From Tremella fuciformis (taxonomy: Eukaryota; Basidiomycota; Tremellomycetes; Tremellales; Tremellaceae), in the NCBI GenBank assembly GCA_032768795.1, contig CP136493.1, forward strand, positions 2,356,001 through 2,420,000: a stretch of DNA of 64,000 nt, written 5' to 3'. Both the position numbers and the translations under genes were made by a program. Shown in pieces: positions 1 through 64,000 of this stretch. How positions within the stretch are numbered: the first letter of the stretch is position 1; every line of letters begins with the position of its first letter. The notes beneath the pieces are model-generated. The model worked only from the letters and a program-made list of their open reading frames with translations, had not been told where the DNA came from and searched no databases.

Positions 1-2
1 GG

Positions 3-158
3 AACGTCGAGGACTCCAGTCCTGTCAATCGACCATTCTGGGGGCTGGATGCCGTGTTCGAAGAGTACCTGGTGCAGCTGCTGCACATGCTTGTGGAGGT
101 CCACAGGCCTAGTTGTATCCTTTGCAACAACTCTAAACGAAGCTCATCAGCCACGTGA
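3..158 (+). CDS. C-terminal fragment of an unidentified protein (partial at window edge)
   Basis: One frame is open from the first bases of the window to a TGA at 156-158 and encodes about 51 residues. They begin NVEDSSPVNRPFWGLDAVFEEY and include an amphipathic stretch (LVQLLHMLVEVHR), then a short Cys-, Ser- and Lys-rich tail. This could be the last exon of a gene entering from the left. A helical, Leu-rich end of this kind is common in fungal transcription factors, but the fragment is too short to assign a family. Its reality rests only on frame openness and plausible composition. Confidence 0.3.
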   Translation, partial: NVEDSSPVNRPFWGLDAVFEEYLVQLLHMLVEVHRPSCILCNNSKRSSSAT

Positions 159-825
159 GTCTTGCTAACAGGATGGGCACGAAACGGACTTTTTCTGGGT
201 CTCGCGAGCTTCGCCTGGGCAGAGCTCTGGGCAGTCGCGCTTGACGCAGTTGGCGCAAGGAACTACGCCGGGGTCAGTAAGCCTCTCGGAGCTACAGTCC
301 GCGACACATGCCTGAGCGGTCACATTTGAGCTTGAGCCGACGACACTCTGCACGTCAGGCTGAGATGCAACAACCAGGAAGCCCACACGACCGAACAGCT
401 CCGAGCTTACCGGCGCAGTTGAGGTGTATCCTTCGTTTCCGCTTCCTGATCTCCGATGGACCGGCGTCGCTCTGTGAGGCAGACATCGCTCTGCACCTTC
501 TCGCGAGCGGAGTGCAGTGCTGGATCGACGAGGTGGAAATCGATTGCAGAATCCGTCGAGGCACTGCAACGGACATGCTGTTTTGTCCGTCACGGTTATA
601 AACAACCTTTCTCCGCGCGGCTTTCGGGTTCTGGGGTGCAATCTCACAATGACGTAGGTTTAAGAGCGGAGTTCCTGGAGCCGCGGAGAAATGCAAGCGA
701 AGAGAGCAGTAAAAATGTATATATGGTGGCGTGTCCCGTGCGGGACCCCAAGACCCCAGCCGCAGCCTCGACTGCCAACCTGACAGCAAGACTTGCAAAC
801 CCACAAGACTTCCAGGTCCGCCGCC
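159..825. other. Intergenic region upstream of the first sugar transporter
   Basis: I see no convincing gene here. Open stretches on both strands have low-complexity, Arg/Ser-rich translations typical of shadow frames in GC-rich DNA. The 3' part should hold the promoter of the transporter at 826. CG-rich words such as TCCGCGCGG near 610 and GCCGCGGAGA near 681 resemble half-sites of the palindromes found in other promoters of this cluster, but neither is a clean palindrome. Confidence 0.4.
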
Positions 826-2704
826 ATGTCAAACTCGGACATCGAAAAGGTCGACGACAAGTACAGTACCCACGCCGAACATCACGAGAATGTGCCGGCT
901 GGTTCCGGTTCCGCTCCTGGTGCTCTCGCTCTCGACGACAGTATCTTGATGGCTGGCGAAAGGGAGGAGAAGGCAAGTATCGAGCACCGGGATCTTTGAC
1001 TGGACTGACCCGATAGTTGACAGCCTTTGTGGTTTTCTTGACCTTTGCAGGCGCTGTTTCGGGTCTGTGCTTCGGTTACGACACTGGTGTCATTTCCGCT
1101 GCTCTCGTGTCCATCCGCGACGATCTTGGTCACGCCTTGAGCGACACTGAGAAAGAGTGGATCTCCACTGCCACCTCCATCGGGGCGCTCTTCGGGTTCG
1201 TGTATCACTCGAAAGGTACAACACACTTACTGACCCATACTCAGTGCTCTCTCTGCCGGCGGTCTGGCCGACAGAATCGGTCGAAAATGGGTTCTCGCGG
1301 TCGGCGATGTCTGGTTCGTCATTGGCGCCGTCATCATCTGCGCCTCGTTCTCGGTCCCGCAAATCATCGTTGGCCGTCTTATCCTGGGCTTGGGTGTCGG
1401 TACCGCTGCCGCAGTCGCCCCAACCTACATTGCCGAGTAAGCTTTTCTTCAGGAGTTCAGGGACCGTTGGCTTATTCCTTTTGACTTGCTCCCACTCGCT
1501 TCCGAGGTGCCCTCGTCACGGTGCAATCCATCGCCATCACTGGCGGCCAATTCATCTCATACTGCATCGGCATTCCTCTCACCGGAGAGGGTGGTTGGCG
1601 AGTCCAGTTTGGAATCGGTATTATTCCCGCCGCCGTTCAGGCTGCGGCAATGTGAGTCCACTACAATCCCAAGAAGCGCTTTCTTGACGACAAAGCCATT
1701 TCCTGCCCGAGTCTCCACGGTACGACCTCCTCCGCGGGCGCCGCGACGCCGCTTTCAAGACTATTGCGCGAATCTCCTCGAGCAGCTCCGACGCCTTCCT
1801 CGAGCACAAAATGGCCGCGCTCGAAGCCACGGTCGCCGTTTCGGCTCAGTTCCAGGCGCAATACAACTTCAAACAACGTCTTCGACTACTCATCACCAAG
1901 GGCAAGTACCGCAAACCGGCCATTATCGCGCTCGGCATCGGTATCTTCCAGCAGCTCTGTGGCTTCAACTCGCTTAGTGAGTACTCTTGGCTCGTAAATT
2001 GAGCACAAGCTGACCAGGAAGTGTATTACTCGGCGACGATCTTCAAAATGGCTGGTTTCGACAACCCTACCGCCGTAGGCCTCATCGTCTCTGGGACCAA
2101 CTGGTTCTGGACAATCGTGGCCATGAACCTGCTCGACCGCGTGGGCAAGCGCCGCCTGCTGCTCCTCACCTATCCCGGAATGGTTCTCGGTCTTGCGCTC
2201 GCCTCTATCGCCTTTTGGAAGATGACCGGAGCCACGGGTCACCGGCTCGTCGAGGGGGTCTCTTACCCCACGACCTGGTCAAACTTCATGCTGGGCTGCA
2301 TGGTCATCTTCATCTCCTTCTACGCCACCGGCTCGGGCAACATCACCTGGACGGTCGGAGAGCTGTTCCCACTTGAGATGCGCGGCCTGGGTGCTGCTGT
2401 CCTCGCCGGGGGAATCTGGGCAGCCAACATCGTCATTTCCGCGACCTTCCTCACGCTCATGAATGCCATCGGCCCGACTCCCACGTTCGCCCTTTACGCT
2501 GCGATTTGTGCCTTGGGCTTCATCTTCATCTTCGCTCTCTACCCCGAGCCATCTGGTCTGTCGCTCGAGGAGATCGAGACGATCTTTGAGTACGGCTTTG
2601 GGGTGGCTAAATCCCGCGAGATCAGAAGCAAGCACAAGGAGGCTCGACGACAGCTGAGGGACGAAGCCAATGCCGGCACTTCATCGCCCGCTGGCAGCTT
2701 CTAA
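826..2704 (+). CDS. MFS sugar transporter, myo-inositol/polyol type
   Basis: This is a 12-helix sugar porter, expected in the plasma membrane, that probably imports a sugar, polyol or inositol by proton symport. The start [13 protein letters not shown] lies in a good context (GCCGCCATGTC). After a polar N-terminus comes the first helix with [15 protein letters not shown], then [11 protein letters not shown] (loop 2-3 signature), [36 protein letters not shown] after helix 6, QQLCGFNSL, and a C-terminal half with [28 protein letters not shown]. About five introns are needed to join the frames, near 973-1020, 1198-1243, 1437-1500, 1651-1695 and 1980-2018. The GTNWFW and DRVGKRR region resembles fungal myo-inositol transporters more than hexose permeases. 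Substrate is not provable from sequence. Its position at the edge of a galactonate catabolic cluster fits uptake. Confidence 0.85.
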
Positions 2705-3325
2705 TCCCTCAGAGAGTGAGTGGAACGCGGGTCGAAGGCAGTAACCAAAACGAAGTGTATGTCAGAGGTCGATGAATCAGTGTGTGGGTGACAGTGACGC
2801 GTGCACGGACACGTCAGTCGCTCAGAGTAGTAGTTCCCATTGTATAACTCTCCCTGCAGCAGAAAATGATAAAGACGGATGCAAGCTTGAGAGATTACTT
2901 CATTGAAGCTCCGTCGCAACAGGCCGAGCGCCTGCCGTCTTGGTCACCCAGTCCTCTCACCGCAATCCAAGCAGACATGCAAACTGCCCCGGCTTACCGG
3001 GGGGCAGCCTAAACACATCCCCATGCGAGAACGTTGGAAGCTGTCGGCATTGTCGACCACCGAGACCGGCTCCACAGATATGCGCCCTGGATCAGTGGAG
3101 CGGACTTCCTTATTGGTAAGCTCGTTGGGGCCGATGGACCTTGTGGCCCTAGTGCAAGGCCAAGAGTCCAAGAGCTCAGTACCGAGTACAAGGGGAAGCA
3201 AATAGCACGATCATGAACCTCATATCCGGAGTTTCGTGGGTGTACCCTGGTCCAAAGATCGTTGCATGTGCCTGCCTGCCAGCTAGGGAAGCCCAGTCGT
3301 GCTTCTAGTGTCCCACATGTCCTCA
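2705..3325. other. Convergent intergenic region
   Basis: The transporter and the dehydratase are convergent here, so this space should hold only 3' untranslated sequence and terminators. Open frames on both strands have no recognisable motif. I see no repeat or RNA gene. Confidence 0.4.
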
Positions 3326-4927
3326 CTACCATTCTCGCACCGCCCCATCATCACCGCGGAACACCGGGTTTTGCCAAGGCTCGATACCCTCTTTCAGGAT
3401 GGTGGCGGCCTCCGAGCGGATGAGCTCCTCGTTGAGCTCCACGCCCAACCCGGGTCCATTCAAGAGGGCAACCGAGCCGTTCTTGACGTCAAATACCTCC
3501 GGATTGGTCATATAGGTGAAGAGGTCGAAGCCGCCAGTGTTGTAGTGCATCTTCCACGACATCTCGCAGACCACGAAGTTCGGGGTGGCAAAGGCGACTT
3601 GAAGAGAGGCGGCAAAAGCCAGAGGACCAAGAGGACAGTGGGGCGCGACGCCAATGTCATATGCCCTGGAGATGAGCCTGGTCAAATGAGGTGACGAGGC
3701 GCTCACTCGGCCATGATGGCTATTTTCCTCGTCTCGGATATCCCGCCCGCATGTGCGATGTCTGGTTGGGCAATGTCGATGCATCCCAGTTCCTAGCCGC
3801 TGTTGAGCAACGTGGCAGCCAACGCTCAAAGACTGCTCACGAAATACGGTCGAAAGTCCTCTCTGGTGAACAGCCGTTCGCCCAATGCTATCGGAATGGA
3901 GGTTTTGTTGTACAGATCCTTCATCTCTTGCGGATGTCCGGGCAACAGCGGCTCCTCGATGAACAGCGGCCGATGGGGCTCTAGCAGCTGCGCGAGCTGC
4001 TTGGCCATGGGTTTGTGGACTCGGCCGTGGAAGTCGAGCCCGGCATCAATCCCAATAGCCTTCACCTCGGCCAACCGCTTGACCGTCTCGTCCAAAGCAT
4101 GGGGCGAGTCGAGCCACCCAAGCGACTCCGTTGCCTAACACAGTTCGTCGACCGCCAGATATCGTCGATGGAAACTCACGTTCATCTTTACCCTGGTGAA
4201 GCCTTGTGCTTTGCGCGCCTTGGCCTGCTCCACCACGTCGGACGGTCTGTCGCCGCCGACCCAGCCGTAGACATTGGCTCGGTCTCGTACCTTGCCGCCG
4301 AGAAGCTGCCACACCGGGACGCCGAAGACTTTGCCTTTGATGTCCCACAGAGCGATATCGATGCTATGGTGTCAGCGAGCTCGACGCACTGAATGGGACA
4401 TTCATTCACCCAGAGATGGCCGACATGAGCACCTCGCCGCCCCGGTAGAATCGATGCCGCAACAGGTAGGTGTAGATCTGGATGTAAGCGGCTGGCAGCT
4501 TCACCTTCGTGTACGCACATCCTCGATGTTCATCGCGTCCCACCCTATCAGTCTGCGTGCACAATCCCTCAAACTCCCTTCGACAGCTTCGGTGTGTCCC
4601 TCGAGGGTTCCTTCTCCCCAGCCCACCACTCCGGATACCGTTTCTATCTGCACAGCTCAGCCAGAGCCCCGATTACGCACTCTTACGGCGACTCACACGG
4701 ACGAAGAGCCATCTCGGACGGACATAGAAGCTCTCGAGCTTTGCAATGAGGTGAGGATTCTTCCCGGTGGCCGTCAGACTCGCATGCGGACAGGCCGGCT
4801 TGTAGTCGTGAATCCCTTTCTTGTATTTGATCGCCAGCTCGGACGGTGGGAGGTACACCGCATCCCGTTGTGAGATCTCGCTGGCCTCGGTCGTCGCACC
4901 TAGGTCTTGCGGACGGTTCGCTGACAT
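3326..4927 (-). CDS. D-galactonate dehydratase-like enzyme (enolase superfamily)
   Basis: This is a member of the mandelate racemase/muconate lactonizing family, which removes water from an aldonic acid to give a 2-keto-3-deoxy acid. In gene order I see KLESFYVRPRWLFVRV at the start of the N-terminal capping domain, DIKGKVFGVPVWQLLGGKVRD, YGWVGGDRPSDV, GIDAGLDFHGRVHKPMAKQ (Asp and His of the active site), HRPLFIEEPLLPGH (metal-binding Glu), IALGERLFTREDF (second Glu), then APHCPLGPLAFAA (His-Pro element) and a C-terminus GPGLGVELNEELI. These blocks closely follow bacterial DgoD. It does not look like the distinct fungal L-galactonate dehydratase LGD1. Several short introns interrupt it. The start MSANRPQDLG was chosen as the ATG in frame with the first conserved block; the first ~55 residues are a non-conserved extension. 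It is divergent from the aldolase at 5230, which would act on its product. Confidence 0.85.
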
Positions 4928-5229
4928 ATTGACGCGTTCCTCTCGTGTGATGGTTGCGTTGCACCAAACGGGTCGTGAGCAACATGTCATATATCCCACA
5001 ATCCACAATCCCCGGAGCTACCCCACCGGAGACCGGGCCGGGCGACGTAGGAAGAGAATGTCCGCCGCGGACATGTTGGCGGGGTTCCCCTCGGGGCGAA
5101 CCTGTCCCCGAGCAGCCGACCAAGTACCCCTGCTGCTGCCGACAATCGCGTAACTAAATGAACAAGTGGAACTTCACTTGCGATTCAATCATTGCTTAGT
5201 GACGTGTTGACATCCCAAACGACTGAAGC
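4928..5229. promoter_or_regulatory. Divergent promoter with 17-nt CCG/CGG palindrome
   Basis: This is the 302-bp gap between the divergently transcribed dehydratase and aldolase. At 5058-5074 lies a perfect inverted repeat: ATGTCCGC, one central base, GCGGACAT. Its core TCCGCCGCGGA recurs with one change at 8989-8999 and in expanded form at 11920-11931. Paired CGG triplets are the usual target of Zn2Cys6 dimers, so a shared regulator is a reasonable inference. Confidence 0.55.
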
Positions 5230-6465
5230 ATGGCTGGCAAATTGTGGCCCGAGGGAGTCTCTGTGCCCGTCGTTACCCCGTTCCTCGACACCCCCGAGCG
5301 TCCGGTGGATCATGAAGCGCTCGCCAAGCAGGTCGTGAGAATCGCAAAGGCGGGGTTGGGTGTCGTGGTGCTGGGTACCAACGGAGAGGGTGAGCGTCTC
5401 TTGTTACCTGAGATCGACGTTCAGCTAATCACCAGCTTCACACCTTGCGGACAAGGAGCGATATGATGTGATCGTCACGGCCCGGAAGGCATTGGATGAG
5501 AACGGCATGGCAGCCACTCCATTGGTAGCGGGCACTGGAGGTGAGCCTCAAATATGGGTGACTGCAGGAGCTCATGAGCCACAGGCGGATCCATGCAGTC
5601 CACCATCAGTCTTTGCCGAGACGCTGCCCAGGCGGGGGCTTCGCATGCGCTGGTGATCTGTCCTGGATATTTCGCGTTTGCCATGAAGGGAGACCGTGAG
5701 GCGATCAAGGACTTCTTCAGGGGCGTGATGGACAAGTCTCCCCTCCCCGTGATGATCTACAACTTCCCGTGAGCTGAAGATACCGTCAATGAGACACACT
5801 TCGTGACATCTCAGAGGAGCTGCGGCTGGCATAGACCTGGACTCGGACGAGATTAGCGAGCTGGCAGAGCACCCGAATTGCTTCGGCGTCAAGGTAAGGG
5901 CATCCGCCAGCACGCCGTCTCAATCGAAGCTGATCGCCAGCTGACTTGCGCCATGATCGGCAAAGGTCAGCGCATCGCTACCTACACCCAATCGGCAGAG
6001 TTTGTGGCCAAGCGACGATCCCAGCTGCAATCCATCACGGGCTCTGGCCAATTCCTGGTCTTGCCCGGTTTCTCGGAATCACTTCTGCCCGCGTTGATCG
6101 CACGTCAGCATGGGTAAGTCAATCGGGTAGCTAAGATGTCTGCTGATTCTGTCAGCTGCATCACAGGTACGGGCAATCTCTTCCCCAAGACCATGCGCAA
6201 GCTGTACGAGACCTCTCTTGCCGCAATCAAAGGCGAAGACCCGGCTGCCTGGAGCAAAGCCTTGGAGCTGCAAGACCGTGTCGCGGCATCAGACTACACC
6301 ATCGTCAAAGCGGGCATACCTGGCACCAAATATGCTATGGACAAGTTCGTAGAGCAAGGTCTAGGTGGCGTGTGCAGGTCCCCAATCGGACGGGTGTCGG
6401 AGAAGGTGAAGAGCATGGTCGACAAGGATCTCCAGGCGCACTGGGACTTTGAAAAGTCTCTTTAG
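5230..6465 (+). CDS. Dihydrodipicolinate-synthase-family aldolase, likely 2-keto-3-deoxy sugar acid aldolase
   Basis: This is a class I (Schiff-base) aldolase of the DapA/KDG aldolase family. From its neighbour, the likely reaction is cleavage of 2-keto-3-deoxygalactonate to pyruvate and glyceraldehyde. Blocks in order are SVPVVTPFLDTPERPVDHEAL, LGVVVLGTNGEG (pyruvate-binding loop), RYDVIVTARKALD, PLVAGTGG, ICPGYFAFAMKGDREAIKDFF, SPLPVMIYNFP (the Tyr of the family's catalytic triad), GAAAGIDLDSDEI, NCFGVK (the Schiff-base Lys position), LPGFSESLLPAL and GTGNLFPK. Four or five short introns separate these, with frame changes near 5390, 5540, 5770, 5900 and 6115. The C-terminus contains a helix with RVSEKVKSMVDKDLQ. 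The protein fits the fungal LGA1-like branch as well as bacterial KDG aldolases. Stereospecificity cannot be read from the sequence. Confidence 0.85.
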
Positions 6466-6710
6466 CTTTAGAACCTCAGACATGTGCATGAAGCTGCTTG
6501 TCAACTTGCATCGGGGAAGTTGCAATTGCGACAACATGCAGGTGCGTCTAACCGTGGCATCACTTGCTCATCATTTGCTGGGCGCACATTGGGTCTCATT
6601 GACAGGCTGCGAAATGGTTCGAGTGCACAGTGCGCTGTAATTTGTGCATCATGATCAAAGGTAGACTGGAGACGTGAGATGTATGTACATGCCCGGCTGG
6701 CTTCTATCTC

Positions 6711-8830
6711 CTAGTGTCCGTTCGTCAACGTCTTCTCCGCATCATGAAACCCGTTGACCTTGAAGGTGCGTTTATCCACAATACCACCTGCGGCCCGCTG
6801 CTTCTCGTAGGTATCTGCCAGTCAGCTCCGTGCCTGTCGAATACGAGACTTACATCGTTCCGGGAACCGGCCAAGCTGCTGTGCCAGGATCTGGAGAGAA
6901 AGCAACTTGGAAGTGATCCGACAAGCAGAAAGATTCCCAACAATGAAGAAGAAGTTGGGGATGTTTGTCTCTCGCGCGACTCCCCGGATCTCTCCCTCCT
7001 CATCGAGGCCCCATACGGGGTTGTACACATCCACATACGACTCGCCAACCGTGTCGCGGATATTGTCGTCGAATCCGGTGTAGCCCGTGGCGAAGACGAC
7101 CACATCAAAGTGCTCCTTGTCGCCATCTTTGAACTCGACCTGTTTGCCCGGATGGAAGGCCGCAATCTCTCCCTGCTTGACCTTGATGTCCCCCTTGACA
7201 ATCATCTCCGACCCGCCCGTGGAGAAGTAGTAGCCGCCCGCCTTCTCCAGCGCCATCATGAGGAAACCGCTGTCCTCCGGCCCGCCCCAAGCCTTGAAAC
7301 CCGCCTTGGCCAAACCGTCCAGCAAGTCCTTGTCTTCGAGCTGCAAAGCCTTCCAGATACGTTTGTGGAATAGCTTGGCGACGTATTTGGGACTCGACTC
7401 TGCAAGTCGGTCAGCGAGCGGAGTGGGCGGCCCGTCTTCCCCGTACAGACCGCCGACGAAGGCCTTCTGACCCTTGTCGACAGACATGACGAAAGTCGGC
7501 GAGCGCTGAAGCATGGTGACATCCGCGCCATTTTGAGCAAAGTCGACGGCGATCTATAGTCAGACCCGGTTCTTAGCCGATTGGGTAACTGACATCATGG
7601 CCTGAGGTACAAGCCCCGACAACCAGTGCACGCTTGCCCTTCCAGTCCGCCCCGCTCCCATGGGCGCTCGAGTGAACGGCAGAACCATCCCACTCTTTCT
7701 GCCCAGGGAATGCTGCAGGCATTTTGGGTCTTCCGCCACCCAGCCCAGTGGCCAGTACAATGTGCTTGACACTGAATGTTCGCTCCTCCTTCTCGCCATT
7801 GGACTTGGTCCGGACGACAGTAGCATTCCACCTCCCGGCCTTCTCGTCGAATTTGGTCTTGTTAGGGTCCAGTGTAGACTCGAGCCAGACGTTGAGCTCG
7901 AGAATCTCCACGTAAGATTCCAAGAAGTTGGCAATCTTGCCGGCAGGTGTATATGTCGGCCAGTAAGGCGGGAAAGGGATGAAGGGGAGGTGGTTGGCGT
8001 TGACGGGATCGTGCAGGGACAGAGACTTGTAGCGGAGTCGCCAGTTGTCTCCGACTCGCTTCTGCTTGTCGATGACCAGTGCTGATACGCCAAGGGACTT
8101 GAGCTGGGCGGCGGTCGCCAGACCGTTGTGACCACCGCCGACTACGCCTGTCAGCACGGTGGATCTAAGGCATCCGGCAGGGACATCGCTCACCGATCAA
8201 AACGTCCGGCTGACTGTCCTTGAACTCTACCTCGACCGCTCGCCTCTCATCGTAAGAAAGAGGGTCATTGTGCCTGCCACGTTGTCGATTATGCCCGATC
8301 TTTTGCGCGTGTCCGTGTATGCCTTCGAGCATGGTGAACACTGTGTAGGCTCGCCATGCATCGGTGTCCCAGACTAGACGAGCGATACCGTACGCTGGTC
8401 CGAGCTGGGTCTGGAAGTCAAAGTGGATCGTGAGGAACGTGATGTCGGGATAAGGGTGTTCGATGGCCGGCGCCACACTGGCAAAGACGAAGCCCGTCGC
8501 TTCGGTACGAGGGAAGACAGCCTACGTGTAAGTCCTGCATTCCGAGCAGGCGCCGTACTCAGAGCTTACGTCTGCTGCTTTCGCGATGTTGGCAGTCCGG
8601 ATCGACCGCAGATCGCTTGTGAAGGCCAACACGTCGCGCCAAAAACCGTCTTCAATGAATAGGGACGCGAACAGCTGTCCGTCGCTGTCGCCGGCGGCTT
8701 TGGCAAACTGACTCAGCCACCACTGAGCAATCGAGTGAACTTGATGGTCCACGTCTGTGTGTGGCAAAAAGCCGGTGCTGTGGCTCGGGAGATCCGAGGG
8801 GAGAGGCATCATGATGGTCGTGGCGGCCAT
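6711..8830 (-). CDS. FAD-dependent flavin-containing monooxygenase
   Basis: This enzyme has two Rossmann folds and should oxygenate a substrate using FAD, NADPH and O2. The start MAATTIMMPLPSDLPSHS is followed by an N-terminal ~100-residue domain (WWLSQFAKAAGDSDGQLFASL) typical of a fungal FMO subgroup. Then come VVGGGHNGLATAAQLKSLG (FAD motif GGGHNG), VIDKQKRVGDNWRLRYKSL, IVLATGLGG, KRALVVGACTSGHD (NADPH motif), and VVVFATGYTGFDDNIRD, the FATGY block of FMO/YUCCA/Baeyer-Villiger relatives. The last exon ends DAEKTLTNGH. At least four introns are needed. The gene sits inside the sugar-acid cluster and points left. Its role there is unclear, since FMOs are not known steps of galactonate breakdown, so it may detoxify or belong to a separate unit. 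Confidence 0.8.
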
Positions 8831-9173
8831 GTTGGGCGAGCTGCCTGAGAAGGTGGGGGAGGTCAGGAGTGGTAGACGGTGAACAGACGCAGGTCTATTC
8901 GCTGTTCAGTGACCATCGCCCACTTATACCTTGCGCGTCTGTGCCGGGGCGGCGTGTAGCTGGCGATAACATTGGGTCAGATGGCATGTCCGTCGCGGAG
9001 AAAGTGCCTCAGGCGCGATGTCCACGGCCGGTCCATGGCTTTGAACGGGCGGTACAGTAGGTGAAGCCCATGGTTGCCCGCCCATGAATGCATGCGCCGC
9101 GTGGCAGCCATTCGGAGAGACAAGCGTCTCTAGGACCGACGTGGTGGCTCGACGGATACTGCATACTCTCTGT
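8831..9173. promoter_or_regulatory. Upstream region of the FMO gene with TCCG-N3-CGGA site
   Basis: No gene is visible here. The word TCCGTCGCGGA at 8989-8999, preceded by ATG as in the 5058 site, matches the palindromic core at 5061-5071 in 10 of 11 bases. It lies about 160 bp upstream of the FMO start codon. I infer that it is another copy of the cluster's shared operator-like element. Confidence 0.45.
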
Positions 9174-10543
9174 CTACTGAAGGTCCCATTTCCCGATTAC
9201 TGGCTTGATCATAGGCTTCCCAGTGTCGTCCCGGCCCCTCTTCATGTCCTCAAATGCCTGTACAGCATCTTTCAACTCGTAGACATGAGAGATCATCCGT
9301 CGAACATCACCCAGCTTCCCGGACGCCAGTAGGGCGAGAGCCTCGGGGTATGTGTTAGCGTATCGAAATACACCAATCAAGTCGACCTCGCGTATGAGAG
9401 ACGGCGCCGTTGGCAATGACAGGTTGGCAGTACCCATGCCAACGTACACCACCTTGCTACCGGGCAGCGCAGCCTAGAGAATCAGCAAAGTCCCGCCCGA
9501 TGAAGCGGTACTACAGACATGAACCGCCAGCTGCATGCACGACTCAACGCCCGTGCACTCAAAGACAGCATCAAATCCGCCTTCTAGGTCCGCGTTACCG
9601 TCATTGGTCAGGTGGTCTCGCATCATCGCCCATAGTCGTTGGGCCAGCACGCCCGCCTCTGCGCCTGTGGCTCGAGGTCCTCGTGGTAGGGCATATGTTG
9701 ATGTTGCCCAGTCCAGCTCTTTCGCCAAGCTGAGTTTGTTCTCGTCGATGTCAACACCCAAAATGGTCGTGCAGCCCGAGGCTCGGGCGAGTGCACACGT
9801 GAGTAGCCCGACCGGGCCCACACCTAGGACAAGAATCTTTGCGCCGGGCGTCAGGTGCGCTCGACGAAAGGCGTGAAGGACGACAGATAGGGGTTCGGCC
9901 AAAGAAGCGAGAGGTAGAGGTAAAGCCGCAGGTATCCTGGTCATCAGAGGGGGTAGCCCGAGGCTCTTCATCCTGCTTACCTGTGACACAAGTCGACCGG
10001 ATGCGTGATGAACTCCGTCAGAGTGCCGTCGAAGTGGGGATACACCTTCGCACTGCTCCGAAACCGCATATTCTCGCAGAGGTTGTACCTTCCCACTTTG
10101 CAAAATCGGCATGTCTTGCAGTAGACCCCGACTTCTAGGGCGACCTTATCGCCAACTTGGAGTCCAGGGCCATTGGGTAGGTGGCTCCGTCCAATAGCCC
10201 GAACGATCCCGCATGCTTCGTGACCCAGTACCATCGGGTCAATGATCTTGAAGGCGCCATTTGCGCCATGTGTATAGTAGTGTACTGAGCGGTCAGTCCG
10301 TGCTCTTGTTACACAGGGACGACGCGGCTCTGCTAGCTGTCCGCACGCACGATCTGAACCACAGAGGCCTGTAGCGCATATCTCGATGAGTGCTTCGTCT
10401 GGTCCAGGAGACGGGACCGGGCGGGATTCCTGAAAGTCAGCAATACAGCTCGAACACTACGACGGCTTCGTCCTCACCAGCCTCAGGTCGACCGCCCCGT
10501 GACACACTGCTGCCAGCTGCTGCTTTTTGATTTCGTCTGTCAT
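9174..10543 (-). CDS. Zinc-dependent polyol (sorbitol/xylitol/arabinitol-type) dehydrogenase
   Basis: This is a medium-chain dehydrogenase that interconverts polyols and ketoses with NAD(P). The start MTDEIKKQQLAAVCHG is followed by a 31-nt intron at 10430-10460, then ESRPVPSPGPDEALIEICATGLCGSD (first catalytic zinc ligand Cys) and VHYYTHG. Next come MVLGHEACG (catalytic His-Glu), VALEVGVYCKTCRFCKVGRYNLCE (structural zinc cysteines), PLSVVLHAFRRAHL, and ILVLGVGPVGLL (nucleotide fold) with GVDIDENKL. The Asp after the fold favours NAD over NADP. The C-terminus is KPVIGKWDLQ. In the cluster it could oxidise glycerol to dihydroxyacetone or reduce and oxidise other polyols. The start codon is supported by spliced homology to the usual N-terminus of this family. 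Confidence 0.85.
10430..10460 (-). other. 31-nt intron in the polyol dehydrogenase gene
   Basis: Read on the minus strand, the segment starts GTAGTG and ends GACTTTCAG, with CTGAC as a branch-like word. Removing it joins RLVRTKPS to ESRPVPSP in frame and skips an in-frame TAG. It is among the shortest introns seen here and supports accepting similarly short introns in other genes of the window. Confidence 0.7.
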
Positions 10544-10764
10544 AGCTGTCGCCCTGTGCACACCGATATATTGTCTGTAGCTGAGCTTCATCGTTCCTAC
10601 CCCATTCCGTCAGATAAGTATCGTGGCTTCCCCGCACGAATCGGATGTCCGGTCCGCCAGCCGGCCTGAGGCCGTCGCGGCTTTGCTGCTGGAGGCCTGG
10701 TGGGCCCGCGAGGTTTGCGCAGCCAATGCATCACCAAAGCAAAGTATGCTTCGTATTACAGAGA

Positions 10765-11838
10765 TCATCTACCCATCCATCCGCCATCAACAACAAGGCA
10801 TTCTCCCGACACATAATCGCTCGCCTGACTAGCGAGATAGACTACGGCTCCTTCGAAATCCTGCGGAGTTCCCCACCTCCCAGCTGGTATCCGGTCCAAA
10901 ATCTGCCTGGCTCTGTCCTTGTCGGCGATCAGAGCCTCGTTCATGTCTGTAGCGATGTAGCCGGGCGCAATGGAATTGACGTTGACACCTCTGCTCGCCC
11001 ATCCGTTGGAGAAAGATTTGACCTGCGAATTTTCAGCAGAAGATGGCGCGGGAAGAAGCGCTACTCACCATGCCGCTCACCGCGTGCTTGGCCGCCGTGT
11101 AAGCTACCACATTGAGGCCCCCTTGGAAGGCGACTAGACTGGAGACATTGATGATTTTGCCGTGACCCCTCTTCTTGAGTGTCTCTGGATCTGCTCGAGT
11201 CTCCAGCATATGTCTCCCTGTGCTGTATCAGGCGCTGACAGAGCTTGGGGACTTCCAGTGCAACATCCACGTACCGGCATCCCTGGTGATTGTGAACACA
11301 GTGTTCATGTTGACCTGCAACACCTCCTCCCAATCCTCGTCAGGGAAGTGCTCGACCGGATGACGTCTCTGAATCCCGCCTAGATCGGTCAGCCACCCAG
11401 TCAGATCGCTCCTGGTTGTTCGGATCTCATTGCTCAAAGACTGACCGCAATTGACCACGATGTCCAGAAATCGACCATCTCCTACCAAACCCGAGACCAG
11501 CTTTCCCACCGCCTGCTTGCTACCGAGATCACAGACGACAATGTCGGCGACGCCTCCCTTGCCTTCGGCACCGCCGTGGCTCCTGATCTCGTCTCGTGTT
11601 CGAGTGTCATTCTCGCTGCGCTGTACAAGTATGAGGTCTGCGCCGGCTTTTGATAGAGCAATTGCCATGCGAGCGCCGATGCCTCGTGTCCCGCCTGTGA
11701 TGCTGGTCTCAGTTTCCGACGATTATCCTCCCATACTCCGATGACGGATTCAGAAAAGCAACTGCTCGCTGCCGGCGGTGACAACACTCACAGTGCCGTC
11801 TTGCCCCGAAGGGAGAACAGATCTTCGAGGTAGATCAT
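10765..11838 (-). CDS. Short-chain dehydrogenase, 2-deoxy-D-gluconate 3-dehydrogenase (KduD) type
   Basis: This is a classical SDR. The start [15 protein letters not shown] leads across an intron into the glycine-rich [12 protein letters not shown] motif (the next exon begins [12 protein letters not shown]). Then come [36 protein letters not shown], a NVSS block, [12 protein letters not shown] (catalytic Tyr-x3-Lys), [29 protein letters not shown], and a C-terminus [20 protein letters not shown] ending VVDGGWMGR. These blocks are those of KduD-like enzymes that act on keto-deoxy sugar acids in pectin and uronate catabolism. That fits a galactonate cluster, though the true substrate is inferred. 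About four introns interrupt the gene. It is divergent from the aldo/keto reductase at 12084. Confidence 0.8.
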
Positions 11839-12083
11839 CGTAATCGGTGACAGGGTGGTGGTCGAGCGCGCATAGCGTCCTAACGAGTTGCAGCTATAGT
11901 CAGTCTGGAGGAAGTTATCTCCGCCGGCGGACATCAGCCGGTTAGTAGCACCACTACTCGTTGCCCTTAGTCCCAGGGACACGGCAATGGGGCAATAGCG
12001 TCGGACTCCCACAAACCCCACCTGTTAGGATCGGTATAAAGCCATGAGAACGGCGAGCACAACAGAGTCTGACAACACTCAAT
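11839..12083. promoter_or_regulatory. Divergent promoter with TCCGCCGGCGGA palindrome
   Basis: The gap between the SDR and aldo/keto reductase genes carries a perfect 12-nt palindrome, TCCGCCGGCGGA, at 11920-11931, followed by CAT. This is the 5058 element with one base added at the centre. Its central position would let one dimeric regulator control both genes. Confidence 0.5.
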
Positions 12084-13174
12084 ATGACCGCTCAGACACC
12101 ACCTACGTTCAAGCTCAACACTGGCGCTGGTATACCTGCCATCGGTCTCGGTTGGTCGCCGCACTGCTGGCGTGTACGGAATCTAACGTACAGGGACCTG
12201 GCAAGCTGCGCCGGGAGAGGTCCGACAGGCCGTGAAGGCCGCGCTCGAGCTGGGATATCGGCATCTCGACTGTGCGTTGATGTACAAGAATGAGCAGGAG
12301 GTTGGACAGGGGATCAAGGACTCTGGAGTCCCGCGCTCCGAGGTCTTCATCACCTCGAAGCTCTGGTGTTCGTTCCACGACAACGTGGAGGAGAGTTTGC
12401 GGAGGACACTCGAGGCCCTCGATACTGACTATCTGGACTTATTCGTGAGCTCTCGAGTTGTCGTATATGCCAGCCATGCTGACCGGTCGAGCTCGTCCAC
12501 TGGCCTGTCAGGCTTGTCCCAGTATGTACAGTCGAACCCGCGGGCCGGGCTGACTGTGCAGAATGAGACCAGCGAGCTCCTGCCCGTCAACCCCGACGGC
12601 ACGCGAGCCGTCGACCGAGACTGGAAACAGTCCGACACTTGGCGGCAGATGGAAGAGCTCTACGCTTCCGGCAAAGTGAAGGCAATCGGCGTCTCAAACT
12701 TCTCCGTACCGTACTTGAAGGAACTGAAGAAGACTTGGAAAGTCGTGCCTGCCGTCAACCAGGTCGAGCTGCACCCGTTCTTGCCACAACTCGCCCTGCG
12801 CGAGTACTGCGCCAAGGAGGGTATCCTGCTGGAGGCCTACTCGCCTCTTGGATCCACCAGTACGTCGCGGTATGCGCGTCGAGGCGATCGGCTAACGATG
12901 CGCAGACTCGCCGCTGCTGTCCGACCCTGAGATTGAGAAGCTGGCTACCAAGTACGGAACGAGCCCGGCCACCATTCTCATCTCCTACCATGTCAGCCAA
13001 GGTGTGGTCGTGCTGCCCAAGTCGGTATCGCCCAAACGCATCGCGGACAACTTGAAGGTGGTGCAACTTGAGAAGGAGGACATTGCGCACTTGAATGGGC
13101 TGGTCACCGTAGGGCAAGGCAAGCGTATCACCAAGCCAGCCTGGGGATCTAATCTTGGCTTCGACGACTGGTAG
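12084..13174 (+). CDS. Aldo/keto reductase, glyceraldehyde reductase/glycerol dehydrogenase type (GCY1/GLD1-like)
   Basis: This is a TIM-barrel NADPH oxidoreductase, likely reducing glyceraldehyde to glycerol. Exon 1 is MTAQTPPTFKLNTGAGIPAIGLG. An intron at 12151-12193 leads to TWQAAPGEVRQAVK and GYRHLDCALMYKNEQEVG (catalytic Asp and Tyr), FITSKLW (Lys), and TDYLDLF. A 30-nt micro-exon at 12492-12521 then supplies the conserved LVHWPV block with the catalytic His. GVSNFSVPYLKEL, VNQVELHPFLPQ, EAYSPLGS, and VLPKSVSPKRIADN (NADPH-binding) follow. A last intron lies near 12858-12905. The C-terminus is PAWGSNLGFDDW. In the fungal galacturonate pathway GLD1 performs this step after aldolase cleavage, which agrees with the aldolase at 5230 and the dihydroxyacetone kinase at 13459. 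Confidence 0.88.
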
Positions 13175-13305
13175 GGCCGAACGGTGTAGCTCGTCATTCA
13201 TAGCAAAAGATGCATGCCATACAAAATGGTGCTCTACATGTGGACATTGCGCATCCTCCTAACATGCATGGCTCCCAACTTGCAGGCGAGTATCGCTACG
13301 GGTGA

Positions 13306-13327
13306 CATCTCCGTTGGGGCGGAGATG
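13306..13327. promoter_or_regulatory. 22-nt inverted repeat upstream of dihydroxyacetone kinase
   Basis: CATCTCCG and CGGAGATG form perfect 8-nt arms around a 6-nt spacer, 132 bp before the kinase start codon. A related CGGAGATGCTCCG follows near 13355. The TCCG...CGGA arms match the palindromes at 5058, 8989 and 11920, but with a wider spacer. Confidence 0.5.
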
Positions 13328-13458
13328 CAATCTCTTCGGCTGAGGGGCGGAAACAACGGAGATGCTCCGAATCGACGGCTGCCCGCCGCTGTCAGTCCAT
13401 TTAACGAGGGGATGGCCCCCTGTAGCTGGTTGTGAAGGTCTTGACCACTGTTCCGACA

Positions 13459-15452
13459 ATGCCTGGACGTGAGTTGAGCTAGAGGTCGGAAGAAGAACCG
13501 CCTGACGAGTACAGACAAGCACATTGTCAATGATCCCGCCACACTCGTGCTGGATTCCCTTCGTGGACTGGTACAGCTGAACCCCTCCGTCAAGTTGGAC
13601 GAGCAACAAAGGGGTGAGCCGACACCTCCCAGAATAGGTCATTCCCGCTGAGTGCCAGTTGTCTATCGCCCTCAAGCGGAATCGGAACCGCATGTCGCGC
13701 TACTGTCTGGGGGTGGCTCGGGTCACGAGCCGGCTCATGCGGGTTTTGTAGGGGAGGGCTTGCTTGATGCGGCTGTCTGCGGCAGCATCTTCGCCTCGCC
13801 GAGCGTCGCTCAAATCCGAAAAGGCATAGAACTTGTGATCGGGGCCAGTGGGGCGCTGCTGGTCGTCAAGAACTACACGGGCGATGCTTTGCATTTTGGC
13901 CTGGCAGCCGAACAGCACAAGTCGGCAGGACTGGTGGGAGACGTCCGGGTTCTTATGGTGGGAGACGATGTTGCTGTTGGGCGGCAGCAGGGGACGATTG
14001 TCGGACGCCGGTAAGCAGTCTATTGCCGCAGCTCACAGGACTGTACTCATTGGCAGAGGTCTAGCCGGGGTGCTTCTCGTCTATAAGATCCTTGCGGCGT
14101 TATCAAAGACTGGCGCGGCTCTGGATGCTGTTGAGGAACTTGGCAAATACCTAGTGACGCGTCTGGCGACCCTAGGTGTCGGTCTCGACCACTGTCACGT
14201 ACCAGGAACTCGGAAGGGGGAAGCGACTCTCGACGACACCGAGCTGGAGATCGGAATGGGTATACACAATGAGCCCGGCGCTCTCAAACAAACTATTGGA
14301 TCGGCCAGCCAACTGGTCAACGACATGCTGTCGCGCCTGACCGATACTACCGACGGGGACCGATCATTTGTACCCTTCTCGGGATCCGGGGACGAAGTTG
14401 TGTTGATGGTGAACAATCTTGGCTCGATTAGCGAGCTCGAGATGGGTCTCATCGTTGACCAAGCCCTCACCTGGCTCAGCTCCCGCGGATACAAAGTCCG
14501 ACGAGTACTGAGCGGAACATACATCACATCCCTCGACATGCCTGGTTTCTCGTTGACCCTTCTTCTTCTCCCGAAAACAGGCGAACAGTATAGCAAAGAG
14601 ACGATCCTCCAGTATCTTGACGCCGAGGTCGAGGCTCCGGGATGGAAGTGGACCAGTCGGAAAGAGCCAGGAGTCCTGCAATCCAGCGATGCCTCGGGAG
14701 TTCAACAGAGGCATACGGTCAAGGAAGTGGATCTGGCCCGTAAGCATACAGCATGCGGTAAGGCAGACCAGCTGACACATGTTAGCCGAGGATGGAAAGG
14801 CCTTCTTGGCGGCGGTCACCCGGGCATGCAAGGCGTTGGTAGAGGCTGAACCGGAACTTACAATGCAAGACCAGATTGCCGGTGATGGCGACGCAGGCTT
14901 GACGCTGAAGGCTGGCGCCGAGCATGTGCTTGCAGCTATCAAAAATGGCGAGATAAAAGGCGTTAACGTGCTGGAAGATGTAGGACTCATTGCCGAATGC
15001 GTGGAAGAGAGTATGGGCGGCACTTCTGGGGCTTTGTACTCGTCAGTGGCTTCCGTTGCTCCGATGTCGCTAGTCTGATCAGCAGTATCTTCTTCGCTGG
15101 CCTCAGAACCGCTCTCAGGTCCACAGGCGCTTCGACCACCTCTTCCAAAGTATGGGCAAGAGCCGCGCAAGGGGCACTTGAGACGCTGTATAAGTACACG
15201 AGGGCTCGGCCGCCTAGTCGCACCCTGGTCGACCCGTTGGAGGCATTCATCACCTCACTAGCGAGCAAGAGCTTGTCGAAGGCAGCCGAAGACGCTCTCG
15301 CTGCGGCAGACAAGACGAAAGAGCTCGTCGCAAAAGCCGGCCGAGGGGCGTATGTCAATCAGAATGATCTGAAGGAGAGACAGGTGCCGGATCCTGGTGC
15401 ATGGGGTATCTGGAGGATCGTCGACGGTCTGAGGGGCTACGAGGCCAAGTGA
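13459..15452 (+). CDS. DAK1: Dihydroxyacetone kinase (ATP-dependent, DhaK-DhaL fusion)
   Basis: It phosphorylates dihydroxyacetone (and often glyceraldehyde) to feed glycolysis, in the cytosol. The start is MPGHKHIVNDPATLVLDSL, formed across a short intron after the tenth coding base. The DhaK domain shows LLSGGGSGHEPAHAGFVG, LLVVKNYTGDALHFGLA, and VLMVGDDVAVGRQQGTIVGRRGLAG (spliced near 14010-14055). Then come GMGIHNEPG, the His that covalently binds substrate, and FSGSGDEVVLMVNNLGS. After a linker with an intron near 14740-14785 follows the DhaL domain: MQDQIAGDGDAGLTL (Mg-ATP-binding Asp residues), GGTSGALYSIFFAGL, and LVAKAGRGAYVN. The gene is complete with four or more introns. It sits 3' of the glyceraldehyde reductase in the same direction and would close the route from glycerol to central metabolism. 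Confidence 0.92.
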
Positions 15453-15797
15453 GGGGGTCATTGCAATGACGATGCATACGTGTGGACCTCTACACGTCCT
15501 AACAGGCGGGAAGTGATAGGCGGAAAACATAAGCCGAGTACTCCGCGCCTCCCGCAGTCATCAGGCCGGACCTTCCACTCGTCACCGGAGCCCGGTGTTT
15601 CCGCCGCCGATGGGCCAGGAAAATGGATTTGGCGGCAACAGAGACTTGCATGATACCTCTTGTCGCCAACTGCGGGACCCCGAACGGGGCCGAGCGGGGT
15701 ACATGATGCTGGAGCAGAGATATAAGTTGGCAGGACACTGACCTGAGACCCTACGCGCCTCGCTCGCCTTCCCCATAGCAAGCAGACAGGCGGCACA
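15453..15797. promoter_or_regulatory. Upstream region of the second sugar transporter
   Basis: No gene is seen. CG-rich half-sites are frequent. TCCGCCGCCGA at 15600-15610 matches the 5061-5071 palindromic core except for one base, which breaks the symmetry. It is noted as a possible weak site only. Confidence 0.35.
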
Positions 15798-17741
15798 ATG
15801 CCGTCCTACTACAAGGGAATCCCGAACAATACCCATCCCAAGTAAGTGCATCGTGGACTGATATCGTCGACAATGACTGATCCACCTTCTCAGTGCCTTC
15901 AAAGATCCCTGCTTGCGGATGAACATGTTCTGGGCGATCAGCTTGGCCTTGTCGTCGGTCTTTCTGGGATACGACGCCGTTCTCTTCGGGTCTCTCCAGG
16001 CGCTTCCTTCGGTCAGTGATGGTGATGGCGCCGTCCGCGGTTGTCCTGACACCCCCAGTTCTTCGAGGCGTTTCCACGACTCGCCAGCGATTCCAATCTT
16101 CTCGGTATCGTAGGCGCTGTCTACTCGTTCGCCGGCATATATACGCTCTTCATCGTCAGCTGGTTCGCCGACCGATTCGGCCGCAAGTTGCCTTGCATTC
16201 TGGGACTGTCACTCTTGCTTGTGGGCCCGATCGCCATGGCTTTTGCCCCCAACCTGGGCGTTTTGATTTTCGGCCGCTGGCTTCTCGGAACTGGGGGTAT
16301 CACCACGTTGAACATGGCCGCGACCCTCCTTGCCGAGATCGCTCAGTGAGTGAAACCTTGTCCTTCATCATGATCGCGTGCTAAGTCTCACAGCCCTCGT
16401 TTCAGAGCTATCTTCTCGTCACTGATGATGTGCGGCTTCTACGTGCGCCCAATTCTCAGATCGTAGGCCGACACTGACGTCGCAGGTCGGAGCCATCGTC
16501 TGCTCGGCCACCGTTCTCGGCGCCGAACTTCATCTCTCCGACAAAACATGGGCTTGGCGGGTGCCGACCATGGTCCAAATGATCGTTCCGGGGCTTCTAT
16601 TGGGTCCCTACCTCATGATGCCAGAGTCCCCGCGTTGGCTCATCGCTCGCGGCAGGCACCAAGAGGCGAAGAACATCCTCGCAAAGACTCATGCTAATGG
16701 CGATCTGGACGACGCTCTCGTTGCATTTGAGATGACCGAGGTCGTTGAGGCTATTACTGCAGAGAAGCAGGCGCTCGGCATCAAGGCGTTGATCACATCC
16801 AAGGCAAATCGCTGGCGGTTAATCATCCTGATTGCGCTCGGCTTCGGAACTCAGTTCACTGGTAGCAGTGTGATCAGGTAAGCTGATCCATCTAGCGGAT
16901 ACCGCAATGCGCTGACAACCCCAGCTACTACTTTGTGCCTGTCCTCGAGTCAGTAGGAATCAAATCTTCGCTGCATCAGCTCGAGATCAACCTGGGTCTG
17001 AGCGTGAGCCTAAACTTGCTTTGTTCGCACTTGAGGGACACATGCTAATGGTATAGATCTTCAACCTGTTCTTTTCAGTCGGTGCCGCCCTGCTTGTTGA
17101 GCGCCTCGGTAGACGCTTCCTCTTCCTGGGCGCCATGTCCACCATCATTGTCACGTTCATCGTTGTCACGGCGTGCTCAGCAGCATTCCTAAAGGACCCT
17201 TCGAGCGCCCTGGGCGGAGTGGTGGTCGCTTTCCTTTTCTTCTTCAATGCAGGTACGTTGTCGTTGATCGCTATTGATGCTCTGAGGCTGACGGACAGGG
17301 TACGACATCGCCTTCACGTCTCTCACCTTCACCTACCCGACCGAGATCCTGCCGTACACCCTTCGCACGGCGGGCCTCGCCGTCCAGAACTTTGTCGGCT
17401 GCGTGGGTCTATTCTTCGGTCTCTGGGTCAACCCGGTGGCACTCAAGAACATCGGCTACAAATACTACATCGTCTTCTTGTGCTGTGATGCGGTGCTCAT
17501 CACGGTCATCTACTTCTACTTCCCTGAGACCAAAGGGTTCGTCTTTCGTACACCTTAAGCCCGTGGGTGTGCTGACCACAGTCTCACACTTGAAGAAGTG
17601 GCGTCGATCTTCGAGGGCAAGGACAAAGTCGCGGGTGCGATCAATCCGGATGTCGCCCGAGTCGCGTTCCAGGAGGATGACAAGGCTGCTCCTGAGGATG
17701 ACAAGGGTGCTCTCGAGATGTCTCACTTGGAGCAGGTGTAG
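15798..17741 (+). CDS. MFS sugar transporter, lactose/hexose permease type
   Basis: This is a 12-helix sugar porter. The start MPSYYKGIPNNTHP is followed by an intron, then LALSSVFLGYDAVLFGSLQALPS, VSWFADRFGRKLPCILG (loop 2-3 motif), GRWLLGTGGITTLNMAATLLAEIA, HPRFRAIFSSLMM, LMMPESPRWLIARGRHQEAKNI (motif after helix 6), GFGTQFTGSSVI, YYFVPVLESVGI, LVERLGRRFLFLG, YPTEILPYTLRTAGLAV, YFPETKGLTLEEV and an acidic C-terminal tail ending MSHLEQV. At least seven introns interrupt it. The pattern, with a hydrophilic central loop and PESPRWLIA, resembles fungal lactose permease-like transporters. The substrate may be a galactoside, galacturonate or related sugar, judged only from the neighbouring catabolic genes. 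Confidence 0.85.
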
Positions 17742-17814
17742 GTGGATACCAGGGAGCTTAACGGGTGAAGGAGGATGAAGGGCTGCCGAGGTGTTTTTGG
17801 CGTCCTCAAGTGAT
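17742..17814. other. Short 3' flank between transporter stop and repeat copy 1
   Basis: These 73 bases follow the transporter stop codon and end where the exact 282-bp repeat begins. No feature is visible. Confidence 0.3.
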
Positions 17815-18096
17815 AAGCACCTAGCGAGGTTCACATTCTGCGAGTTTCAGTGTGATGCAAATTCGTACGACGAGGTGCTCTCTTTTCTCCCTTGATCTTT
17901 CCGAACCACGGGACGTTCTTCAACTTCCCAGTAGGCAAACGACACAGGAGGGTATGAAGATACATCTCGCATGTTCGAGAGTCGCATGTTCGAGGCAGTC
18001 AAGCGGAGAGACTCAACGTTTGGCGCAGATGATCCATGCTCAAAGGGACCCCTTCCGATAGGGACATTGCCTGTGCGGTGCGCACGGTCTGCTTAA
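17815..18096. repeat. Direct repeat copy 1 (282 bp, identical to 18501-18782)
   Basis: Base-by-base reading shows this segment is identical to 18501-18782, an offset of 686 bp. The identity begins at AAGCACCTAG and ends at GGTCTGCTTAA; the flanks on both sides differ. It contains a copy of the AAA ATPase 3' end. Complete identity points to a recent duplication, gene conversion, or an assembly artefact. Confidence 0.95.
17999..18096 (-). pseudogene. Duplicated 3'-terminal fragment of the AAA ATPase gene
   Basis: Read on the minus strand, the last ~32 codons of the AAA ATPase (IKQTVRTAQAMSLSEGVPLS and onward to the stop) are present exactly as in the functional gene at 18685-18782. They are cut off at 18096, where unrelated sequence begins. 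No start, Walker motifs or upstream exons are attached, so this is a dead fragment. Confidence 0.8.
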
Positions 18097-18500
18097 CTAG
18101 GTAGATCGTGCAGGAAAGTGCGCGATAGGGCGTAGCTCGTTATTTCAATTCTTTTTTAGCTCTGAATTTCTAATCAGGTATTCAAGTTATTGGTTCTCAG
18201 GCAATTTGGAAAACCTAATGCAATTCCTTGTTCTTTGGTTCCGTTAGACATGGGGGGGTGGGACACCCCCCCAAGACCCCCCCTTGCGCCTAGCGGCGCA
18301 GCCATCGCAGCCCTTACGGGTCAAGCATCCGGCAAAGCCGGATGTACTGTAGAACATTGATTAGTTGCAAGCTAAAGCACTTCATCAAGAGATGCGCAAG
18401 TGCTTGTTGGGCATTGCTAGGCTGATCAGATGATCATAGGCATGCCAAGCTGGTCACAGGGGCTATGTCACAGCTGCCACCTGGCAAGCCTATTGCAGTC
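18097..18500. other. 404-bp spacer between the repeat copies, with C-tracts and hairpin
   Basis: This segment is AT-richer at its left end than its surroundings. Near 18250-18290 it has a run of G, then three runs of C (ACACCCCCCC, AGACCCCCC). Then comes GCGCC-TA-GCGGCGC-like symmetry, and a perfect hairpin with CATCCGGC and GCCGGATG arms around AAA (about 18328-18346). No coding frame is evident. The mix of G/C-tracts and terminal-type hairpin is reminiscent of non-autonomous mobile elements, but I find no target-site duplication or end motif to prove one. Confidence 0.4.
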
Positions 18501-18782
18501 AAGCACCTAGCGAGGTTCACATTCTGCGAGTTTCAGTGTGATGCAAATTCGTACGACGAGGTGCTCTCTTTTCTCCCTTGATCTTTCCGAACCACGGGAC
18601 GTTCTTCAACTTCCCAGTAGGCAAACGACACAGGAGGGTATGAAGATACATCTCGCATGTTCGAGAGTCGCATGTTCGAGGCAGTCAAGCGGAGAGACTC
18701 AACGTTTGGCGCAGATGATCCATGCTCAAAGGGACCCCTTCCGATAGGGACATTGCCTGTGCGGTGCGCACGGTCTGCTTAA
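18501..18782. repeat. Direct repeat copy 2 (282 bp, identical to 17815-18096)
   Basis: This copy is continuous with the intact AAA ATPase gene. Its right ~98 bp encode the C-terminus of that protein and the rest is its 3' flank, so copy 2 is taken as the original location. Confidence 0.95.
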
Positions 18783-21141
18783 TGAACCGCCCGTTCCCCA
18801 CCTTTGAGCTCAACTCGGCGAAGTCGAATTCTTCATCAAGCTGGAGAGATGTCAAACCGGGTCTACACATGGCAATGAACTGCCCGAAGTTAGCTGAAGA
18901 CGAGTGGTAAGGCATATGATTTCACCTTGGTCCATAAAATGCTGCGGGAGGATGGGTCGAGGTCGCGAAACGGCAGGGTAAGTGAGAACCTGCTCGAGAA
19001 TGCCTCGTCGAACCTCGTGCTCAGCGGGCAGCTCCCGCGTGTGGTTCACTCACTCACTCTTCGATACGGTTCGTAGTGAGGATGAGTACTGTGGATCAGA
19101 CACGACCAATCGAACAGATGGTCTGCACACCTCCGCTGTAGTATTCAAGCACTGGCTTCAGTACGACTTGAACGCTCAACAGGCGAGCTTTGCACTCACG
19201 TCGTAGGAACACGCCAACCATGGCGTTGCGCTCGATTTGACTGTTGGCGCGCTTCTCCAGAAAGATGTCAGCCTGCGGGACTCAGCACACCCTCATGATG
19301 CCTGTTATGACACAAACCTCGTCGATGAGAAGTATCGCCTTCCAAGCTGTCGCTAGCTGAGCCTTAGCCAAACTTTGCCTCCAGCGCATCCACTGACTTC
19401 CAGCACCTCGGTGAGCTTCTTCTCCAATGCCGCCAAAGATGTCCCAAGCTCGCCAGCACTGACCATATAGATAGGTTTCCGCAGATGCTCTGACACCGCT
19501 TCAGCCGTCAGAGTCTGCCGTCAGCAGGGCGAATCCCAGCTGTAAATCCAGAAAGCGGCAAGTGGAGCGCACCTTGCCTGTTCCTGGAGGCCCATGTAGG
19601 GCGATGATGAGTCCTTCGCCTTTCCCACTGATTACGTCGTTGACGAGTCCTTTGCCCAGATTACCAGTGTGCACATCGACAAGACTTCGGATGGTCCGAC
19701 GGTAAAGATCAGGTATGACCAGGTGCTCGAAAGCTTGTTCGGCCCAGATGACAGGCGAGATGTTGTCGATCAAGAATTCGCCCCACCTCTGACAGTCCTT
19801 TCAGATCTAGCTCACATACAGAATGTATACTTGCCTTCGCTTTCATCGAGAACCCATGTATGCAAGGGGGAAGTAGGTGAAAGTGGTTTCGAGAAAGGCC
19901 TTCATCATTCGGTCTAGACATGTCGTCCCTGCTTGTCAGTCCAGAGTGTCGAGACAAATTCTGTTCACTCGCCCCCAAATGTCGAAGTTCGGGTGGGCCT
20001 TGCGGTATCCCATGACGTCCACCATGACCCGCCCTGTACCCGATATGCGAGACCTGAGGAGTCAGCTACTGTACCACGAGCAGAAGGTTTTGCTCACCCC
20101 GAAGTAAATAAGCGAGTGTAGAAGTACCCCTCGTATTGGGCGTATCTCATCGAGGCGAACTCCTGTCAGCGCTGCGATCCTTCCAGTGAGACGGCTAACC
20201 TGTTTAACATAAACTCGGCCCCGCTCTGCACATGAGCTCTGAAAAGACTGCGAGAAGGCATATACCTGCTAATGTTGCTTGTCGTTCAGGCGTCAAAGGC
20301 CAGAACTCGAGCTGATCCACATGTAGGATACCCTGATATGGTCAGCGTCAATGCAGAACATTGAAGACTCAGACCCACCTTGAACTCCGGGATCTTCCTG
20401 CTCACCGTCATCCGTTTGAAGGACGATCCGCTCCATTGGTAGTGATGGGCATATATCACAAACGCACGACCTCGATCGTCCATCGTATACTGCCAAGAGT
20501 CGACTTCATATGCCATCTACGTCCTTAGTCCCCTTAGAGTTCGCAATAGTACCCACCGTGGTCTGTTCGAAGAGCTCGTGATGCCCTTCCACAGCTTGAC
20601 CGCTGGGCATGATCCACCAGAGCAGATTCCACGTAACGGTCCCTTTTGGGAGCTCGTCGTGCTTCTCTTGCCTACAATGTCAACTGTGTGCGCTACTCCT
20701 CGTGTAGGCTCCCACCATATCTTGAAACGGTCCTCGACATAGTCGATTAGGGGCTTTAACGTGGCCAACGAACATGCTCTGAGGCTCTCTCTGCGCAGGA
20801 ACACCTCCCTGCTGTCGATCTGCCGAATTAGATAAGGGTATGCATACCAGAACAGCGCTTACACCTGGTTTACGATCATACAGGCTGCTCTGCAACGGGA
20901 AGTGTATCTTCAACAGCTTCAGAGCCGCCTCATCCTTGATTTCTATCCAAGTTTGGCTATCGAGAACGTTCCCCGAGGGATCGAGGCGATGGTGGGCCAC
21001 AAACCCATCGCCGGTCTTGCCTGAGGGTGCTTGAGTGGGCGGAGGAGCAGGTTGCCACCCACTGCCTCTCACCCATATCTCGTCGACCTCAGAGTAATGC
21101 TTCGCCATGTCGCACAAGGAAAAGATCAAGTGTCTGAACAT
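18685..21141 (-). CDS. AAA-family ATPase with N-terminal fungal DUF7025-like region
   Basis: This is a large ATPase with one C-terminal AAA module, a common but poorly characterised fungal family. The N-terminal part has SEVDEIWVRGSGWQ, IKDEAALKLLKIHFPLQSSLYDRKPGV, KGTVTWNLLWWIMPSGQAVEGH, FVIYAHHYQWSGSSF and GILHVDQLEFWPLTPERQATL. The ATPase has EGLIIALHGPPGTGK (Walker A, near 19580), PIYMVSAGELGTS, and ILLIDE joined across an intron to ADIFLEKRANSQIERNAMVGVFLR (Walker B and following helix, 19205-19370). ILTTNRIEE (sensor 1) and NGRFIKQTVRTAQAMSLSEG (sensor 2 helix) follow. At least nine introns are needed. The start is uncertain: ATGs at 21141 and 21108 are in frame. The gene is divergent from the regulator at 21222, with about 80 bp between them. 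Its 3' end is duplicated at 17815-18096. Confidence 0.75.
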
Positions 21142-21221
21142 CGACGGACCGCCTCATGGCTAGACGACGAGCGGACTTCCCGGAATACAAACTCCGGAGG
21201 TCGAAGGTTGCCGAAACAGCG

Positions 21222-24200
21222 ATGACCACGTCGAGTTGCACACTCTACATCCACTTTGATCGTCGCCAAAGGATGTCCATCCCGGTGAGTGATGCATCTA
21301 GTCGAGCTTGTAGCGACATCTGACGGGCTTTACAGGAGCTGCCCCGCTTCGCCTACGCGCAAGGGGAACGGCTGGACAAGGGTGACCGGCTCTATCGGCA
21401 CATCCAGTCCTGCACCGCCTGTCGGCGGAGAAAGCAAAAGGTGCGCGGATGTGGATGAGCTGTGAGTCGGAGTGACTGATGTCAGTGTGACAAACAGTTC
21501 CCATGTTCGGCTTGCAAAGCCCGGGGAGAGGAGAGCGAATGCGTCGAGTATGAAAAGGACAAGCCCGCAGGCAATTACGTGGTGAGGCTCCCCCTTGTGG
21601 AAACCATGTAAAGCATTGAGTCCAGGGCTATGCGCATCTGGCAGATTTTCATCACCTTGTGGAGCACTGCCGGGCTCTTACAAGAGCTGTACAGCGTCAG
21701 CAGAGCATCATTGAGCGGCTGGAAGCCACCTCCGTCGGGTTAACCCAGGATCAACTAGGCGCTGGCTCAGCCTCTCAACCTAGACTGGACTTTGCTGCAC
21801 TCCCGGAGTCTTTCCCCGTGTCTGGGAGCCAAGGTGACTCCGTGGCAGGTGTGAAGCGGCCGCGTGTTCAGGTGGACAGCCCGCAGTATGAGAGCGATCC
21901 GACAGATGAGGGACCTCCCCATTCCCCTGGACCGACGTTTCATCACAGCCACCCGCCGACCGCTGCGCCGTCCCTGGCAGATCACAATGCGGCTCTGATA
22001 CTGGAGGTACGGGGCTCTCACCATGATATAAACCTGAACTCACCCTTAGGATTTCGCTCTGAGGAGGAGTAATGTGCGGACCACTACCTTGCCTGCCGGC
22101 CGTGAGTGGAGCCCACCTCACATGGCGCTGAGAGCAGAGGGGTCGCCCATGGAGATCCCTGTCAAACGTCCTACAGCACAGACGTGTACCGTGGTGGGAC
22201 TAGATGCCTTGCCGGACGGACAAACAATGCGCGCCTTGCTGGAGGTCTTTGTGGGTCCCGTCGATGCTCCAATGTACGTGCACTGATGCCTGTCCAGTGT
22301 ACGGAGTACGTCAATTCCCACAGACGTCAGCGCTGACCGGGCTCTTCAGTGTCGAGTGGATGTAAGTTGCGATCTTTGAAGGTGAATAGCCAGAGCTAAG
22401 CAATACTGTAGGTACCGGTGCATTCATATCCCAACTTTTCGACGTATGTGCGACGAGGTGGCTCGAGTCGAGCTGGCCAACCCTCTCCCTCTAGATCGAG
22501 CTCTCTTCCTGCTGTTACAGTGTGCATGCCTCGTTGTCACTCTACACCTGTCAGATGCGGGCCGCATAGCGATGTTTGGCTTCTCGAAGAATCAGAAAGA
22601 TCTGTGTTGTGCAAGATGGGCCTCGGTGTTCTCATCCCTGCTGGATAGTGTGGGGTGGATGCAAAATCACCACATCGAGGTCCTGCAGGCCTTCATGTGA
22701 GGACCTCGTACTGCAGAATACATCGAGTCACTGACTGATGAACAGCATCATTGGCCCATACTGGTCCGCCATCGACAGATCAGAGAGTCACTGGACGATG
22801 CTTGGATCAATGATCAAGGTGAGCGAGTGGAATCAGGTCAGAGGCTGAGTCAAGATCGCTTTTGGACTTGGATTGCAAACTTTAGGACCAGAACTACCCC
22901 CAGAAGCCTCGTACGAGGAAGTCAGCAAGCGCTTCGGCCCACGCTGGATACAGGCTTCGGACCGGGAGACTGGTCGACGTGTATGGTGGCACCTGGTGAG
23001 CCTCAGTGTCTCTCTTACCTTCGAGACCTGGCCTAACTCGGTTCAGGTAGACCTCGACGCGATGCTGTGCGGGGATCATGGATGGTCCACAACACATCCT
23101 ATGGCTGTTTCGTGGTGCACACCCCCGTCAAATGTCGATGATGATGCCATCACCGGCTGGAAGTCGGTGGTCTCCAAGCCCAGGGAAGAGTACACGGTGG
23201 GTCGCTTTCTTTCTCCCACTTGAGCATGAGACTGACCTCAGGATATGACATTCTACCTGGCTCGTTTATCATTGACAATGCCCTGGACCTCTCTCGTCCG
23301 TAAGGTGACTTCGGCCCGCGGGTTGCGATTCGCCTTCATCGAGAAGTACTTGCGCTCCATCGTCAGACATCGCTCAATGCTGACGAAGAGCACTCACGAG
23401 GCGTATATGCGCTGTATCTCCCGCCTACCGACCATCTATCAGGAGAATCAGGAAGATCAGGACGTTGCCAGCGATGCTGCGGGGATGAACAAGATGTAAT
23501 TACCCCCGGTCCAACCTGTCTTGCCTATTGAAGCGCAGAAACGCCGAGCGCTTCCTACTACAGCGGACGATTGACTCGCGTCTGATTAAGCTGCATCGTA
23601 TCTATCTTCCCGGCGCCCTCATGTCGTCAAATCGATATCAGTTGTCGCAGGAGGTCAGCCTTTCTTACAGTACCCGCGCCCTCAAGTCGCTAGCGAAGAT
23701 GCCGAATCAAGTACCGCTCGACTGGTGGTGAGCTTCCTCTGCTTGCGGTGGTAGCACACGGCTTACTCCCGATAGGCCTCTCGTTCATCTAGTATTTACA
23801 GCCACTGTCGCTCTGTTCTGTATCTGTATCGAGAACTCTGCCCCGCCTATGTCAGACTTAGTCGAAACGGCGTTCGAAGGGATCAATTGGCTCATGTGAG
23901 TACGGAGACGATGGAAAACGGTGCTAATAAGCAGCAAAACGTGCAGTGTGCGCGGATTCCAAGAAGCTGCAATGGCGTTGAAGACATTACTATGTGCGAT
24001 CCTAACAATAACAAACCTGCCCCGGTCGAACTGACTCCCAGCCGAAGATACCCAAATGCGACAGTCTCCCCAGACGCTAAGTGGCGTTGTTAGCGATCTG
24101 CAGCATGAGACTCCTGCCCATCAGCTTCTTCGCCGGGCATTGGTGAGTACTTTTTGGCTGACTCCATCTCAATGGCGGGCTCACGAACAGGTGCACCGAC

Positions 24201-24469
24201 CTACCGTGACGGCGCCAGTACCAGCGGGTGACCAGATGGCGTTTGCTGATTTCCTGGCTGCGGGTGGTCCTTCTGGCCCAGCTGACCAGTCGATGGCTAT
24301 GCTTGGAGAAGGGCTGCTCGCTCCAGACAGCTGGGATATCTTTCAAGGCCAGTGGCCGATGGCACAGCCCTCACAGTCTATGACTGGAGTAGAAGACATG
24401 GCCTTCGGAACCGACTTTGCCCTCTTGGAACTGCTCCAAGCGGTCCTGCCAAACAACGGCGGGGCATGA
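21222..24469 (+). CDS. Zn2Cys6 fungal transcription factor
   Basis: This is a nuclear DNA-binding regulator. The start MTTSSCTLYIHFDRR is joined by an intron to ELPRFAYAQGERLDKGDRLYRHIQ. Then comes the zinc cluster CTACRRRKQKCDKQFPCSAC, continuing KARGEESEC, with an intron inside it at about 21440-21485. A coiled-coil region follows (LTRAVQRQQSIIERLEAT). The regulatory domain follows with RCIHIPTFRRMCDEV (the typical HIPTF block), YWSAIDRSESHW, ETGRRVWWHLVDLDAMLCGDHG (WW-L-D-D pattern of Fungal_trans domains), and helices to about 23900. The C-terminus DMAFGTDFALLELLQAVLPN may activate transcription. About ten introns are present. The target is unknown. It lies between regions A and C and could control either. 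Confidence 0.8.
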
Positions 24470-24493
24470 TTCGATGCATGTTGTACGAAGGAG

Positions 24494-26570
24494 TTACACT
24501 AATCGGGACAGAACGAGGTGGCTATCATATGCTCCACCAGTGTACACCTTGTGTACACCCTTGTTCTCGTCAACAGGCTGATCCAGGACACAGGGTGGCG
24601 CCTCAGGCAGCGTCATGGTGTGACCACTGATGCGGAGCATGATCCCTTCTCCTGCAGAAAACACCATGCCCATAGGCCATAGAGTCAGTTCAAACTGGAC
24701 AATCGTTCCGGGAGAAATAGGGTCTCTCTTGTCATGTCGGTAGACGATGTCCATGTCTGTCGAAGAGCCCTTGTCCAGGGAGGCAATATGCGAGAGGCGT
24801 AAGTAGCCCTCGGGCCCAAGTGTCTTGGGGATATTGAGATCGGCAACCTGGTCGACTGGCACAGGGCACGGGTAGTTGAGGTGCACAAGTGGTTTCCCGT
24901 TCTTATCGATCTTGCGGATCTGGACCACGACGTCCATGTCGTCGTGCTCGGCACACGACATGAACAACTTGACTTTCGACAGACCTTGCAGTTCGGTCCT
25001 CTCGTTGAAGAAAAGAGTGAAGTCCTACCATGAGCAGTGCACGCTGGGCCTCATACGTGATGGGAAAGCTCACGGACGACGCGGTCAGGCTGTGCCCTTC
25101 ATGTTGAGTCACGCCGGGCTCTGAAGGGAGTGCCTTGACCAGGGTATGAGTCTTCGCGTCGAGGTAGAACGTCTCATGTTGTGTCGGCAGAGGGTACTCA
25201 TCGTAAGGCCGCTCGACGACCGTAGGCTCAGGACTGCCATCAAATCCAAGCAGTGACATTCGGACCCGTGGCGTTTCGTTCCAACCGTTTTGGATCCCCT
25301 TGGCATAGAAGTCAAAGTATTGTTGCAACTCGTCGTTCATCTCGGGGCGATAGATGTCATACCCTGTTCCAGATTCAGCTCGGGTGGAGCGGACTGTACC
25401 TACACTCTTGATACGGGTGGACACGCAGCCATTTGTCCTTCGATTTCGCCTTCATGAAGGTCTCGAAAGAGCCACGGGTGTGGAGTTGCGATCTGCACAT
25501 GAGCATCGAAGCTAGTAGCTCATTTAGGCTGCGCGAACGAGTATGAAGCGGTCTGGTAGATTGGAAGATCGATATTCTCCACCTGGATCCTCTTACTCGC
25601 CCAAAAGTCGTCAAAGAATGGCCTTGATTTCCCCGCACCGGGTAGGTTCTCAGACTTGCCAAAGCCTGGGCTTAGCGACCTGCTTCGACGGTCAGTCACC
25701 TACCAGCAAATCCTCCCGAGAGCATCTTGGTAAATAGTGGTAGATGAGGTCGACCGCCTCGCATGAACAGGTGATTGTACGGGTCGGTGAAGCATTCCCA
25801 GGGCGCGATGGCTTTCAGAGCAGGGTTACGAAGGCGGGACGCGAAGTTGACCTGCGCGATAGCCAGCCATGAGTTGCCGCTGTTCAGTCAGCAAGCAAGA
25901 GGCGAGGCACATTAATGATCTCACGCCATGACCACCGAACCATTGCACCAGGGTTGCTTGCTCAACCAGTCAATCACGTCGTACACGTCTTCGGCCTCCT
26001 AACACGTTCAGTGGTCCCTTCATTTGTCGCCCGTTATGACATACCTGGATGCCCCAGAATACAATGTCTCCCTCCGAGTGCCCCGCCCCTCGGGCGTCAA
26101 TGTTGATAATGGCATAACCACGCTCCACCCACTCCGCCGGGTCGGGAGCCTGCGGTCAACTCTGCTCACTGGTGAAGCGTACTCACCTCGAACTTTTCGT
26201 ATCCGCTCGTCCTGTCCAGTTTTAGACCCATCCGGTATGGTCCCATTGACTCGTAGTTCTGCGGACCGGTGCCGGTCTTGCCATACGGGGACCATGGGAT
26301 GATGGCAGGGACTCGCTCTTCGGTCTTTGGCCTAAAGATATCGGCACGGAGGACGGTCCCATCTCTGACAGTGATAGATGTATCGCGATGAAAGACTGTG
26401 TCGACTCCAAACGCTCTTCGTTTCGGGTTTAGCTTGTGTCCGGCAGCGAGGAGCTCGACAGTATCAGGGAAGAAGCCGTTGTAGTGATATGCGGGGTGTT
26501 GGTCGGGGTGGACATTGTCCAGCCACTCGATGTCCGGGAAACGGGCCTTCTGTTCTGCGATGCGCGCCAT
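24494..26570 (-). CDS. CocE/NonD-family alpha/beta hydrolase (X-Pro dipeptidyl-peptidase-like), copy 1
   Basis: This is a serine hydrolase of the cocaine esterase/X-Pro peptidase group, acting on esters, amides or acyl compounds. From the proposed start MARIAEQKARFPDIEWLDN come YHYNGFFPDTVELLAAG, ITVRDGTVLRADIFRP, VPAIIPWSPYGKTG, YAIINIDARGAGHSEGD (oxyanion strand), PWCNGSVVMAGNSWLAIAQ (nucleophile Ser in GNSWL), KAIAPWECFTDPYN, YFDFYAKGIQNGWNETPRVR, and the jelly-roll C-terminal domain with LFMSCAEHDDMDVVVQIRK. It ends KVYTGGAYDSHLVLSRLV. It is paralogous to the gene at 28450. Upstream in-frame coding to a start near 26762 is possible but splicing does not resolve cleanly, so 26570 is used. 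Several introns interrupt it. Confidence 0.75.
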
Positions 26571-26868
26571 GACTCGGACAGCGAGGAAGACAAGGACTCA
26601 GCGTACTGCATTTTGTACCATATACTGCACTTCGTCGACTCTCGTCAATTGTGGACACGGCTCTTCAGGCATACGATCTCCGACAGGAGGGTGTCTTCGG
26701 CCGCGCCTCAACCTCGGTCCGAGTATGGGAGTGAAAACTGCTGCAAGGACCGCGACTGCAATGGCCATCCGGCACTAAGGTAGGATTGGGTGATAGACTA
26801 GCAGTTCTGCGAGCAAAACGAGCATTCCTGCATCCACATAGCTTAGGCACAAACTACATGATATGGAG

Positions 26869-28134
26869 CTAGGCGCGTATTCCAGCCAGGCGGAGGACCG
26901 TCTCAGTCGCTGCCCTTGGCTGTCGAGGAATGCCAGTGTCGAGTGGATCGGGAAGACCGGTGTCCACTCTGACTCCGGCTTCATGAGGTCGGACATGTAT
27001 AGAGGCGAACGGGACGTGACTCTAGCACGTCAGCCATCCATCCAATCGACAGCCATTCTCTTCGTCCACGGTGACTTACTGTGCCGAGGTATTGCTCAAA
27101 GGCAATCTTGCGCGTCCGGCGGTCTTCCTCAGAAAGCAGCTTGGCAGGTGCCATGCAGATATCTGAATTTAGCATCTTGATCAATGCTGTGAAGGGGGAG
27201 AACGCACATGCGCACGTCCGATCTCGGTTCCCGGTGGGACGGACGTTGTAGTGCATCGCGCGCGAGTCCCACAGAATGAGATCCCCTGGGCCGGCACACA
27301 CCTTGACCCACTCGCACCCGTGGTCCTTGAACCATTGATGCTGCTCGTCGGTGAACGAGTAGAAATCCACTGGTCCCCATGTACGCGTCTCCTCTCGCCC
27401 GATCGTGTCAAAGAATTGCTCAATGATGGGCGCCGAACCAGACAGGATCATAAGGCCGCCGTCTTCGGGCCCGCACTCGTTGAGGTTCAAGATACCTTGA
27501 ATGCAGTACAGCCCTCTACGCGAGGGCGACTGGTCAATGTGCTCCCCTGACATATCAGCGGACTCTCCTCCCCAGCTACCCAGCAACAACCGCTCACATC
27601 TGCCACCGTCAACGACGTCGGTCCTATTTGGCAACATGATAGCCGCGGAGTCGAACGAGGTGATAAGATCGTCAGTACCCCTAAAGTCAGTCCAGATATG
27701 GGTTGGTCCATGGCCGACTCACCAGACCTTGGCAAATGCGTCCATGACTCCGGGCTCGGTGCGAAGATCCCAGAGCCACTGCTCATGTGCGATGCCGTAT
27801 CCGTGTATCATGCCACCCCTGGAATCAGTTATGAATCCGTGAGAGGCGGCTGCACGCGCTTCATATGGTTTGGCAGGTTCTCGTTCTTGTAAGTGCTCGG
27901 ATCGTCCCGTTTGAACCCCAGAGGAAAGCCTTCTAGCCACTGAAAAGCCGCCTCGCGCGCCTGCAATGCTTTCTGTCGAGGCATAGCCTCCTTCACCACG
28001 ACGTAGCCCTTGGTGCGCAGGTCATCTCGCCAGTCCCCGAAAGAGCCCCTGTCAAGTAGGTCCGAGTACTCGAATGGGGGGAAAACCGGCTCAGGGCCGC
28101 GTTTGACAATAAGTGGAGGGGCAGTGCGAGCCAT
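26869..28134 (-). CDS. Phytanoyl-CoA dioxygenase (PhyH) family oxygenase
   Basis: This is a predicted Fe(II)/2-oxoglutarate dioxygenase that hydroxylates a small or lipid-like substrate. The start MARTAPPLIVKRGPEP is followed by DLRTKGYVVVKEAMPRQKA and FPLGFKRDDPSTYKNENLPNH. After introns come GGMIHGYGIAHEQWLWDLR, DDLITSFDSAAIMLP, and GEHIDQSPSRRGLYCIQGIL (metal-binding His-x-Asp). NLNECGPEDGGLMILSGS follows, then GDLILWDSRAMHYN (distal His) with VRPTGNR supplying the 2-oxoglutarate-binding Arg. The C-terminal exon reads HVPFASIHVRPHEAG to VLRLAGIRA. It has about five introns. It lies between two CocE paralogues in a dense catabolic region and is divergent from the second. Substrate unknown. 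Confidence 0.8.
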
Positions 28135-28449
28135 GTTGATCAATGTAGGTCTTAGAGAGCTTGAGTCGAGGTTGAACGGAAGTGATGAGCTCGCCGAGTT
28201 CCACTCAGCCACATATCGTCAAGTATACTGAGCAACAATGGGTCTCGACCGAGCGGCCGAGGTCGTCGGAGCTGTATCCCGCGGGTCCGCACGGTCGAGA
28301 AAAGGCCGGGATGACACGTTCAACAGCAAACTCGACCGAGTTCGGAGCGACGGCATACGAGACCCGACAGTCTACTGACCAAGTCTCCATAACAGCACAA
28401 CGCATCATGGATTATCGACGGTATCGACCACAGCGCCAGCTTGCTCATC
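28135..28449. promoter_or_regulatory. Divergent promoter between PhyH and CocE copy 2
   Basis: This is a 315-bp intergenic region serving both genes. CGG-rich words occur (GAGCGGCCGAGGTCGTCGGAG near 28250), but I see no clean palindrome and no gene. Confidence 0.4.
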
Positions 28450-30312
28450 ATGCCACCTCCTGTCCAGATCGCTTACCGCCCCATCGACAAGCCCAAGGTG
28501 GGCCATCTCGGCTATGCCGGGTTCAATCCCCACACGCAGTACTTCAAGAAGGGCGACAGGCCTTTCGGGCGCCGACAAGTCGACTGCGATATCACGATGG
28601 AGCACGATGTCGAAATCAAAGTCAGAGATGGCTGCCGCTTGTATGTGGATATCTGCAGACCGACCAATCCCAAGGGTCCGGTTGCCGCTGTCCTTTCCTA
28701 CAGCCCGTTCGGCAAGAAGTTCACCGGTGTTGAGATGTAGGTATGCTTACGATGTCATTTGGGGCGCAAGGCTGATGGCAGGCTGGACTTTGCGAAAAGC
28801 TGGCTGCCGTTCCGCTGCGGTGTAGGCGAGAACGACATCAGCGGTCTCGAGAAGTTCGAAGGGCTGGACCCAGCCATGTGGTGTGCGTGGGACTACGCGA
28901 TCGTCAGTGTCGACGCGCGCGGGGCGGGCGACTCGGACGGGGCCGTTGTCATCATGGGCACCCAGGAGGGCGAAGACGGCTACGATGTGTGTGAAGCGAT
29001 TGCGGCTATGCCGTGGTGCAACGGCAGCGTTGGGACAGCCGGCAACTCCCACCTCGGCATCGTCCAGTGGTTCATTGCTCAGCAACACCCGCCATCTCTC
29101 AAGGCTATCGCCCCTTGGGAGGCATGCAGTGACCTCTACCGAGAGCAGTTCGTCCGCGGAGGTATTTTCAGCATGAGCAACTTTGAGTTCATCGTCAAGA
29201 CGATTATACAGGGCGGTGTTGGCTGCGAGGACTTTAGGGAGATGTACCGCCGAACAAACGACGGCTTGATCAATTCTTATTGGGCGGATAAGAGGGCGGA
29301 CATGAAGTCGATCACTACCCCGGCATTCATCACTGGATCCGAGTTCAGCGCGATGCATACGATGGGCTCCGTGAGAGGATATATGGAACTCGGCACCGAA
29401 GACAAATGGTTGAGGTGGTCGGCGGGTCAGGAGTGGTATGATATCTGGGCAGTGCCAGCGTATAATGAGGAGCTCAAGGAATTCTTCGATTTCTTCCTGA
29501 AGGTGAGTCAACGAGGCTGTATAGGTCTTGGCTGAGTATTATAGGGTATCCAGAACGGCTGGCGCGAGAAGACCCCCAAGACGCGCATGTCCATCCTCCA
29601 ATTCGGCAAGAAAGAGGCGATCAAAGATTTCCCCATCCCCGACTTTCCCCTGCCAGACACCGACTACAAGCCACTCTACCTGTCATCAGGTGGCAAGTTG
29701 GCTCTGGACTCCCCCACTGAGACCCAGAGCGTCGAGTATGACTCGGAAGACCCCACCTCGTCAGTCTCCTTCCAGTGGACCTTCGACAAGACGACGACGC
29801 TCTGCGGTCTGCCCAAGGCGATCTTGTACATGTCATGCGACAAGCACGACGATTTCGCGCTGAGTGTTCAGCTGCGCAAGCTGGACCCGTCTGGCAAGCC
29901 CCTTCTGTCGATGACTATCCCTTTCAAAGCAGCGGGCATCTCGGACCCCGAGGACAGCCCGCGGAGTGGGGCCGTCCTCCATGCAGGCGCCATTGGCCTT
30001 TTGCGAGCGTCCCACCGAGCCATTGATCACTCGCGCTCGATGCACCCGCAGTTTCCCTTCCACCCCCACGACAGGCTGGATAAGGTGCCTCCCGGTACAG
30101 TGGTTAAGATGGAGATTGGGATATTCATGACGGGCGTGCGGTACGAGGCTGGCGAGTCCATCAGAGTGGATATTCGACCCGTCAACCCCCTCATCATGCC
30201 GGACACCACCACGGCGTATGGTGAGCCATTGCCGGGCAATACTGGCAAACATCAGGTACACTTTGGGGGAAAGTACCGATCGTGCGTGATCCTTCCGTTC
30301 ACCAACCTGTAG
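28450..30312 (+). CDS. CocE/NonD-family alpha/beta hydrolase (X-Pro dipeptidyl-peptidase-like), copy 2
   Basis: This is a serine hydrolase closely related in layout to copy 1. It starts MPPPVQIAYRPIDKPK (the ATG at 28450) and continues with GYAGFNPHTQYFKKGDRP, ITMEHDVEIKVRDGCRLYVD, and VAAVLSYSPFGKKF. An intron at about 28738-28790 and VGENDISGLEKFEGLDPAMW follow, then YAIVSVDARGAGDSDGA, PWCNGSVGTAGNSHLGIVQ (nucleophile Ser in GNSHLG), and LKAIAPWEACSDLY. A second intron near 29502-29545 leads to GIQNGWREKTPKTRMSIL and a beta-rich C-terminal domain (LYMSCDKHDDFALSVQLRK, PPGTVVKMEIGIFMTGV). It has far fewer introns than copy 1, so the two genes diverged some time ago. It lacks a signal peptide, so it is probably cytosolic. 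Confidence 0.85.
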
Positions 30313-30592
30313 CCATACGGCTAAGAGGCCGCGAGCCCATGAAGATGCATCATTGAATGGCACCGGAGATGGGAAGATGCGGCCCTTTTGGCCCTCCTTG
30401 ACGTCAACGGGTCTAAAATGTCACGATGTACTCAAGACCTCTGAGGGCTTGGACGTTCGCCAAATGTCTCGTGACCTTCAAAATCAGCTATGAGGCTCGG
30501 CGCACGGGGCAGGTGTTCGCAAACGACAACATCGGCATGCATCTTATGGCGGTACCGCATACGCAGTCATGTCTTTGCCTCATGAATCTCGA

Positions 30593-31530
30593 TCACCACG
30601 GGTACAACTTGCCATCGTAGTTGTGAATTCCTGCCCCCGACTTGGCCAGATCGACTGTCGCTGAGAGCTTGACCAGCCCAGCTGCAGATTCGGCAGGCGG
30701 AATGGCCCCAGGCAGTCCTTCAGTCATGCGAGTGGCAACCAGACCAGCTAGACTCTCAGTGCCCTGCGTGTGTCACCATTCTTACCGACTCACGATGCAC
30801 TAGCAGCACTGAGACGCCTTGCGGTTCCAGCAAGTCGGCCCACTGTCGACCCAGCATATTCACCGCGGCCCTGCAGTCAGTGTCTGACAAGGAAGCAGCC
30901 CGGCGCACACACTTGCTTATGGCATAAGAGCCACTGCGAATGCTTGGCTGACCCCACTTTCTGGCCACCTGACCCAGGAAATCGACCGACCCAAGTGAGC
31001 CGAAGATCGAGGACACTATGATGATCTGCTTCCTCGTGGAGGACGAGGCCAAAACAAGTGGGTAGAAAGCCTTGATGGCATTGTGAACGCCGATGACATT
31101 GGTGTCGAAGTTGACCTTGAAGTCTTCCGCTCGTAGCTGGGATATCTGTCCCTGGCCTTCGTTGATGCCGGCGACGACGTAGAGTGTGTCGATGACCGGG
31201 AAAGACGTGCGCACGCCGTCGGCTGCCAGCTATCTTACGTCAATGACAGCCCCTTCGCAGCTGAGTGGACTACCTTAGCACTTTCTTCGTCCTTGACATC
31301 GAATGCGATGATGGATAGACGATCTCCGTACTGCTTCTGCAGCTCCGAAAGCTCGTCCGAGGGCGGGTTCGCCCTTATAGCAACGAGCACATGATCTTGG
31401 TTCTCCTCGAGCTGAATGTTCAGCTCAAACACGTCCAAGTCCACCGCCGAAGGGCTCTCACGACACGTTGTGTCACTGCCAGGCCTATGCCCCGATTCCC
31501 GCCAACAATGCAAGTAACCTGTTGAGACAT
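30593..31530 (-). CDS. Short-chain dehydrogenase/reductase, sniffer-like
   Basis: This is a Rossmann-fold oxidoreductase. The start MSQQVTCIVGGNRGIGLAV contains the GGNRGIG nucleotide motif. After an intron come HVLVAIRANPPSDELSELQ, IIAFDVKDEESAK, DTLYVVAGIN (the NAG-like element reads VAG), FDTNVIGVHNAIKAFYPLV, and KQIIIVSSIFGSLGSVDF. Then GSYAISK (catalytic Tyr-x3-Lys), AAVNMLGRQWADLLEPQGVSVLLVHP, and a C-terminal exon with GLVKLSATVDLAKSGAGIHN ending GKLYPW follow. That pattern, with the final NYDG tail, matches small carbonyl-reductase-like SDRs. About four introns are needed. It faces left, downstream of a 722-bp promoter region holding two small hairpins. Confidence 0.75.
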
Positions 31531-32252
31531 AGTGGTTCGGCGGTCTGAGGAGAGGACGGGAAAATCACGCTGGGCGTCTTGACTTGTCCATCAATGCCAT
31601 CTCCTCATGATTTATACGCCTCCCTCGCCGATGGGCATGATTCACAGACGCTCATGATGACTGATGAATAGGAAGTCTTACCAACCAAAGCGAGCCCCCA
31701 ACACCTGCTCTACAGGTGCCACCACAGGCGACGTGGCTTAATAAGCCAACTTTAGGTGAGTAACGGGGTGACTGCCTCCTGGGTGGCTAAGTCAGCCACC
31801 TCAGGCTAATTGCTTACTCAGAACGCCAATTGGGAACTGGGCGTTGAGGGTGACTGCTCAGCTAGCAGCTGGAGCCTCAGATGGAGCACTTCGTGCAGAT
31901 CGAACCACTGAAAGCAACGCAGGCAACTCAGTGACTGGTGACAATATGAGAGGTCATCGGCACCCGCCGACAAAGCACTGCTCCTGCTCGTGTATCGGCA
32001 TGGAGAGGATCACCGGGGTGAGCGGTCACGTCATGACCAGGCTCATAACCTGTGTCTCTCGCATCGACTTGCACGCGAGCGCTTGGAGGTTTCAGGCCAA
32101 TTTTCGAGGAGGAACTCGACATACCCTCGAAATCGGCGGTTCTTCCTTAAGGCTGGTCCCTCTCTGTACCTTCTCCAGACCCCTGCGCAACGGCCCCGCC
32201 GTCACCGAGTCCGGCGCTCTCCTTCTGGATCTGGGTCTGTGCATGTGAATGA
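31531..32252. promoter_or_regulatory. Long upstream region of the SDR with two GTGGCTWA hairpins
   Basis: No convincing gene lies here. Two related inverted repeats occur: GGCTTA-A-TAAGCC at 31735-31747 and GGTGGCT-AAGTC-AGCCACC at 31782-31800. Both begin with GTGGCTWA on the plus strand. They could be paired binding sites about 48 bp apart, about 205-270 bp upstream of the SDR start. Confidence 0.45.
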
Positions 32253-33332
32253 CTAGCGACTATCGAAAAGGATTTCAGGGTTCTTTACGAGCATGTTCTG
32301 CCATTCATCCTCGGTCAGCCACGATTTGAGCGATTTGAGCCAAGCTTCGTCGTCTACCGGCAGGAAAGGCTCCGGCTCCAATCGTGAGCTACTTTTGCGG
32401 TTCTCCCACGGCTGGGTATGTGGCCAGTCCGATCCATACAGGATGCGATGCGGATTGGCGGCCGCCAACGCCCTCACGACCGGCTCGAGATCGCTGAAAT
32501 GTGGAGCCAAGCGGGAGTTTCGATAAGGAGCCGATAGCTTTATCCACAGCTTGCCGGACCTGAGTAGTGTCGTGATACCTGTCATGCCGGGTTGAGTGAG
32601 CGGGTCAAACATTGCGTCTGACTTCCACGAGGCGCCTTTGAGGAAGGCGAGATGGTCGACGACAATAGGTACCGGAGACGCTAGGACGGTATCGACGAGC
32701 TGGTCCCACCAACTGGCGTTGGAGAATTGGACGTGCACCGGCCATCACAAAGGTGCCACTCGAGCTGTGACGGCTTGTATGAACGCAGTCGCCTTCTCGA
32801 ACGATTCCATGGCTTTGTACCGGAAGAAGTCGGCTCGGATACTCCTGACTCCCAAAGCGTGCAGCTCATGGAGCTCTGCGTCCGTGATTGCTGAGGCAAA
32901 TCAGCTGCGGCAGCTTCTGACAGCCGACATCCTCACTCTCATGGTCGATGACACCGATACCTATCGCCGCACCCTCGAAATACCGCAGATATACTTTGAG
33001 ACTTGTGAGATCATAGCCAAAGCTGACAGGCGGGTTTAGCGGAATCACCGATTGACAGAAGCAGCTTACGAGAGGCCATGAGCTATACAGATGCGTTCAA
33101 ACCCTAGTCCTCGTTGGAAGGCTACGAGTTCTTCCAGTGACGCGTTGGATGGTGTGAAGTGCCGTTCGCTGCTCAACGGATACTTGTCGAGCTCAAATAT
33201 GTGATGATGGGTGTCCTGAAGGGTGGCTCAGTCTTGGTGGGCGAAATGGGCCATCGGGGAACTCACCCAAGCACCCGCTGGGACCAAGTCTGTTCGCTCG
33301 CGGGCCAGCGGCGATGTTTTGTTGCTCTCCAT
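32253..33332 (-). CDS. Amidohydrolase 2 family lactonase (2-pyrone-4,6-dicarboxylate lactonase, LigI-like)
   Basis: This is a metal-dependent TIM-barrel hydrolase of the COG3618 type that opens lactones. The start MESNKTSPLARERTDLV is joined across a 51-nt intron to DTHHHIFELDKYPLSSERHF (metal-binding HxH element) and LEELVAFQRGLGFERICIAHG. Then come AELHELHALGVRSIRADFFR, PVHVQFSNASWWDQLVDTVL, IVVDHLAFLKG (His), and IKLSAPYRNSRLAPHFSDLE. RILYGSDWPHTQ (the catalytic Asp of GSDWPH) and WLTEDEWQNMLVKNPEILF follow. Length and blocks match LigI-like and L-fucono/rhamnono-lactonase-like proteins. LigI itself opens the pyrone made in protocatechuate 4,5-cleavage. With an RraA/LigK-like protein 8 kb away this is suggestive, but sugar lactones are also possible. 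Confidence 0.8.
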
Positions 33333-33681
33333 GATTCTGTCTCTTGTTGCGTTCTCGTTCCGTTTCTTGTCCACAACGTCGAGCAGAGAGTACGACAGAC
33401 GAAGATCGCAGCATTTGCTGGACATCCCACCGGGTCATCGCCGCCGGAAGGGGTCCGTTGCCACTCGGTCACCTTCCGGCCGCTCAGTCTGAATGCATGA
33501 CGGTATGCGCGCGCGCAGCGTGGATAGAGCGGTTGCACGATTTGTTACGCAAAGCCACGTCTCAGTCTGGAACAAGGATGCATCACATTCCGATTCCCAG
33601 TCTGCGGCAAAAGACACCCCTCGAGTCGCCCTCCCTCCCCCCCTTTCCCCCACCTGCCTCGCGACCAACAGCCCGACCAGT
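33333..33681. promoter_or_regulatory. Upstream region of the lactonase with 9-bp inverted repeat
   Basis: A GCCGGAAGG arm at 33443-33451 pairs with CCTTCCGGC at 33472-33480 across a 20-nt loop, about 110 bp upstream of the lactonase start. A long pyrimidine run rich in C lies near 33620-33655 before the permease stop codon. No gene is seen. Confidence 0.4.
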
Positions 33682-35445
33682 TTACAGCACAAAGCGGAAG
33701 TTGGCAGCGCGCTCCTCCACCTGCTCATCCCTCTCTCCGGCCGCCACCTGCACATGACCTTCCTTGAGCGCCTCAGACACAGACAAGGTACCGTCTTCCA
33801 GCTTGTGGTTCAGCCTGGTGAGGTAGACGCGCAGGCCGATAGTGACGATGATGCACACGACGGCGAAAGCCAAGTTGGCGGAGAAGGCCATGACGTATCT
33901 CGGGGCCGACTCTGACGGGTACAGGTACGCCGTGAAGACTTGAGCGATATTGCCGAAGGCGTTCACGAAGGAGACCGAGGCAGCGCGCTTAATACGAGGG
34001 CGCATGAGCGTTTTCTGCACCCAGGCCAGAGTCACAGCGTTGGCCCCGTGCCCGCCGGCAATCATGAAGCAGAACGCCACGTATCGGGCTGCGGTGTTGA
34101 GGGTCGACACTGCTCAAGTCAGCGCTCTCCTCTGTATACCGAGCCGACACTGACGAGCGATGATGTAGCCCGTGATGGCCATGACAAGCGGCCACAGAAT
34201 GTACAGCGATGCACCACGCCTTTGGTCGGCAATGACGTTGTTGGCAAAGTTGAGAGCGAAGGAGATGAAGTAGGGCGGGGCCGACATCAGGAGAGTATTG
34301 GTGTTGCTGAACCCGAGAGTCTGGACCACTGGCGGGAGTCAGCGCTGGCCGTTTCCAGGCCTGATTGACTCACCGGATGGGAAGAAGTTGGTCACGGCAC
34401 TACAACACTGAATGAGCATGAAGATGAAGGCAAAGATGTAAAGGCGGAAATCCTTGAAGGCTAGTTTCACCCCGACCTGCCAAGGCTCGTTGTCGACGTC
34501 GGCTTGTCCAATGTCCTCGGCCAGGCGATACTGGGCGAGCGAGCGCTCGGTCTCCGTCATCCAGAAGCGGGTGTTGGACGGATAGTCGGGAAGGATCAGC
34601 ATGCCAACGAGAGCGATGAAGACAGTGATGCTGCCTTCGATGATGAAGATCCATCTGTTGTGTCGTCAGAAATGACCCGCAGAACCTCACTGCTACTTAC
34701 CGCCAAGACTCGAGGCCGCGAACGTGATTGAGCCTGGCGGTGATCCCGGCGCCGATGAGACCGCTGAAGGCGGACCCAATCTGTGTCGCACCGAAGAGGA
34801 AAGCCATGCGTTTGCCGAGTTCCGATCGCTTGTACCAGGTGGACAAGAGGAACAGTGCACCGGGATAGAAAGCGGACTCGACGAAGCCGAGCTGACGATC
34901 AGTCACAGATCTTGAGAAAGGTGCGAGGGGCTTGCGAAGAACCTGCATGCGAGGAGGCCGCCATAGCTGTGGACAGTGCCGGTACAGGCGGAGATGACAC
35001 CCCAAACAGCCATGCAGCACCCGAGGTACAGCGAAGGACGGACGTGAGCAATGAGCAGGTTTGACGGGACCTGCATGATGACGTAGCTGCACAAGTCAGA
35101 CGGCTTTTGGTTGATGGAAACGTAGACCTACCCCAAGAAGAGCAGCGAGACACAGGTCGAATACTGCGTCGAGGTCAGGTGCAGGGTCTTCGAGAGACCC
35201 GCCACCTTGGACGCGGCGATGTTGTTACGGTCGAGGTAGTTCATGATGAAGATCACGAACAGCACGAAAAGCAGACGGAAGTCGAGTTTGCGCTTGAGTC
35301 TCTTCTCGAGGACTTCGCGCTCTTCGACGGTGAGAGCGAGCGCGAGGGCATACGGCGAGTTTGTGCTGTCGTACTGGTCCGACTGCTGTTTACCATGATC
35401 AAGCTCGGTGATTTCCACCTTGTCGTCGTTGAATTGGTTTGACAT
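33682..35445 (-). CDS. MFS anion:cation symporter, allantoate permease (DAL5)/Tna1-like
   Basis: This is a 12-helix plasma-membrane transporter for organic anions such as allantoate, nicotinate or other carboxylates. The start MSNQFNDDKVEITELDHGKQ leads to LKRKLDFRLLFVLFVIFIMNYLDRNNI (first helix with the family's NYLDRNNI), QYSTCVSLLFLG, YVIMQVPSNLLIAHVRPSLYLG, and LGFVESAFYPGALFLLSTWYKRSELGKRMAF. Then come GLESWRWIFIIEGSITV, LPDYPSNTRFWMTE (ACS family signature), FSNTNTLLMSAPPYF, AGGHGANAVTLAWVQKTL and a C-terminal hydrophilic tail. About six introns are present. The substrate could be the acid or lactone degraded by neighbouring enzymes. Confidence 0.85.
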
Positions 35446-35818
35446 GTTGAATTTTGACGGAGGGGGTTGGTCAGTACAGTCTGGAGTGTCTTGCCTTGCT
35501 GAAGACTGAGCGCTGACCAACCCGCCACTCTTGCTTTTATAGGTTCGATGCCAAACAGAGAACACCGGAATCGCGGGAGACCCCTCCGGCTGACCCCACC
35601 GGCGGCCTGCCGTGGGTGGTGACCACAGTGGCCCACGTTGCCGGCGGTTGCTCTCCGTACTGCTGGACATGTGGGGCATGGTCCCGAACCATTGCGTGCT
35701 CCCTCAGATGCAGACCCCGGAACTCTCGGAAACAGACGGACACGAAGATCAGATCAGCAAGATCACCTAGGTTTACAAATGACTAGTGCATGCGAGATCC
35801 GACTATGTGGCTGGGGTT
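35446..35818. promoter_or_regulatory. Upstream region of the anion symporter
   Basis: There is no gene here. Near 35595-35650 GGCGG words alternate with a partly symmetric GTGGG...CCCAC segment, but no exact palindrome of useful length was found. Confidence 0.3.
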
Positions 35819-36784
35819 TCAAGCACACTTGCCCGGTACATCCGTTTCCCCAGCAAGCAGCCTCACCAGACTGTCCACTGCCGTGGTCCCCATCAAGATC
35901 TGGCACTCCTCCGTGCTGCCGCCCACATGCGGCGTCAAGATGATCTTGCCCGACTCGAGCAGCTCGGCGTGCGCGTCTCGTGATGGCGGTTCGATCTCCT
36001 GGACATCCAGCGCGGCACCAAAAACCGTCCCAGCCTTTATAGCTTTTGCCAGAGCTGACTCGTCCACCAAGCCGCCCCGGGCTGTGTTAAGCAGAATTGC
36101 GTTCGGCTTCATGATTGCGAGCTGCTTTTCGCCAATCATGTGGTGGGTAGTCGGGAGGAGAGGTACGTGAAGGGTCACCACGTCCGCTTGTCGGAGCACG
36201 TCCTCGACGCTCTCAGCGCGAATGTGGGGGATGTCAGACCAGGCGTCTGCGGGAAGGACAGGGTCGTAGGCGATGATCTTGGCGTTGACCGCGCCAATCC
36301 ATTTCCGAGCCCCAATTTTGCCGATGTTGCCCATCCCTATGATCCCCACCGTTTTGCCGAAGAGCCCGATACCCAGCATCTTGCTCCGAACGATCTTCTG
36401 GTCCGCGCGAATGGCGCGATCATAGTCGAGCACTCGACGAGCGAGCATCAAGCCCAGGGTCAGAGCCATCTCTGCGACAGTCTCGCTGTTGACCCCGGGT
36501 GTGTTGTAGACCGCAACGCTGTGCGCCTTGGCTGCCGCCAGGTCGATGTTGTCGACTCCTGCGCCCTGTTTGACGATCAGGCGAAGCTGTGGGGCTCGTT
36601 CGAGATCATTTGCAGTGATCTTTGTCTCGGACCGGATGATCAACGCGTCGGCATCTTTGTGCCAGTCCGAAACGGCCGGGTCGTTCGGTCCGACGGCGGA
36701 GATGGAGGAAGCGGCCATGAATGCCTGTTGGGCAGCGTCATGGTACTGGTCGAGCATGTACACCTTGGGAAGTGTGGACGGCAT
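35819..36784 (-). CDS. D-isomer-specific 2-hydroxyacid dehydrogenase (phosphoglycerate dehydrogenase-like)
   Basis: This enzyme oxidises a D-2-hydroxyacid or reduces the 2-keto acid with NAD(P). It is about 321 residues and intronless, unusual for this window. Features are ADALIIRSETKITANDLE, LRLIVKQGAGVDNIDL, YNTPGVNSETVAEMALTLGL, and FGKTVGIIGMGNIGKIGARK (GxGxxG), followed by AYDPVLPADA (an Asp after the fold, as in NAD enzymes). Then come LLNTARGGLVDE (catalytic Arg), FGAALDVQEIEPPS (Glu) and ILTPHVGGSTEE (His). There is no C-terminal ACT domain, so it is shorter than true serine-pathway SerA of many species. The start MPSTLPKVYMLDQ was preferred over an upstream in-frame extension with low-complexity residues. 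It ends near a permease and a fumarylacetoacetase-like gene in the same direction. Confidence 0.88.
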   Translation of the reverse strand: MPSTLPKVYMLDQYHDAAQQAFMAASSISAVGPNDPAVSDWHKDADALIIRSETKITANDLERAPQLRLIVKQGAGVDNIDLAAAKAHSVAVYNTPGVNSETVAEMALTLGLMLARRVLDYDRAIRADQKIVRSKMLGIGLFGKTVGIIGMGNIGKIGARKWIGAVNAKIIAYDPVLPADAWSDIPHIRAESVEDVLRQADVVTLHVPLLPTTHHMIGEKQLAIMKPNAILLNTARGGLVDESALAKAIKAGTVFGAALDVQEIEPPSRDAHAELLESGKIILTPHVGGSTEECQILMGTTAVDSLVRLLAGETDVPGKCA

Positions 36785-37007
36785 GATGCTGTGTTCGTTG
36801 AGCAGAGTGTGATGTTGAAGCAAAAGTATCAGTGAAGGCAGCGATGAGCTATATGCTGCAGCGGGAGGTGGCCGTTTCCGGATCGGAAGGGTCCCGCGGT
36901 CAGTACGGGAGACGACCGAACGGCCGTTGACCTGCCTGTGCGGTAGGTGGACGTTTCCTGGCGACTCGAAATCAGGAGCAACGGGTGATGCATACTGTAT
37001 TGAGGAG

Positions 37008-37961
37008 CTACTGTAGCCATTCGGTCCAGTGGCGACCAACCTCATACCCATCTGTGCTCTGCTCCACGTCCACTTCGAACGAATCCACCACCTTCCCGTC
37101 GGCGAGTGAAAGCGTAGCTATCATGTGCGAACCGGGGTCTACGGTGCTGACTCCCTTGGGAGCACCTGTGAGGATGATGTCGCCTGGACTCAGAGTCATA
37201 AAGGATGACACAAATGCGATCTCCTGTCCAATGGTGTATATGAGGTTCTGCGTTGTGTCATCGCAAACTGTCCTGCCGTCGATCTGGCATACCGTCAGCA
37301 ACCTGTCCCTCGAACAATTCAAGGACCGGTCTAACCTCCAGCTTCAGTCGCACGTTCTGCGGATCCTCTATCTCGTCCAGCTTGATGAAACGGCTGATGG
37401 GCGAGAGGGTGTCGGCGCCTTTACAGATGGCCCAGGGTAGGCCGTTGGCGCGGGCGTGGTCTTGCACAGTCTTGGAGCACATGTCAAGGGCCAATGCTGC
37501 GACCCTCAGCGCTTGAAGACGACTTGTCGAAGCGGCGACTCACCGTACCCGCCTATATGAGACAAGGCATCCGCTATCTTGATATTCTTTCCCCCTTTCC
37601 CAATCACAACGGCAATTTCCACTGTGAACGTCAGCCACGTTCGCGATCAGCCCCATCGCCGTGCCTTCGAAGACCATGCTCGACCCCTTGGGCACCATGA
37701 CAGGCTGACCCGGGGGAGCAAGACTCGATGGCGGCCGCAGGAAGGTCAGAGGTTCCGGGAGGATCTCTGGTTTCTGCGGCGTCAGCGAGATCTCCGCTGT
37801 CTCGAGTATGGTGGACATGCCTTCTCGCCGGGGTAGTTCCATGTGTACGCTTTCCCAATGCCAATCACCTAGTCTGTCAGCCGAGTTCCCAAGATTTCGC
37901 CAAAACATGCCTTGGTCGGCTCGTTCGGGAAACCCAGGCTCCTCGTCAGTTCGGTCGTCAT
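37008..37961 (-). CDS. Fumarylacetoacetate hydrolase (FAH) family enzyme
   Basis: This is a member of the FAH/2-keto-4-pentenoate hydratase fold, which cleaves or decarboxylates oxo-acids using a divalent metal. The start region MTTELTRSLGFPNEPTK is followed by an intron. Then EILPEPLTFLRPPSSLAPPG (substrate and metal lobe), VMVPKGSSMVFEGEIAVVIGKGGKNI (metal-binding Glu residues across a splice near 37640), ALDMCSKTVQDHARANGLPW, and ICKGADTLSPISRF (KG-D-F block) follow. After introns come NLIYTIGQEIAFVSSFMTLSPGDIILTGAPKGV (GD-x-TGTP-like element) and DGKVVDSFEVDVEQS. About five short introns are needed. The exact N-terminal splicing is uncertain. It is divergent from the class II aldolase. 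Confidence 0.8.
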
Positions 37962-38250
37962 GTCGATGATTGTCTATGGTGTATATTGAGAGCTTGCGAT
38001 CGACGTAGGGTAATCAGTTGGGTGATGATCACAAACAACCCGGCCCATCTCGGGGAAGAGGCGTATTCCCGGTGGCCCTCCGGAGCGGAGAACACCTGGG
38101 CGGAACCCTTCCGTCCCAATTGTCAAAGCGGCTGCCAATGCATCTCGTCGGGCTGTACGTGCCCAGTGGGTGATCTGGCCTATAAAATGCATGATATACT
38201 CGTTTGCCATCACTCACATCATTGGCCAAAACCGAGGTAAAGCAGCGACA
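37962..38250. promoter_or_regulatory. Divergent promoter with TCCGGAGCGGA site
   Basis: This is the 289-bp gap between the FAH-family gene and the class II aldolase. TCCGGAGCGGA at 38079-38089 has the TCCG-N3-CGGA form seen in region A promoters. A TATA-like TATAAAATGC lies near 38179, about 70 bp before the aldolase start. Confidence 0.45.
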
Positions 38251-39318
38251 ATGACCAGAGCGAACGGGAACGGTGTCAACGGAGTTAATGGCTCGAACGG
38301 ACATGACGGCAAAGATCACCTGCACCGTAATGCGACATATCAGATGATACACCACGCGCAGGAGAATGGCTATGCCGTCCCAGGCGTATGCGTGTATAGC
38401 CTTGAGGGTGTCATGGCGACAATACGAGCTGCCGAGGAAGCCAGATCACCGGTCATGATCCAGCTCTTCCCGTGGGCCATGCACTTTTACGGCGCAGGCT
38501 TTGTTGAACTGTGCCGGACCATGGCGAGGGCAGCCAGGTCAGTCATCTAGCTTGCCTCTCTAGACGCAGTTACTGATCAAGATTAGTGTACCGGTGGCAG
38601 TACATCTGGATCATTGTCTCAAAGAGTCGGACGCCGAGCTAGCTCTCACAATGCCTTTCGACTCTATCATGTGAGTGTCTGCTACTGAATGCGAATTCGA
38701 GTAACCGAGACTGATGAAAAGGATCGACGGGTCGGCATACGAAGATGAGGCAATGGCGGTCGAGTATTGCCGGCGGATCACCCAGAAAGCACACAAGCTG
38801 GGCATATCCGTCGAGGCAGAGCTCGGGCGGATCGACGGTGGCGAAGACGGCTTGCCGGCGCTGCAACTGCAAGCCTTGATGACGCAGCCGGCAGAAGCGC
38901 TGAGGTTTGTCGAGGAGGTGGGCGTCCAGTTCCTGGCTCCGAGCTTTGGCAACGTTCACGGGCCGTACGGCCCCAAAGGTCCGCAGTGGGACTCGGAACG
39001 GTGCGATCCTTCCAGTGAACTGTGGATCCTGGCTCTGACCCGTACAGACTGTTGGAGATCAAAAGAGCGATCGGGACTAGTGTCCCGCTCGTACTACACG
39101 GCACGACCATCAGCGATGAGTGGTTCAACAAGGCTCTCGAGCTGGGCTTCAGCAAGATCAACATCAACGGCAGCCCCCGCAATATCTCCTACAACGACTA
39201 CCAACAGCGGGAAGCGGGGCGCGGGGAGCAGACGCCTTTCATCGAGGGCAGTATCAGGGAGTACGCCGAAGGGATCATGTACTATATGAGGCTATTCGGC
39301 AGTGCTGGTAAGGCATAG
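38251..39318 (+). CDS. Class II (zinc) fructose-bisphosphate/ketose aldolase family protein
   Basis: This is a metal-dependent aldolase of the FbaA/KbaY family. The start MTRANGNGVNGVNGSN leads a ~28-residue Asn/Gly-rich tail. Then come YQMIHHAQENGYAVPGVCVY, RAAEEARSPVMIQLFPWAMHFYG, and after an intron VPVAVHLDHCLKESDAEL (zinc His and catalytic Asp). TMPFDSIMIDGSAYEDE, KLGISVEAELGRIDGGEDG (Glu), VQFLAPSFGNVHGPYGPKG (zinc His), VPLVLHGTTISDEW (zinc His), and FSKININGSPRNISYND follow. The third zinc site reads HGTT rather than the usual HGGSG, which may change the phosphate site. That makes a non-phosphorylated or unusual ketose substrate plausible. Three introns are present. The neighbours suggest sugar-acid or hydroxy-keto acid cleavage rather than glycolysis. 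Confidence 0.82.
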
Positions 39319-39348
39319 ATGGTGCAATGCATGTGGTATGCATATGTG

Positions 39349-40629
39349 TCATGATCTGATAACCTCCTCGATCGGCTTGGCCTGCCGCAGGATATTGGTG
39401 ATCAGTGTCGGGTAGTCCCACCCGATGGCCTCTGCTGCCATTGTCGTCAGCGAGGCTTGCTGTTCACGGCCTGGACGCCCGGGTCCTGTTGCATTCTGCA
39501 AGGTCTCAGCCGGTGCGAACAACGCCAGTGAGGTGTACTGACGGGCTTCATGTTGACGTCAAACAGTAGGATCGGGCTTTTGGCAATCGCTCGTCGGCAG
39601 TCGATACGGATAGGAGCTGTCGCTTTGCAAAGCGCAGCTACGTGCTCGCAGGCTCTTTGTGCCTCGGGATAAGCCGGATCGTCTTCGTGCTCTTTTGGCG
39701 AGAGAACTCGTGAATTCTGTGTGACTGCGACAACACCATTGTACGGGGCGATTCCTGGAGGTGTCAGCTTGTTCATCCCACACCACCCGCAAATCGAGTG
39801 GTCTTACCGTTCTGATGGTTGAACCGCTCGACAACGGGCAGAGCCCAATAGGAATCCTTTCGGCCGACGCCCTACAGCGTAAGGATGTCAAGCTTCTTGC
39901 TCAGGATGACCTACCTCGTAGTCACCTGGAGGCATGACCGTGACCGTGATCTCTTGGCCTGCGAGGTATTGCTGCAAAGGCTGAGCGCAGTCTTGGTCTC
40001 TCTTCAAGCAAATCGCCTACCTCGCACAGGACGGCATCGGACTCCTTAAGGAGCTTGCCCAGCGTCTCCTGATACTCCGCCTCGGAGCGCACCAGCGTGA
40101 CGCCATGGGAGCCTCGTCCACGTACCGGCTTCAGCACCAGTGGCAGCTGGATAGGCAAGTCCCGTAGTTGCGAATGCGCAGTCAAGAGCGCACTGGCCGG
40201 AAACGACCGAGTCAGACCTGGCTGTTTCGCAAGCCACCGGTTGATCCATTCCTTGTCCTCGAATCGCTCCGTGTCAAGCGGGTTCTGGCCCACCAGTCTC
40301 ACTTTGCGCTTCGCCAGCTCATCGCGCAGGTCCACGAGAGCGTGCCGAGAATGCAGGGTGGTGTTGGCCCACAGGACGGATACACCTTTCTCTTCGACCG
40401 CTTGACGCACACCGGCAATCGTGTCGGGGAACGACCAGTCCGCGTCGACTTCCGGCCGAGGGTGGTCTACCGGGAAGGCGACGTCTTCGCCTTTTGCGGA
40501 CAGGTTGTACGCGAGGTCGGCGCCGCTATCCTGGTAGCCTGGCCATGAGCCGAACACCTAGGAGCGACGAGGGGGAGGACTGACCGCCCGGCTTGAAGGG
40601 CTTGACGACGCCATTGATCGCTGGTACAT
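39349..40629 (-). CDS. ATP-grasp ligase (D-alanine-D-alanine ligase-like)
   Basis: This enzyme should join a carboxylate to an amine or hydroxyl using ATP. Blocks are VFGSWPGYQDSGADLAYNLS at the N-terminal pre-ATP-grasp domain, VLWANTTLHSRH, VRLVGQNPLDTERFEDKEWI, PLVLKPVRGRGSHGVTLV (ATP-binding Lys and glycine-rich loop), EYLAGQEITVTVMPPGDYE, SYWALPVVERFNHQNGIAPYNG, and ILLFDVNMKP joined to NATGPGRPGRE (Mg-binding Asp and Asn). The C-terminus is GWDYPTLITNILRQAKPIEE. About five introns are present. The start is uncertain; ATG at 40629 gives the best spliced N-terminus. It belongs to a fungal group of Ddl-like ligases with no well-known function. A D-2-hydroxyacid dehydrogenase lies nearby. 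Confidence 0.75.
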
Positions 40630-40943
40630 GCCCTCCTTGGTGAAGGATTGCCGTACGTAGCGCTGAGCGGTATAGTCTGAGGGTGGCTCGCATGTCTGTT
40701 GAATCAGTGTTCAGTTAGAATGATGATAAGCACAATGCTGCCCGTCTTTGCGACGGAGATGCCGGCTTTAGCGGTTGGTAGTTACGGGATGGCTCCGCAA
40801 GCTCTTCGGCCATCCCCCGTCTCCACGATGTCTTCTTACACGTCATGCATGCAACTGTATGGTGAGGCTCAAACATGCATACGGTGATCGGAGGTGTGTC
40901 TTGCATCCGTCAGAGCTATAGTGCGATGTGCTCGAAGCTCATT
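40630..40943. other. Intergenic region upstream of the ATP-grasp gene
   Basis: This 314-bp region lies between the ATP-grasp start and the stop of the RraA-like gene, both on the minus strand. I see no additional gene or repeat. Confidence 0.35.
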
Positions 40944-41757
40944 TCACTTCTTCCCGCGATGCGCCGCAAACGCCTCATGCAGTACTCGCCCATTCCGAAG
41001 ATCCGCAGCGACCTTCTGGTCCGCCTCAACGATACCAGGTATCAGCTCCAGCGCCTTCTCCGCCAGATCTTTCGGCAAGCACACGACACCGTCAATGTCG
41101 GCGATGATGTAGTCTCCTGGGTACACCCAAGCTTCTTGGTCTTCCGACGCGAGTCTGACGGGAACGTTGGTCTCGCTCGGACGAGCGACCTCTCCGCTCG
41201 GGGTGGTACCGACTCCTTTGCAGAACACCTTCCGAGATCAGCACTCGATGCTGCAAGTCTGAGGTGGTGCTTACTGGATACCCGAGACTACGATGCTCGT
41301 TCAGATCTCGCACCTTGCCGTCCACGATGGTTCCTACCGCTCCTAGGTATTGCGCCCGGGTCGACAACAAGCCGCCGTAGAAGGCATTCGGCATCTTGGG
41401 CCCGGTGATGAACACCACTGCTCCCTTTGGCACCCCGTCGATCTGTCACGCATCAGCTTCACCGGGTTTCCGCAGAGTGAAGGGGTCTCACGTAGTGGCC
41501 TGCCGGCTTGGGGTCGTTGACGTGGTTGTTGCGCACAAACTTGACCGTGTATGCTGGGCCGACGATCTTTGTGTCCCCGTCTAGCCAACCAGGGGAGTAC
41601 ATCATGATGTCTGCCAAGTTACCGCCGTGGGGGTGTTTGAGCTTGAGCAGCGCGTCGGCCACCTGGCAGGTGAGCGGGAGCCAACACTGGACATGCCAGA
41701 TGATCGGCTCACATCGCAAGAAGTGTATTGCTGTAGAGACTCGACGATCGAGTCCAT
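40944..41757 (-). CDS. RraA-like protein, 4-hydroxy-4-methyl-2-oxoglutarate/4-carboxy-4-hydroxy-2-oxoadipate aldolase family
   Basis: This is a class II pyruvate aldolase-like fold, cleaving hydroxy-oxo acids to pyruvate and an oxo product. The start MDSIVESLQQYTSC is joined across an intron to QVADALLKLKHPHGGNLADI, then YSPGWLDGDTKIVGPAYTVKF, IDGVPKGAVVFITGPKMPNAFYGGLLSTRA, YLGAVGTIVDGKVRDLNEHR (the G-x-V-x-DG-x-x-RD metal/substrate motif), and SLGYPVFCKGVGTTP. VYPGDYIIADIDGVVCLP and a final helix rich in Ala and Glu follow. The G..VDG..RD element is that of LigK/ProA HMG/CHA aldolases, whereas bacterial RraA ribonuclease inhibitors differ in context. Three introns were seen. With the LigI-like lactonase it could form the tail of a protocatechuate-type pathway. 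Confidence 0.85.
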
Positions 41758-42011
41758 GCTGGTGTAAGTGATCACGAGCAGCGAAGAAGAGGTACAACAG
41801 GACGTCGAGCATCGTGTACAAGGCGTAATATAACTGCTTTGGCTGAGTACGGGGGCGACCCGCTCGACGCGGGAGGCTCCCGTCCCGCCTCTCTCGAGAA
41901 AGAAGGCCCGGCTAATAGCTCTTTCGGGGTAACAACCCTGTCTGAGCATCTCGCCGCGGGCTTTGATGCGATGACTTCTCCTGATCCATCCAACGCGACT
42001 CAAAATTTACC

Positions 42012-44614
42012 ATGGCGAGCTCTAGCATCGCGCCTAGTAGCCAGGACGGGTCGACAAAGCGGACATTCACGTCCTGTCGCCGATGCAAGGTCCGGAAGAT
42101 CAAGTGCGACGCCGGGCTCACGGCTTGCACGCCCTGCGTCAAGGCCGGCGCAGACTGCCTGGACGTGACACGTACGGGGCAGGAGGTGCCCCGCAGGTGA
42201 GCCCACCTTCTTTGCAGGATGTAGCTGGGGTGTGCTGAAGCGTGCCAGCGTCAACGTCGAGCTTGGCGAGCGGATCATCTACCTCGAACGCATCATCCGC
42301 TCTCGATGTCCCGACGTCGACCTTTCTGTCGGCCCGGGCGCCCAGGCGATGAAGGAGCTGAGCAGCGACTTTGAGGAGCTGGTGCAGGCGGCCGTCCAGG
42401 CCGGTCAGAGGGATGTACCCGTCATGGATGTGCCGCAGCTGGAAGGATGGGGCCTCCCTCCCGCGGCAGCAGCGCCGGTGCAGCCGATCCTCCGGCCGCT
42501 GGTGTCTGGCTCGATCGCCTCTCCCAACTGGTCCTCTGCGAGGGAGGAGGTGACTCCGCACAAGCGCCAGCGCGACGGCCAGCTCGCCGCCTCGTCCTCC
42601 TCCGAGTCCCCCTCGCACGTCACGTTCAACATGGACGCGTCGCCGCACTCCTCCGCCCCGCCCGACGACCTCTCGCACGAGGTCGGCCTCGTCTCCCTCG
42701 CCGGCTCGTCCGACCGCAAGTACGTCGGGCCCTCGAGCGGCTTCTCATTCGCCAAGCTCATACGCGCCACCATCCAGGCCTCCTTCTCAACCACCACCGG
42801 CGCCGGCTCCGGCGCCGGCGGCACCTCCGAGACGGCCTCGCAGACGGGCATGATGACGCCCTTCGGACAGCGCGCACAGGGCCCCTTCCGCGCGAGTCTG
42901 CTAAGGCGCAGGCTGCAGGACAGCGCGGTCTCGACATCCTTCGCGATGCCCGACCTGTCGGTCGCTGCGACCCTCGTCGACATCTTCTTCGCCGACGTGC
43001 ACTACCAGTTCCCCTGCCTGTATGCGCGCGACTTTTACCGCGAGGTCGAGCGTCTGTACGACGCGGACCTGGCAACGAAGCCCATCGCGTCGCTGAGGCA
43101 GCAGGACCATGTCGCCGTGTATCAGGTGACGATGGTCCTTGCCATCGCTGCCGCCTTCAGCCCGGACCGCTCTGGTGTGGACGTGGGCCCGCTGAGTTTC
43201 TTCAGGAAGGCTATGAGCCACTTGGAGTACGTGGTAGGGGATGTGACTACGCTGGAGAGGACGCAGTGTATCGTCCTCCTCGCCATCTTTGCCCTGTACT
43301 CGCCTTGTGAGCTCGTCACCGGACAGCACTGGTCAATTTGCTGAGATGCCTTCTGCAGCTGCGCCGAATGCCTGGACGCTGTCGTATCACCTCATGGCAA
43401 ACTGTGTGGACCTAGGGCTGCAGAGATACGTCGGACCGGAGAAGCAGATATCACAGGTCGAGATCGACCTGCGCAAGCGTGTCTTCTGGACGGCATACAC
43501 CCTCGACAGGTGGGTCTACCTCTGTCTTGATCAGTCCTCAAGCTGATCGCAGGACTCTTTGTGTGTCACTTGGCCGTCCGCTCTCACTGCGAGACGAGGG
43601 GTTCGATGTGCCGGCAAGTGCCACCAGTCACAACATGATGTGCGCTGACAGAAGTAGATGCCCGCCAACGTCGAAGACGAAGAGCTCGCCAGCCCTGGCT
43701 TCTCCCCCTTCACCGTCAACCCCCTGATCATCACCAACATGTCCCCGTCCATCCGCATATTCGAGATCATGCAAATCTGCACCGACATCAAACTTCACCT
43801 GCACAGAGTGAAGCGCGAAGCCAACCGATTCCCATGGCCGACCAACCTGGCCGAGTTCAGGCAGCGCACGGCGGACCGGCTGGCGGTATGGCGCTCGACC
43901 GCTCTGCTATCCACCACACGCGCGTCGGTACGGGCGACCCTCGAGATGCGGTATCACCAGGCCATGCTCCTGCTCTACCGCCCCTCGCCCGCGTTCCCCA
44001 TCTGCGACGCCGACGCACTTGCCCGGTGCGCCGCCTCGTCCCGCGACCTCATCCTCTTGTCGGACTCGCAGCAGCGCGCGGGTCTGCTCTCGCGGACCTT
44101 TCTGCACCTGCACGAGATCTTCCTCTCTGGCCTCACGCTGCTCTTCTGCCTATCGAAGGGCACCCCGGCTTCTATACCGCCAAACCGGTACGCGCCCGAA
44201 CTGCGCGCGTCCTCGTCTATCCTCGCCGCGCTCAGCGAGACGTGGCCTGAAGCGCGCAACGCCCGTAATATCCTGGACCGCCTGGTCGACACGGTCTTGT
44301 CTACCCCCAGTGCGGCGACTGCCTCTGGCTCCTCTCTGGTCGGCGACATCACCCTCGAGTCCTTCAACGAGACTATGCAGAGCATCCTGGGCGACGCTAT
44401 GCCAAGTATGGACGACAGCAGCGCCCTCTTCAGCTTTGACTCATCCCAGACGTTGACGACCGACTTGTACAACTCGGTACCGTCCAGAGGTCTCCTGTAT
44501 GGCATGGGCGATCTGGGCACCAACGCTTCTTTGCAGGCTCTGTTGGACTCGATGACAGGAGAAGGCTTCGACGATACGTGGGACAGTGCAGGACCTCATC
44601 TCCCTGGCCCTTGA
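42012..44614 (+). CDS. Zn2Cys6 transcription factor with Fungal_trans domain
   Basis: This is a nuclear regulator. The start MASSSIAPSSQDGSTKRTF precedes CRRCKVRKIKCDAGLTACTP (then CVKAGADCL), a standard C6 zinc cluster at residues ~22-50. An intron near 42196-42238 leads to a linker heptad region (ELGERIIYLERIIRSR). A long Ser/Ala-rich region and the PF04082 domain follow: VDIFFADVHYQFPCLYARDFYR, VLAIAAAFSPDRSGV, LMANCVDLGLQRYV, RKRVFWTAYTLDR, and SLGRPLSLRDEGFDVPMP. A further helical region (RIFEIMQICTDIKLHLHR) and an acidic C-terminus with QALLDSMTGEGFDDTWD complete it. Codon use turns strongly to C at third positions here and stays so across the isocyanide synthase region. It is the leftmost candidate pathway regulator of region D and could instead serve region C. 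Confidence 0.85.
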
Positions 44615-45055
44615 GTCTGCTCGACAACCGGATCTCGGAATCGCCTCTTTCCTTCGGGTTGATCAGGGGGTCGTTGGCTTCGACCACGGTAGCACAGCAC
44701 CGCAGTCACATGTAGTGCGGCGCAAGAGCTACATGCCATTTGCGGCCTGACTACGGCAGAAGACACGTCGTTATCCCGGTGCACATGGTGCGCGGCGGAG
44801 ACATACTCGTATGTCACCGCAGTGTGTAGTACAATGTGTCCGACGTCATCAACATAATCGTGATCACCGCAGATGATCCCGCAGACAACGTCGATGTGAT
44901 ATGCCGCATGCGAGGTATGATGGTGGCTCGATGTACACATGCACGCTCCCAGCCAATGACTGACTTGTTCTTTGAATAGTCTGACGCAGCCTAGGTTGAC
45001 GTCCCTCCCGGACCTGAGCTCCTGATCTCACCTTCAATCCCTCGCCGCAACAATC
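44615..45055. promoter_or_regulatory. Upstream region of the P450 gene with GGCGGAGACAT site
   Basis: No gene is seen. GGCGGAGACAT at 44794-44804, on the plus strand, equals words upstream of the glycosyltransferase (48587-48597) and the Atg22-like gene (54599-54609). It lies about 250 bp before the P450 start. Confidence 0.5.
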
Positions 45056-46830
45056 ATGCTGCTCACATTGGCTCTAGCCCTCGTGCTCCTCGCCTCACTC
45101 AGACTTCTATTATGGTGCGTGCCGCCTCGCAACTTCGCCCCTGGCCTGCCCGTCGTCCCCATCTGGGTCCCCTTCCTGCCGCTCATCCGGTCCCGCCTCG
45201 GACTCCCCCTACTGGGCCAAGATGAGGTATACGCGCAGTACATCGCTCGGAAGATGGCTCAACACGGGGCGGTCGTCATCTACTTTGGGTCGCGGTGGAA
45301 TGTCTTTGTCGGCTGCCCGCAGGCATTCCGCCGGCTGTTCACCGATGAGAAGAACGTGTTTCGCAAGTCTGGGAACCACATCAAGCTCCCTCACGCGGTC
45401 ATCAGCCAGCTGACAGGCGGCAATATCATCTCTGAGACGGGTGAGGTGGGTCGGGCTCCTCTTCAGCCTGAGCCAGCAACCGCTGATTGGGCAGAAGTGG
45501 AAGCGGTATGCATCGATCATCCGGCCGGCGCTCAAGGACAAGATCGACCGATCGGCCAGTCTGACGGCGGTGGATAGGTTGATGAGCTTGATTGCCACGA
45601 AAGCCAGCGGGGTGGTGTCCATGGTCCCGCTTGTGCAGCGGTTCGCCATGGAGAATCTATGCCTCGCTGTATTCGACAAGGATCTGGAGGTGAAGTCACT
45701 TGGCGTATAGTGGTCGGTGCTGATGCTGGGCCAGTTCCTGCGTGACCCCCCGCCTGCGATCCACACCATTCACGCCGTCGTCAAACGACATATCTTCCAT
45801 CCATTGTTTCTCAGCTTTCCCTTTTTAGACTCGTGGACCTGGATGTTTCCCTCGAGAGAGGTTGCACGGGGGATGATCGCTGCTTTGGAAGTGGAGCTAC
45901 TTAGGCGTCTGGGTTTTCAACCTGCAGAAGATAGAGACAGTCAAGGCAAGGAAGGTATCGCTGAGGAGAGTGGGATTGCGAATACGTCGGGGCGAGAGAC
46001 CGTGCTGGACTATCTCCGAGAGAAGCTGGACGAGGGTATATTGACGCAAAGGGAGTTCATCGACAACCTCAAAAGTGCGTAACACCTACCTGCACTAGAG
46101 ATTGCCAACTCTCAGTCCTCTTCATTGCGGGCCACGAGAATATCCAGCAAGCCTTGGTTTCCACCCTGTGGCAACTCGCTATTCGACAGGTATGACGAAT
46201 TGATAAGTACACTTTGTTTCATTGACCAGAAGGACCGACAGGACTGTTTGAGAGCTGCCCTGTCCACACTGCCATCTGACGAACGCTGTCCTCAGCTTCA
46301 CGCCTTCCTGTATGAGGTCCTCCGGCTGTACCCCCCAATCGCACAACTTCTCAATCGCTGCGTAGCCCCACCTACGATTCTCTCTCTCCCATCGATAGAG
46401 GTCCCTCTGCGCCCTGGCACATATGTAGGCTGGACAGCATACGGCCTGCACCGTGGCGCTCATGCGACCTTGTGGCAGCCAGACCCGGAGGCATTCAGGC
46501 CGGAAAGGTGGGGCGATACGGTGCTTGATATCGATCGTATGGCTCGTAAAGCCACCAACGAGGGCCAGTTCGCGACCTTCCACGGCGGCGCGAGAGCCTG
46601 TGAGTCTCTCGCCTGATCGTGTGAGAGAGCGGCTGATTTCGCCAGGCCCGGGGCAGTCGTTTGCCCTGGACACGCTGCATTCGGTGGTGACTGCGCTTCT
46701 GTCGCGATACCGCTTGCGACTTGCAACTGGACATGAGGTGATTCTCACCCCGGGAGGCTTGTTGTCTCCCCGCGATCTGCAGCTGTCCTTTGAGGAGCTC
46801 TTACCGGAGGAGAAGAAGACCGTGTCGTAA
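45056..46830 (+). CDS. Cytochrome P450 monooxygenase, DIT2-like
   Basis: This is a membrane-anchored heme oxygenase. The start MLLTLALALVLLASLRLLLW is a signal anchor, followed by the Pro-rich hinge VPPRNFAPGLPVVPIW. Then come VIYFGSRWNVFVGCPQAFRRLF, QKWKRYASIIRPALKD, VSMVPLVQRFAMENLCLAVF, the I-helix ILFIAGHENIQQAL, and HAFLYEVLRLYPPIAQLLNR (K-helix ExxR). DPEAFRPERW follows, then the heme-binding block FATFHGGARAC joined by an intron at about 46599-46645 to PGQSFALDTL. The I-helix reads AGHEN instead of AGxxT; AGHEN/AGHET-like forms occur in fungal DIT2-type P450s. About six introns are needed. In yeast DIT2 couples N-formyl-tyrosine units made through DIT1. Here a DIT1-type synthase lies 1.8 kb away, which supports the call. 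Confidence 0.85.
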
Positions 46831-46942
46831 GACGCCGCGCCTTGCCCCGTACACATCGCTCATGCATCTCGACTTTCATACTAGGTCATGTTTCTGCCCT
46901 TCTGTACAGACATTGGTCAGCAACCTTTGCGTACGGGTCCCA

Positions 46943-48480
46943 TCACAGATTGGCCGTCCACGCCGCCCAGGCCTTGGCGCTCGTTCCATGCTCCTCCCAC
47001 GCGTCTTTCAGAATCTGGCGCGCTCGCACAGCCCCAGCTTGATACTCAACCCACCCACCACGGCCAGAGGCAAAGTCTTGCAGGTCTTCGGTGAGAGTGT
47101 GCACGTCAAAGTGCCGGCCGGCGCGATACTTCTCTTCCACGACCCGTGCGTTGAGCGGGTGGTCGGCGCCAAACGGGCGGAGCAGCATAGGGACTATCGT
47201 AAGCTCTGGCCAGCACAGCTGCGACTTACTTCCTTCGGCGAGAGACTCGAGGACCGAGTTCCACCCCGCGTGAGAAACGAACAAGCCCACGGCTCCTGAG
47301 GCTAGTACCGCGCGCTGTTTCGCCCAAGCAAGGACCAGCCCTTGTCCCTGCTCGACCACCTCGTCAAGTACAGCGCGAGCGGTTGTCCCACCATCCGCTT
47401 CCGCCGCCGACTCGGTCAGAGCGCACCCTGCCCATACGAAAGGAATTCCGGAGGCCTTGAGCGACTGGACGAGCTGTACGGTCTCGTCGAGGGGGAGGGT
47501 GTTTCCCGATCCCATGGCGATATAGACCACAGACCCCGCCTTGTGCTCCTGCAGGAAGCTGACGAGGTCGTCGCCGAGATGGTCAACTTGGGCCGTCACA
47601 TCCTTGGCCGCCGACTGTACGGAGCCGATGGCGAGGACAGGTACCGGAATAGACGTGTGGACAGGCTGGAGCAGCCCCAAGGCACTGGCGTCAAGGAGAG
47701 AGGCGGTGTTCACGAGCAAGTCGTCGGACGCAGCGACGAGCGCGGCAAACCCTTTCGCCAGCCATATCTGCCGCTCAGCATCGGGCAAGAGCTGAGATGG
47801 TCCTCTGGAGGTCGACTTACAGTCGGACTCTTGGTCGTCAACTTGGCCTCGCCGAACACCTTGACGACCTCGTTGGGCTCCCCAACCGTCATATAGTCGC
47901 CGAGCACGATCGCCTGACCCTCGCCGCCTTCCTCTTTGTCAGTGAACAGATCCTCGTCGCCCTTTTCTTCGGCGAGTGTCGCTCGATGAGCCAGTTGAAG
48001 CGTCACGACGGCCCCGAGGACACCGGTGTCCATGAAGGTCGTCCACTTGATCCCGAGCTCTTTGGCGATGGGCGGCCCGAAGAAGACGAATGGCGAGCCG
48101 ACAATGCGAGTGATAGGTTCAGCTGGGGGAAGAATCCTCCCGGAAAGAGCGTCTGTGATGAGTTGATGACCCTTGGCGAGGGCCCGGAGGCGCTGCTCGG
48201 TCGGAGCGATCATCTGGTGGTACAGGTTCATGATTGCCCCGCCTACGCCCTTGGACATGTCTTCCCACGTGATGCTGCCCTCGTGGGGCAGCGCGGCGAT
48301 TCGCAGGTTGTCATGGTGCAGTGCGGCGAGATCGCCGCTGTCCCTCAGCTTGGTGAGTGGGACATCGGACGCGATGAAGGTGCAGAGGATCCCGGAGGAC
48401 GCTGCCTTGTGCGCCAGGTAGAGCAGGGGCAGGACGTGCCCGAGAGCAGGGACGGCGATGAAGACAAGGTGAGGGGACAT
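46943..48480 (-). CDS. UDP-glycosyltransferase (GT1 family)
   Basis: It transfers a sugar from UDP-sugar to a small acceptor. The start MSPHLVFIAVPALGHVLPLL is the typical N-terminal strand with the catalytic-type GHVLP element. Then come LYLAHKAASSGILCTFIAS, PHEGSITWEDMSKGVGG, and VFFGPPIAKELGIKWTTFMDT. After one intron near 47800 come LVNTASLLDASALGLLQ, AGSVVYIAMGSGNTLPLDET, VLAWAKQRAVLASGAVGLFVSHAGWNSVLESL (the UGT signature W...Q..L......F.SH.G.NS), and FGADHPLNARVVEEKYRAG. The D/Q-end of the signature is modified (PFGADHPLNAR). Only one or two introns are present. There is no signal peptide or C-terminal helix, so it is likely cytosolic. It would glycosylate the product of the neighbouring synthase and P450. 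A TATATA lies about 40 bp before the start. Confidence 0.85.
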
Positions 48481-48585
48481 GGTGTCGCAGCTTGCCTGGA
48501 CATACTGTACATCTATGCAAGAGCTATATACATGATGTCGGGTGCTGAGGCGGTGTCGAGCTGCGTACGGTAGCACATGATCTCG

Positions 48586-48599
48586 GGGCGGAGACATTC
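48586..48599 (+). promoter_or_regulatory. GGGCGGAGACATTC element upstream of the glycosyltransferase
   Basis: This 14-nt word is identical, on the same strand, to 54598-54611 upstream of the Atg22-like transporter. It lies about 106 bp before the glycosyltransferase start; the transporter's copy lies about 123 bp before its start. Chance identity of 14 nt at matching positions is unlikely. Confidence 0.6.
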
Positions 48600-48602
48600 A
48601 TC

Positions 48603-48630
48603 TGATCACTGATCACTGATCACGGATCAC
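48603..48630. repeat. Four tandem TGATCAC units overlapping the isocyanide synthase stop
   Basis: Three exact TGATCAC units are followed by GGATCAC. The last unit contains the TGA stop codon of the synthase (on the minus strand). The array ends 123 bp before the glycosyltransferase start codon, so it could be part of that promoter. Confidence 0.8.
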
Positions 48631-50483
48631 ACAGCCAAGCGATAGAACATGCCCTGTCCAACGGCATCCTCGTCCGCACGGACGAGCATGACCTCGTGGT
48701 CGCTCGCAGCGAGCTGGGTCAAAACTCGCCGCTTGACAAATACGTACCCGCCGTACGGCAGCTCGAGCACGACATTGTGCCACGGCGTGGGGATATGGAA
48801 GTTGACGCCGGCCGCGCTGCTGCCCGCTGCCCCGACCTCGCCGGGTGGCCGGAAGGACGGGTGGAGAAGGCTGATGGCGAACTTGGGTCCCGAGTTATCG
48901 TGGCTATAATGATCAGCCCCGCTTCCCATGTCACACGAGGGCATACGGGTGGATGCTGAACCGGATGGCGGCTGGGAAGCGGGCCTGCACCAGGCTCGAG
49001 TACGCCTCGTTGCGCTGGAACGTGAGCGCAGCTACAGAGCAACGCACGTGCCGCTCAAGAGCGACTGTACTCACCTGGATCATCCACTTGGCAGTGTCCC
49101 ACGCAGCCTTCCTACGCTGGTTCAGAGACAACCGGCGCACACCCGGATGCTGTGCCGTGTCCTCCAACACAAACCTTGAGAACCTGACGCTCAGTTTCTT
49201 GCCCGAACCGCTGTCGATTCGGTCTACTCGCCCACGGCACAGTCCCATGAGGGCAGGATTGGCAGCCAGCCGCGCGTCCAGCTCGCCGTCCTTCCCAAAC
49301 ATATCCATGAGCCACATTCGCCCCATCTCCGCCTCGTGCGTCTTCTTGGTGACTATCACGCCCTTGCCGATCGGCTCGGACCGCCCCTCAAGCGAGAGGG
49401 GCGTATTGGCAGGACGGTCCAGGAGGTCGTCGAGACCCGCAAAGGTCACTTCGTTCGGGGCGAGAATCGTGCCGGCCATCAGCTTGAGGTGCTTGTTGTA
49501 CAGATCGACCGTGTGATCGTCCGTACAGACTGAGAGTCAGTGTGGTTCCTGGTGCAGTGGGTGGAGGTCTAGACTCTTTGGAGATGGACGTACCCAGGTC
49601 TGAGAAGACGTGCCCGTCGCTAACGATAACGACTGTGATTCCTGGTGGGTAGATCTCCCGCACGGTGTCGATGAACAGCTTGAGCGTGCGAAGGGCGAGC
49701 TCTTCCCCTTTGTCAGGCAGCACGCCCGAGACTTTGTCCTGGGATATCAGCCTGCATAACGCACTTCGGGTGGGAACTCACCAGGTTGCTGCTCTTGCAT
49801 GGAAATGCTGGCAGGACAGCGACCAGAGGCAAGTCACGCTGAACATAAAATGCGACCTGCCGCGCGAACATGTTTCGGCCGCCAGCAGGGCCCGAATTGA
49901 ACCAGCGGTCGGTCTGAGGCGTGTACTTGAGGTGCGCTTCATAGCACCTGACAATGTGCTCGACCACTTCTTCCCGGCCGGAGATGTTAGTGGAGGTGAT
50001 GTCGTTGTCGTGTCCAAATTGGGCCAGTCGCTGGGCGAGTAGGCACTGATCCGCGAGATAGCGAGCAGAAGCGAGAGCGATTGATATAAGGTGTTCGGTA
50101 GAGGCGGGAAGTTTCCCTTGGATCGTGGCGGTTTTGGTGGTGAGGGCCACGCCGTATACGCCTGTCATATTTCCAAGGGTGATCACGCCGTATCTGGTAC
50201 TGACGGGGTGAATGGCATTTTTGTCATCGACCAAAGTACCAGTGGCGGACCCTCCGCTTCTGGCCCCTTCTTGCAGGCAGTCCCTCAGGACACGAGCTTC
50301 CAGCTCGAAGCTCGTGTACTGGGACGAATCTAAAGACCAGACCAGAGTCTCTTGATCGTGTCCCGTGAGTCCTCTGTCATGAACGTTGGTGGCCGAGGCG
50401 TCAGGCGAGAGCGCACGGAAGATGATGGCCCTGACGGTGGCAGGGTGGGCATCTGTCGGGTGGTCGTGCGAAGTCTTGGTCAT
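48627..50483 (-). CDS. DIT1/PvcA-type isocyanide synthase
   Basis: This family converts an amino acid amine and a ribulose-5-phosphate carbon to an isonitrile; yeast DIT1 uses tyrosine to make the dityrosine precursor. The start MTKTSHDHPTDAHPATVRAI begins a ~500-residue protein. Blocks are DRWFNSGPAGGRNMFARQV, DLPLVAVLPAFPCKSSNL joined across a 45-nt intron to DKVSGVLPDKGEELALRTL, YPPGITVVIVSDGHVFSDL (hallmark SDGHVFSDL), and CTDDHTVDLYNKHLKLMAG. Then RSEPIGKGVIVTKKTHEAEM, LMGLCRGRVDRIDSGSGKKL, RNEAYSSLVQARFPAAIRFSIHPYA, TPWHNVVLELPYGGYVFVKR and GMFYRLAV follow. The FPCKS, LPD.GEELAL and SDG.VFSD elements are those of PF05141. Four introns are seen. A TATA-like CTATATAG lies about 100 bp upstream. 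Neighbours are a P450, UGT and methyltransferase, so it is the probable core of a secondary-metabolite cluster. Confidence 0.88.
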
Positions 50484-51017
50484 TGTTGAGATGTCGAGGT
50501 AAGCAAGAAGAGCTGTATCAACGCTGATGAGCGATGCACTGGCAGGTGGTCGGCTGGGAGGTGTAGCTGCAACTTATGTACTCTATATAGTGAGGCATTT
50601 CCACACGCCAAGCAGTGGTCTCGTCTATCATCGCCTCGAGTTCCCTGCGGCAATTCGTGCGCCGCACTGTTGGTGGGACAATGAATCGGTTGGCCGGTCC
50701 TCCGGAGAAACGCATGTGGGTACAGATGTACGCAGGTACAGTTCGGATACGGAAGCGAGACGCCGAAAGGTGTGTCCGTCCAGTGTACGCCGTCGCCGAC
50801 GTCGCCAGGTATGAAGTAGTCACCGCTCGGAGATGGCTGGAGGAGCGGTGAAGTATCCGTGCGCCAAGTTGCCGAGCGAGGCGAGAATGCTCCGCGTGCG
50901 ATATCTCCGCTATCACGGCAATCACACTCACCCGAAGCCACTATCCGAGGAGTTGCAAGTGTCAGACAAGTGTTGTTGGATGGGTCATGCATGCACTCTA
51001 GCTGTCCCCCATGATGC
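50484..51017. promoter_or_regulatory. Upstream region of the isocyanide synthase
   Basis: This 534-bp region holds CTCTATATAGTG near 50581 (a TATA-like element). CCTCCGGAGA near 50699 shares only CGGAGA with the cluster motif. I did not find the full GGCGGAGACAT word here. There is no gene. Confidence 0.45.
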
Positions 51018-52116
51018 TTATTGACCCTCGGGTTTCTGCGCGTACGCAGTGACAAAATTATGAAAAGCCCGCAGCTCCTCGCACTCATCCAAGACGCGCT
51101 TCCCCCACGCGACCATCTCCTCCCGCGTGATGCCCCACGACTGCGACAAGACCGGCGCGAGCGTCTCCACGAGGCTCAGGTAGTCGTGCACCATGAGCTC
51201 CCCCAGCGCGCCCGCTTTGGTGCTCATCGGCACAGAGACGACCTGGTCCTCTGGGTGCGCGAAGCCCGCTGCTGCGAGGTACTCTTTCAGCTTGAGCCCC
51301 GCGAGCGGCTCGCCGCCGCGTTTCTTGAGTGACCCGCGCATCCCTCTTCCTCAGCTCTGATATTCCGTTCCCGCTCTGACGAACGGGAAGTAAGACTCAC
51401 CCCGCTCGTTCCAGTCCTGGATGGTGGCTGTGATGCCGACCGCACTGCGCAGCTGGCCGTCCGGCTCGGTCATCTGCACCCACCCGCCGGGCTTGGTGAT
51501 CCTGTACAGCTCGCGCGTGGCGACCTCCCACTCGTCGGCCTGACCATCAGCCCCGTCCCTCCAATCATCAGCAGCGAGACTCGCCTTCAGCCCCCCGGTG
51601 AAGAAGCGCATGTGCACAAAGTCGAAGGAGTCGTCCTCGTATGGGAGACGCTGCAGGACATTCCCAATCTCGAACTGCACCCCATCTTCCTTGGCAGTCT
51701 TGTAGGTCGGCGCAAAGTCGGTCGCAAACGGGTGGACGAGCGGATAAGCGCACTTGACCTCGCGTATCCAGCTTCCGGGCCCGCAGCCCACGTCGACCAC
51801 CCTCCCACCGTGGGTCAAGAGGGATTGGCGGATGGGCGCGACGACGGGCCCGGCGAAGAGGTGCATCATGAGTTTGTGCTGGTGTTCGAGGCGGTCGTAT
51901 TCTTTTCCATCGGCAGGCAGGGCGTAGATGCTCTGCCAGATCAGCTCTTGGGCCATAGAACGTCTGGGCGAGACGCAGACTCGCCTCCTTGTTGGCGTGG
52001 TAGAGACGTGTCTCGGACCCTGGGACGAGGTGCAGACCCGCCACGACGGTTGGAGGAGCGGCATCGCCACCATTGGAAGCGGTATCGTTCGCACGGTCTA
52101 GGTCCGGCTGAGACAT
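51018..52116 (-). CDS. SAM-dependent methyltransferase (LaeA/small-molecule type)
   Basis: This is a class I methyltransferase. The start MSQPDLDRANDTASNGGD leads to VAGLHLVPGSETRLYHANKEA. A frame change follows to LIWQSIYALPADGKEYDRLEHQHKL. Then come LTHGGRVVDVGCGPGSWIREV (SAM motif I, VDVGCGPG), ATDFAPTYKTAKEDGVQFEIG, EDDSFDFVHMRFFTGGL (motif II region), ELYRITKPGGWVQMTEPDG (motif III), and a C-terminal part GELMVHDYLSLVETLAPVL ending AQKPEGQ. The frame change can be explained by a 34-nt intron at 51947-51980 (GTCTGC...CCAAG on the minus strand) or by a genuine frameshift; I favour the intron because a 31-nt intron exists elsewhere in this window. Another intron lies near 51350-51400. It probably methylates the pathway product. 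TATATA lies about 60 bp upstream. Confidence 0.75.
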
Positions 52117-52447
52117 GTCTATCGGGGAAGTCCACTTTGTTCGTCTTGGGCTAATTGACTTGTGTCCCGGAGCCATTATATACTGACGGATCCTTCCAGT
52201 GACACATGTGCTCGCCATTAACGAGCAGCGTGTGACGGAGCGGGGCTGTGTTCAAATCTGATCGGACACATGGGGACGGACGGATCAAGGTGCATAGCGA
52301 GGAACATGATCAGGAAGCGGTGTAGTCTATTGTATGAACTTGGAGATGTCTCCGAGGACCGACAACCGAGGTCGTCTTTGTGGGGACTGATGGATTATTC
52401 TCAAGGCATGTATGGATCTGCGGTGCATGGAATGACGTGCTCGGTCC
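52117..52447. promoter_or_regulatory. Upstream region of the methyltransferase with inverted CGGAGACAT
   Basis: ATGTCTCCG at 52346-52354 is the complement of CGGAGACAT, the nine-base core of the cluster motif. Here it lies in the opposite orientation to the motif at 48587 and 54599. TTATATAC near 52174 is a candidate TATA element. No gene is visible. Confidence 0.4.
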
Positions 52448-54475
52448 TCAGTGGCCGAGGGACGACTCGGCCTGTGTGCGCTCCGCAGCCACCTCGACCA
52501 CCTCCTCGCGCCGGATAGTGGCAACGCCACTCGCGTCGTCCATCCAGTACACCATGAACGTGGACGTGAGGAAGAACACAAAGGCAATGACTGCGTGTCA
52601 GCGAGACGGGTGGGTGGCAGAGAAGGAAGGACCGACTCGCCGGGAGACGCTGGTTGTTCGTAGCCTGCACAATGGGGCCGTCGACAATCTGAGGGATCCA
52701 CACGGTCGAACACGACAACACCAGCTGGAAGCCAAAGTACTGGATCTCCGAGCCCTTCGGGAAGAGCTCGGGGAAGAGCACCCTGAAAAGGGGCGCAAGG
52801 ATCGAGCCGGCGATGTTCTGCAGCACCTGGAAGACGTAGAACTCGGCACGGTGCTTGAACCCGATCGGGCTGTGCTTGTTGATGCCCAGCAAGCACCACA
52901 GTGCGATGAACGCCACGAGGGCGTAGCACGCGATCGCCCATTGGCGCAGGGTGAACGGGAGGCGGGGCTGGAGGTACAGGAAGGCGGTGGCGCCGATGAG
53001 CGAGGTGACGGTGCCGACGACGCTATAGGCGGTGTATTCCACCAGGCTCGGCCGCACGACGTTGTTGAAGAGCGTGCCTACGATGTCTTTAGCTGCACTT
53101 CTGTGATGCGACCTGAGGACTCACCGATCACTGTGCCAAAGGCGAACGCCGAGTCGTTGTAGATTGTATAGGCCAGCAGGAACTTGAACGCCTCGGGGTA
53201 TTGGTAGATGCCCTTGAACAGGTTGGAGACTGATTGTTAGTGAGAGTAGACTTTGAGGCGGGGGAGGTTACTCGTGATGAAGGGCAGCTTCCACACCGGC
53301 GTGCCAGCTGCAAACGGCTTGCCGCTCGGCGTGGGGAGGAAGCGCCACCCAGCAAGTGCGCAGAAGATACAGATCCCACCGGCCACAGTGGTCATGTACA
53401 GCCCCGCATACAGCGACGCCTTGTAGCTCGCGTACACGAGCCCGATGGTGATGCAGTAGAAGATGACCAGGCCGACGTTCATCGAGTTGCCGCCCCACAC
53501 CGACATCTTGAGCCCCTCGCGCTCGCGCACCGTCCGCAGCCGCGCCGCCTCGTCAGAGTCGGCCGTGTGCCCCGAGGCGATCATCTCCTTGGCCGACGCG
53601 CTGAGCGTCTCGATCGGCGCGCTGTTCTGCATGGTGTACGGCACGAACACGTTCATCCATGCTTGCACGAGGAACCCGATGATGTTGAAGATCGAGTAGA
53701 GCACGGCGAGCGCGTTGAACACGGAGAGCTTGTACGCTGTGAGGCCGGCGGCGGGCAGGCAGAGCGCGCCGTACGCGACGAGGCCGAATACGTATTGCTC
53801 GCGCTTGAATGCTGCGGTCAGCCTCGCTTCCCCGCTTATCACGTTGTGCACACACAGAAGTGGTCGCCGATGCCGCAGACGAGCAGGGTGAGAGCTCCGC
53901 TGACACCGTAGGAGATGGCGTTGAGGTACTGGCTGTCAGCCTGCTGCTCACACGCTTCCTGCGAGGACGACACTTACGAGGAAGACACTGGTCAGGTTGA
54001 TGTCCCTGCTGCCGAACGGGACGAGACACGGTGCGTCCAGCGACAGACACCCACTGCCTTTGGGCATGCCGGGGTTGTACTGTTGTTCAACGCGTATCCA
54101 CCGAAGCAATGTAAGGCAGACTCACCCCGATCCCGGGGCCAAAGTAGGCAATCTGCTGCATTTGAAAGGTCATGAACTGCACCGCGCATCCGAAAGCTGG
54201 GCCGATCTACACTGATCAGCCTCACTACAGCGACCTCGATGAACGTTGAGACTCACGCCAAAGGTGGTCACGGCAAACGCGATGCTGTAGCGCTTGAGCT
54301 GTGGCGCGCTCACGGCGGTCGCATGCGCTTCAGGCGCAGGCTGGGCCGTGTAGCTGTCGGACAGCAGGTCCTTGGCATCTTCCTCGGCCTTCTGCCGATG
54401 GTCGGAGTAGGAGAGCTCGTCGTTCAACGAGGTGGCCTGCAGGGTGGCAGGGTTCAGGCTGAGGTCGACCGGCAT
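52448..54475 (-). CDS. Atg22-like major facilitator transporter
   Basis: This is a polytopic transporter of the Atg22 family, whose yeast founder exports amino acids from vacuoles. The start MPVDLSLNPATLQATSLND is followed by KRYSIAFAVTTFG joined to IGPAFGCAVQFMTFQMQQIAYFGPGIG. Then come SLDAPCLVPFGSRDINLTSVFL, YLNAISYGVSGALTLLVCGIGD, and LTAAFKREQYVFGLVAYGALCLP. VLYSIFNIIGFLVQAWMNVFVPY, WGGNSMNVGLVIFYCITIGLVYA, YPEAFKFLLAYTIYNDSAFAFGTVIG (the family's LAYxIYNDxxF), LRQWAIACYALVAFIALWCLLG, and FPKGSEIQYFGFQLVLSCSTVWIPQIVDGPIVQATNN complete the core. It ends VAAERTQAESSLGH. About six introns are needed. In a cluster it could export or sequester the metabolite. The long + frame across 53234-53911 is a shadow of it. 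Confidence 0.8.
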
Positions 54476-54858
54476 GGCTGTCTGCTCGCTCGAGGATCTC
54501 GCTTGTTCTGATTGCCAGGGTACACTTGTTGGTGATGGGAAGAGAGGAGAACACAAAGAGGTCGTTGAGGGACGTTGATGGTGTGGAATGGTGTTGTGGG
54601 CGGAGACATTCCAGGTGTGTGCAGTATGGTCTCACATGCTACCATCCCTCTTGTATCTGTCCGTCTTTCGGTCACTTGCTGCGGAGCGGACGAGTGGCCG
54701 TGTACTTACGACGACAGTCTATCCTTCTACACGGACTCAGCATCTCCGTCGTTGTCCGAGAGGTAGATGAAAGAGAGGAGAAGACCATCGCTCTTGGCAG
54801 CACCTAGCCTCGACCCGGTTCAATCGCTGAAAGCTGAAAGTCTCTGTCGCTGCTCAAG
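54476..54858. promoter_or_regulatory. Divergent promoter of the Atg22-like transporter and the ABC exporter
   Basis: This 383-bp gap separates the two transporters. It contains GGGCGGAGACATTC at 54598-54611, exactly as at 48586-48599. One element may serve both genes. Confidence 0.55.
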
Positions 54859-57800
54859 ATGGGAGCATTGCAAGATGTGCTCGTGCCATTCCGGTATGCG
54901 ACACGTACAGAAATCATACTCAACACGCTCGGCCTCGTAGGGTGCATCGGCGCAGGAGCAGTGCAGCCGTTGATGAACATCCCGTTCGGCTCGGCACGTC
55001 CGCCGGCTGTGAAGAGGCATGAGCTGATGTTGGGCAGATCACCACAGACCTCGTCGACTTTGCCCATGCCAGCCAGGCAGACCAGCATCGTACAAACGAC
55101 CACATTGTCATCTTCTGCTACCTCGGTGAGTACTCCGGCAGCAGGCTTGTCGCCCGTCCTAAGGGGCTTAGCCGTCGGCTCGTTCGTCGCGACGTATACG
55201 TATGTCTCGCTATTCGTGTACACCGGCGAGACGATCACCAGCCGCATGCGCTCACGAAGTATCAAGAGTATACTGTCACAGGTGATTCGCAGACTCTCTG
55301 ACGGTTGTTGAGGTCTGCTCACCGCGGACAGGAGCTCGCGTACTATCAGGATGGCCAGGTCTCCAAGCTCAGCTCGGAGATGCAGTCAGACCTCGAGACG
55401 ATCCAGTCGGCCATCAGCGAGAAGCTCCCCTTGAACGTCATGTACATCTCCTGTGCTGTCACCGGCTTCATAGGTACGGCCATCAAGTTCCATCCAGGTC
55501 TGACCGTGCTGAGCGAAAAGTCGCCATTATCAAAGCGTGGAAGCTGGGTCTGGCTCTATTGTCAATGCTGCCCTGCCTCCTCTTCCTGGGCTACGTCGTA
55601 CGCGCCAGTACTTTACGTGGCATCAGAACTGACTTCCGAGTTTACCCACTTTGGCTTCGCATACATGGGCAAGGTCAGTGCCATGCTCGCCCCAAGCAGC
55701 TCCCTCGCCCAAGAAGCCTTATCGGGCGTCTCGACGATTCAGAGCCTCGGCGCGGAAGATCGCATAGTGGGCGAGATCCACCAGCGCCATCGCTCCGCGC
55801 TTGTCATTGCCGCGAGGAAGAACTTGATCTTTGGGCTCGCCATGGCAGGTATCACCTTTGTCATCTATTCCGGATACTCGTTGTGCTTTTTCTTCGGCGG
55901 GGAGCTGTTCCGGAAAGGCGAGATCGATGCTGGGGCTCTCATCACCGTCTTCTTGTCGTGAGCCACGAAGTCACCGTCTGGGATGGAGCTGGTCTGATGG
56001 ACAGTGTTATGATGGGCAGCTTTGCCCTGTCGCAAGTCCCCAGTAGTCTCTCCGGTGCGCGACAGTTGTGTAACTCGTGCGTAGTAGCTGACCCGTAGTC
56101 TTTCTCGCCGCTGTCAAAGCTGCCACGAAGCTCGACGCTCTCATTCAGCGGGTACCGCTGCTTGAGAGCACACCCCATTTCACTCGAATCATGGAGCTCA
56201 AGACTGAGATACGTTTCGAAGACGTATCGTTCAGCTACCCATCTCGACCCGACCTGCCAGTTCTACAGCAGCTCAACTTGCAGATTCCCTTTGGCAGTAC
56301 CACCGCCATCGTCGGCCTATCCGGGGCTGGCAAATCTACCATAGCCTCTCTGCTACTCGGTCTTTACAGGCCAGATAGCGGCAAGATCAGATATGACAAT
56401 ACCGACTTGGCAAATATCGACCCGGCATTCCTCCGTGGGGAGATGGTCGGGTCGGTACTGCAAGAACCAAAGCTGTTCTCCAGCACGGTCCGCGAGAATG
56501 TCGCCAAGGGTCTCAGTCCCCAACAACGTCTCTTGCCAGCAGAGGAGCAGAGCGCTCTCATCATCGCGGCGTGCAAGCGCGCCCAGGCGCACGACTTTAT
56601 CTTGCAGCTCGGGCAGGGGTATGAGACGCAAGTAGGCGAATGGGGTGCCAGTCTGAGTGGCGGACAGCGGGCGCGGATCGCCATTGCCCGAGCTCTGGTC
56701 CGTGATGCCCCGATCTTGTTGTTGGACGAGGCCACTGCCAATCTGGATACGCTGTCGGAAAAGGCATTCACCGATGCGCTCATGGATGCCGCCGTCAACA
56801 GAACCCGTACTACCGTCAGGACTCTTGCTCGGGGTCGGTGCGTGTCCTGACTGACTTGCAGATCGTCATTGCGCATAGGCTCGGAACGATCAGGAACGCC
56901 GACAATATCCTCGTGCTATCTCAAGGCCGACTCGCCGCTTCCGGCACCCACGATGAGCTCATGGCGGATGAAGATGGATTGTATCGGAAGCTTTATGGTG
57001 TTGAAGCCCATGCGAGCCGGTCCGACACGGAAGTCTCCACGACGCCAAGCACAGAGGAGGATGAGAAGCCTCAAGACCTTGCCTTGAAAGAGCTTGACAG
57101 CTCGGCGGCTACGCTGCCGGATGCCGTGCACAAGGGGCCCACAGATCGGCAGGACTCGCAGTATGTCTCGACCTGGACGTATATGAAGGGCATCTACAGG
57201 CATGGGACTGGCGCTTGGTCGTTGACCATGCTAGGCATCGGAGGCAGTATAGGCAAGTCCAATACGAGACACAGCACGCGGGCGCTGACATGACAAGTGG
57301 CTGGACTCTTGTATCCCGCGTTTGCGTGAGCTATATGAATCGTCTTTGATGGGAGACTCACACTCAGGATCGTTTACGCTGCCGCGTACAGTACATTCGG
57401 GACCGATCCAGAAGATGGTAGCAAGCAGTGAGTACATAGTCTGCCGGTATCCCTACGTTTGCGGTACTGACAGCAGAAATCTCAACGCCCTATGTCAGTC
57501 CCCTCGACTCTGTTGTGAACCCGGGGTCAGCTGACGAGCCAAGACTTCTTCATCTTGGCGATTGTCGGCACCCTCGCTCTGACCATGCAGTGGTACGGCC
57601 TCGGCTACGCATCAGACCGTCTCGGGTGCTACCTCCGCGAGGCGATGCTGCGCAGTGTCCTCCGGGCCGACATGCCGTGGTTGGAAGAACCGGACAACGA
57701 CTCGACGCGCCTGGCGGCAATTGTCAACTCGTCCCCAGGCCAGCTGTCCTCTTTCGTCGGAACGGGGTTCGGGACATTCGTCACGAGCGTGGCGACGCTC

Positions 57801-59369
57801 GTCGGCGGCGCTTGCGTCGGCCTCGCCTACAGCTGGAAATTGGGCCTCGTCAACATCGTAAGATCCCCCAGCCGGACCGTTGACGGCGTTGACGCCCAGG
57901 CGGTGCTGCCTCTCACACTCGGTACGGGCATCGTACGGCTCAAAGTGGTCGATGCCCGCGAGGCCAAGTCGAGAGCGGACCACGCGCCCTCCGTGCGTAT
58001 AGCCAACGAAGCTGTCAACCAGCTGCAGACTGTCAAGGCGTTAGCGGCGGAACAGCTTGTATACGACGAGTATCACTCCACGTTGATCCGGTCCAGTGCC
58101 CAGACCATCTCGCGTGGGTTTCTATCGACAGTACTGTTCGCGCTGGCGCAGACGAATATGTATTTCGTCATGGCGCTGGGGTTCTGGTATGGCAGTCGGC
58201 TCGTGTACTCGGGCGAGATCTCCCCGAGGGCGTTCTTTGCTGTCTTCGTGAGTCTCGACCCCCCGGCATCCGTGTATCACACAAAGCTGACAGTGTAGAC
58301 TGCGGTGGTGTAAGTCGACCCTCTGTCGTATGGCTCTCGTATTGATAGGGACCAGGGCAGGATCGTTCCAAGCCGCCAACGTGCTCTCCCAAGCGCCAGA
58401 GCTTTCCCAAGCACACAGCGCAGTGCGCGATATCGGCCGACTCCTCTCCGCGCCCGGTCCAGCCGGTCCACAAGGCGACGCCCCGTTCACCGCGGCAGAC
58501 CTGTCCCTCCAAAATGTCACATTCAGCTACCCATCCCAGACCACTCACCCTCATACGACACAACGAGTGCTCGACAATGTCAGCCTCGTAGCGCCTCTAG
58601 GCAAGAACATCGCCCTCTGTGGCCCCTCGGGGTCGGGCAAGTCCACCGTCATCCGCCTGGTACAGCGCTTCTACCGTCCCGACTCGGGTGTGGTCGCCCT
58701 GGGCGATCGGCCGGTGGAGGCGTACGACCGCCAGGGGTATAGGGATAGGATATCGCTCGTCTCGCAGGAACCTGTCCTTTTCAACTTGACCATCCGCGCG
58801 AATGTACTTCTCGGCGTGCCACATCCGGCGGCGAAGGATGGTGAGAGATATGATGACCTCGATGACCAAGTGTGGGCTGCGCTGGACCGGGCGAACCTCG
58901 CCACTTTTGTCCGTGGTCTGCCTGAGGGTGAGCAATACGTCATGTTAAATTACGCTATACGGTGGCCTCTGGCTGAGACTGCAGGCCTCGACACCGAGCT
59001 AGGGGCAAAGGGAGTGGCACTCAGCGGAGGTCAACGTCAGCGCCTCGTACTAGCCAGAGCGCAAGTCTTCCCCTGCACAAGGTGCTCGGACTGACGTTCA
59101 GGCTCATGCGAAACCCCGCGATACTCTTACTGGACGAAGCTACCTCCTCTCTGGATAGGGAGAGCGAGCGTACTCTCCAAGCTGCACTGAGTAACATGAT
59201 CCAGCACGGCTCACTGACCGTCTTGACGGTCGCCCATCGCCTCGCTACGATCCGCGATGCCGAGCGTATCTACGTCCTGCAGCATGGCAGAGTCGTCCAG
59301 AGCGGGAAGTACGACGAGTTGACCGCGCAAGAGGGGCTCTTTGCTGCTCTTGCTGCTGAAGGAAGTTGA
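54859..59369 (+). CDS. Full-length ABCB (MDR/P-glycoprotein-type) exporter
   Basis: This is a plasma-membrane pump of TMD-NBD-TMD-NBD order. The start is [19 protein letters not shown]. The first TMD includes [18 protein letters not shown] and [34 protein letters not shown]1 has [40 protein letters not shown] (Walker A), [18 protein letters not shown] (Q loop), [17 protein letters not shown] (signature), [12 protein letters not shown] (Walker B) and IVIAHRL (H loop, joined across an intron near 56800). The linker is acidic. TMD2 has [23 protein letters not shown] and [21 protein letters not shown]2 has [86 protein letters not shown] and [11 protein letters not shown]. Roughly ten introns interrupt it. 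Both nucleotide sites appear catalytically complete. It is the likely efflux or self-protection pump of the cluster. It is convergent with the regulator at 59439. Confidence 0.88.
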
Positions 59370-59438
59370 CGTGGCACTCAAAAGAGAGGTGATTGTGCAT
59401 ATGTACTTTAGACGCATGTCATTGTCTAAGACCAGTAC

Positions 59439-61122
59439 TCAGGAGCGCTCTTTCAGCTCATCCAACAGACTGTCGAGTTGCCGCCGAGTGGCTTCTAGTC
59501 GCGTTTGCACCCCATGTACCCTGTCCATCAGCCTTGCATCCACGCACGAAGAGCAGTGAGACGCACCATTCGTCGGTGCTCGACTTGGATTGGAGCACAG
59601 ACAAGACACGCCGCACCGCGCGTTGAAGCGCTCCCAGCTCCAGTCTGACAGCCATAATACCCAACAAAACCCCAACTGATCCTCTTGCTTCGTACTCTCC
59701 TACTCCTATCCCCCCTCGCCGCCCCATAGCATGTGGCTGTGTTGAGATGGAGATGCCAGCGGACCATGCAGACTTGTTCGACTCGTCACGCACAACTATC
59801 ATGTATTGCGCGTGGATCTGCGAGACGAGATTGAGTACCGAAGCGATCGCGATGGGTGTAGAAGGATCCAATAGGCATTGCTGGCACTGCTCGGCCGAGC
59901 CGCAGGTCGCGGAGATGCCCTGGGTAGAGAGGAGTGTGCGTTCGGCGACGAAAGACAGGGTCGACGAGGTCGACGGCGACCCGACGTCCATGTGCAGTCC
60001 AGTATCCGTGCAAGCGGCTGTCCTCTGCGAGGCGATGCACCGCAAATGGGTGCGGAGGCTCTGGAACAGATTCGAGGAGTCGCAAAAGCACGGCGGCACA
60101 GTGGTTGGGATTGCCTCGCCAGGGATGTTTTCGCCAGGTATGGTAGCACGGTGTGGAAGGGAGAAGCACACAGGAGTCGGTATACCCGCTGAGACCGCTT
60201 CGACGGAAGCGCCAGAGATGCTGCTACCTGCCATACCTGACGAGGAAGAGTGAGTCTCGATAGGGACAGTCTTGATGCCTGGCTGAGAGAGGTCGATATC
60301 TGGCACGTCCGTGATTCCACTTGCAGCAGACAGCCACCCTTGTAGATCCTTCATCCACTCTGTCTTCTGACACGACGTCGAGGGTCCGGACGTAGCTTCG
60401 CTCGTTATGAAATTCGTTGTCCAGGGCATGAGCCCTGTCGCTCCGCTCGCAGGTGTTATCCCAGTCTCATCAAGGGATCTGCCGTTGTTGCAGCTCATGC
60501 TTAAATTCCCTGAGATAAGATCGCCAACCCCGACGCCGTATCCGAATGAATCGACCGGGGTTTGGTCGAATGAGGAGAATGGCGTCCATAGAGACGAGAC
60601 GCGGTATGGAGACGAGGTGACGCCGGTGTACGGCGTAATGGGAAGGGACGAGTCGGAATGCTCGCAAGGTAAGCTAGTCGGTGGTGGATTGCCACGGCCG
60701 GGTCCAGTGTCATGTCGCTGAGTGTCGGGCCGGCGACCGGTGCTTGGTGGGTGCGGTGAGAGAGTCCCGGTACGTCGACGTTTCGTGGTGCTAGGCGTCT
60801 CTGATGCTGACGGTCTCGATGTTCGTGGACGTCCCATGGGACGCTTGGCGCCTGCTCATCAGACACATGCCAGACATTCGACATGATGAGGTAGATGCTC
60901 ACTGAACGTGCAGGACAGACCCTTGAGGCGACACCTCGTACAGCTAGCTCCGCCTGATTGCATGACAGAAGCCTGCTCCGATCCTCCCACGCCCTCAGCG
61001 AGGTCGTCCGTCCGCTCTTCCACCCCGCTGCATCGCAGTTTACGACCCCGGCACTGATCGCACGATGCGCGGAGCAGAGGCGACGAAAACTCTGCTGGAG
61101 ATGCAGACATGGGCGTGGACAT
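59439..61122 (-). CDS. AflR-like Zn2Cys6 regulator
   Basis: This is a pathway-specific type of regulator. The start MSTPMSASPAEFSSPLLRAS leads to CDQCRGRKLRCSG. A ~60-nt intron, then GASCTRCRLKGLSCTFS, completes the C6 cluster (C-x2-C-x6-C, C-x2-C-x6-C). After another intron comes a Ser/Thr/Pro-rich middle (RPRTSRPSASETPSTTKRRR). The C-terminal helical region has LFQSLRTHLRCIA, IASVLNLVSQIHAQYMIVV, and VGVLLGIMAVRLELGALQRAVRRVLSVLQSK, resembling the AflR-type domain that follows such zinc clusters. The last exon probably reads ARLMDRVHGVQTRLEATRRQ to LKERS after splicing near 59550. The same type of factor controls many fungal metabolite clusters. It lies immediately 3' of the ABC exporter (69 bp between stops). 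Confidence 0.78.
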
Positions 61123-61839
61123 CCTGAACTGGGCTACAGAGGTGCTTGAGCGTGCTCGCTGAGGACTGCGGATGGGACGAATGGGTCTGATGGGTCTGGG
61201 CTGAGAAGGGATCCGCCAGTCCGTCTGTCGTCAGCTTATGTGACCTGACCTGGGACCTGCCTACGATAAGCGAGTCATTCACCATGACCACTGCGGATTG
61301 ATCACGCCTCGGTACGCGCCATGCTGATCGGCCGACGGCGAGGAGGGGGAGCGACCGGCACCTGGGCGCTGCTGCCGAGGATCCTGGACGGACAATCTTG
61401 TCACGACGTCCCCGGGGTTGTCCAGTGGGACGGAGGGAGGGGTGGAAGGGCTGAGTCGGGGAGAGGGGGATTGCAACATTCCATGCTGTGCTCGTTGTCC
61501 AATTCGGTGCATGAGCTGCTATTGGCTGCTTTGGCGAACGGGTCGATGTTGGACGAAAGAGCAAAAGGACGCAAAGGAGGGAGGCAATAACCACGGAGAT
61601 GATGACCGGATCAGCGGTGATGGGGCTGGTCGTGATGGTGACCGACGTGATGATGGCCGAGACGGGGACAAGTGGGTCAGCCTAGTGCCTTAGTGACTAC
61701 CCCGGGGAGGACTAGGACATGAGAAAAGAAGATACTGGGTATGATGACGACCCGAGGGAGACACATGATTGGATATGGGTACCGTGTGGGCTTGGACGAA
61801 TTGTGATCTCATGTTCAGGCTCCACATGCATGTCAATGA
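61123..61839. promoter_or_regulatory. Long upstream region of the AflR-like regulator
   Basis: These 717 bp lie between the regulator start and the stop of the kelch gene. Open frames on both strands are Arg/Gly- or Ser-rich and show no family features, so I treat them as non-coding leader or promoter. A purine-rich GAGGGGGAGC tract lies near 61342. Confidence 0.4.
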
Positions 61840-62952
61840 CTACTGAGTACTCAAGATCCACCCATCACTCAGCCTCTCGTTCTTCGCATTGAGACCTCCC
61901 CAAACAACAATCCTGCTCCCATCGCCAGTACCAGCAAACCAGCCCCTGGCTGTGGGCTTGAGGCCCGTTGTGACCGACTGCTCCCACACCCCAGAAGTGG
62001 TCTCGTACATCCATACGTCGTCCCAGAAATTACCAGCAGCATCGTGTCCGCCAGTGTGCGACGGCTTGCCCTCTCCGAACAACGTCACGAGCTTGCCAGC
62101 GATTGGAAGCAAGGCATGGACCGATCGTGCGCCAGGAACCTCTCCTTCAGAGATGAGACCATCGATGTCCTCCCTGCCGAGGCCCGCCGCCTGGCCAAAG
62201 GGTCGTGTCTGCCAGCCCTCACCGTCGCCGTCACCCGTCTGGTTCAAGTCGAGACTGTCGATAGAGCCGCCTATCTCGGTCTTGCCGTTGAAGCCGCCGA
62301 AGCGAAAGAGCTTGTTGTCCAGGAACGCAATAGAAGTCCCACCACGACCGTCTCCAGGCGCATCGGCAAGCTGTGTCCAGACCTGAGAGGCAACGTCGAA
62401 GGCCCAGGTGTCGCGTAGTCTGCCCGTGGAAGCGTCGCCGCAGCCAGCGTGGACGATCAAGCCGGAAGAGGTCGTCGTCGCTGCATGATACGATCGAGCG
62501 CATGGGTACGTCGCCGAGGAGGGGGTGAGCTTGGTCCAGGTGGAAGTGCTGGGCGAGAAACGGTACACTGCGCCCGCTTCTTCCAACGGCGTCATCGATG
62601 GCCCACCTCGCTGGCATGAGCTATGGCTGTATCGTGCTTGACAGACCGCTCACGCCACCAAAGACATAGATGTTGCCATTGATCACACCGGCGACGTGTC
62701 CGACCCGCGGCTCTGGGACATCACCTTTACCGTGTACTCGCTCATACTTGCCGGTCGTGATGTCGACGACGTGCACGTCGCCATCGACCGGCTCGCGAGG
62801 GGTGATCTCGCTTTGAGTCAGCTATAAGCACCCTCACACGAAAGATCAACTCACCCGCCATAGATATACACCTTGTTGCCGATGAGGCAAATACTGTGGG
62901 ACGAGCGGGGTAGCTCGCCCTTGATACGAGTCCACTTGAGCGGGGTAGACAT
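61840..62952 (-). CDS. Kelch-repeat beta-propeller protein related to nitrile/epithiospecifier proteins
   Basis: This is a six- or seven-bladed kelch propeller of ~325 residues. The start MSTPLKWTRIKGELPRSSHS leads to ICLIGNKVYIYGG, VHVVDITTGKYERVHGKGDVPEPRVGH, VINGNIYVFGG, YRFSPSTSTWTKLTPSSATYPCARSYHAA, WAFDVASQVWTQLADAPGDGRGG, and IAFLDNKLFRFGGFNG. Then ARSVHALLPIAGKLVTLFGEGKPSHTGGHDAAGNFWDDVW, SGVWEQSVTTGLKPTARGW and RIVVWGGLNAKNERLSDGWI follow. Each blade shows the G-G and Tyr/Trp spacing. The GEGKPSHTGGHDAAGNF segment is similar in layout to the iron-binding loop of plant specifier proteins, with Glu and His present. Introns occur near 62610-62640 and 62830-62855. It has no secretion signal. 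Next to a nitrogen-carbon triple-bond synthase cluster it could modify the product, but that is inference. Confidence 0.78.
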
Positions 62953-63203
62953 CTTACAGGTCCGAGTTGTTTATATAGTGCACCGTTCAGTCCTCAGTTC
63001 ATGATGAAGAGGAAATGCATGGGGGAACGGCGCTGTGGAGCGACGAATCGTACGACTCGACAGTGACCGTCGAGTCCTCGTTGGTGACCAGCAAGTCCTC
63101 GTCAGTGACCAGCCAGACCGCGACGTCCGAGAGACCCTCCTCGACGTCTTAAACGTGGTCAGAGCAGCTCAACGTGCATGCCCCTCATGTCGTCTACCAC
63201 TCT
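62953..63203. promoter_or_regulatory. Upstream region of the kelch gene
   Basis: TTTATATAGTG at 62970-62980 is a TATA-like word within about 20-30 bp of the ATG, unusually close. GACCGTCGAGTCCTCGTTGGTGACC-like near-repeats (CCTCGTTGGTGACCAGCA, CCTCGTCAGTGACCAGCC) stand at about 63075-63115. No gene. Confidence 0.4.
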
Positions 63204-63992
63204 CTATGAGAAATCCTTGTACCCGACTCCCTTCACGAAGGTCTGCTGCCACGGTCCTTGGGCTTTCCCTTCTGCCAGCTCTACGTAGTGTTTCCCGTGG
63301 GCTTCTCCGTCGATGCCTCCCATCGCAGGGGCGCCATCAGCCTTGCGCTCGTCCGCATAGTAGAACCTGCTCGTTAGAGAGCTCGACGAATAGCAGAAGC
63401 GCTGAACACCCACTTGTAGCCCTTGTCCTTGAACACCTCGGAAGCGGCGTTGATCATGTTCGCCGTGGCAGCTTTGCCCACGCCCAGCGTCAGGACGATC
63501 GGCAGGACCTTGACATTGGTGCAGTTGCCCGTGTAGATGAACGTGCGTGACGCCGTGTCTGACAGCTGGGCGAACCCAGCTACCGCCTCTTGCGCCGCGG
63601 CATAGACGCTGGTAGTGTTAATGGCCAGGTCGCCCGTAAAGTCGGCAAGGCTGGGCGACAGTGGGTTCTGGGGATTTCCAGGGTGGGCAGCGCCAGCTTC
63701 TCCTCAGCGAACCAGACCTTTGAGAGACAAGAGGCACGACAGACTGACCGTTGTACACCACGACGCTCGGGATGCCCAGAGCCGACTTGACCTTTGAGAA
63801 GATTCCCGGGATCGACGAAGGGTCCGACAGATCTCCGCCGATATGCACTTGTTCCTGAGCCCCGCTCTGGAACTCCTTCGGGTTCCGGGAGACGAGCGCG
63901 ATCTTGTACCCCTTGGATGCGAATGCTCGCGCGACGCCTTGGCCGATGTTGGCGCCGGCGCCGAGGATGAGTACGATGGGGGAGGAGGACAT
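63204..63992 (-). CDS. Short-chain dehydrogenase/reductase
   Basis: This is a Rossmann-fold oxidoreductase. The start MSSSPIVLILGAGANIGQGV carries a GAGANIGQG nucleotide motif. Then come FASKGYKIALVSRNPKEF, GGDLSDPSSIPGIFSKVKSAL, and GIPSVVVYN. After an intron come LADFTGDLAINTTSVYAAAQEAVAGF, TFIYTGNCTNVKVLPIVLTLGVGKAATANMINAA (a GKAA element replacing the usual YxxxK spacing), and FYYADERKADGAPAM. It ends KGVGYKDFS. The canonical Tyr-x3-Lys is not seen at the expected place (the block reads GVGKAA), as in a fungal atypical SDR subgroup. Two introns are present. The gene reaches the right window edge and is complete. Its relation to the isocyanide cluster is uncertain. Confidence 0.78.
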
Positions 63993-64000
63993 GATGTCGA

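Follow-up and report, generated by a model that had tools for sequence, protein, structure and literature searches.

A candidate six-gene cluster around dit1 and dit2 in a Tremellomycete-like fungus

What does a synthase with the DIT1/PvcA sequence blocks make when its gene lies in a basidiomycete, among genes for decoration and export? The question is raised by a 64-kb stretch of DNA (C4:2356001-2420000 of a 28.1-Mb genome in 11 contigs), here called the window, in which a first-pass annotation had read positions 42012-63992 as a putative, basidiomycete-like isocyanide-synthase cluster. The nearest relatives are indeed Tremellomycetes. In S. cerevisiae, DIT1 and DIT2 constitute the dityrosine spore-wall pathway, and on balance we lean towards the view that the window contains a dit1-dit2 module for dityrosine that was passed down within Basidiomycota and that, in a Tremellomycete-like fungus, has grown into a cluster of six genes under common regulation. 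Published work is cited below by PMC number, from excerpts of each paper.

Exon models were built gene by gene and then corrected by hand, and those of the synthase and the UDP-glycosyltransferase (UGT) were brought into agreement with database proteins (P0001 and P0139, respectively). Automatic gene models of the whole window were dropped because they merged neighbouring genes. The reading frames are intact. Pfam was scanned with the whole products of eight genes and with an exon piece of the kelch gene, nine gene products altogether. The P450, UGT, class I SAM-dependent methyltransferase (MT), ATG22-like transporter and full-length ABC exporter all lie above their Pfam cut-offs, and the intergenic gaps along the six core genes are, in order, 112, 146, 534, 331 and 383 bp; the five genes are contiguous with the synthase, as had been claimed. 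GC content gives no sign that the cluster is foreign: its value of 0.592 is within one sd of the 0.572 (sd 0.022) measured for 20 random stretches of 10 kb.

The synthase gene spans exactly 48627-50483 on the minus strand (six exons, 532 aa), and the blocks FPCKS and SDGHVFSDL that had been noticed there are both present. A profile search of the 28.1-Mb genome matched PF05141 only at this gene (two exon matches, both within it). The protein matches PF05141 over profile positions 2-266 of 273 with 247 bits (cut-off 26.4), and this is the sole Pfam domain in P0001, which makes the synthase a single-domain protein. The window residue agrees at all 50 columns that are invariant in 29 other sequences, where a column counts if 18 or more of these have a residue in it. 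P0001 agrees with the model at all 532 aa, and its source contig has 1,787 bases against 1,857 in the genomic gene from start to stop; because it is the shorter of the two, the contig is spliced, and most likely it comes from RNA. It confirms intron 3, which is a 48-bp GC-AG intron. Elsewhere among the Dit1 homologues, two proteins of the chytrid Cladochytrium (P0044 and P0061) carry an MFS transporter domain.

The Dit1 tree holds 45 eukaryotic Dit1 proteins (out of 120 listed; Lachancea and Candida-group Dit1 included, xan/crm-type fungal synthases absent) and 11 bacterial homologues, which remained from 15 of 80 bacterial loci after four with no usable frame by the motif test had been dropped. 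The synthase falls in a Tremellomycete-like clade of seven sequences (support 100/98), nested in a basidiomycete clade of 11 (100/97) that adjoins 24 ascomycete Dit1 proteins (100/99). Chytrid dit1 genes stand outside basidiomycete and ascomycete dit1, and the window synthase stands outside the bacterial clade. Judged by this tree, it is a Dit1 orthologue within the eukaryotic Dit1 clade, a grouping that the first-pass annotation had named as one of two findings that together would refute its cluster, the other being UGT, methyltransferase and ABC genes that are syntenic in no relative.

The P450 (45056-46830, plus strand; six exons, 517 aa; Pfam p450 110.8 bits) contains FHGGARACPG, which we take to be the heme motif, and AGHEN, presumably of helix I. 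Its exon model is our own, without a transcript match, and the protein search found no identical database copy. Identity is 56% and 55% to Vanrija proteins named P450-DIT2 (56% to the Vanrija pseudolonga 'Cytochrome P450-DIT2'), 42% to a Tilletiaria protein, 38% to a Tilletia protein and 36% to Aspergillus proteins, one of them named xanG. Vanrija belongs to the Trichosporonales (Tremellomycetes) and Tilletiaria to the Ustilaginomycotina. In a P450 tree of 18 sequences (the window P450 and 17 of 18 matches, P0137 left out), which contains neither S. cerevisiae Dit2 nor an ascomycete Dit2 of known function, the P450 groups with two Vanrija and two further proteins (96/94); Tilletiaria and Tilletia join next (95/98), and the Aspergillus proteins tentatively adjoin this group. 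The P450 thus groups with Vanrija and Tilletia proteins named DIT2 and is co-localised with the synthase; the two genes are convergent, with their 3' ends facing and the UGT between them. PMC5974471 refers to XanG as a homologue of Dit2. The CYP56 matches in the excerpts of PMC4633277 are four-digit CYP56xx families. The genome has 32 P450 exon matches, the window gene included. In relatives, dit1 and dit2 records lie on contigs of equal size in V. albida (3,975,977), Tilletiaria (155,449) and a further relative (15,930), which suggests that the two genes are linked in all three; in the last they would be close, because the contig is only about 16 kb long. The dit1 and dit2 genes of Tilletia horrida are on different contigs.

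The plant-like UGT (46943-48480, minus strand; three exons, 482 aa; Pfam UDPGT 58.7 bits) is identical over 482 aa to P0139, whose contig of 3,349 bases is long enough for a spliced or a genomic origin. Its closest solved structure is a cyanohydrin beta-glucosyltransferase (7zer). A protein search scoring the 7,995 candidates that share most words found, besides the UGT itself, a single relative (46% over 66%; contig 40,517) and none in Vanrija, so that the UGT could have arrived late or have no relation to its neighbours. Four other UDPGT matches occur in the genome. The MT (51018-52116, minus strand; three exons, 329 aa) passes the cut-offs of Methyltransf_11, 23 and 25; its N-terminal exon is inferred and its first intron is modelled as GC-AG. 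Matches of the MT to TAL-effector repeats among solved structures were judged to be chance, with no stretch passing alone. The ATG22-like gene (52448-54475, minus strand; eight exons, 567 aa; Pfam ATG22 222.5 bits) is a paralogue, outscored within the genome by the ATG22 match at C4:1417805, the strongest of 12 exon matches spread over several loci. The ABC exporter (54859-59369, plus strand; 1244 aa, 17 exons in our own model) has two ABC_membrane and two ABC_tran stretches and hence two nucleotide-binding domains. No Sugar_tr/MFS_1 (DTR1-like) match was found among the gene products scanned at the locus.

Comparison of the five promoter regions yielded, post hoc, the word CGGAGAYAT, which occurs five times in the window, once in each cluster promoter region, and once in 220 kb from elsewhere in the genome (22 stretches). 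The form CGGAGACAT lies at 44796-44804 (plus strand) in the P450 promoter, 252 bp from the ATG, at 48589-48597 (plus) in the UGT promoter, 109 bp from the ATG, at 52346-52354 (minus) in the MT promoter, 230 bp from the ATG, and at 54601-54609 (plus) in the 383-bp promoter shared by the ATG22 and ABC genes, 126 bp from the former's ATG and 250 bp from the latter's. The synthase promoter has CGGAGATAT at 50901-50909 (minus), 418 bp from the ATG. For four copies of CGGAGACAT within 9.8 kb the Poisson probability is 6e-7, and 0.0017 once every such span is taken into account; random draws are the fairer test because the word was chosen after looking. When five stretches of the promoter lengths were drawn from the 220 kb elsewhere and from window positions 1-41,000, as many 9-mers in at least four of the five stretches arose in 2 of 3,000 draws, and likewise in 2 for 8-mers; for words in at least three of the five, the draws numbered 82 (k=8), 36 (k=9), 21 (k=10) and 17 (k=11) of 3,000. 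Genome-wide counts are 179 for CGGAGACAT and 165 for its reversed control; GGCGGAGACAT is present 28 times against 9 for the control, with 3 of the 28 at this locus. The 12-mer form with up to two mismatches is unenriched in the window (8 against 6.34 expected; 34 of 100 shuffles had as many), and no palindromic motif in the five promoters rose above the shuffles (highest z 5.98; 95% level of the shuffles 6.17). On sequence grounds, the exact shared word favours co-regulation of the six genes, and the results for its loose form and for palindromes speak against it.

TF1 (42012-44614, plus strand), a Zn2Cys6/Fungal_trans regulator (Fungal_trans 54.9 bits, Zn_clus 27.4 bits), adjoins the core and is a possible regulator of the cluster. 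CGG is the usual half-site of zinc-cluster proteins, and since CGGAGAYAT starts with it, TF1 may be the protein that reads the word. TF2 (59458-61122, minus strand) is regulator-like, with a Cys-rich N terminus and a split Zn2Cys6-like motif, and its membership is uncertain. It had been called AflR-like, a name that we do not retain: one exon gives a partial Zn_clus match (21.4 bits, cut-off 21, profile 2-15) and the whole model gives no Pfam match. No CGGAGAYAT was found upstream of TF1, TF2 or the kelch gene (61840-62952, minus strand), and the following 20 kb on the right-hand side are free of it as well; the unit was therefore set at 45,056-59,369. The proposed range of 42012-63992 is thereby reduced to this six-gene core; present evidence does not support membership of the kelch gene or of the SDR gene (63204-63992, minus strand; named from a reading of its sequence, outside the Pfam scan).

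In the pathway that these genes suggest, the Dit1 orthologue would convert tyrosine to N-formyl tyrosine, directly or via a short-lived isocyanide, and the Dit2-like P450 would join two such units through their phenol rings. The UGT would then attach a sugar and the MT would methylate the compound, in the simplest case at phenol oxygens, although these sites are a guess, and the ATG22-like and ABC transporters would export it from the cytosol, either to the wall or into the medium. The first step is disputed in yeast. According to excerpts of PMC7345447, yeast Dit1 makes no isocyanide and its product is most likely formyl tyrosine, whereas an isocyanide intermediate is still proposed by others (PMC10153163) and a tyrosine isocyanide precursor was proposed by Lim et al. 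(PMC5974471). With the synthase in the Dit1 clade, the term isocyanide synthase is unsupported as a statement of activity. What stands of the earlier reading is a decorated cluster with the synthase, a DIT2-like P450, a UGT, an MT and two transporters, to which the shared promoter word can be added.

It is unlikely, in our estimate, that the locus is a true isocyanide natural-product cluster, in which the tyrosine isocyanide is kept, coupled or glycosylated as in rhabduscin- or xanthocillin-like compounds, and exported. The synthase does have the PvcA/PIsnA fold and the PvcA/IsnA motifs, and its only NCBIfam match is to tyrosine isonitrile synthase (NF045653), but at 107.7 bits this is below the cut-off of 600, and the tree places the protein with Dit1. 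Isocyanide hydratases are usually assigned to the DJ-1/PfpI family, and a DJ-1/PfpI domain in two Dit1 homologues (P0052 and P0092) is a hint that isocyanides may be encountered by enzymes of the Dit1 kind; the one DJ-1 match found in this genome, however, is on another contig (C1:7192492), and no TauD/IsnB-type partner is among the nine gene products scanned, so the pairing of TauD-type dioxygenase and isocyanide hydratase that marks a xan-type synthase locus was not found. PMC5974471 mentions xanthocillins that are methylated and isocyanides that are glycosylated, but a yeast dit1 mutant is not rescued by PvcA in the excerpts of PMC7345447.

At the other extreme, only dit1 and dit2 would matter, for plain wall dityrosine, and the UGT, MT, ATG22 and ABC genes would be ordinary neighbours. 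The linkage suggested in relatives concerns dit1 and dit2 alone, the UGT, ATG22 and P450 families have further members in the genome, no Vanrija relative of the UGT was detected, and the loose form of the promoter word is unenriched. Against this, the exact word is in all five promoter regions and is seen once in 220 kb elsewhere, dit1 and dit2 flank the UGT and the spacing is tight; we consider this account improbable. The reading that we prefer remains the inherited dit1-dit2 module within a co-regulated six-gene cluster, although the convergent orientation, unlike the divergent pair of yeast, and the separate contigs of the two Tilletia horrida genes count against it.

How does such a cluster compare with known systems? 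Bacterial isnA/isnB with a glycosyltransferase makes rhabduscin. The window resembles it in the tyrosine isonitrile fold and in glycosylation; the bacterial system differs in needing IsnB, in having no P450 coupling and in its synthase clade. To our knowledge, the A. fumigatus xan (xanthocillin) cluster has no UGT. It shares with the window a tyrosine-type synthase, a Dit2-like P450 (XanG) and a methyltransferase (XanE), but it has the synthase-dioxygenase XanB and the isocyanide-hydratase homologue XanA, neither of which was found at the window (PMC5974471). S. cerevisiae likewise has a Dit1-clade single-domain synthase beside a Dit2-kind P450, but its genes are divergent (PMC5974471), and the window is basidiomycete, has the UGT, MT, ATG22-like and ABC genes in addition and lacks a DTR1-like match among the products scanned. 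In Coccidioides, a six-gene DIT1/DIT2/DTR1 cluster is expressed in spores, and its loss thins arthroconidial walls (PMC12077801). There too dit1, dit2, a transporter and extra genes form one regulated block, although in an ascomycete, with other extra genes (a cutinase is named) and another transporter class (PMC12077801). In A. nidulans, dit1 and dit2 are likewise clustered (PMC5863032). With the dit superfamily of Nickles et al. (2023), the window shares a single-domain synthase in the Dit1 clade and, in CGGAGAYAT (post hoc, its looser form unenriched), a common promoter motif; by the orientation rule in PMC10153163, its convergent arrangement keeps the window cluster from strict membership in the three clans.

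That survey, of 3,300 fungal genomes with synthase genes, reports in its excerpts a dit cluster in no basidiomycete; among ascomycete species, dit1 and dit2 are co-localised in 17.1% and separate in another 11.2% (PMC10153163). The present locus contradicts the first statement as given there. Since the same excerpts list other basidiomycete synthase clusters (six in Tetrapyrgos nigripes and five in a Clavulina), a basidiomycete PF05141 cluster is not new as such (PMC10153163). The genes themselves are not new either, for public records already contain PF05141 proteins as well as proteins of basidiomycetes that bear the name DIT2; what is new is the linked, decorated cluster and its position in the tree. 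No basidiomycete dit cluster appeared in the titles and abstract openings that literature searches listed, or in excerpts of papers on Volvariella, Fusarium and Candida, and a literature search for an isonitrile synthase with a glycosyltransferase and rhabduscin found no paper.

Because the basidiomycete dit1 clade adjoins ascomycete dit1, with the chytrids outside, the dityrosine module appears to predate the ascospore. The cluster points to a decorated tyrosine product in fungi reported to be without the dit pathway, and the six-gene unit with its candidate regulatory word lets the true product of Dit1 be tested outside yeast. A more far-reaching proposal, which we regard as tentative and rather doubtful as a whole, is that the ancestor of Dikarya had dit1-dit2 and that Trichosporonales-like fungi rebuilt the pathway to secrete a glycosylated, O-methylated N-formyl (or isocyano) dityrosine, which would serve in the walls of asexual spores or of cells, bind metals or act as a signal. 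If true, it would establish a dit pathway in Basidiomycota for the first time, and with it a new class of tyrosine-dimer glycosides.

The gene cluster (six genes, including the Dit1-type synthase) ends 78.6 kb from the end of contig C4, which terminates in a telomere-like TTAGGGGG array (within C4:2484004-2494003), and its location is therefore subtelomeric. Its left neighbours (35819-41442) look catabolic and possibly encode a sugar-acid pathway: they include pieces of a 2-hydroxyacid dehydrogenase, a class II aldolase and an RraA-like protein, and an ATP-grasp piece that scores below cut-off. Farther to the left, the window also contains pieces of a dihydroxyacetone kinase (Dak1) and of an S15-family hydrolase, at 13839-14849 and 28741-29535.

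Within the cluster, the synthase gene contains a GC-AG intron (49184-49231) that is confirmed by P0001, the identical database protein, and we infer further GC-AG introns in the models of the methyltransferase (51933-51984) and the ABC exporter (59061-59101). A short TGATCAG-like repeat (48600-48626) lies between the synthase and the UGT gene, immediately past the synthase stop codon.

Dit1 proteins were compared in alignment A1 at residues 282 and 441 (P0001 numbering). Most ascomycete rows carry FSDC and SIHAH, and the basidiomycete, chytrid and Selaginella rows, where complete, carry FSDL and SIHPH; the exceptions noticed were Ascobolus (FSDL), Lophium (FSDN) and the Dit1-type record P0049 (SIHCH). 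The three Dit1-type protein records of Selaginella moellendorffii (P0019, P0027 and P0034) form a separate clade amid the chytrid rows when the Dit1 tree is rooted on the bacterial homologues.

Several Dit1 records carry an additional domain: DJ-1/PfpI in P0052 and P0092, an MFS transporter domain in P0044 and P0061, and the copper transporter domain PF04145 in the Collariella record P0074. Some of these five may be gene-model errors. These multi-domain records bear on the question of whether the Dit1 product is an isocyanide.
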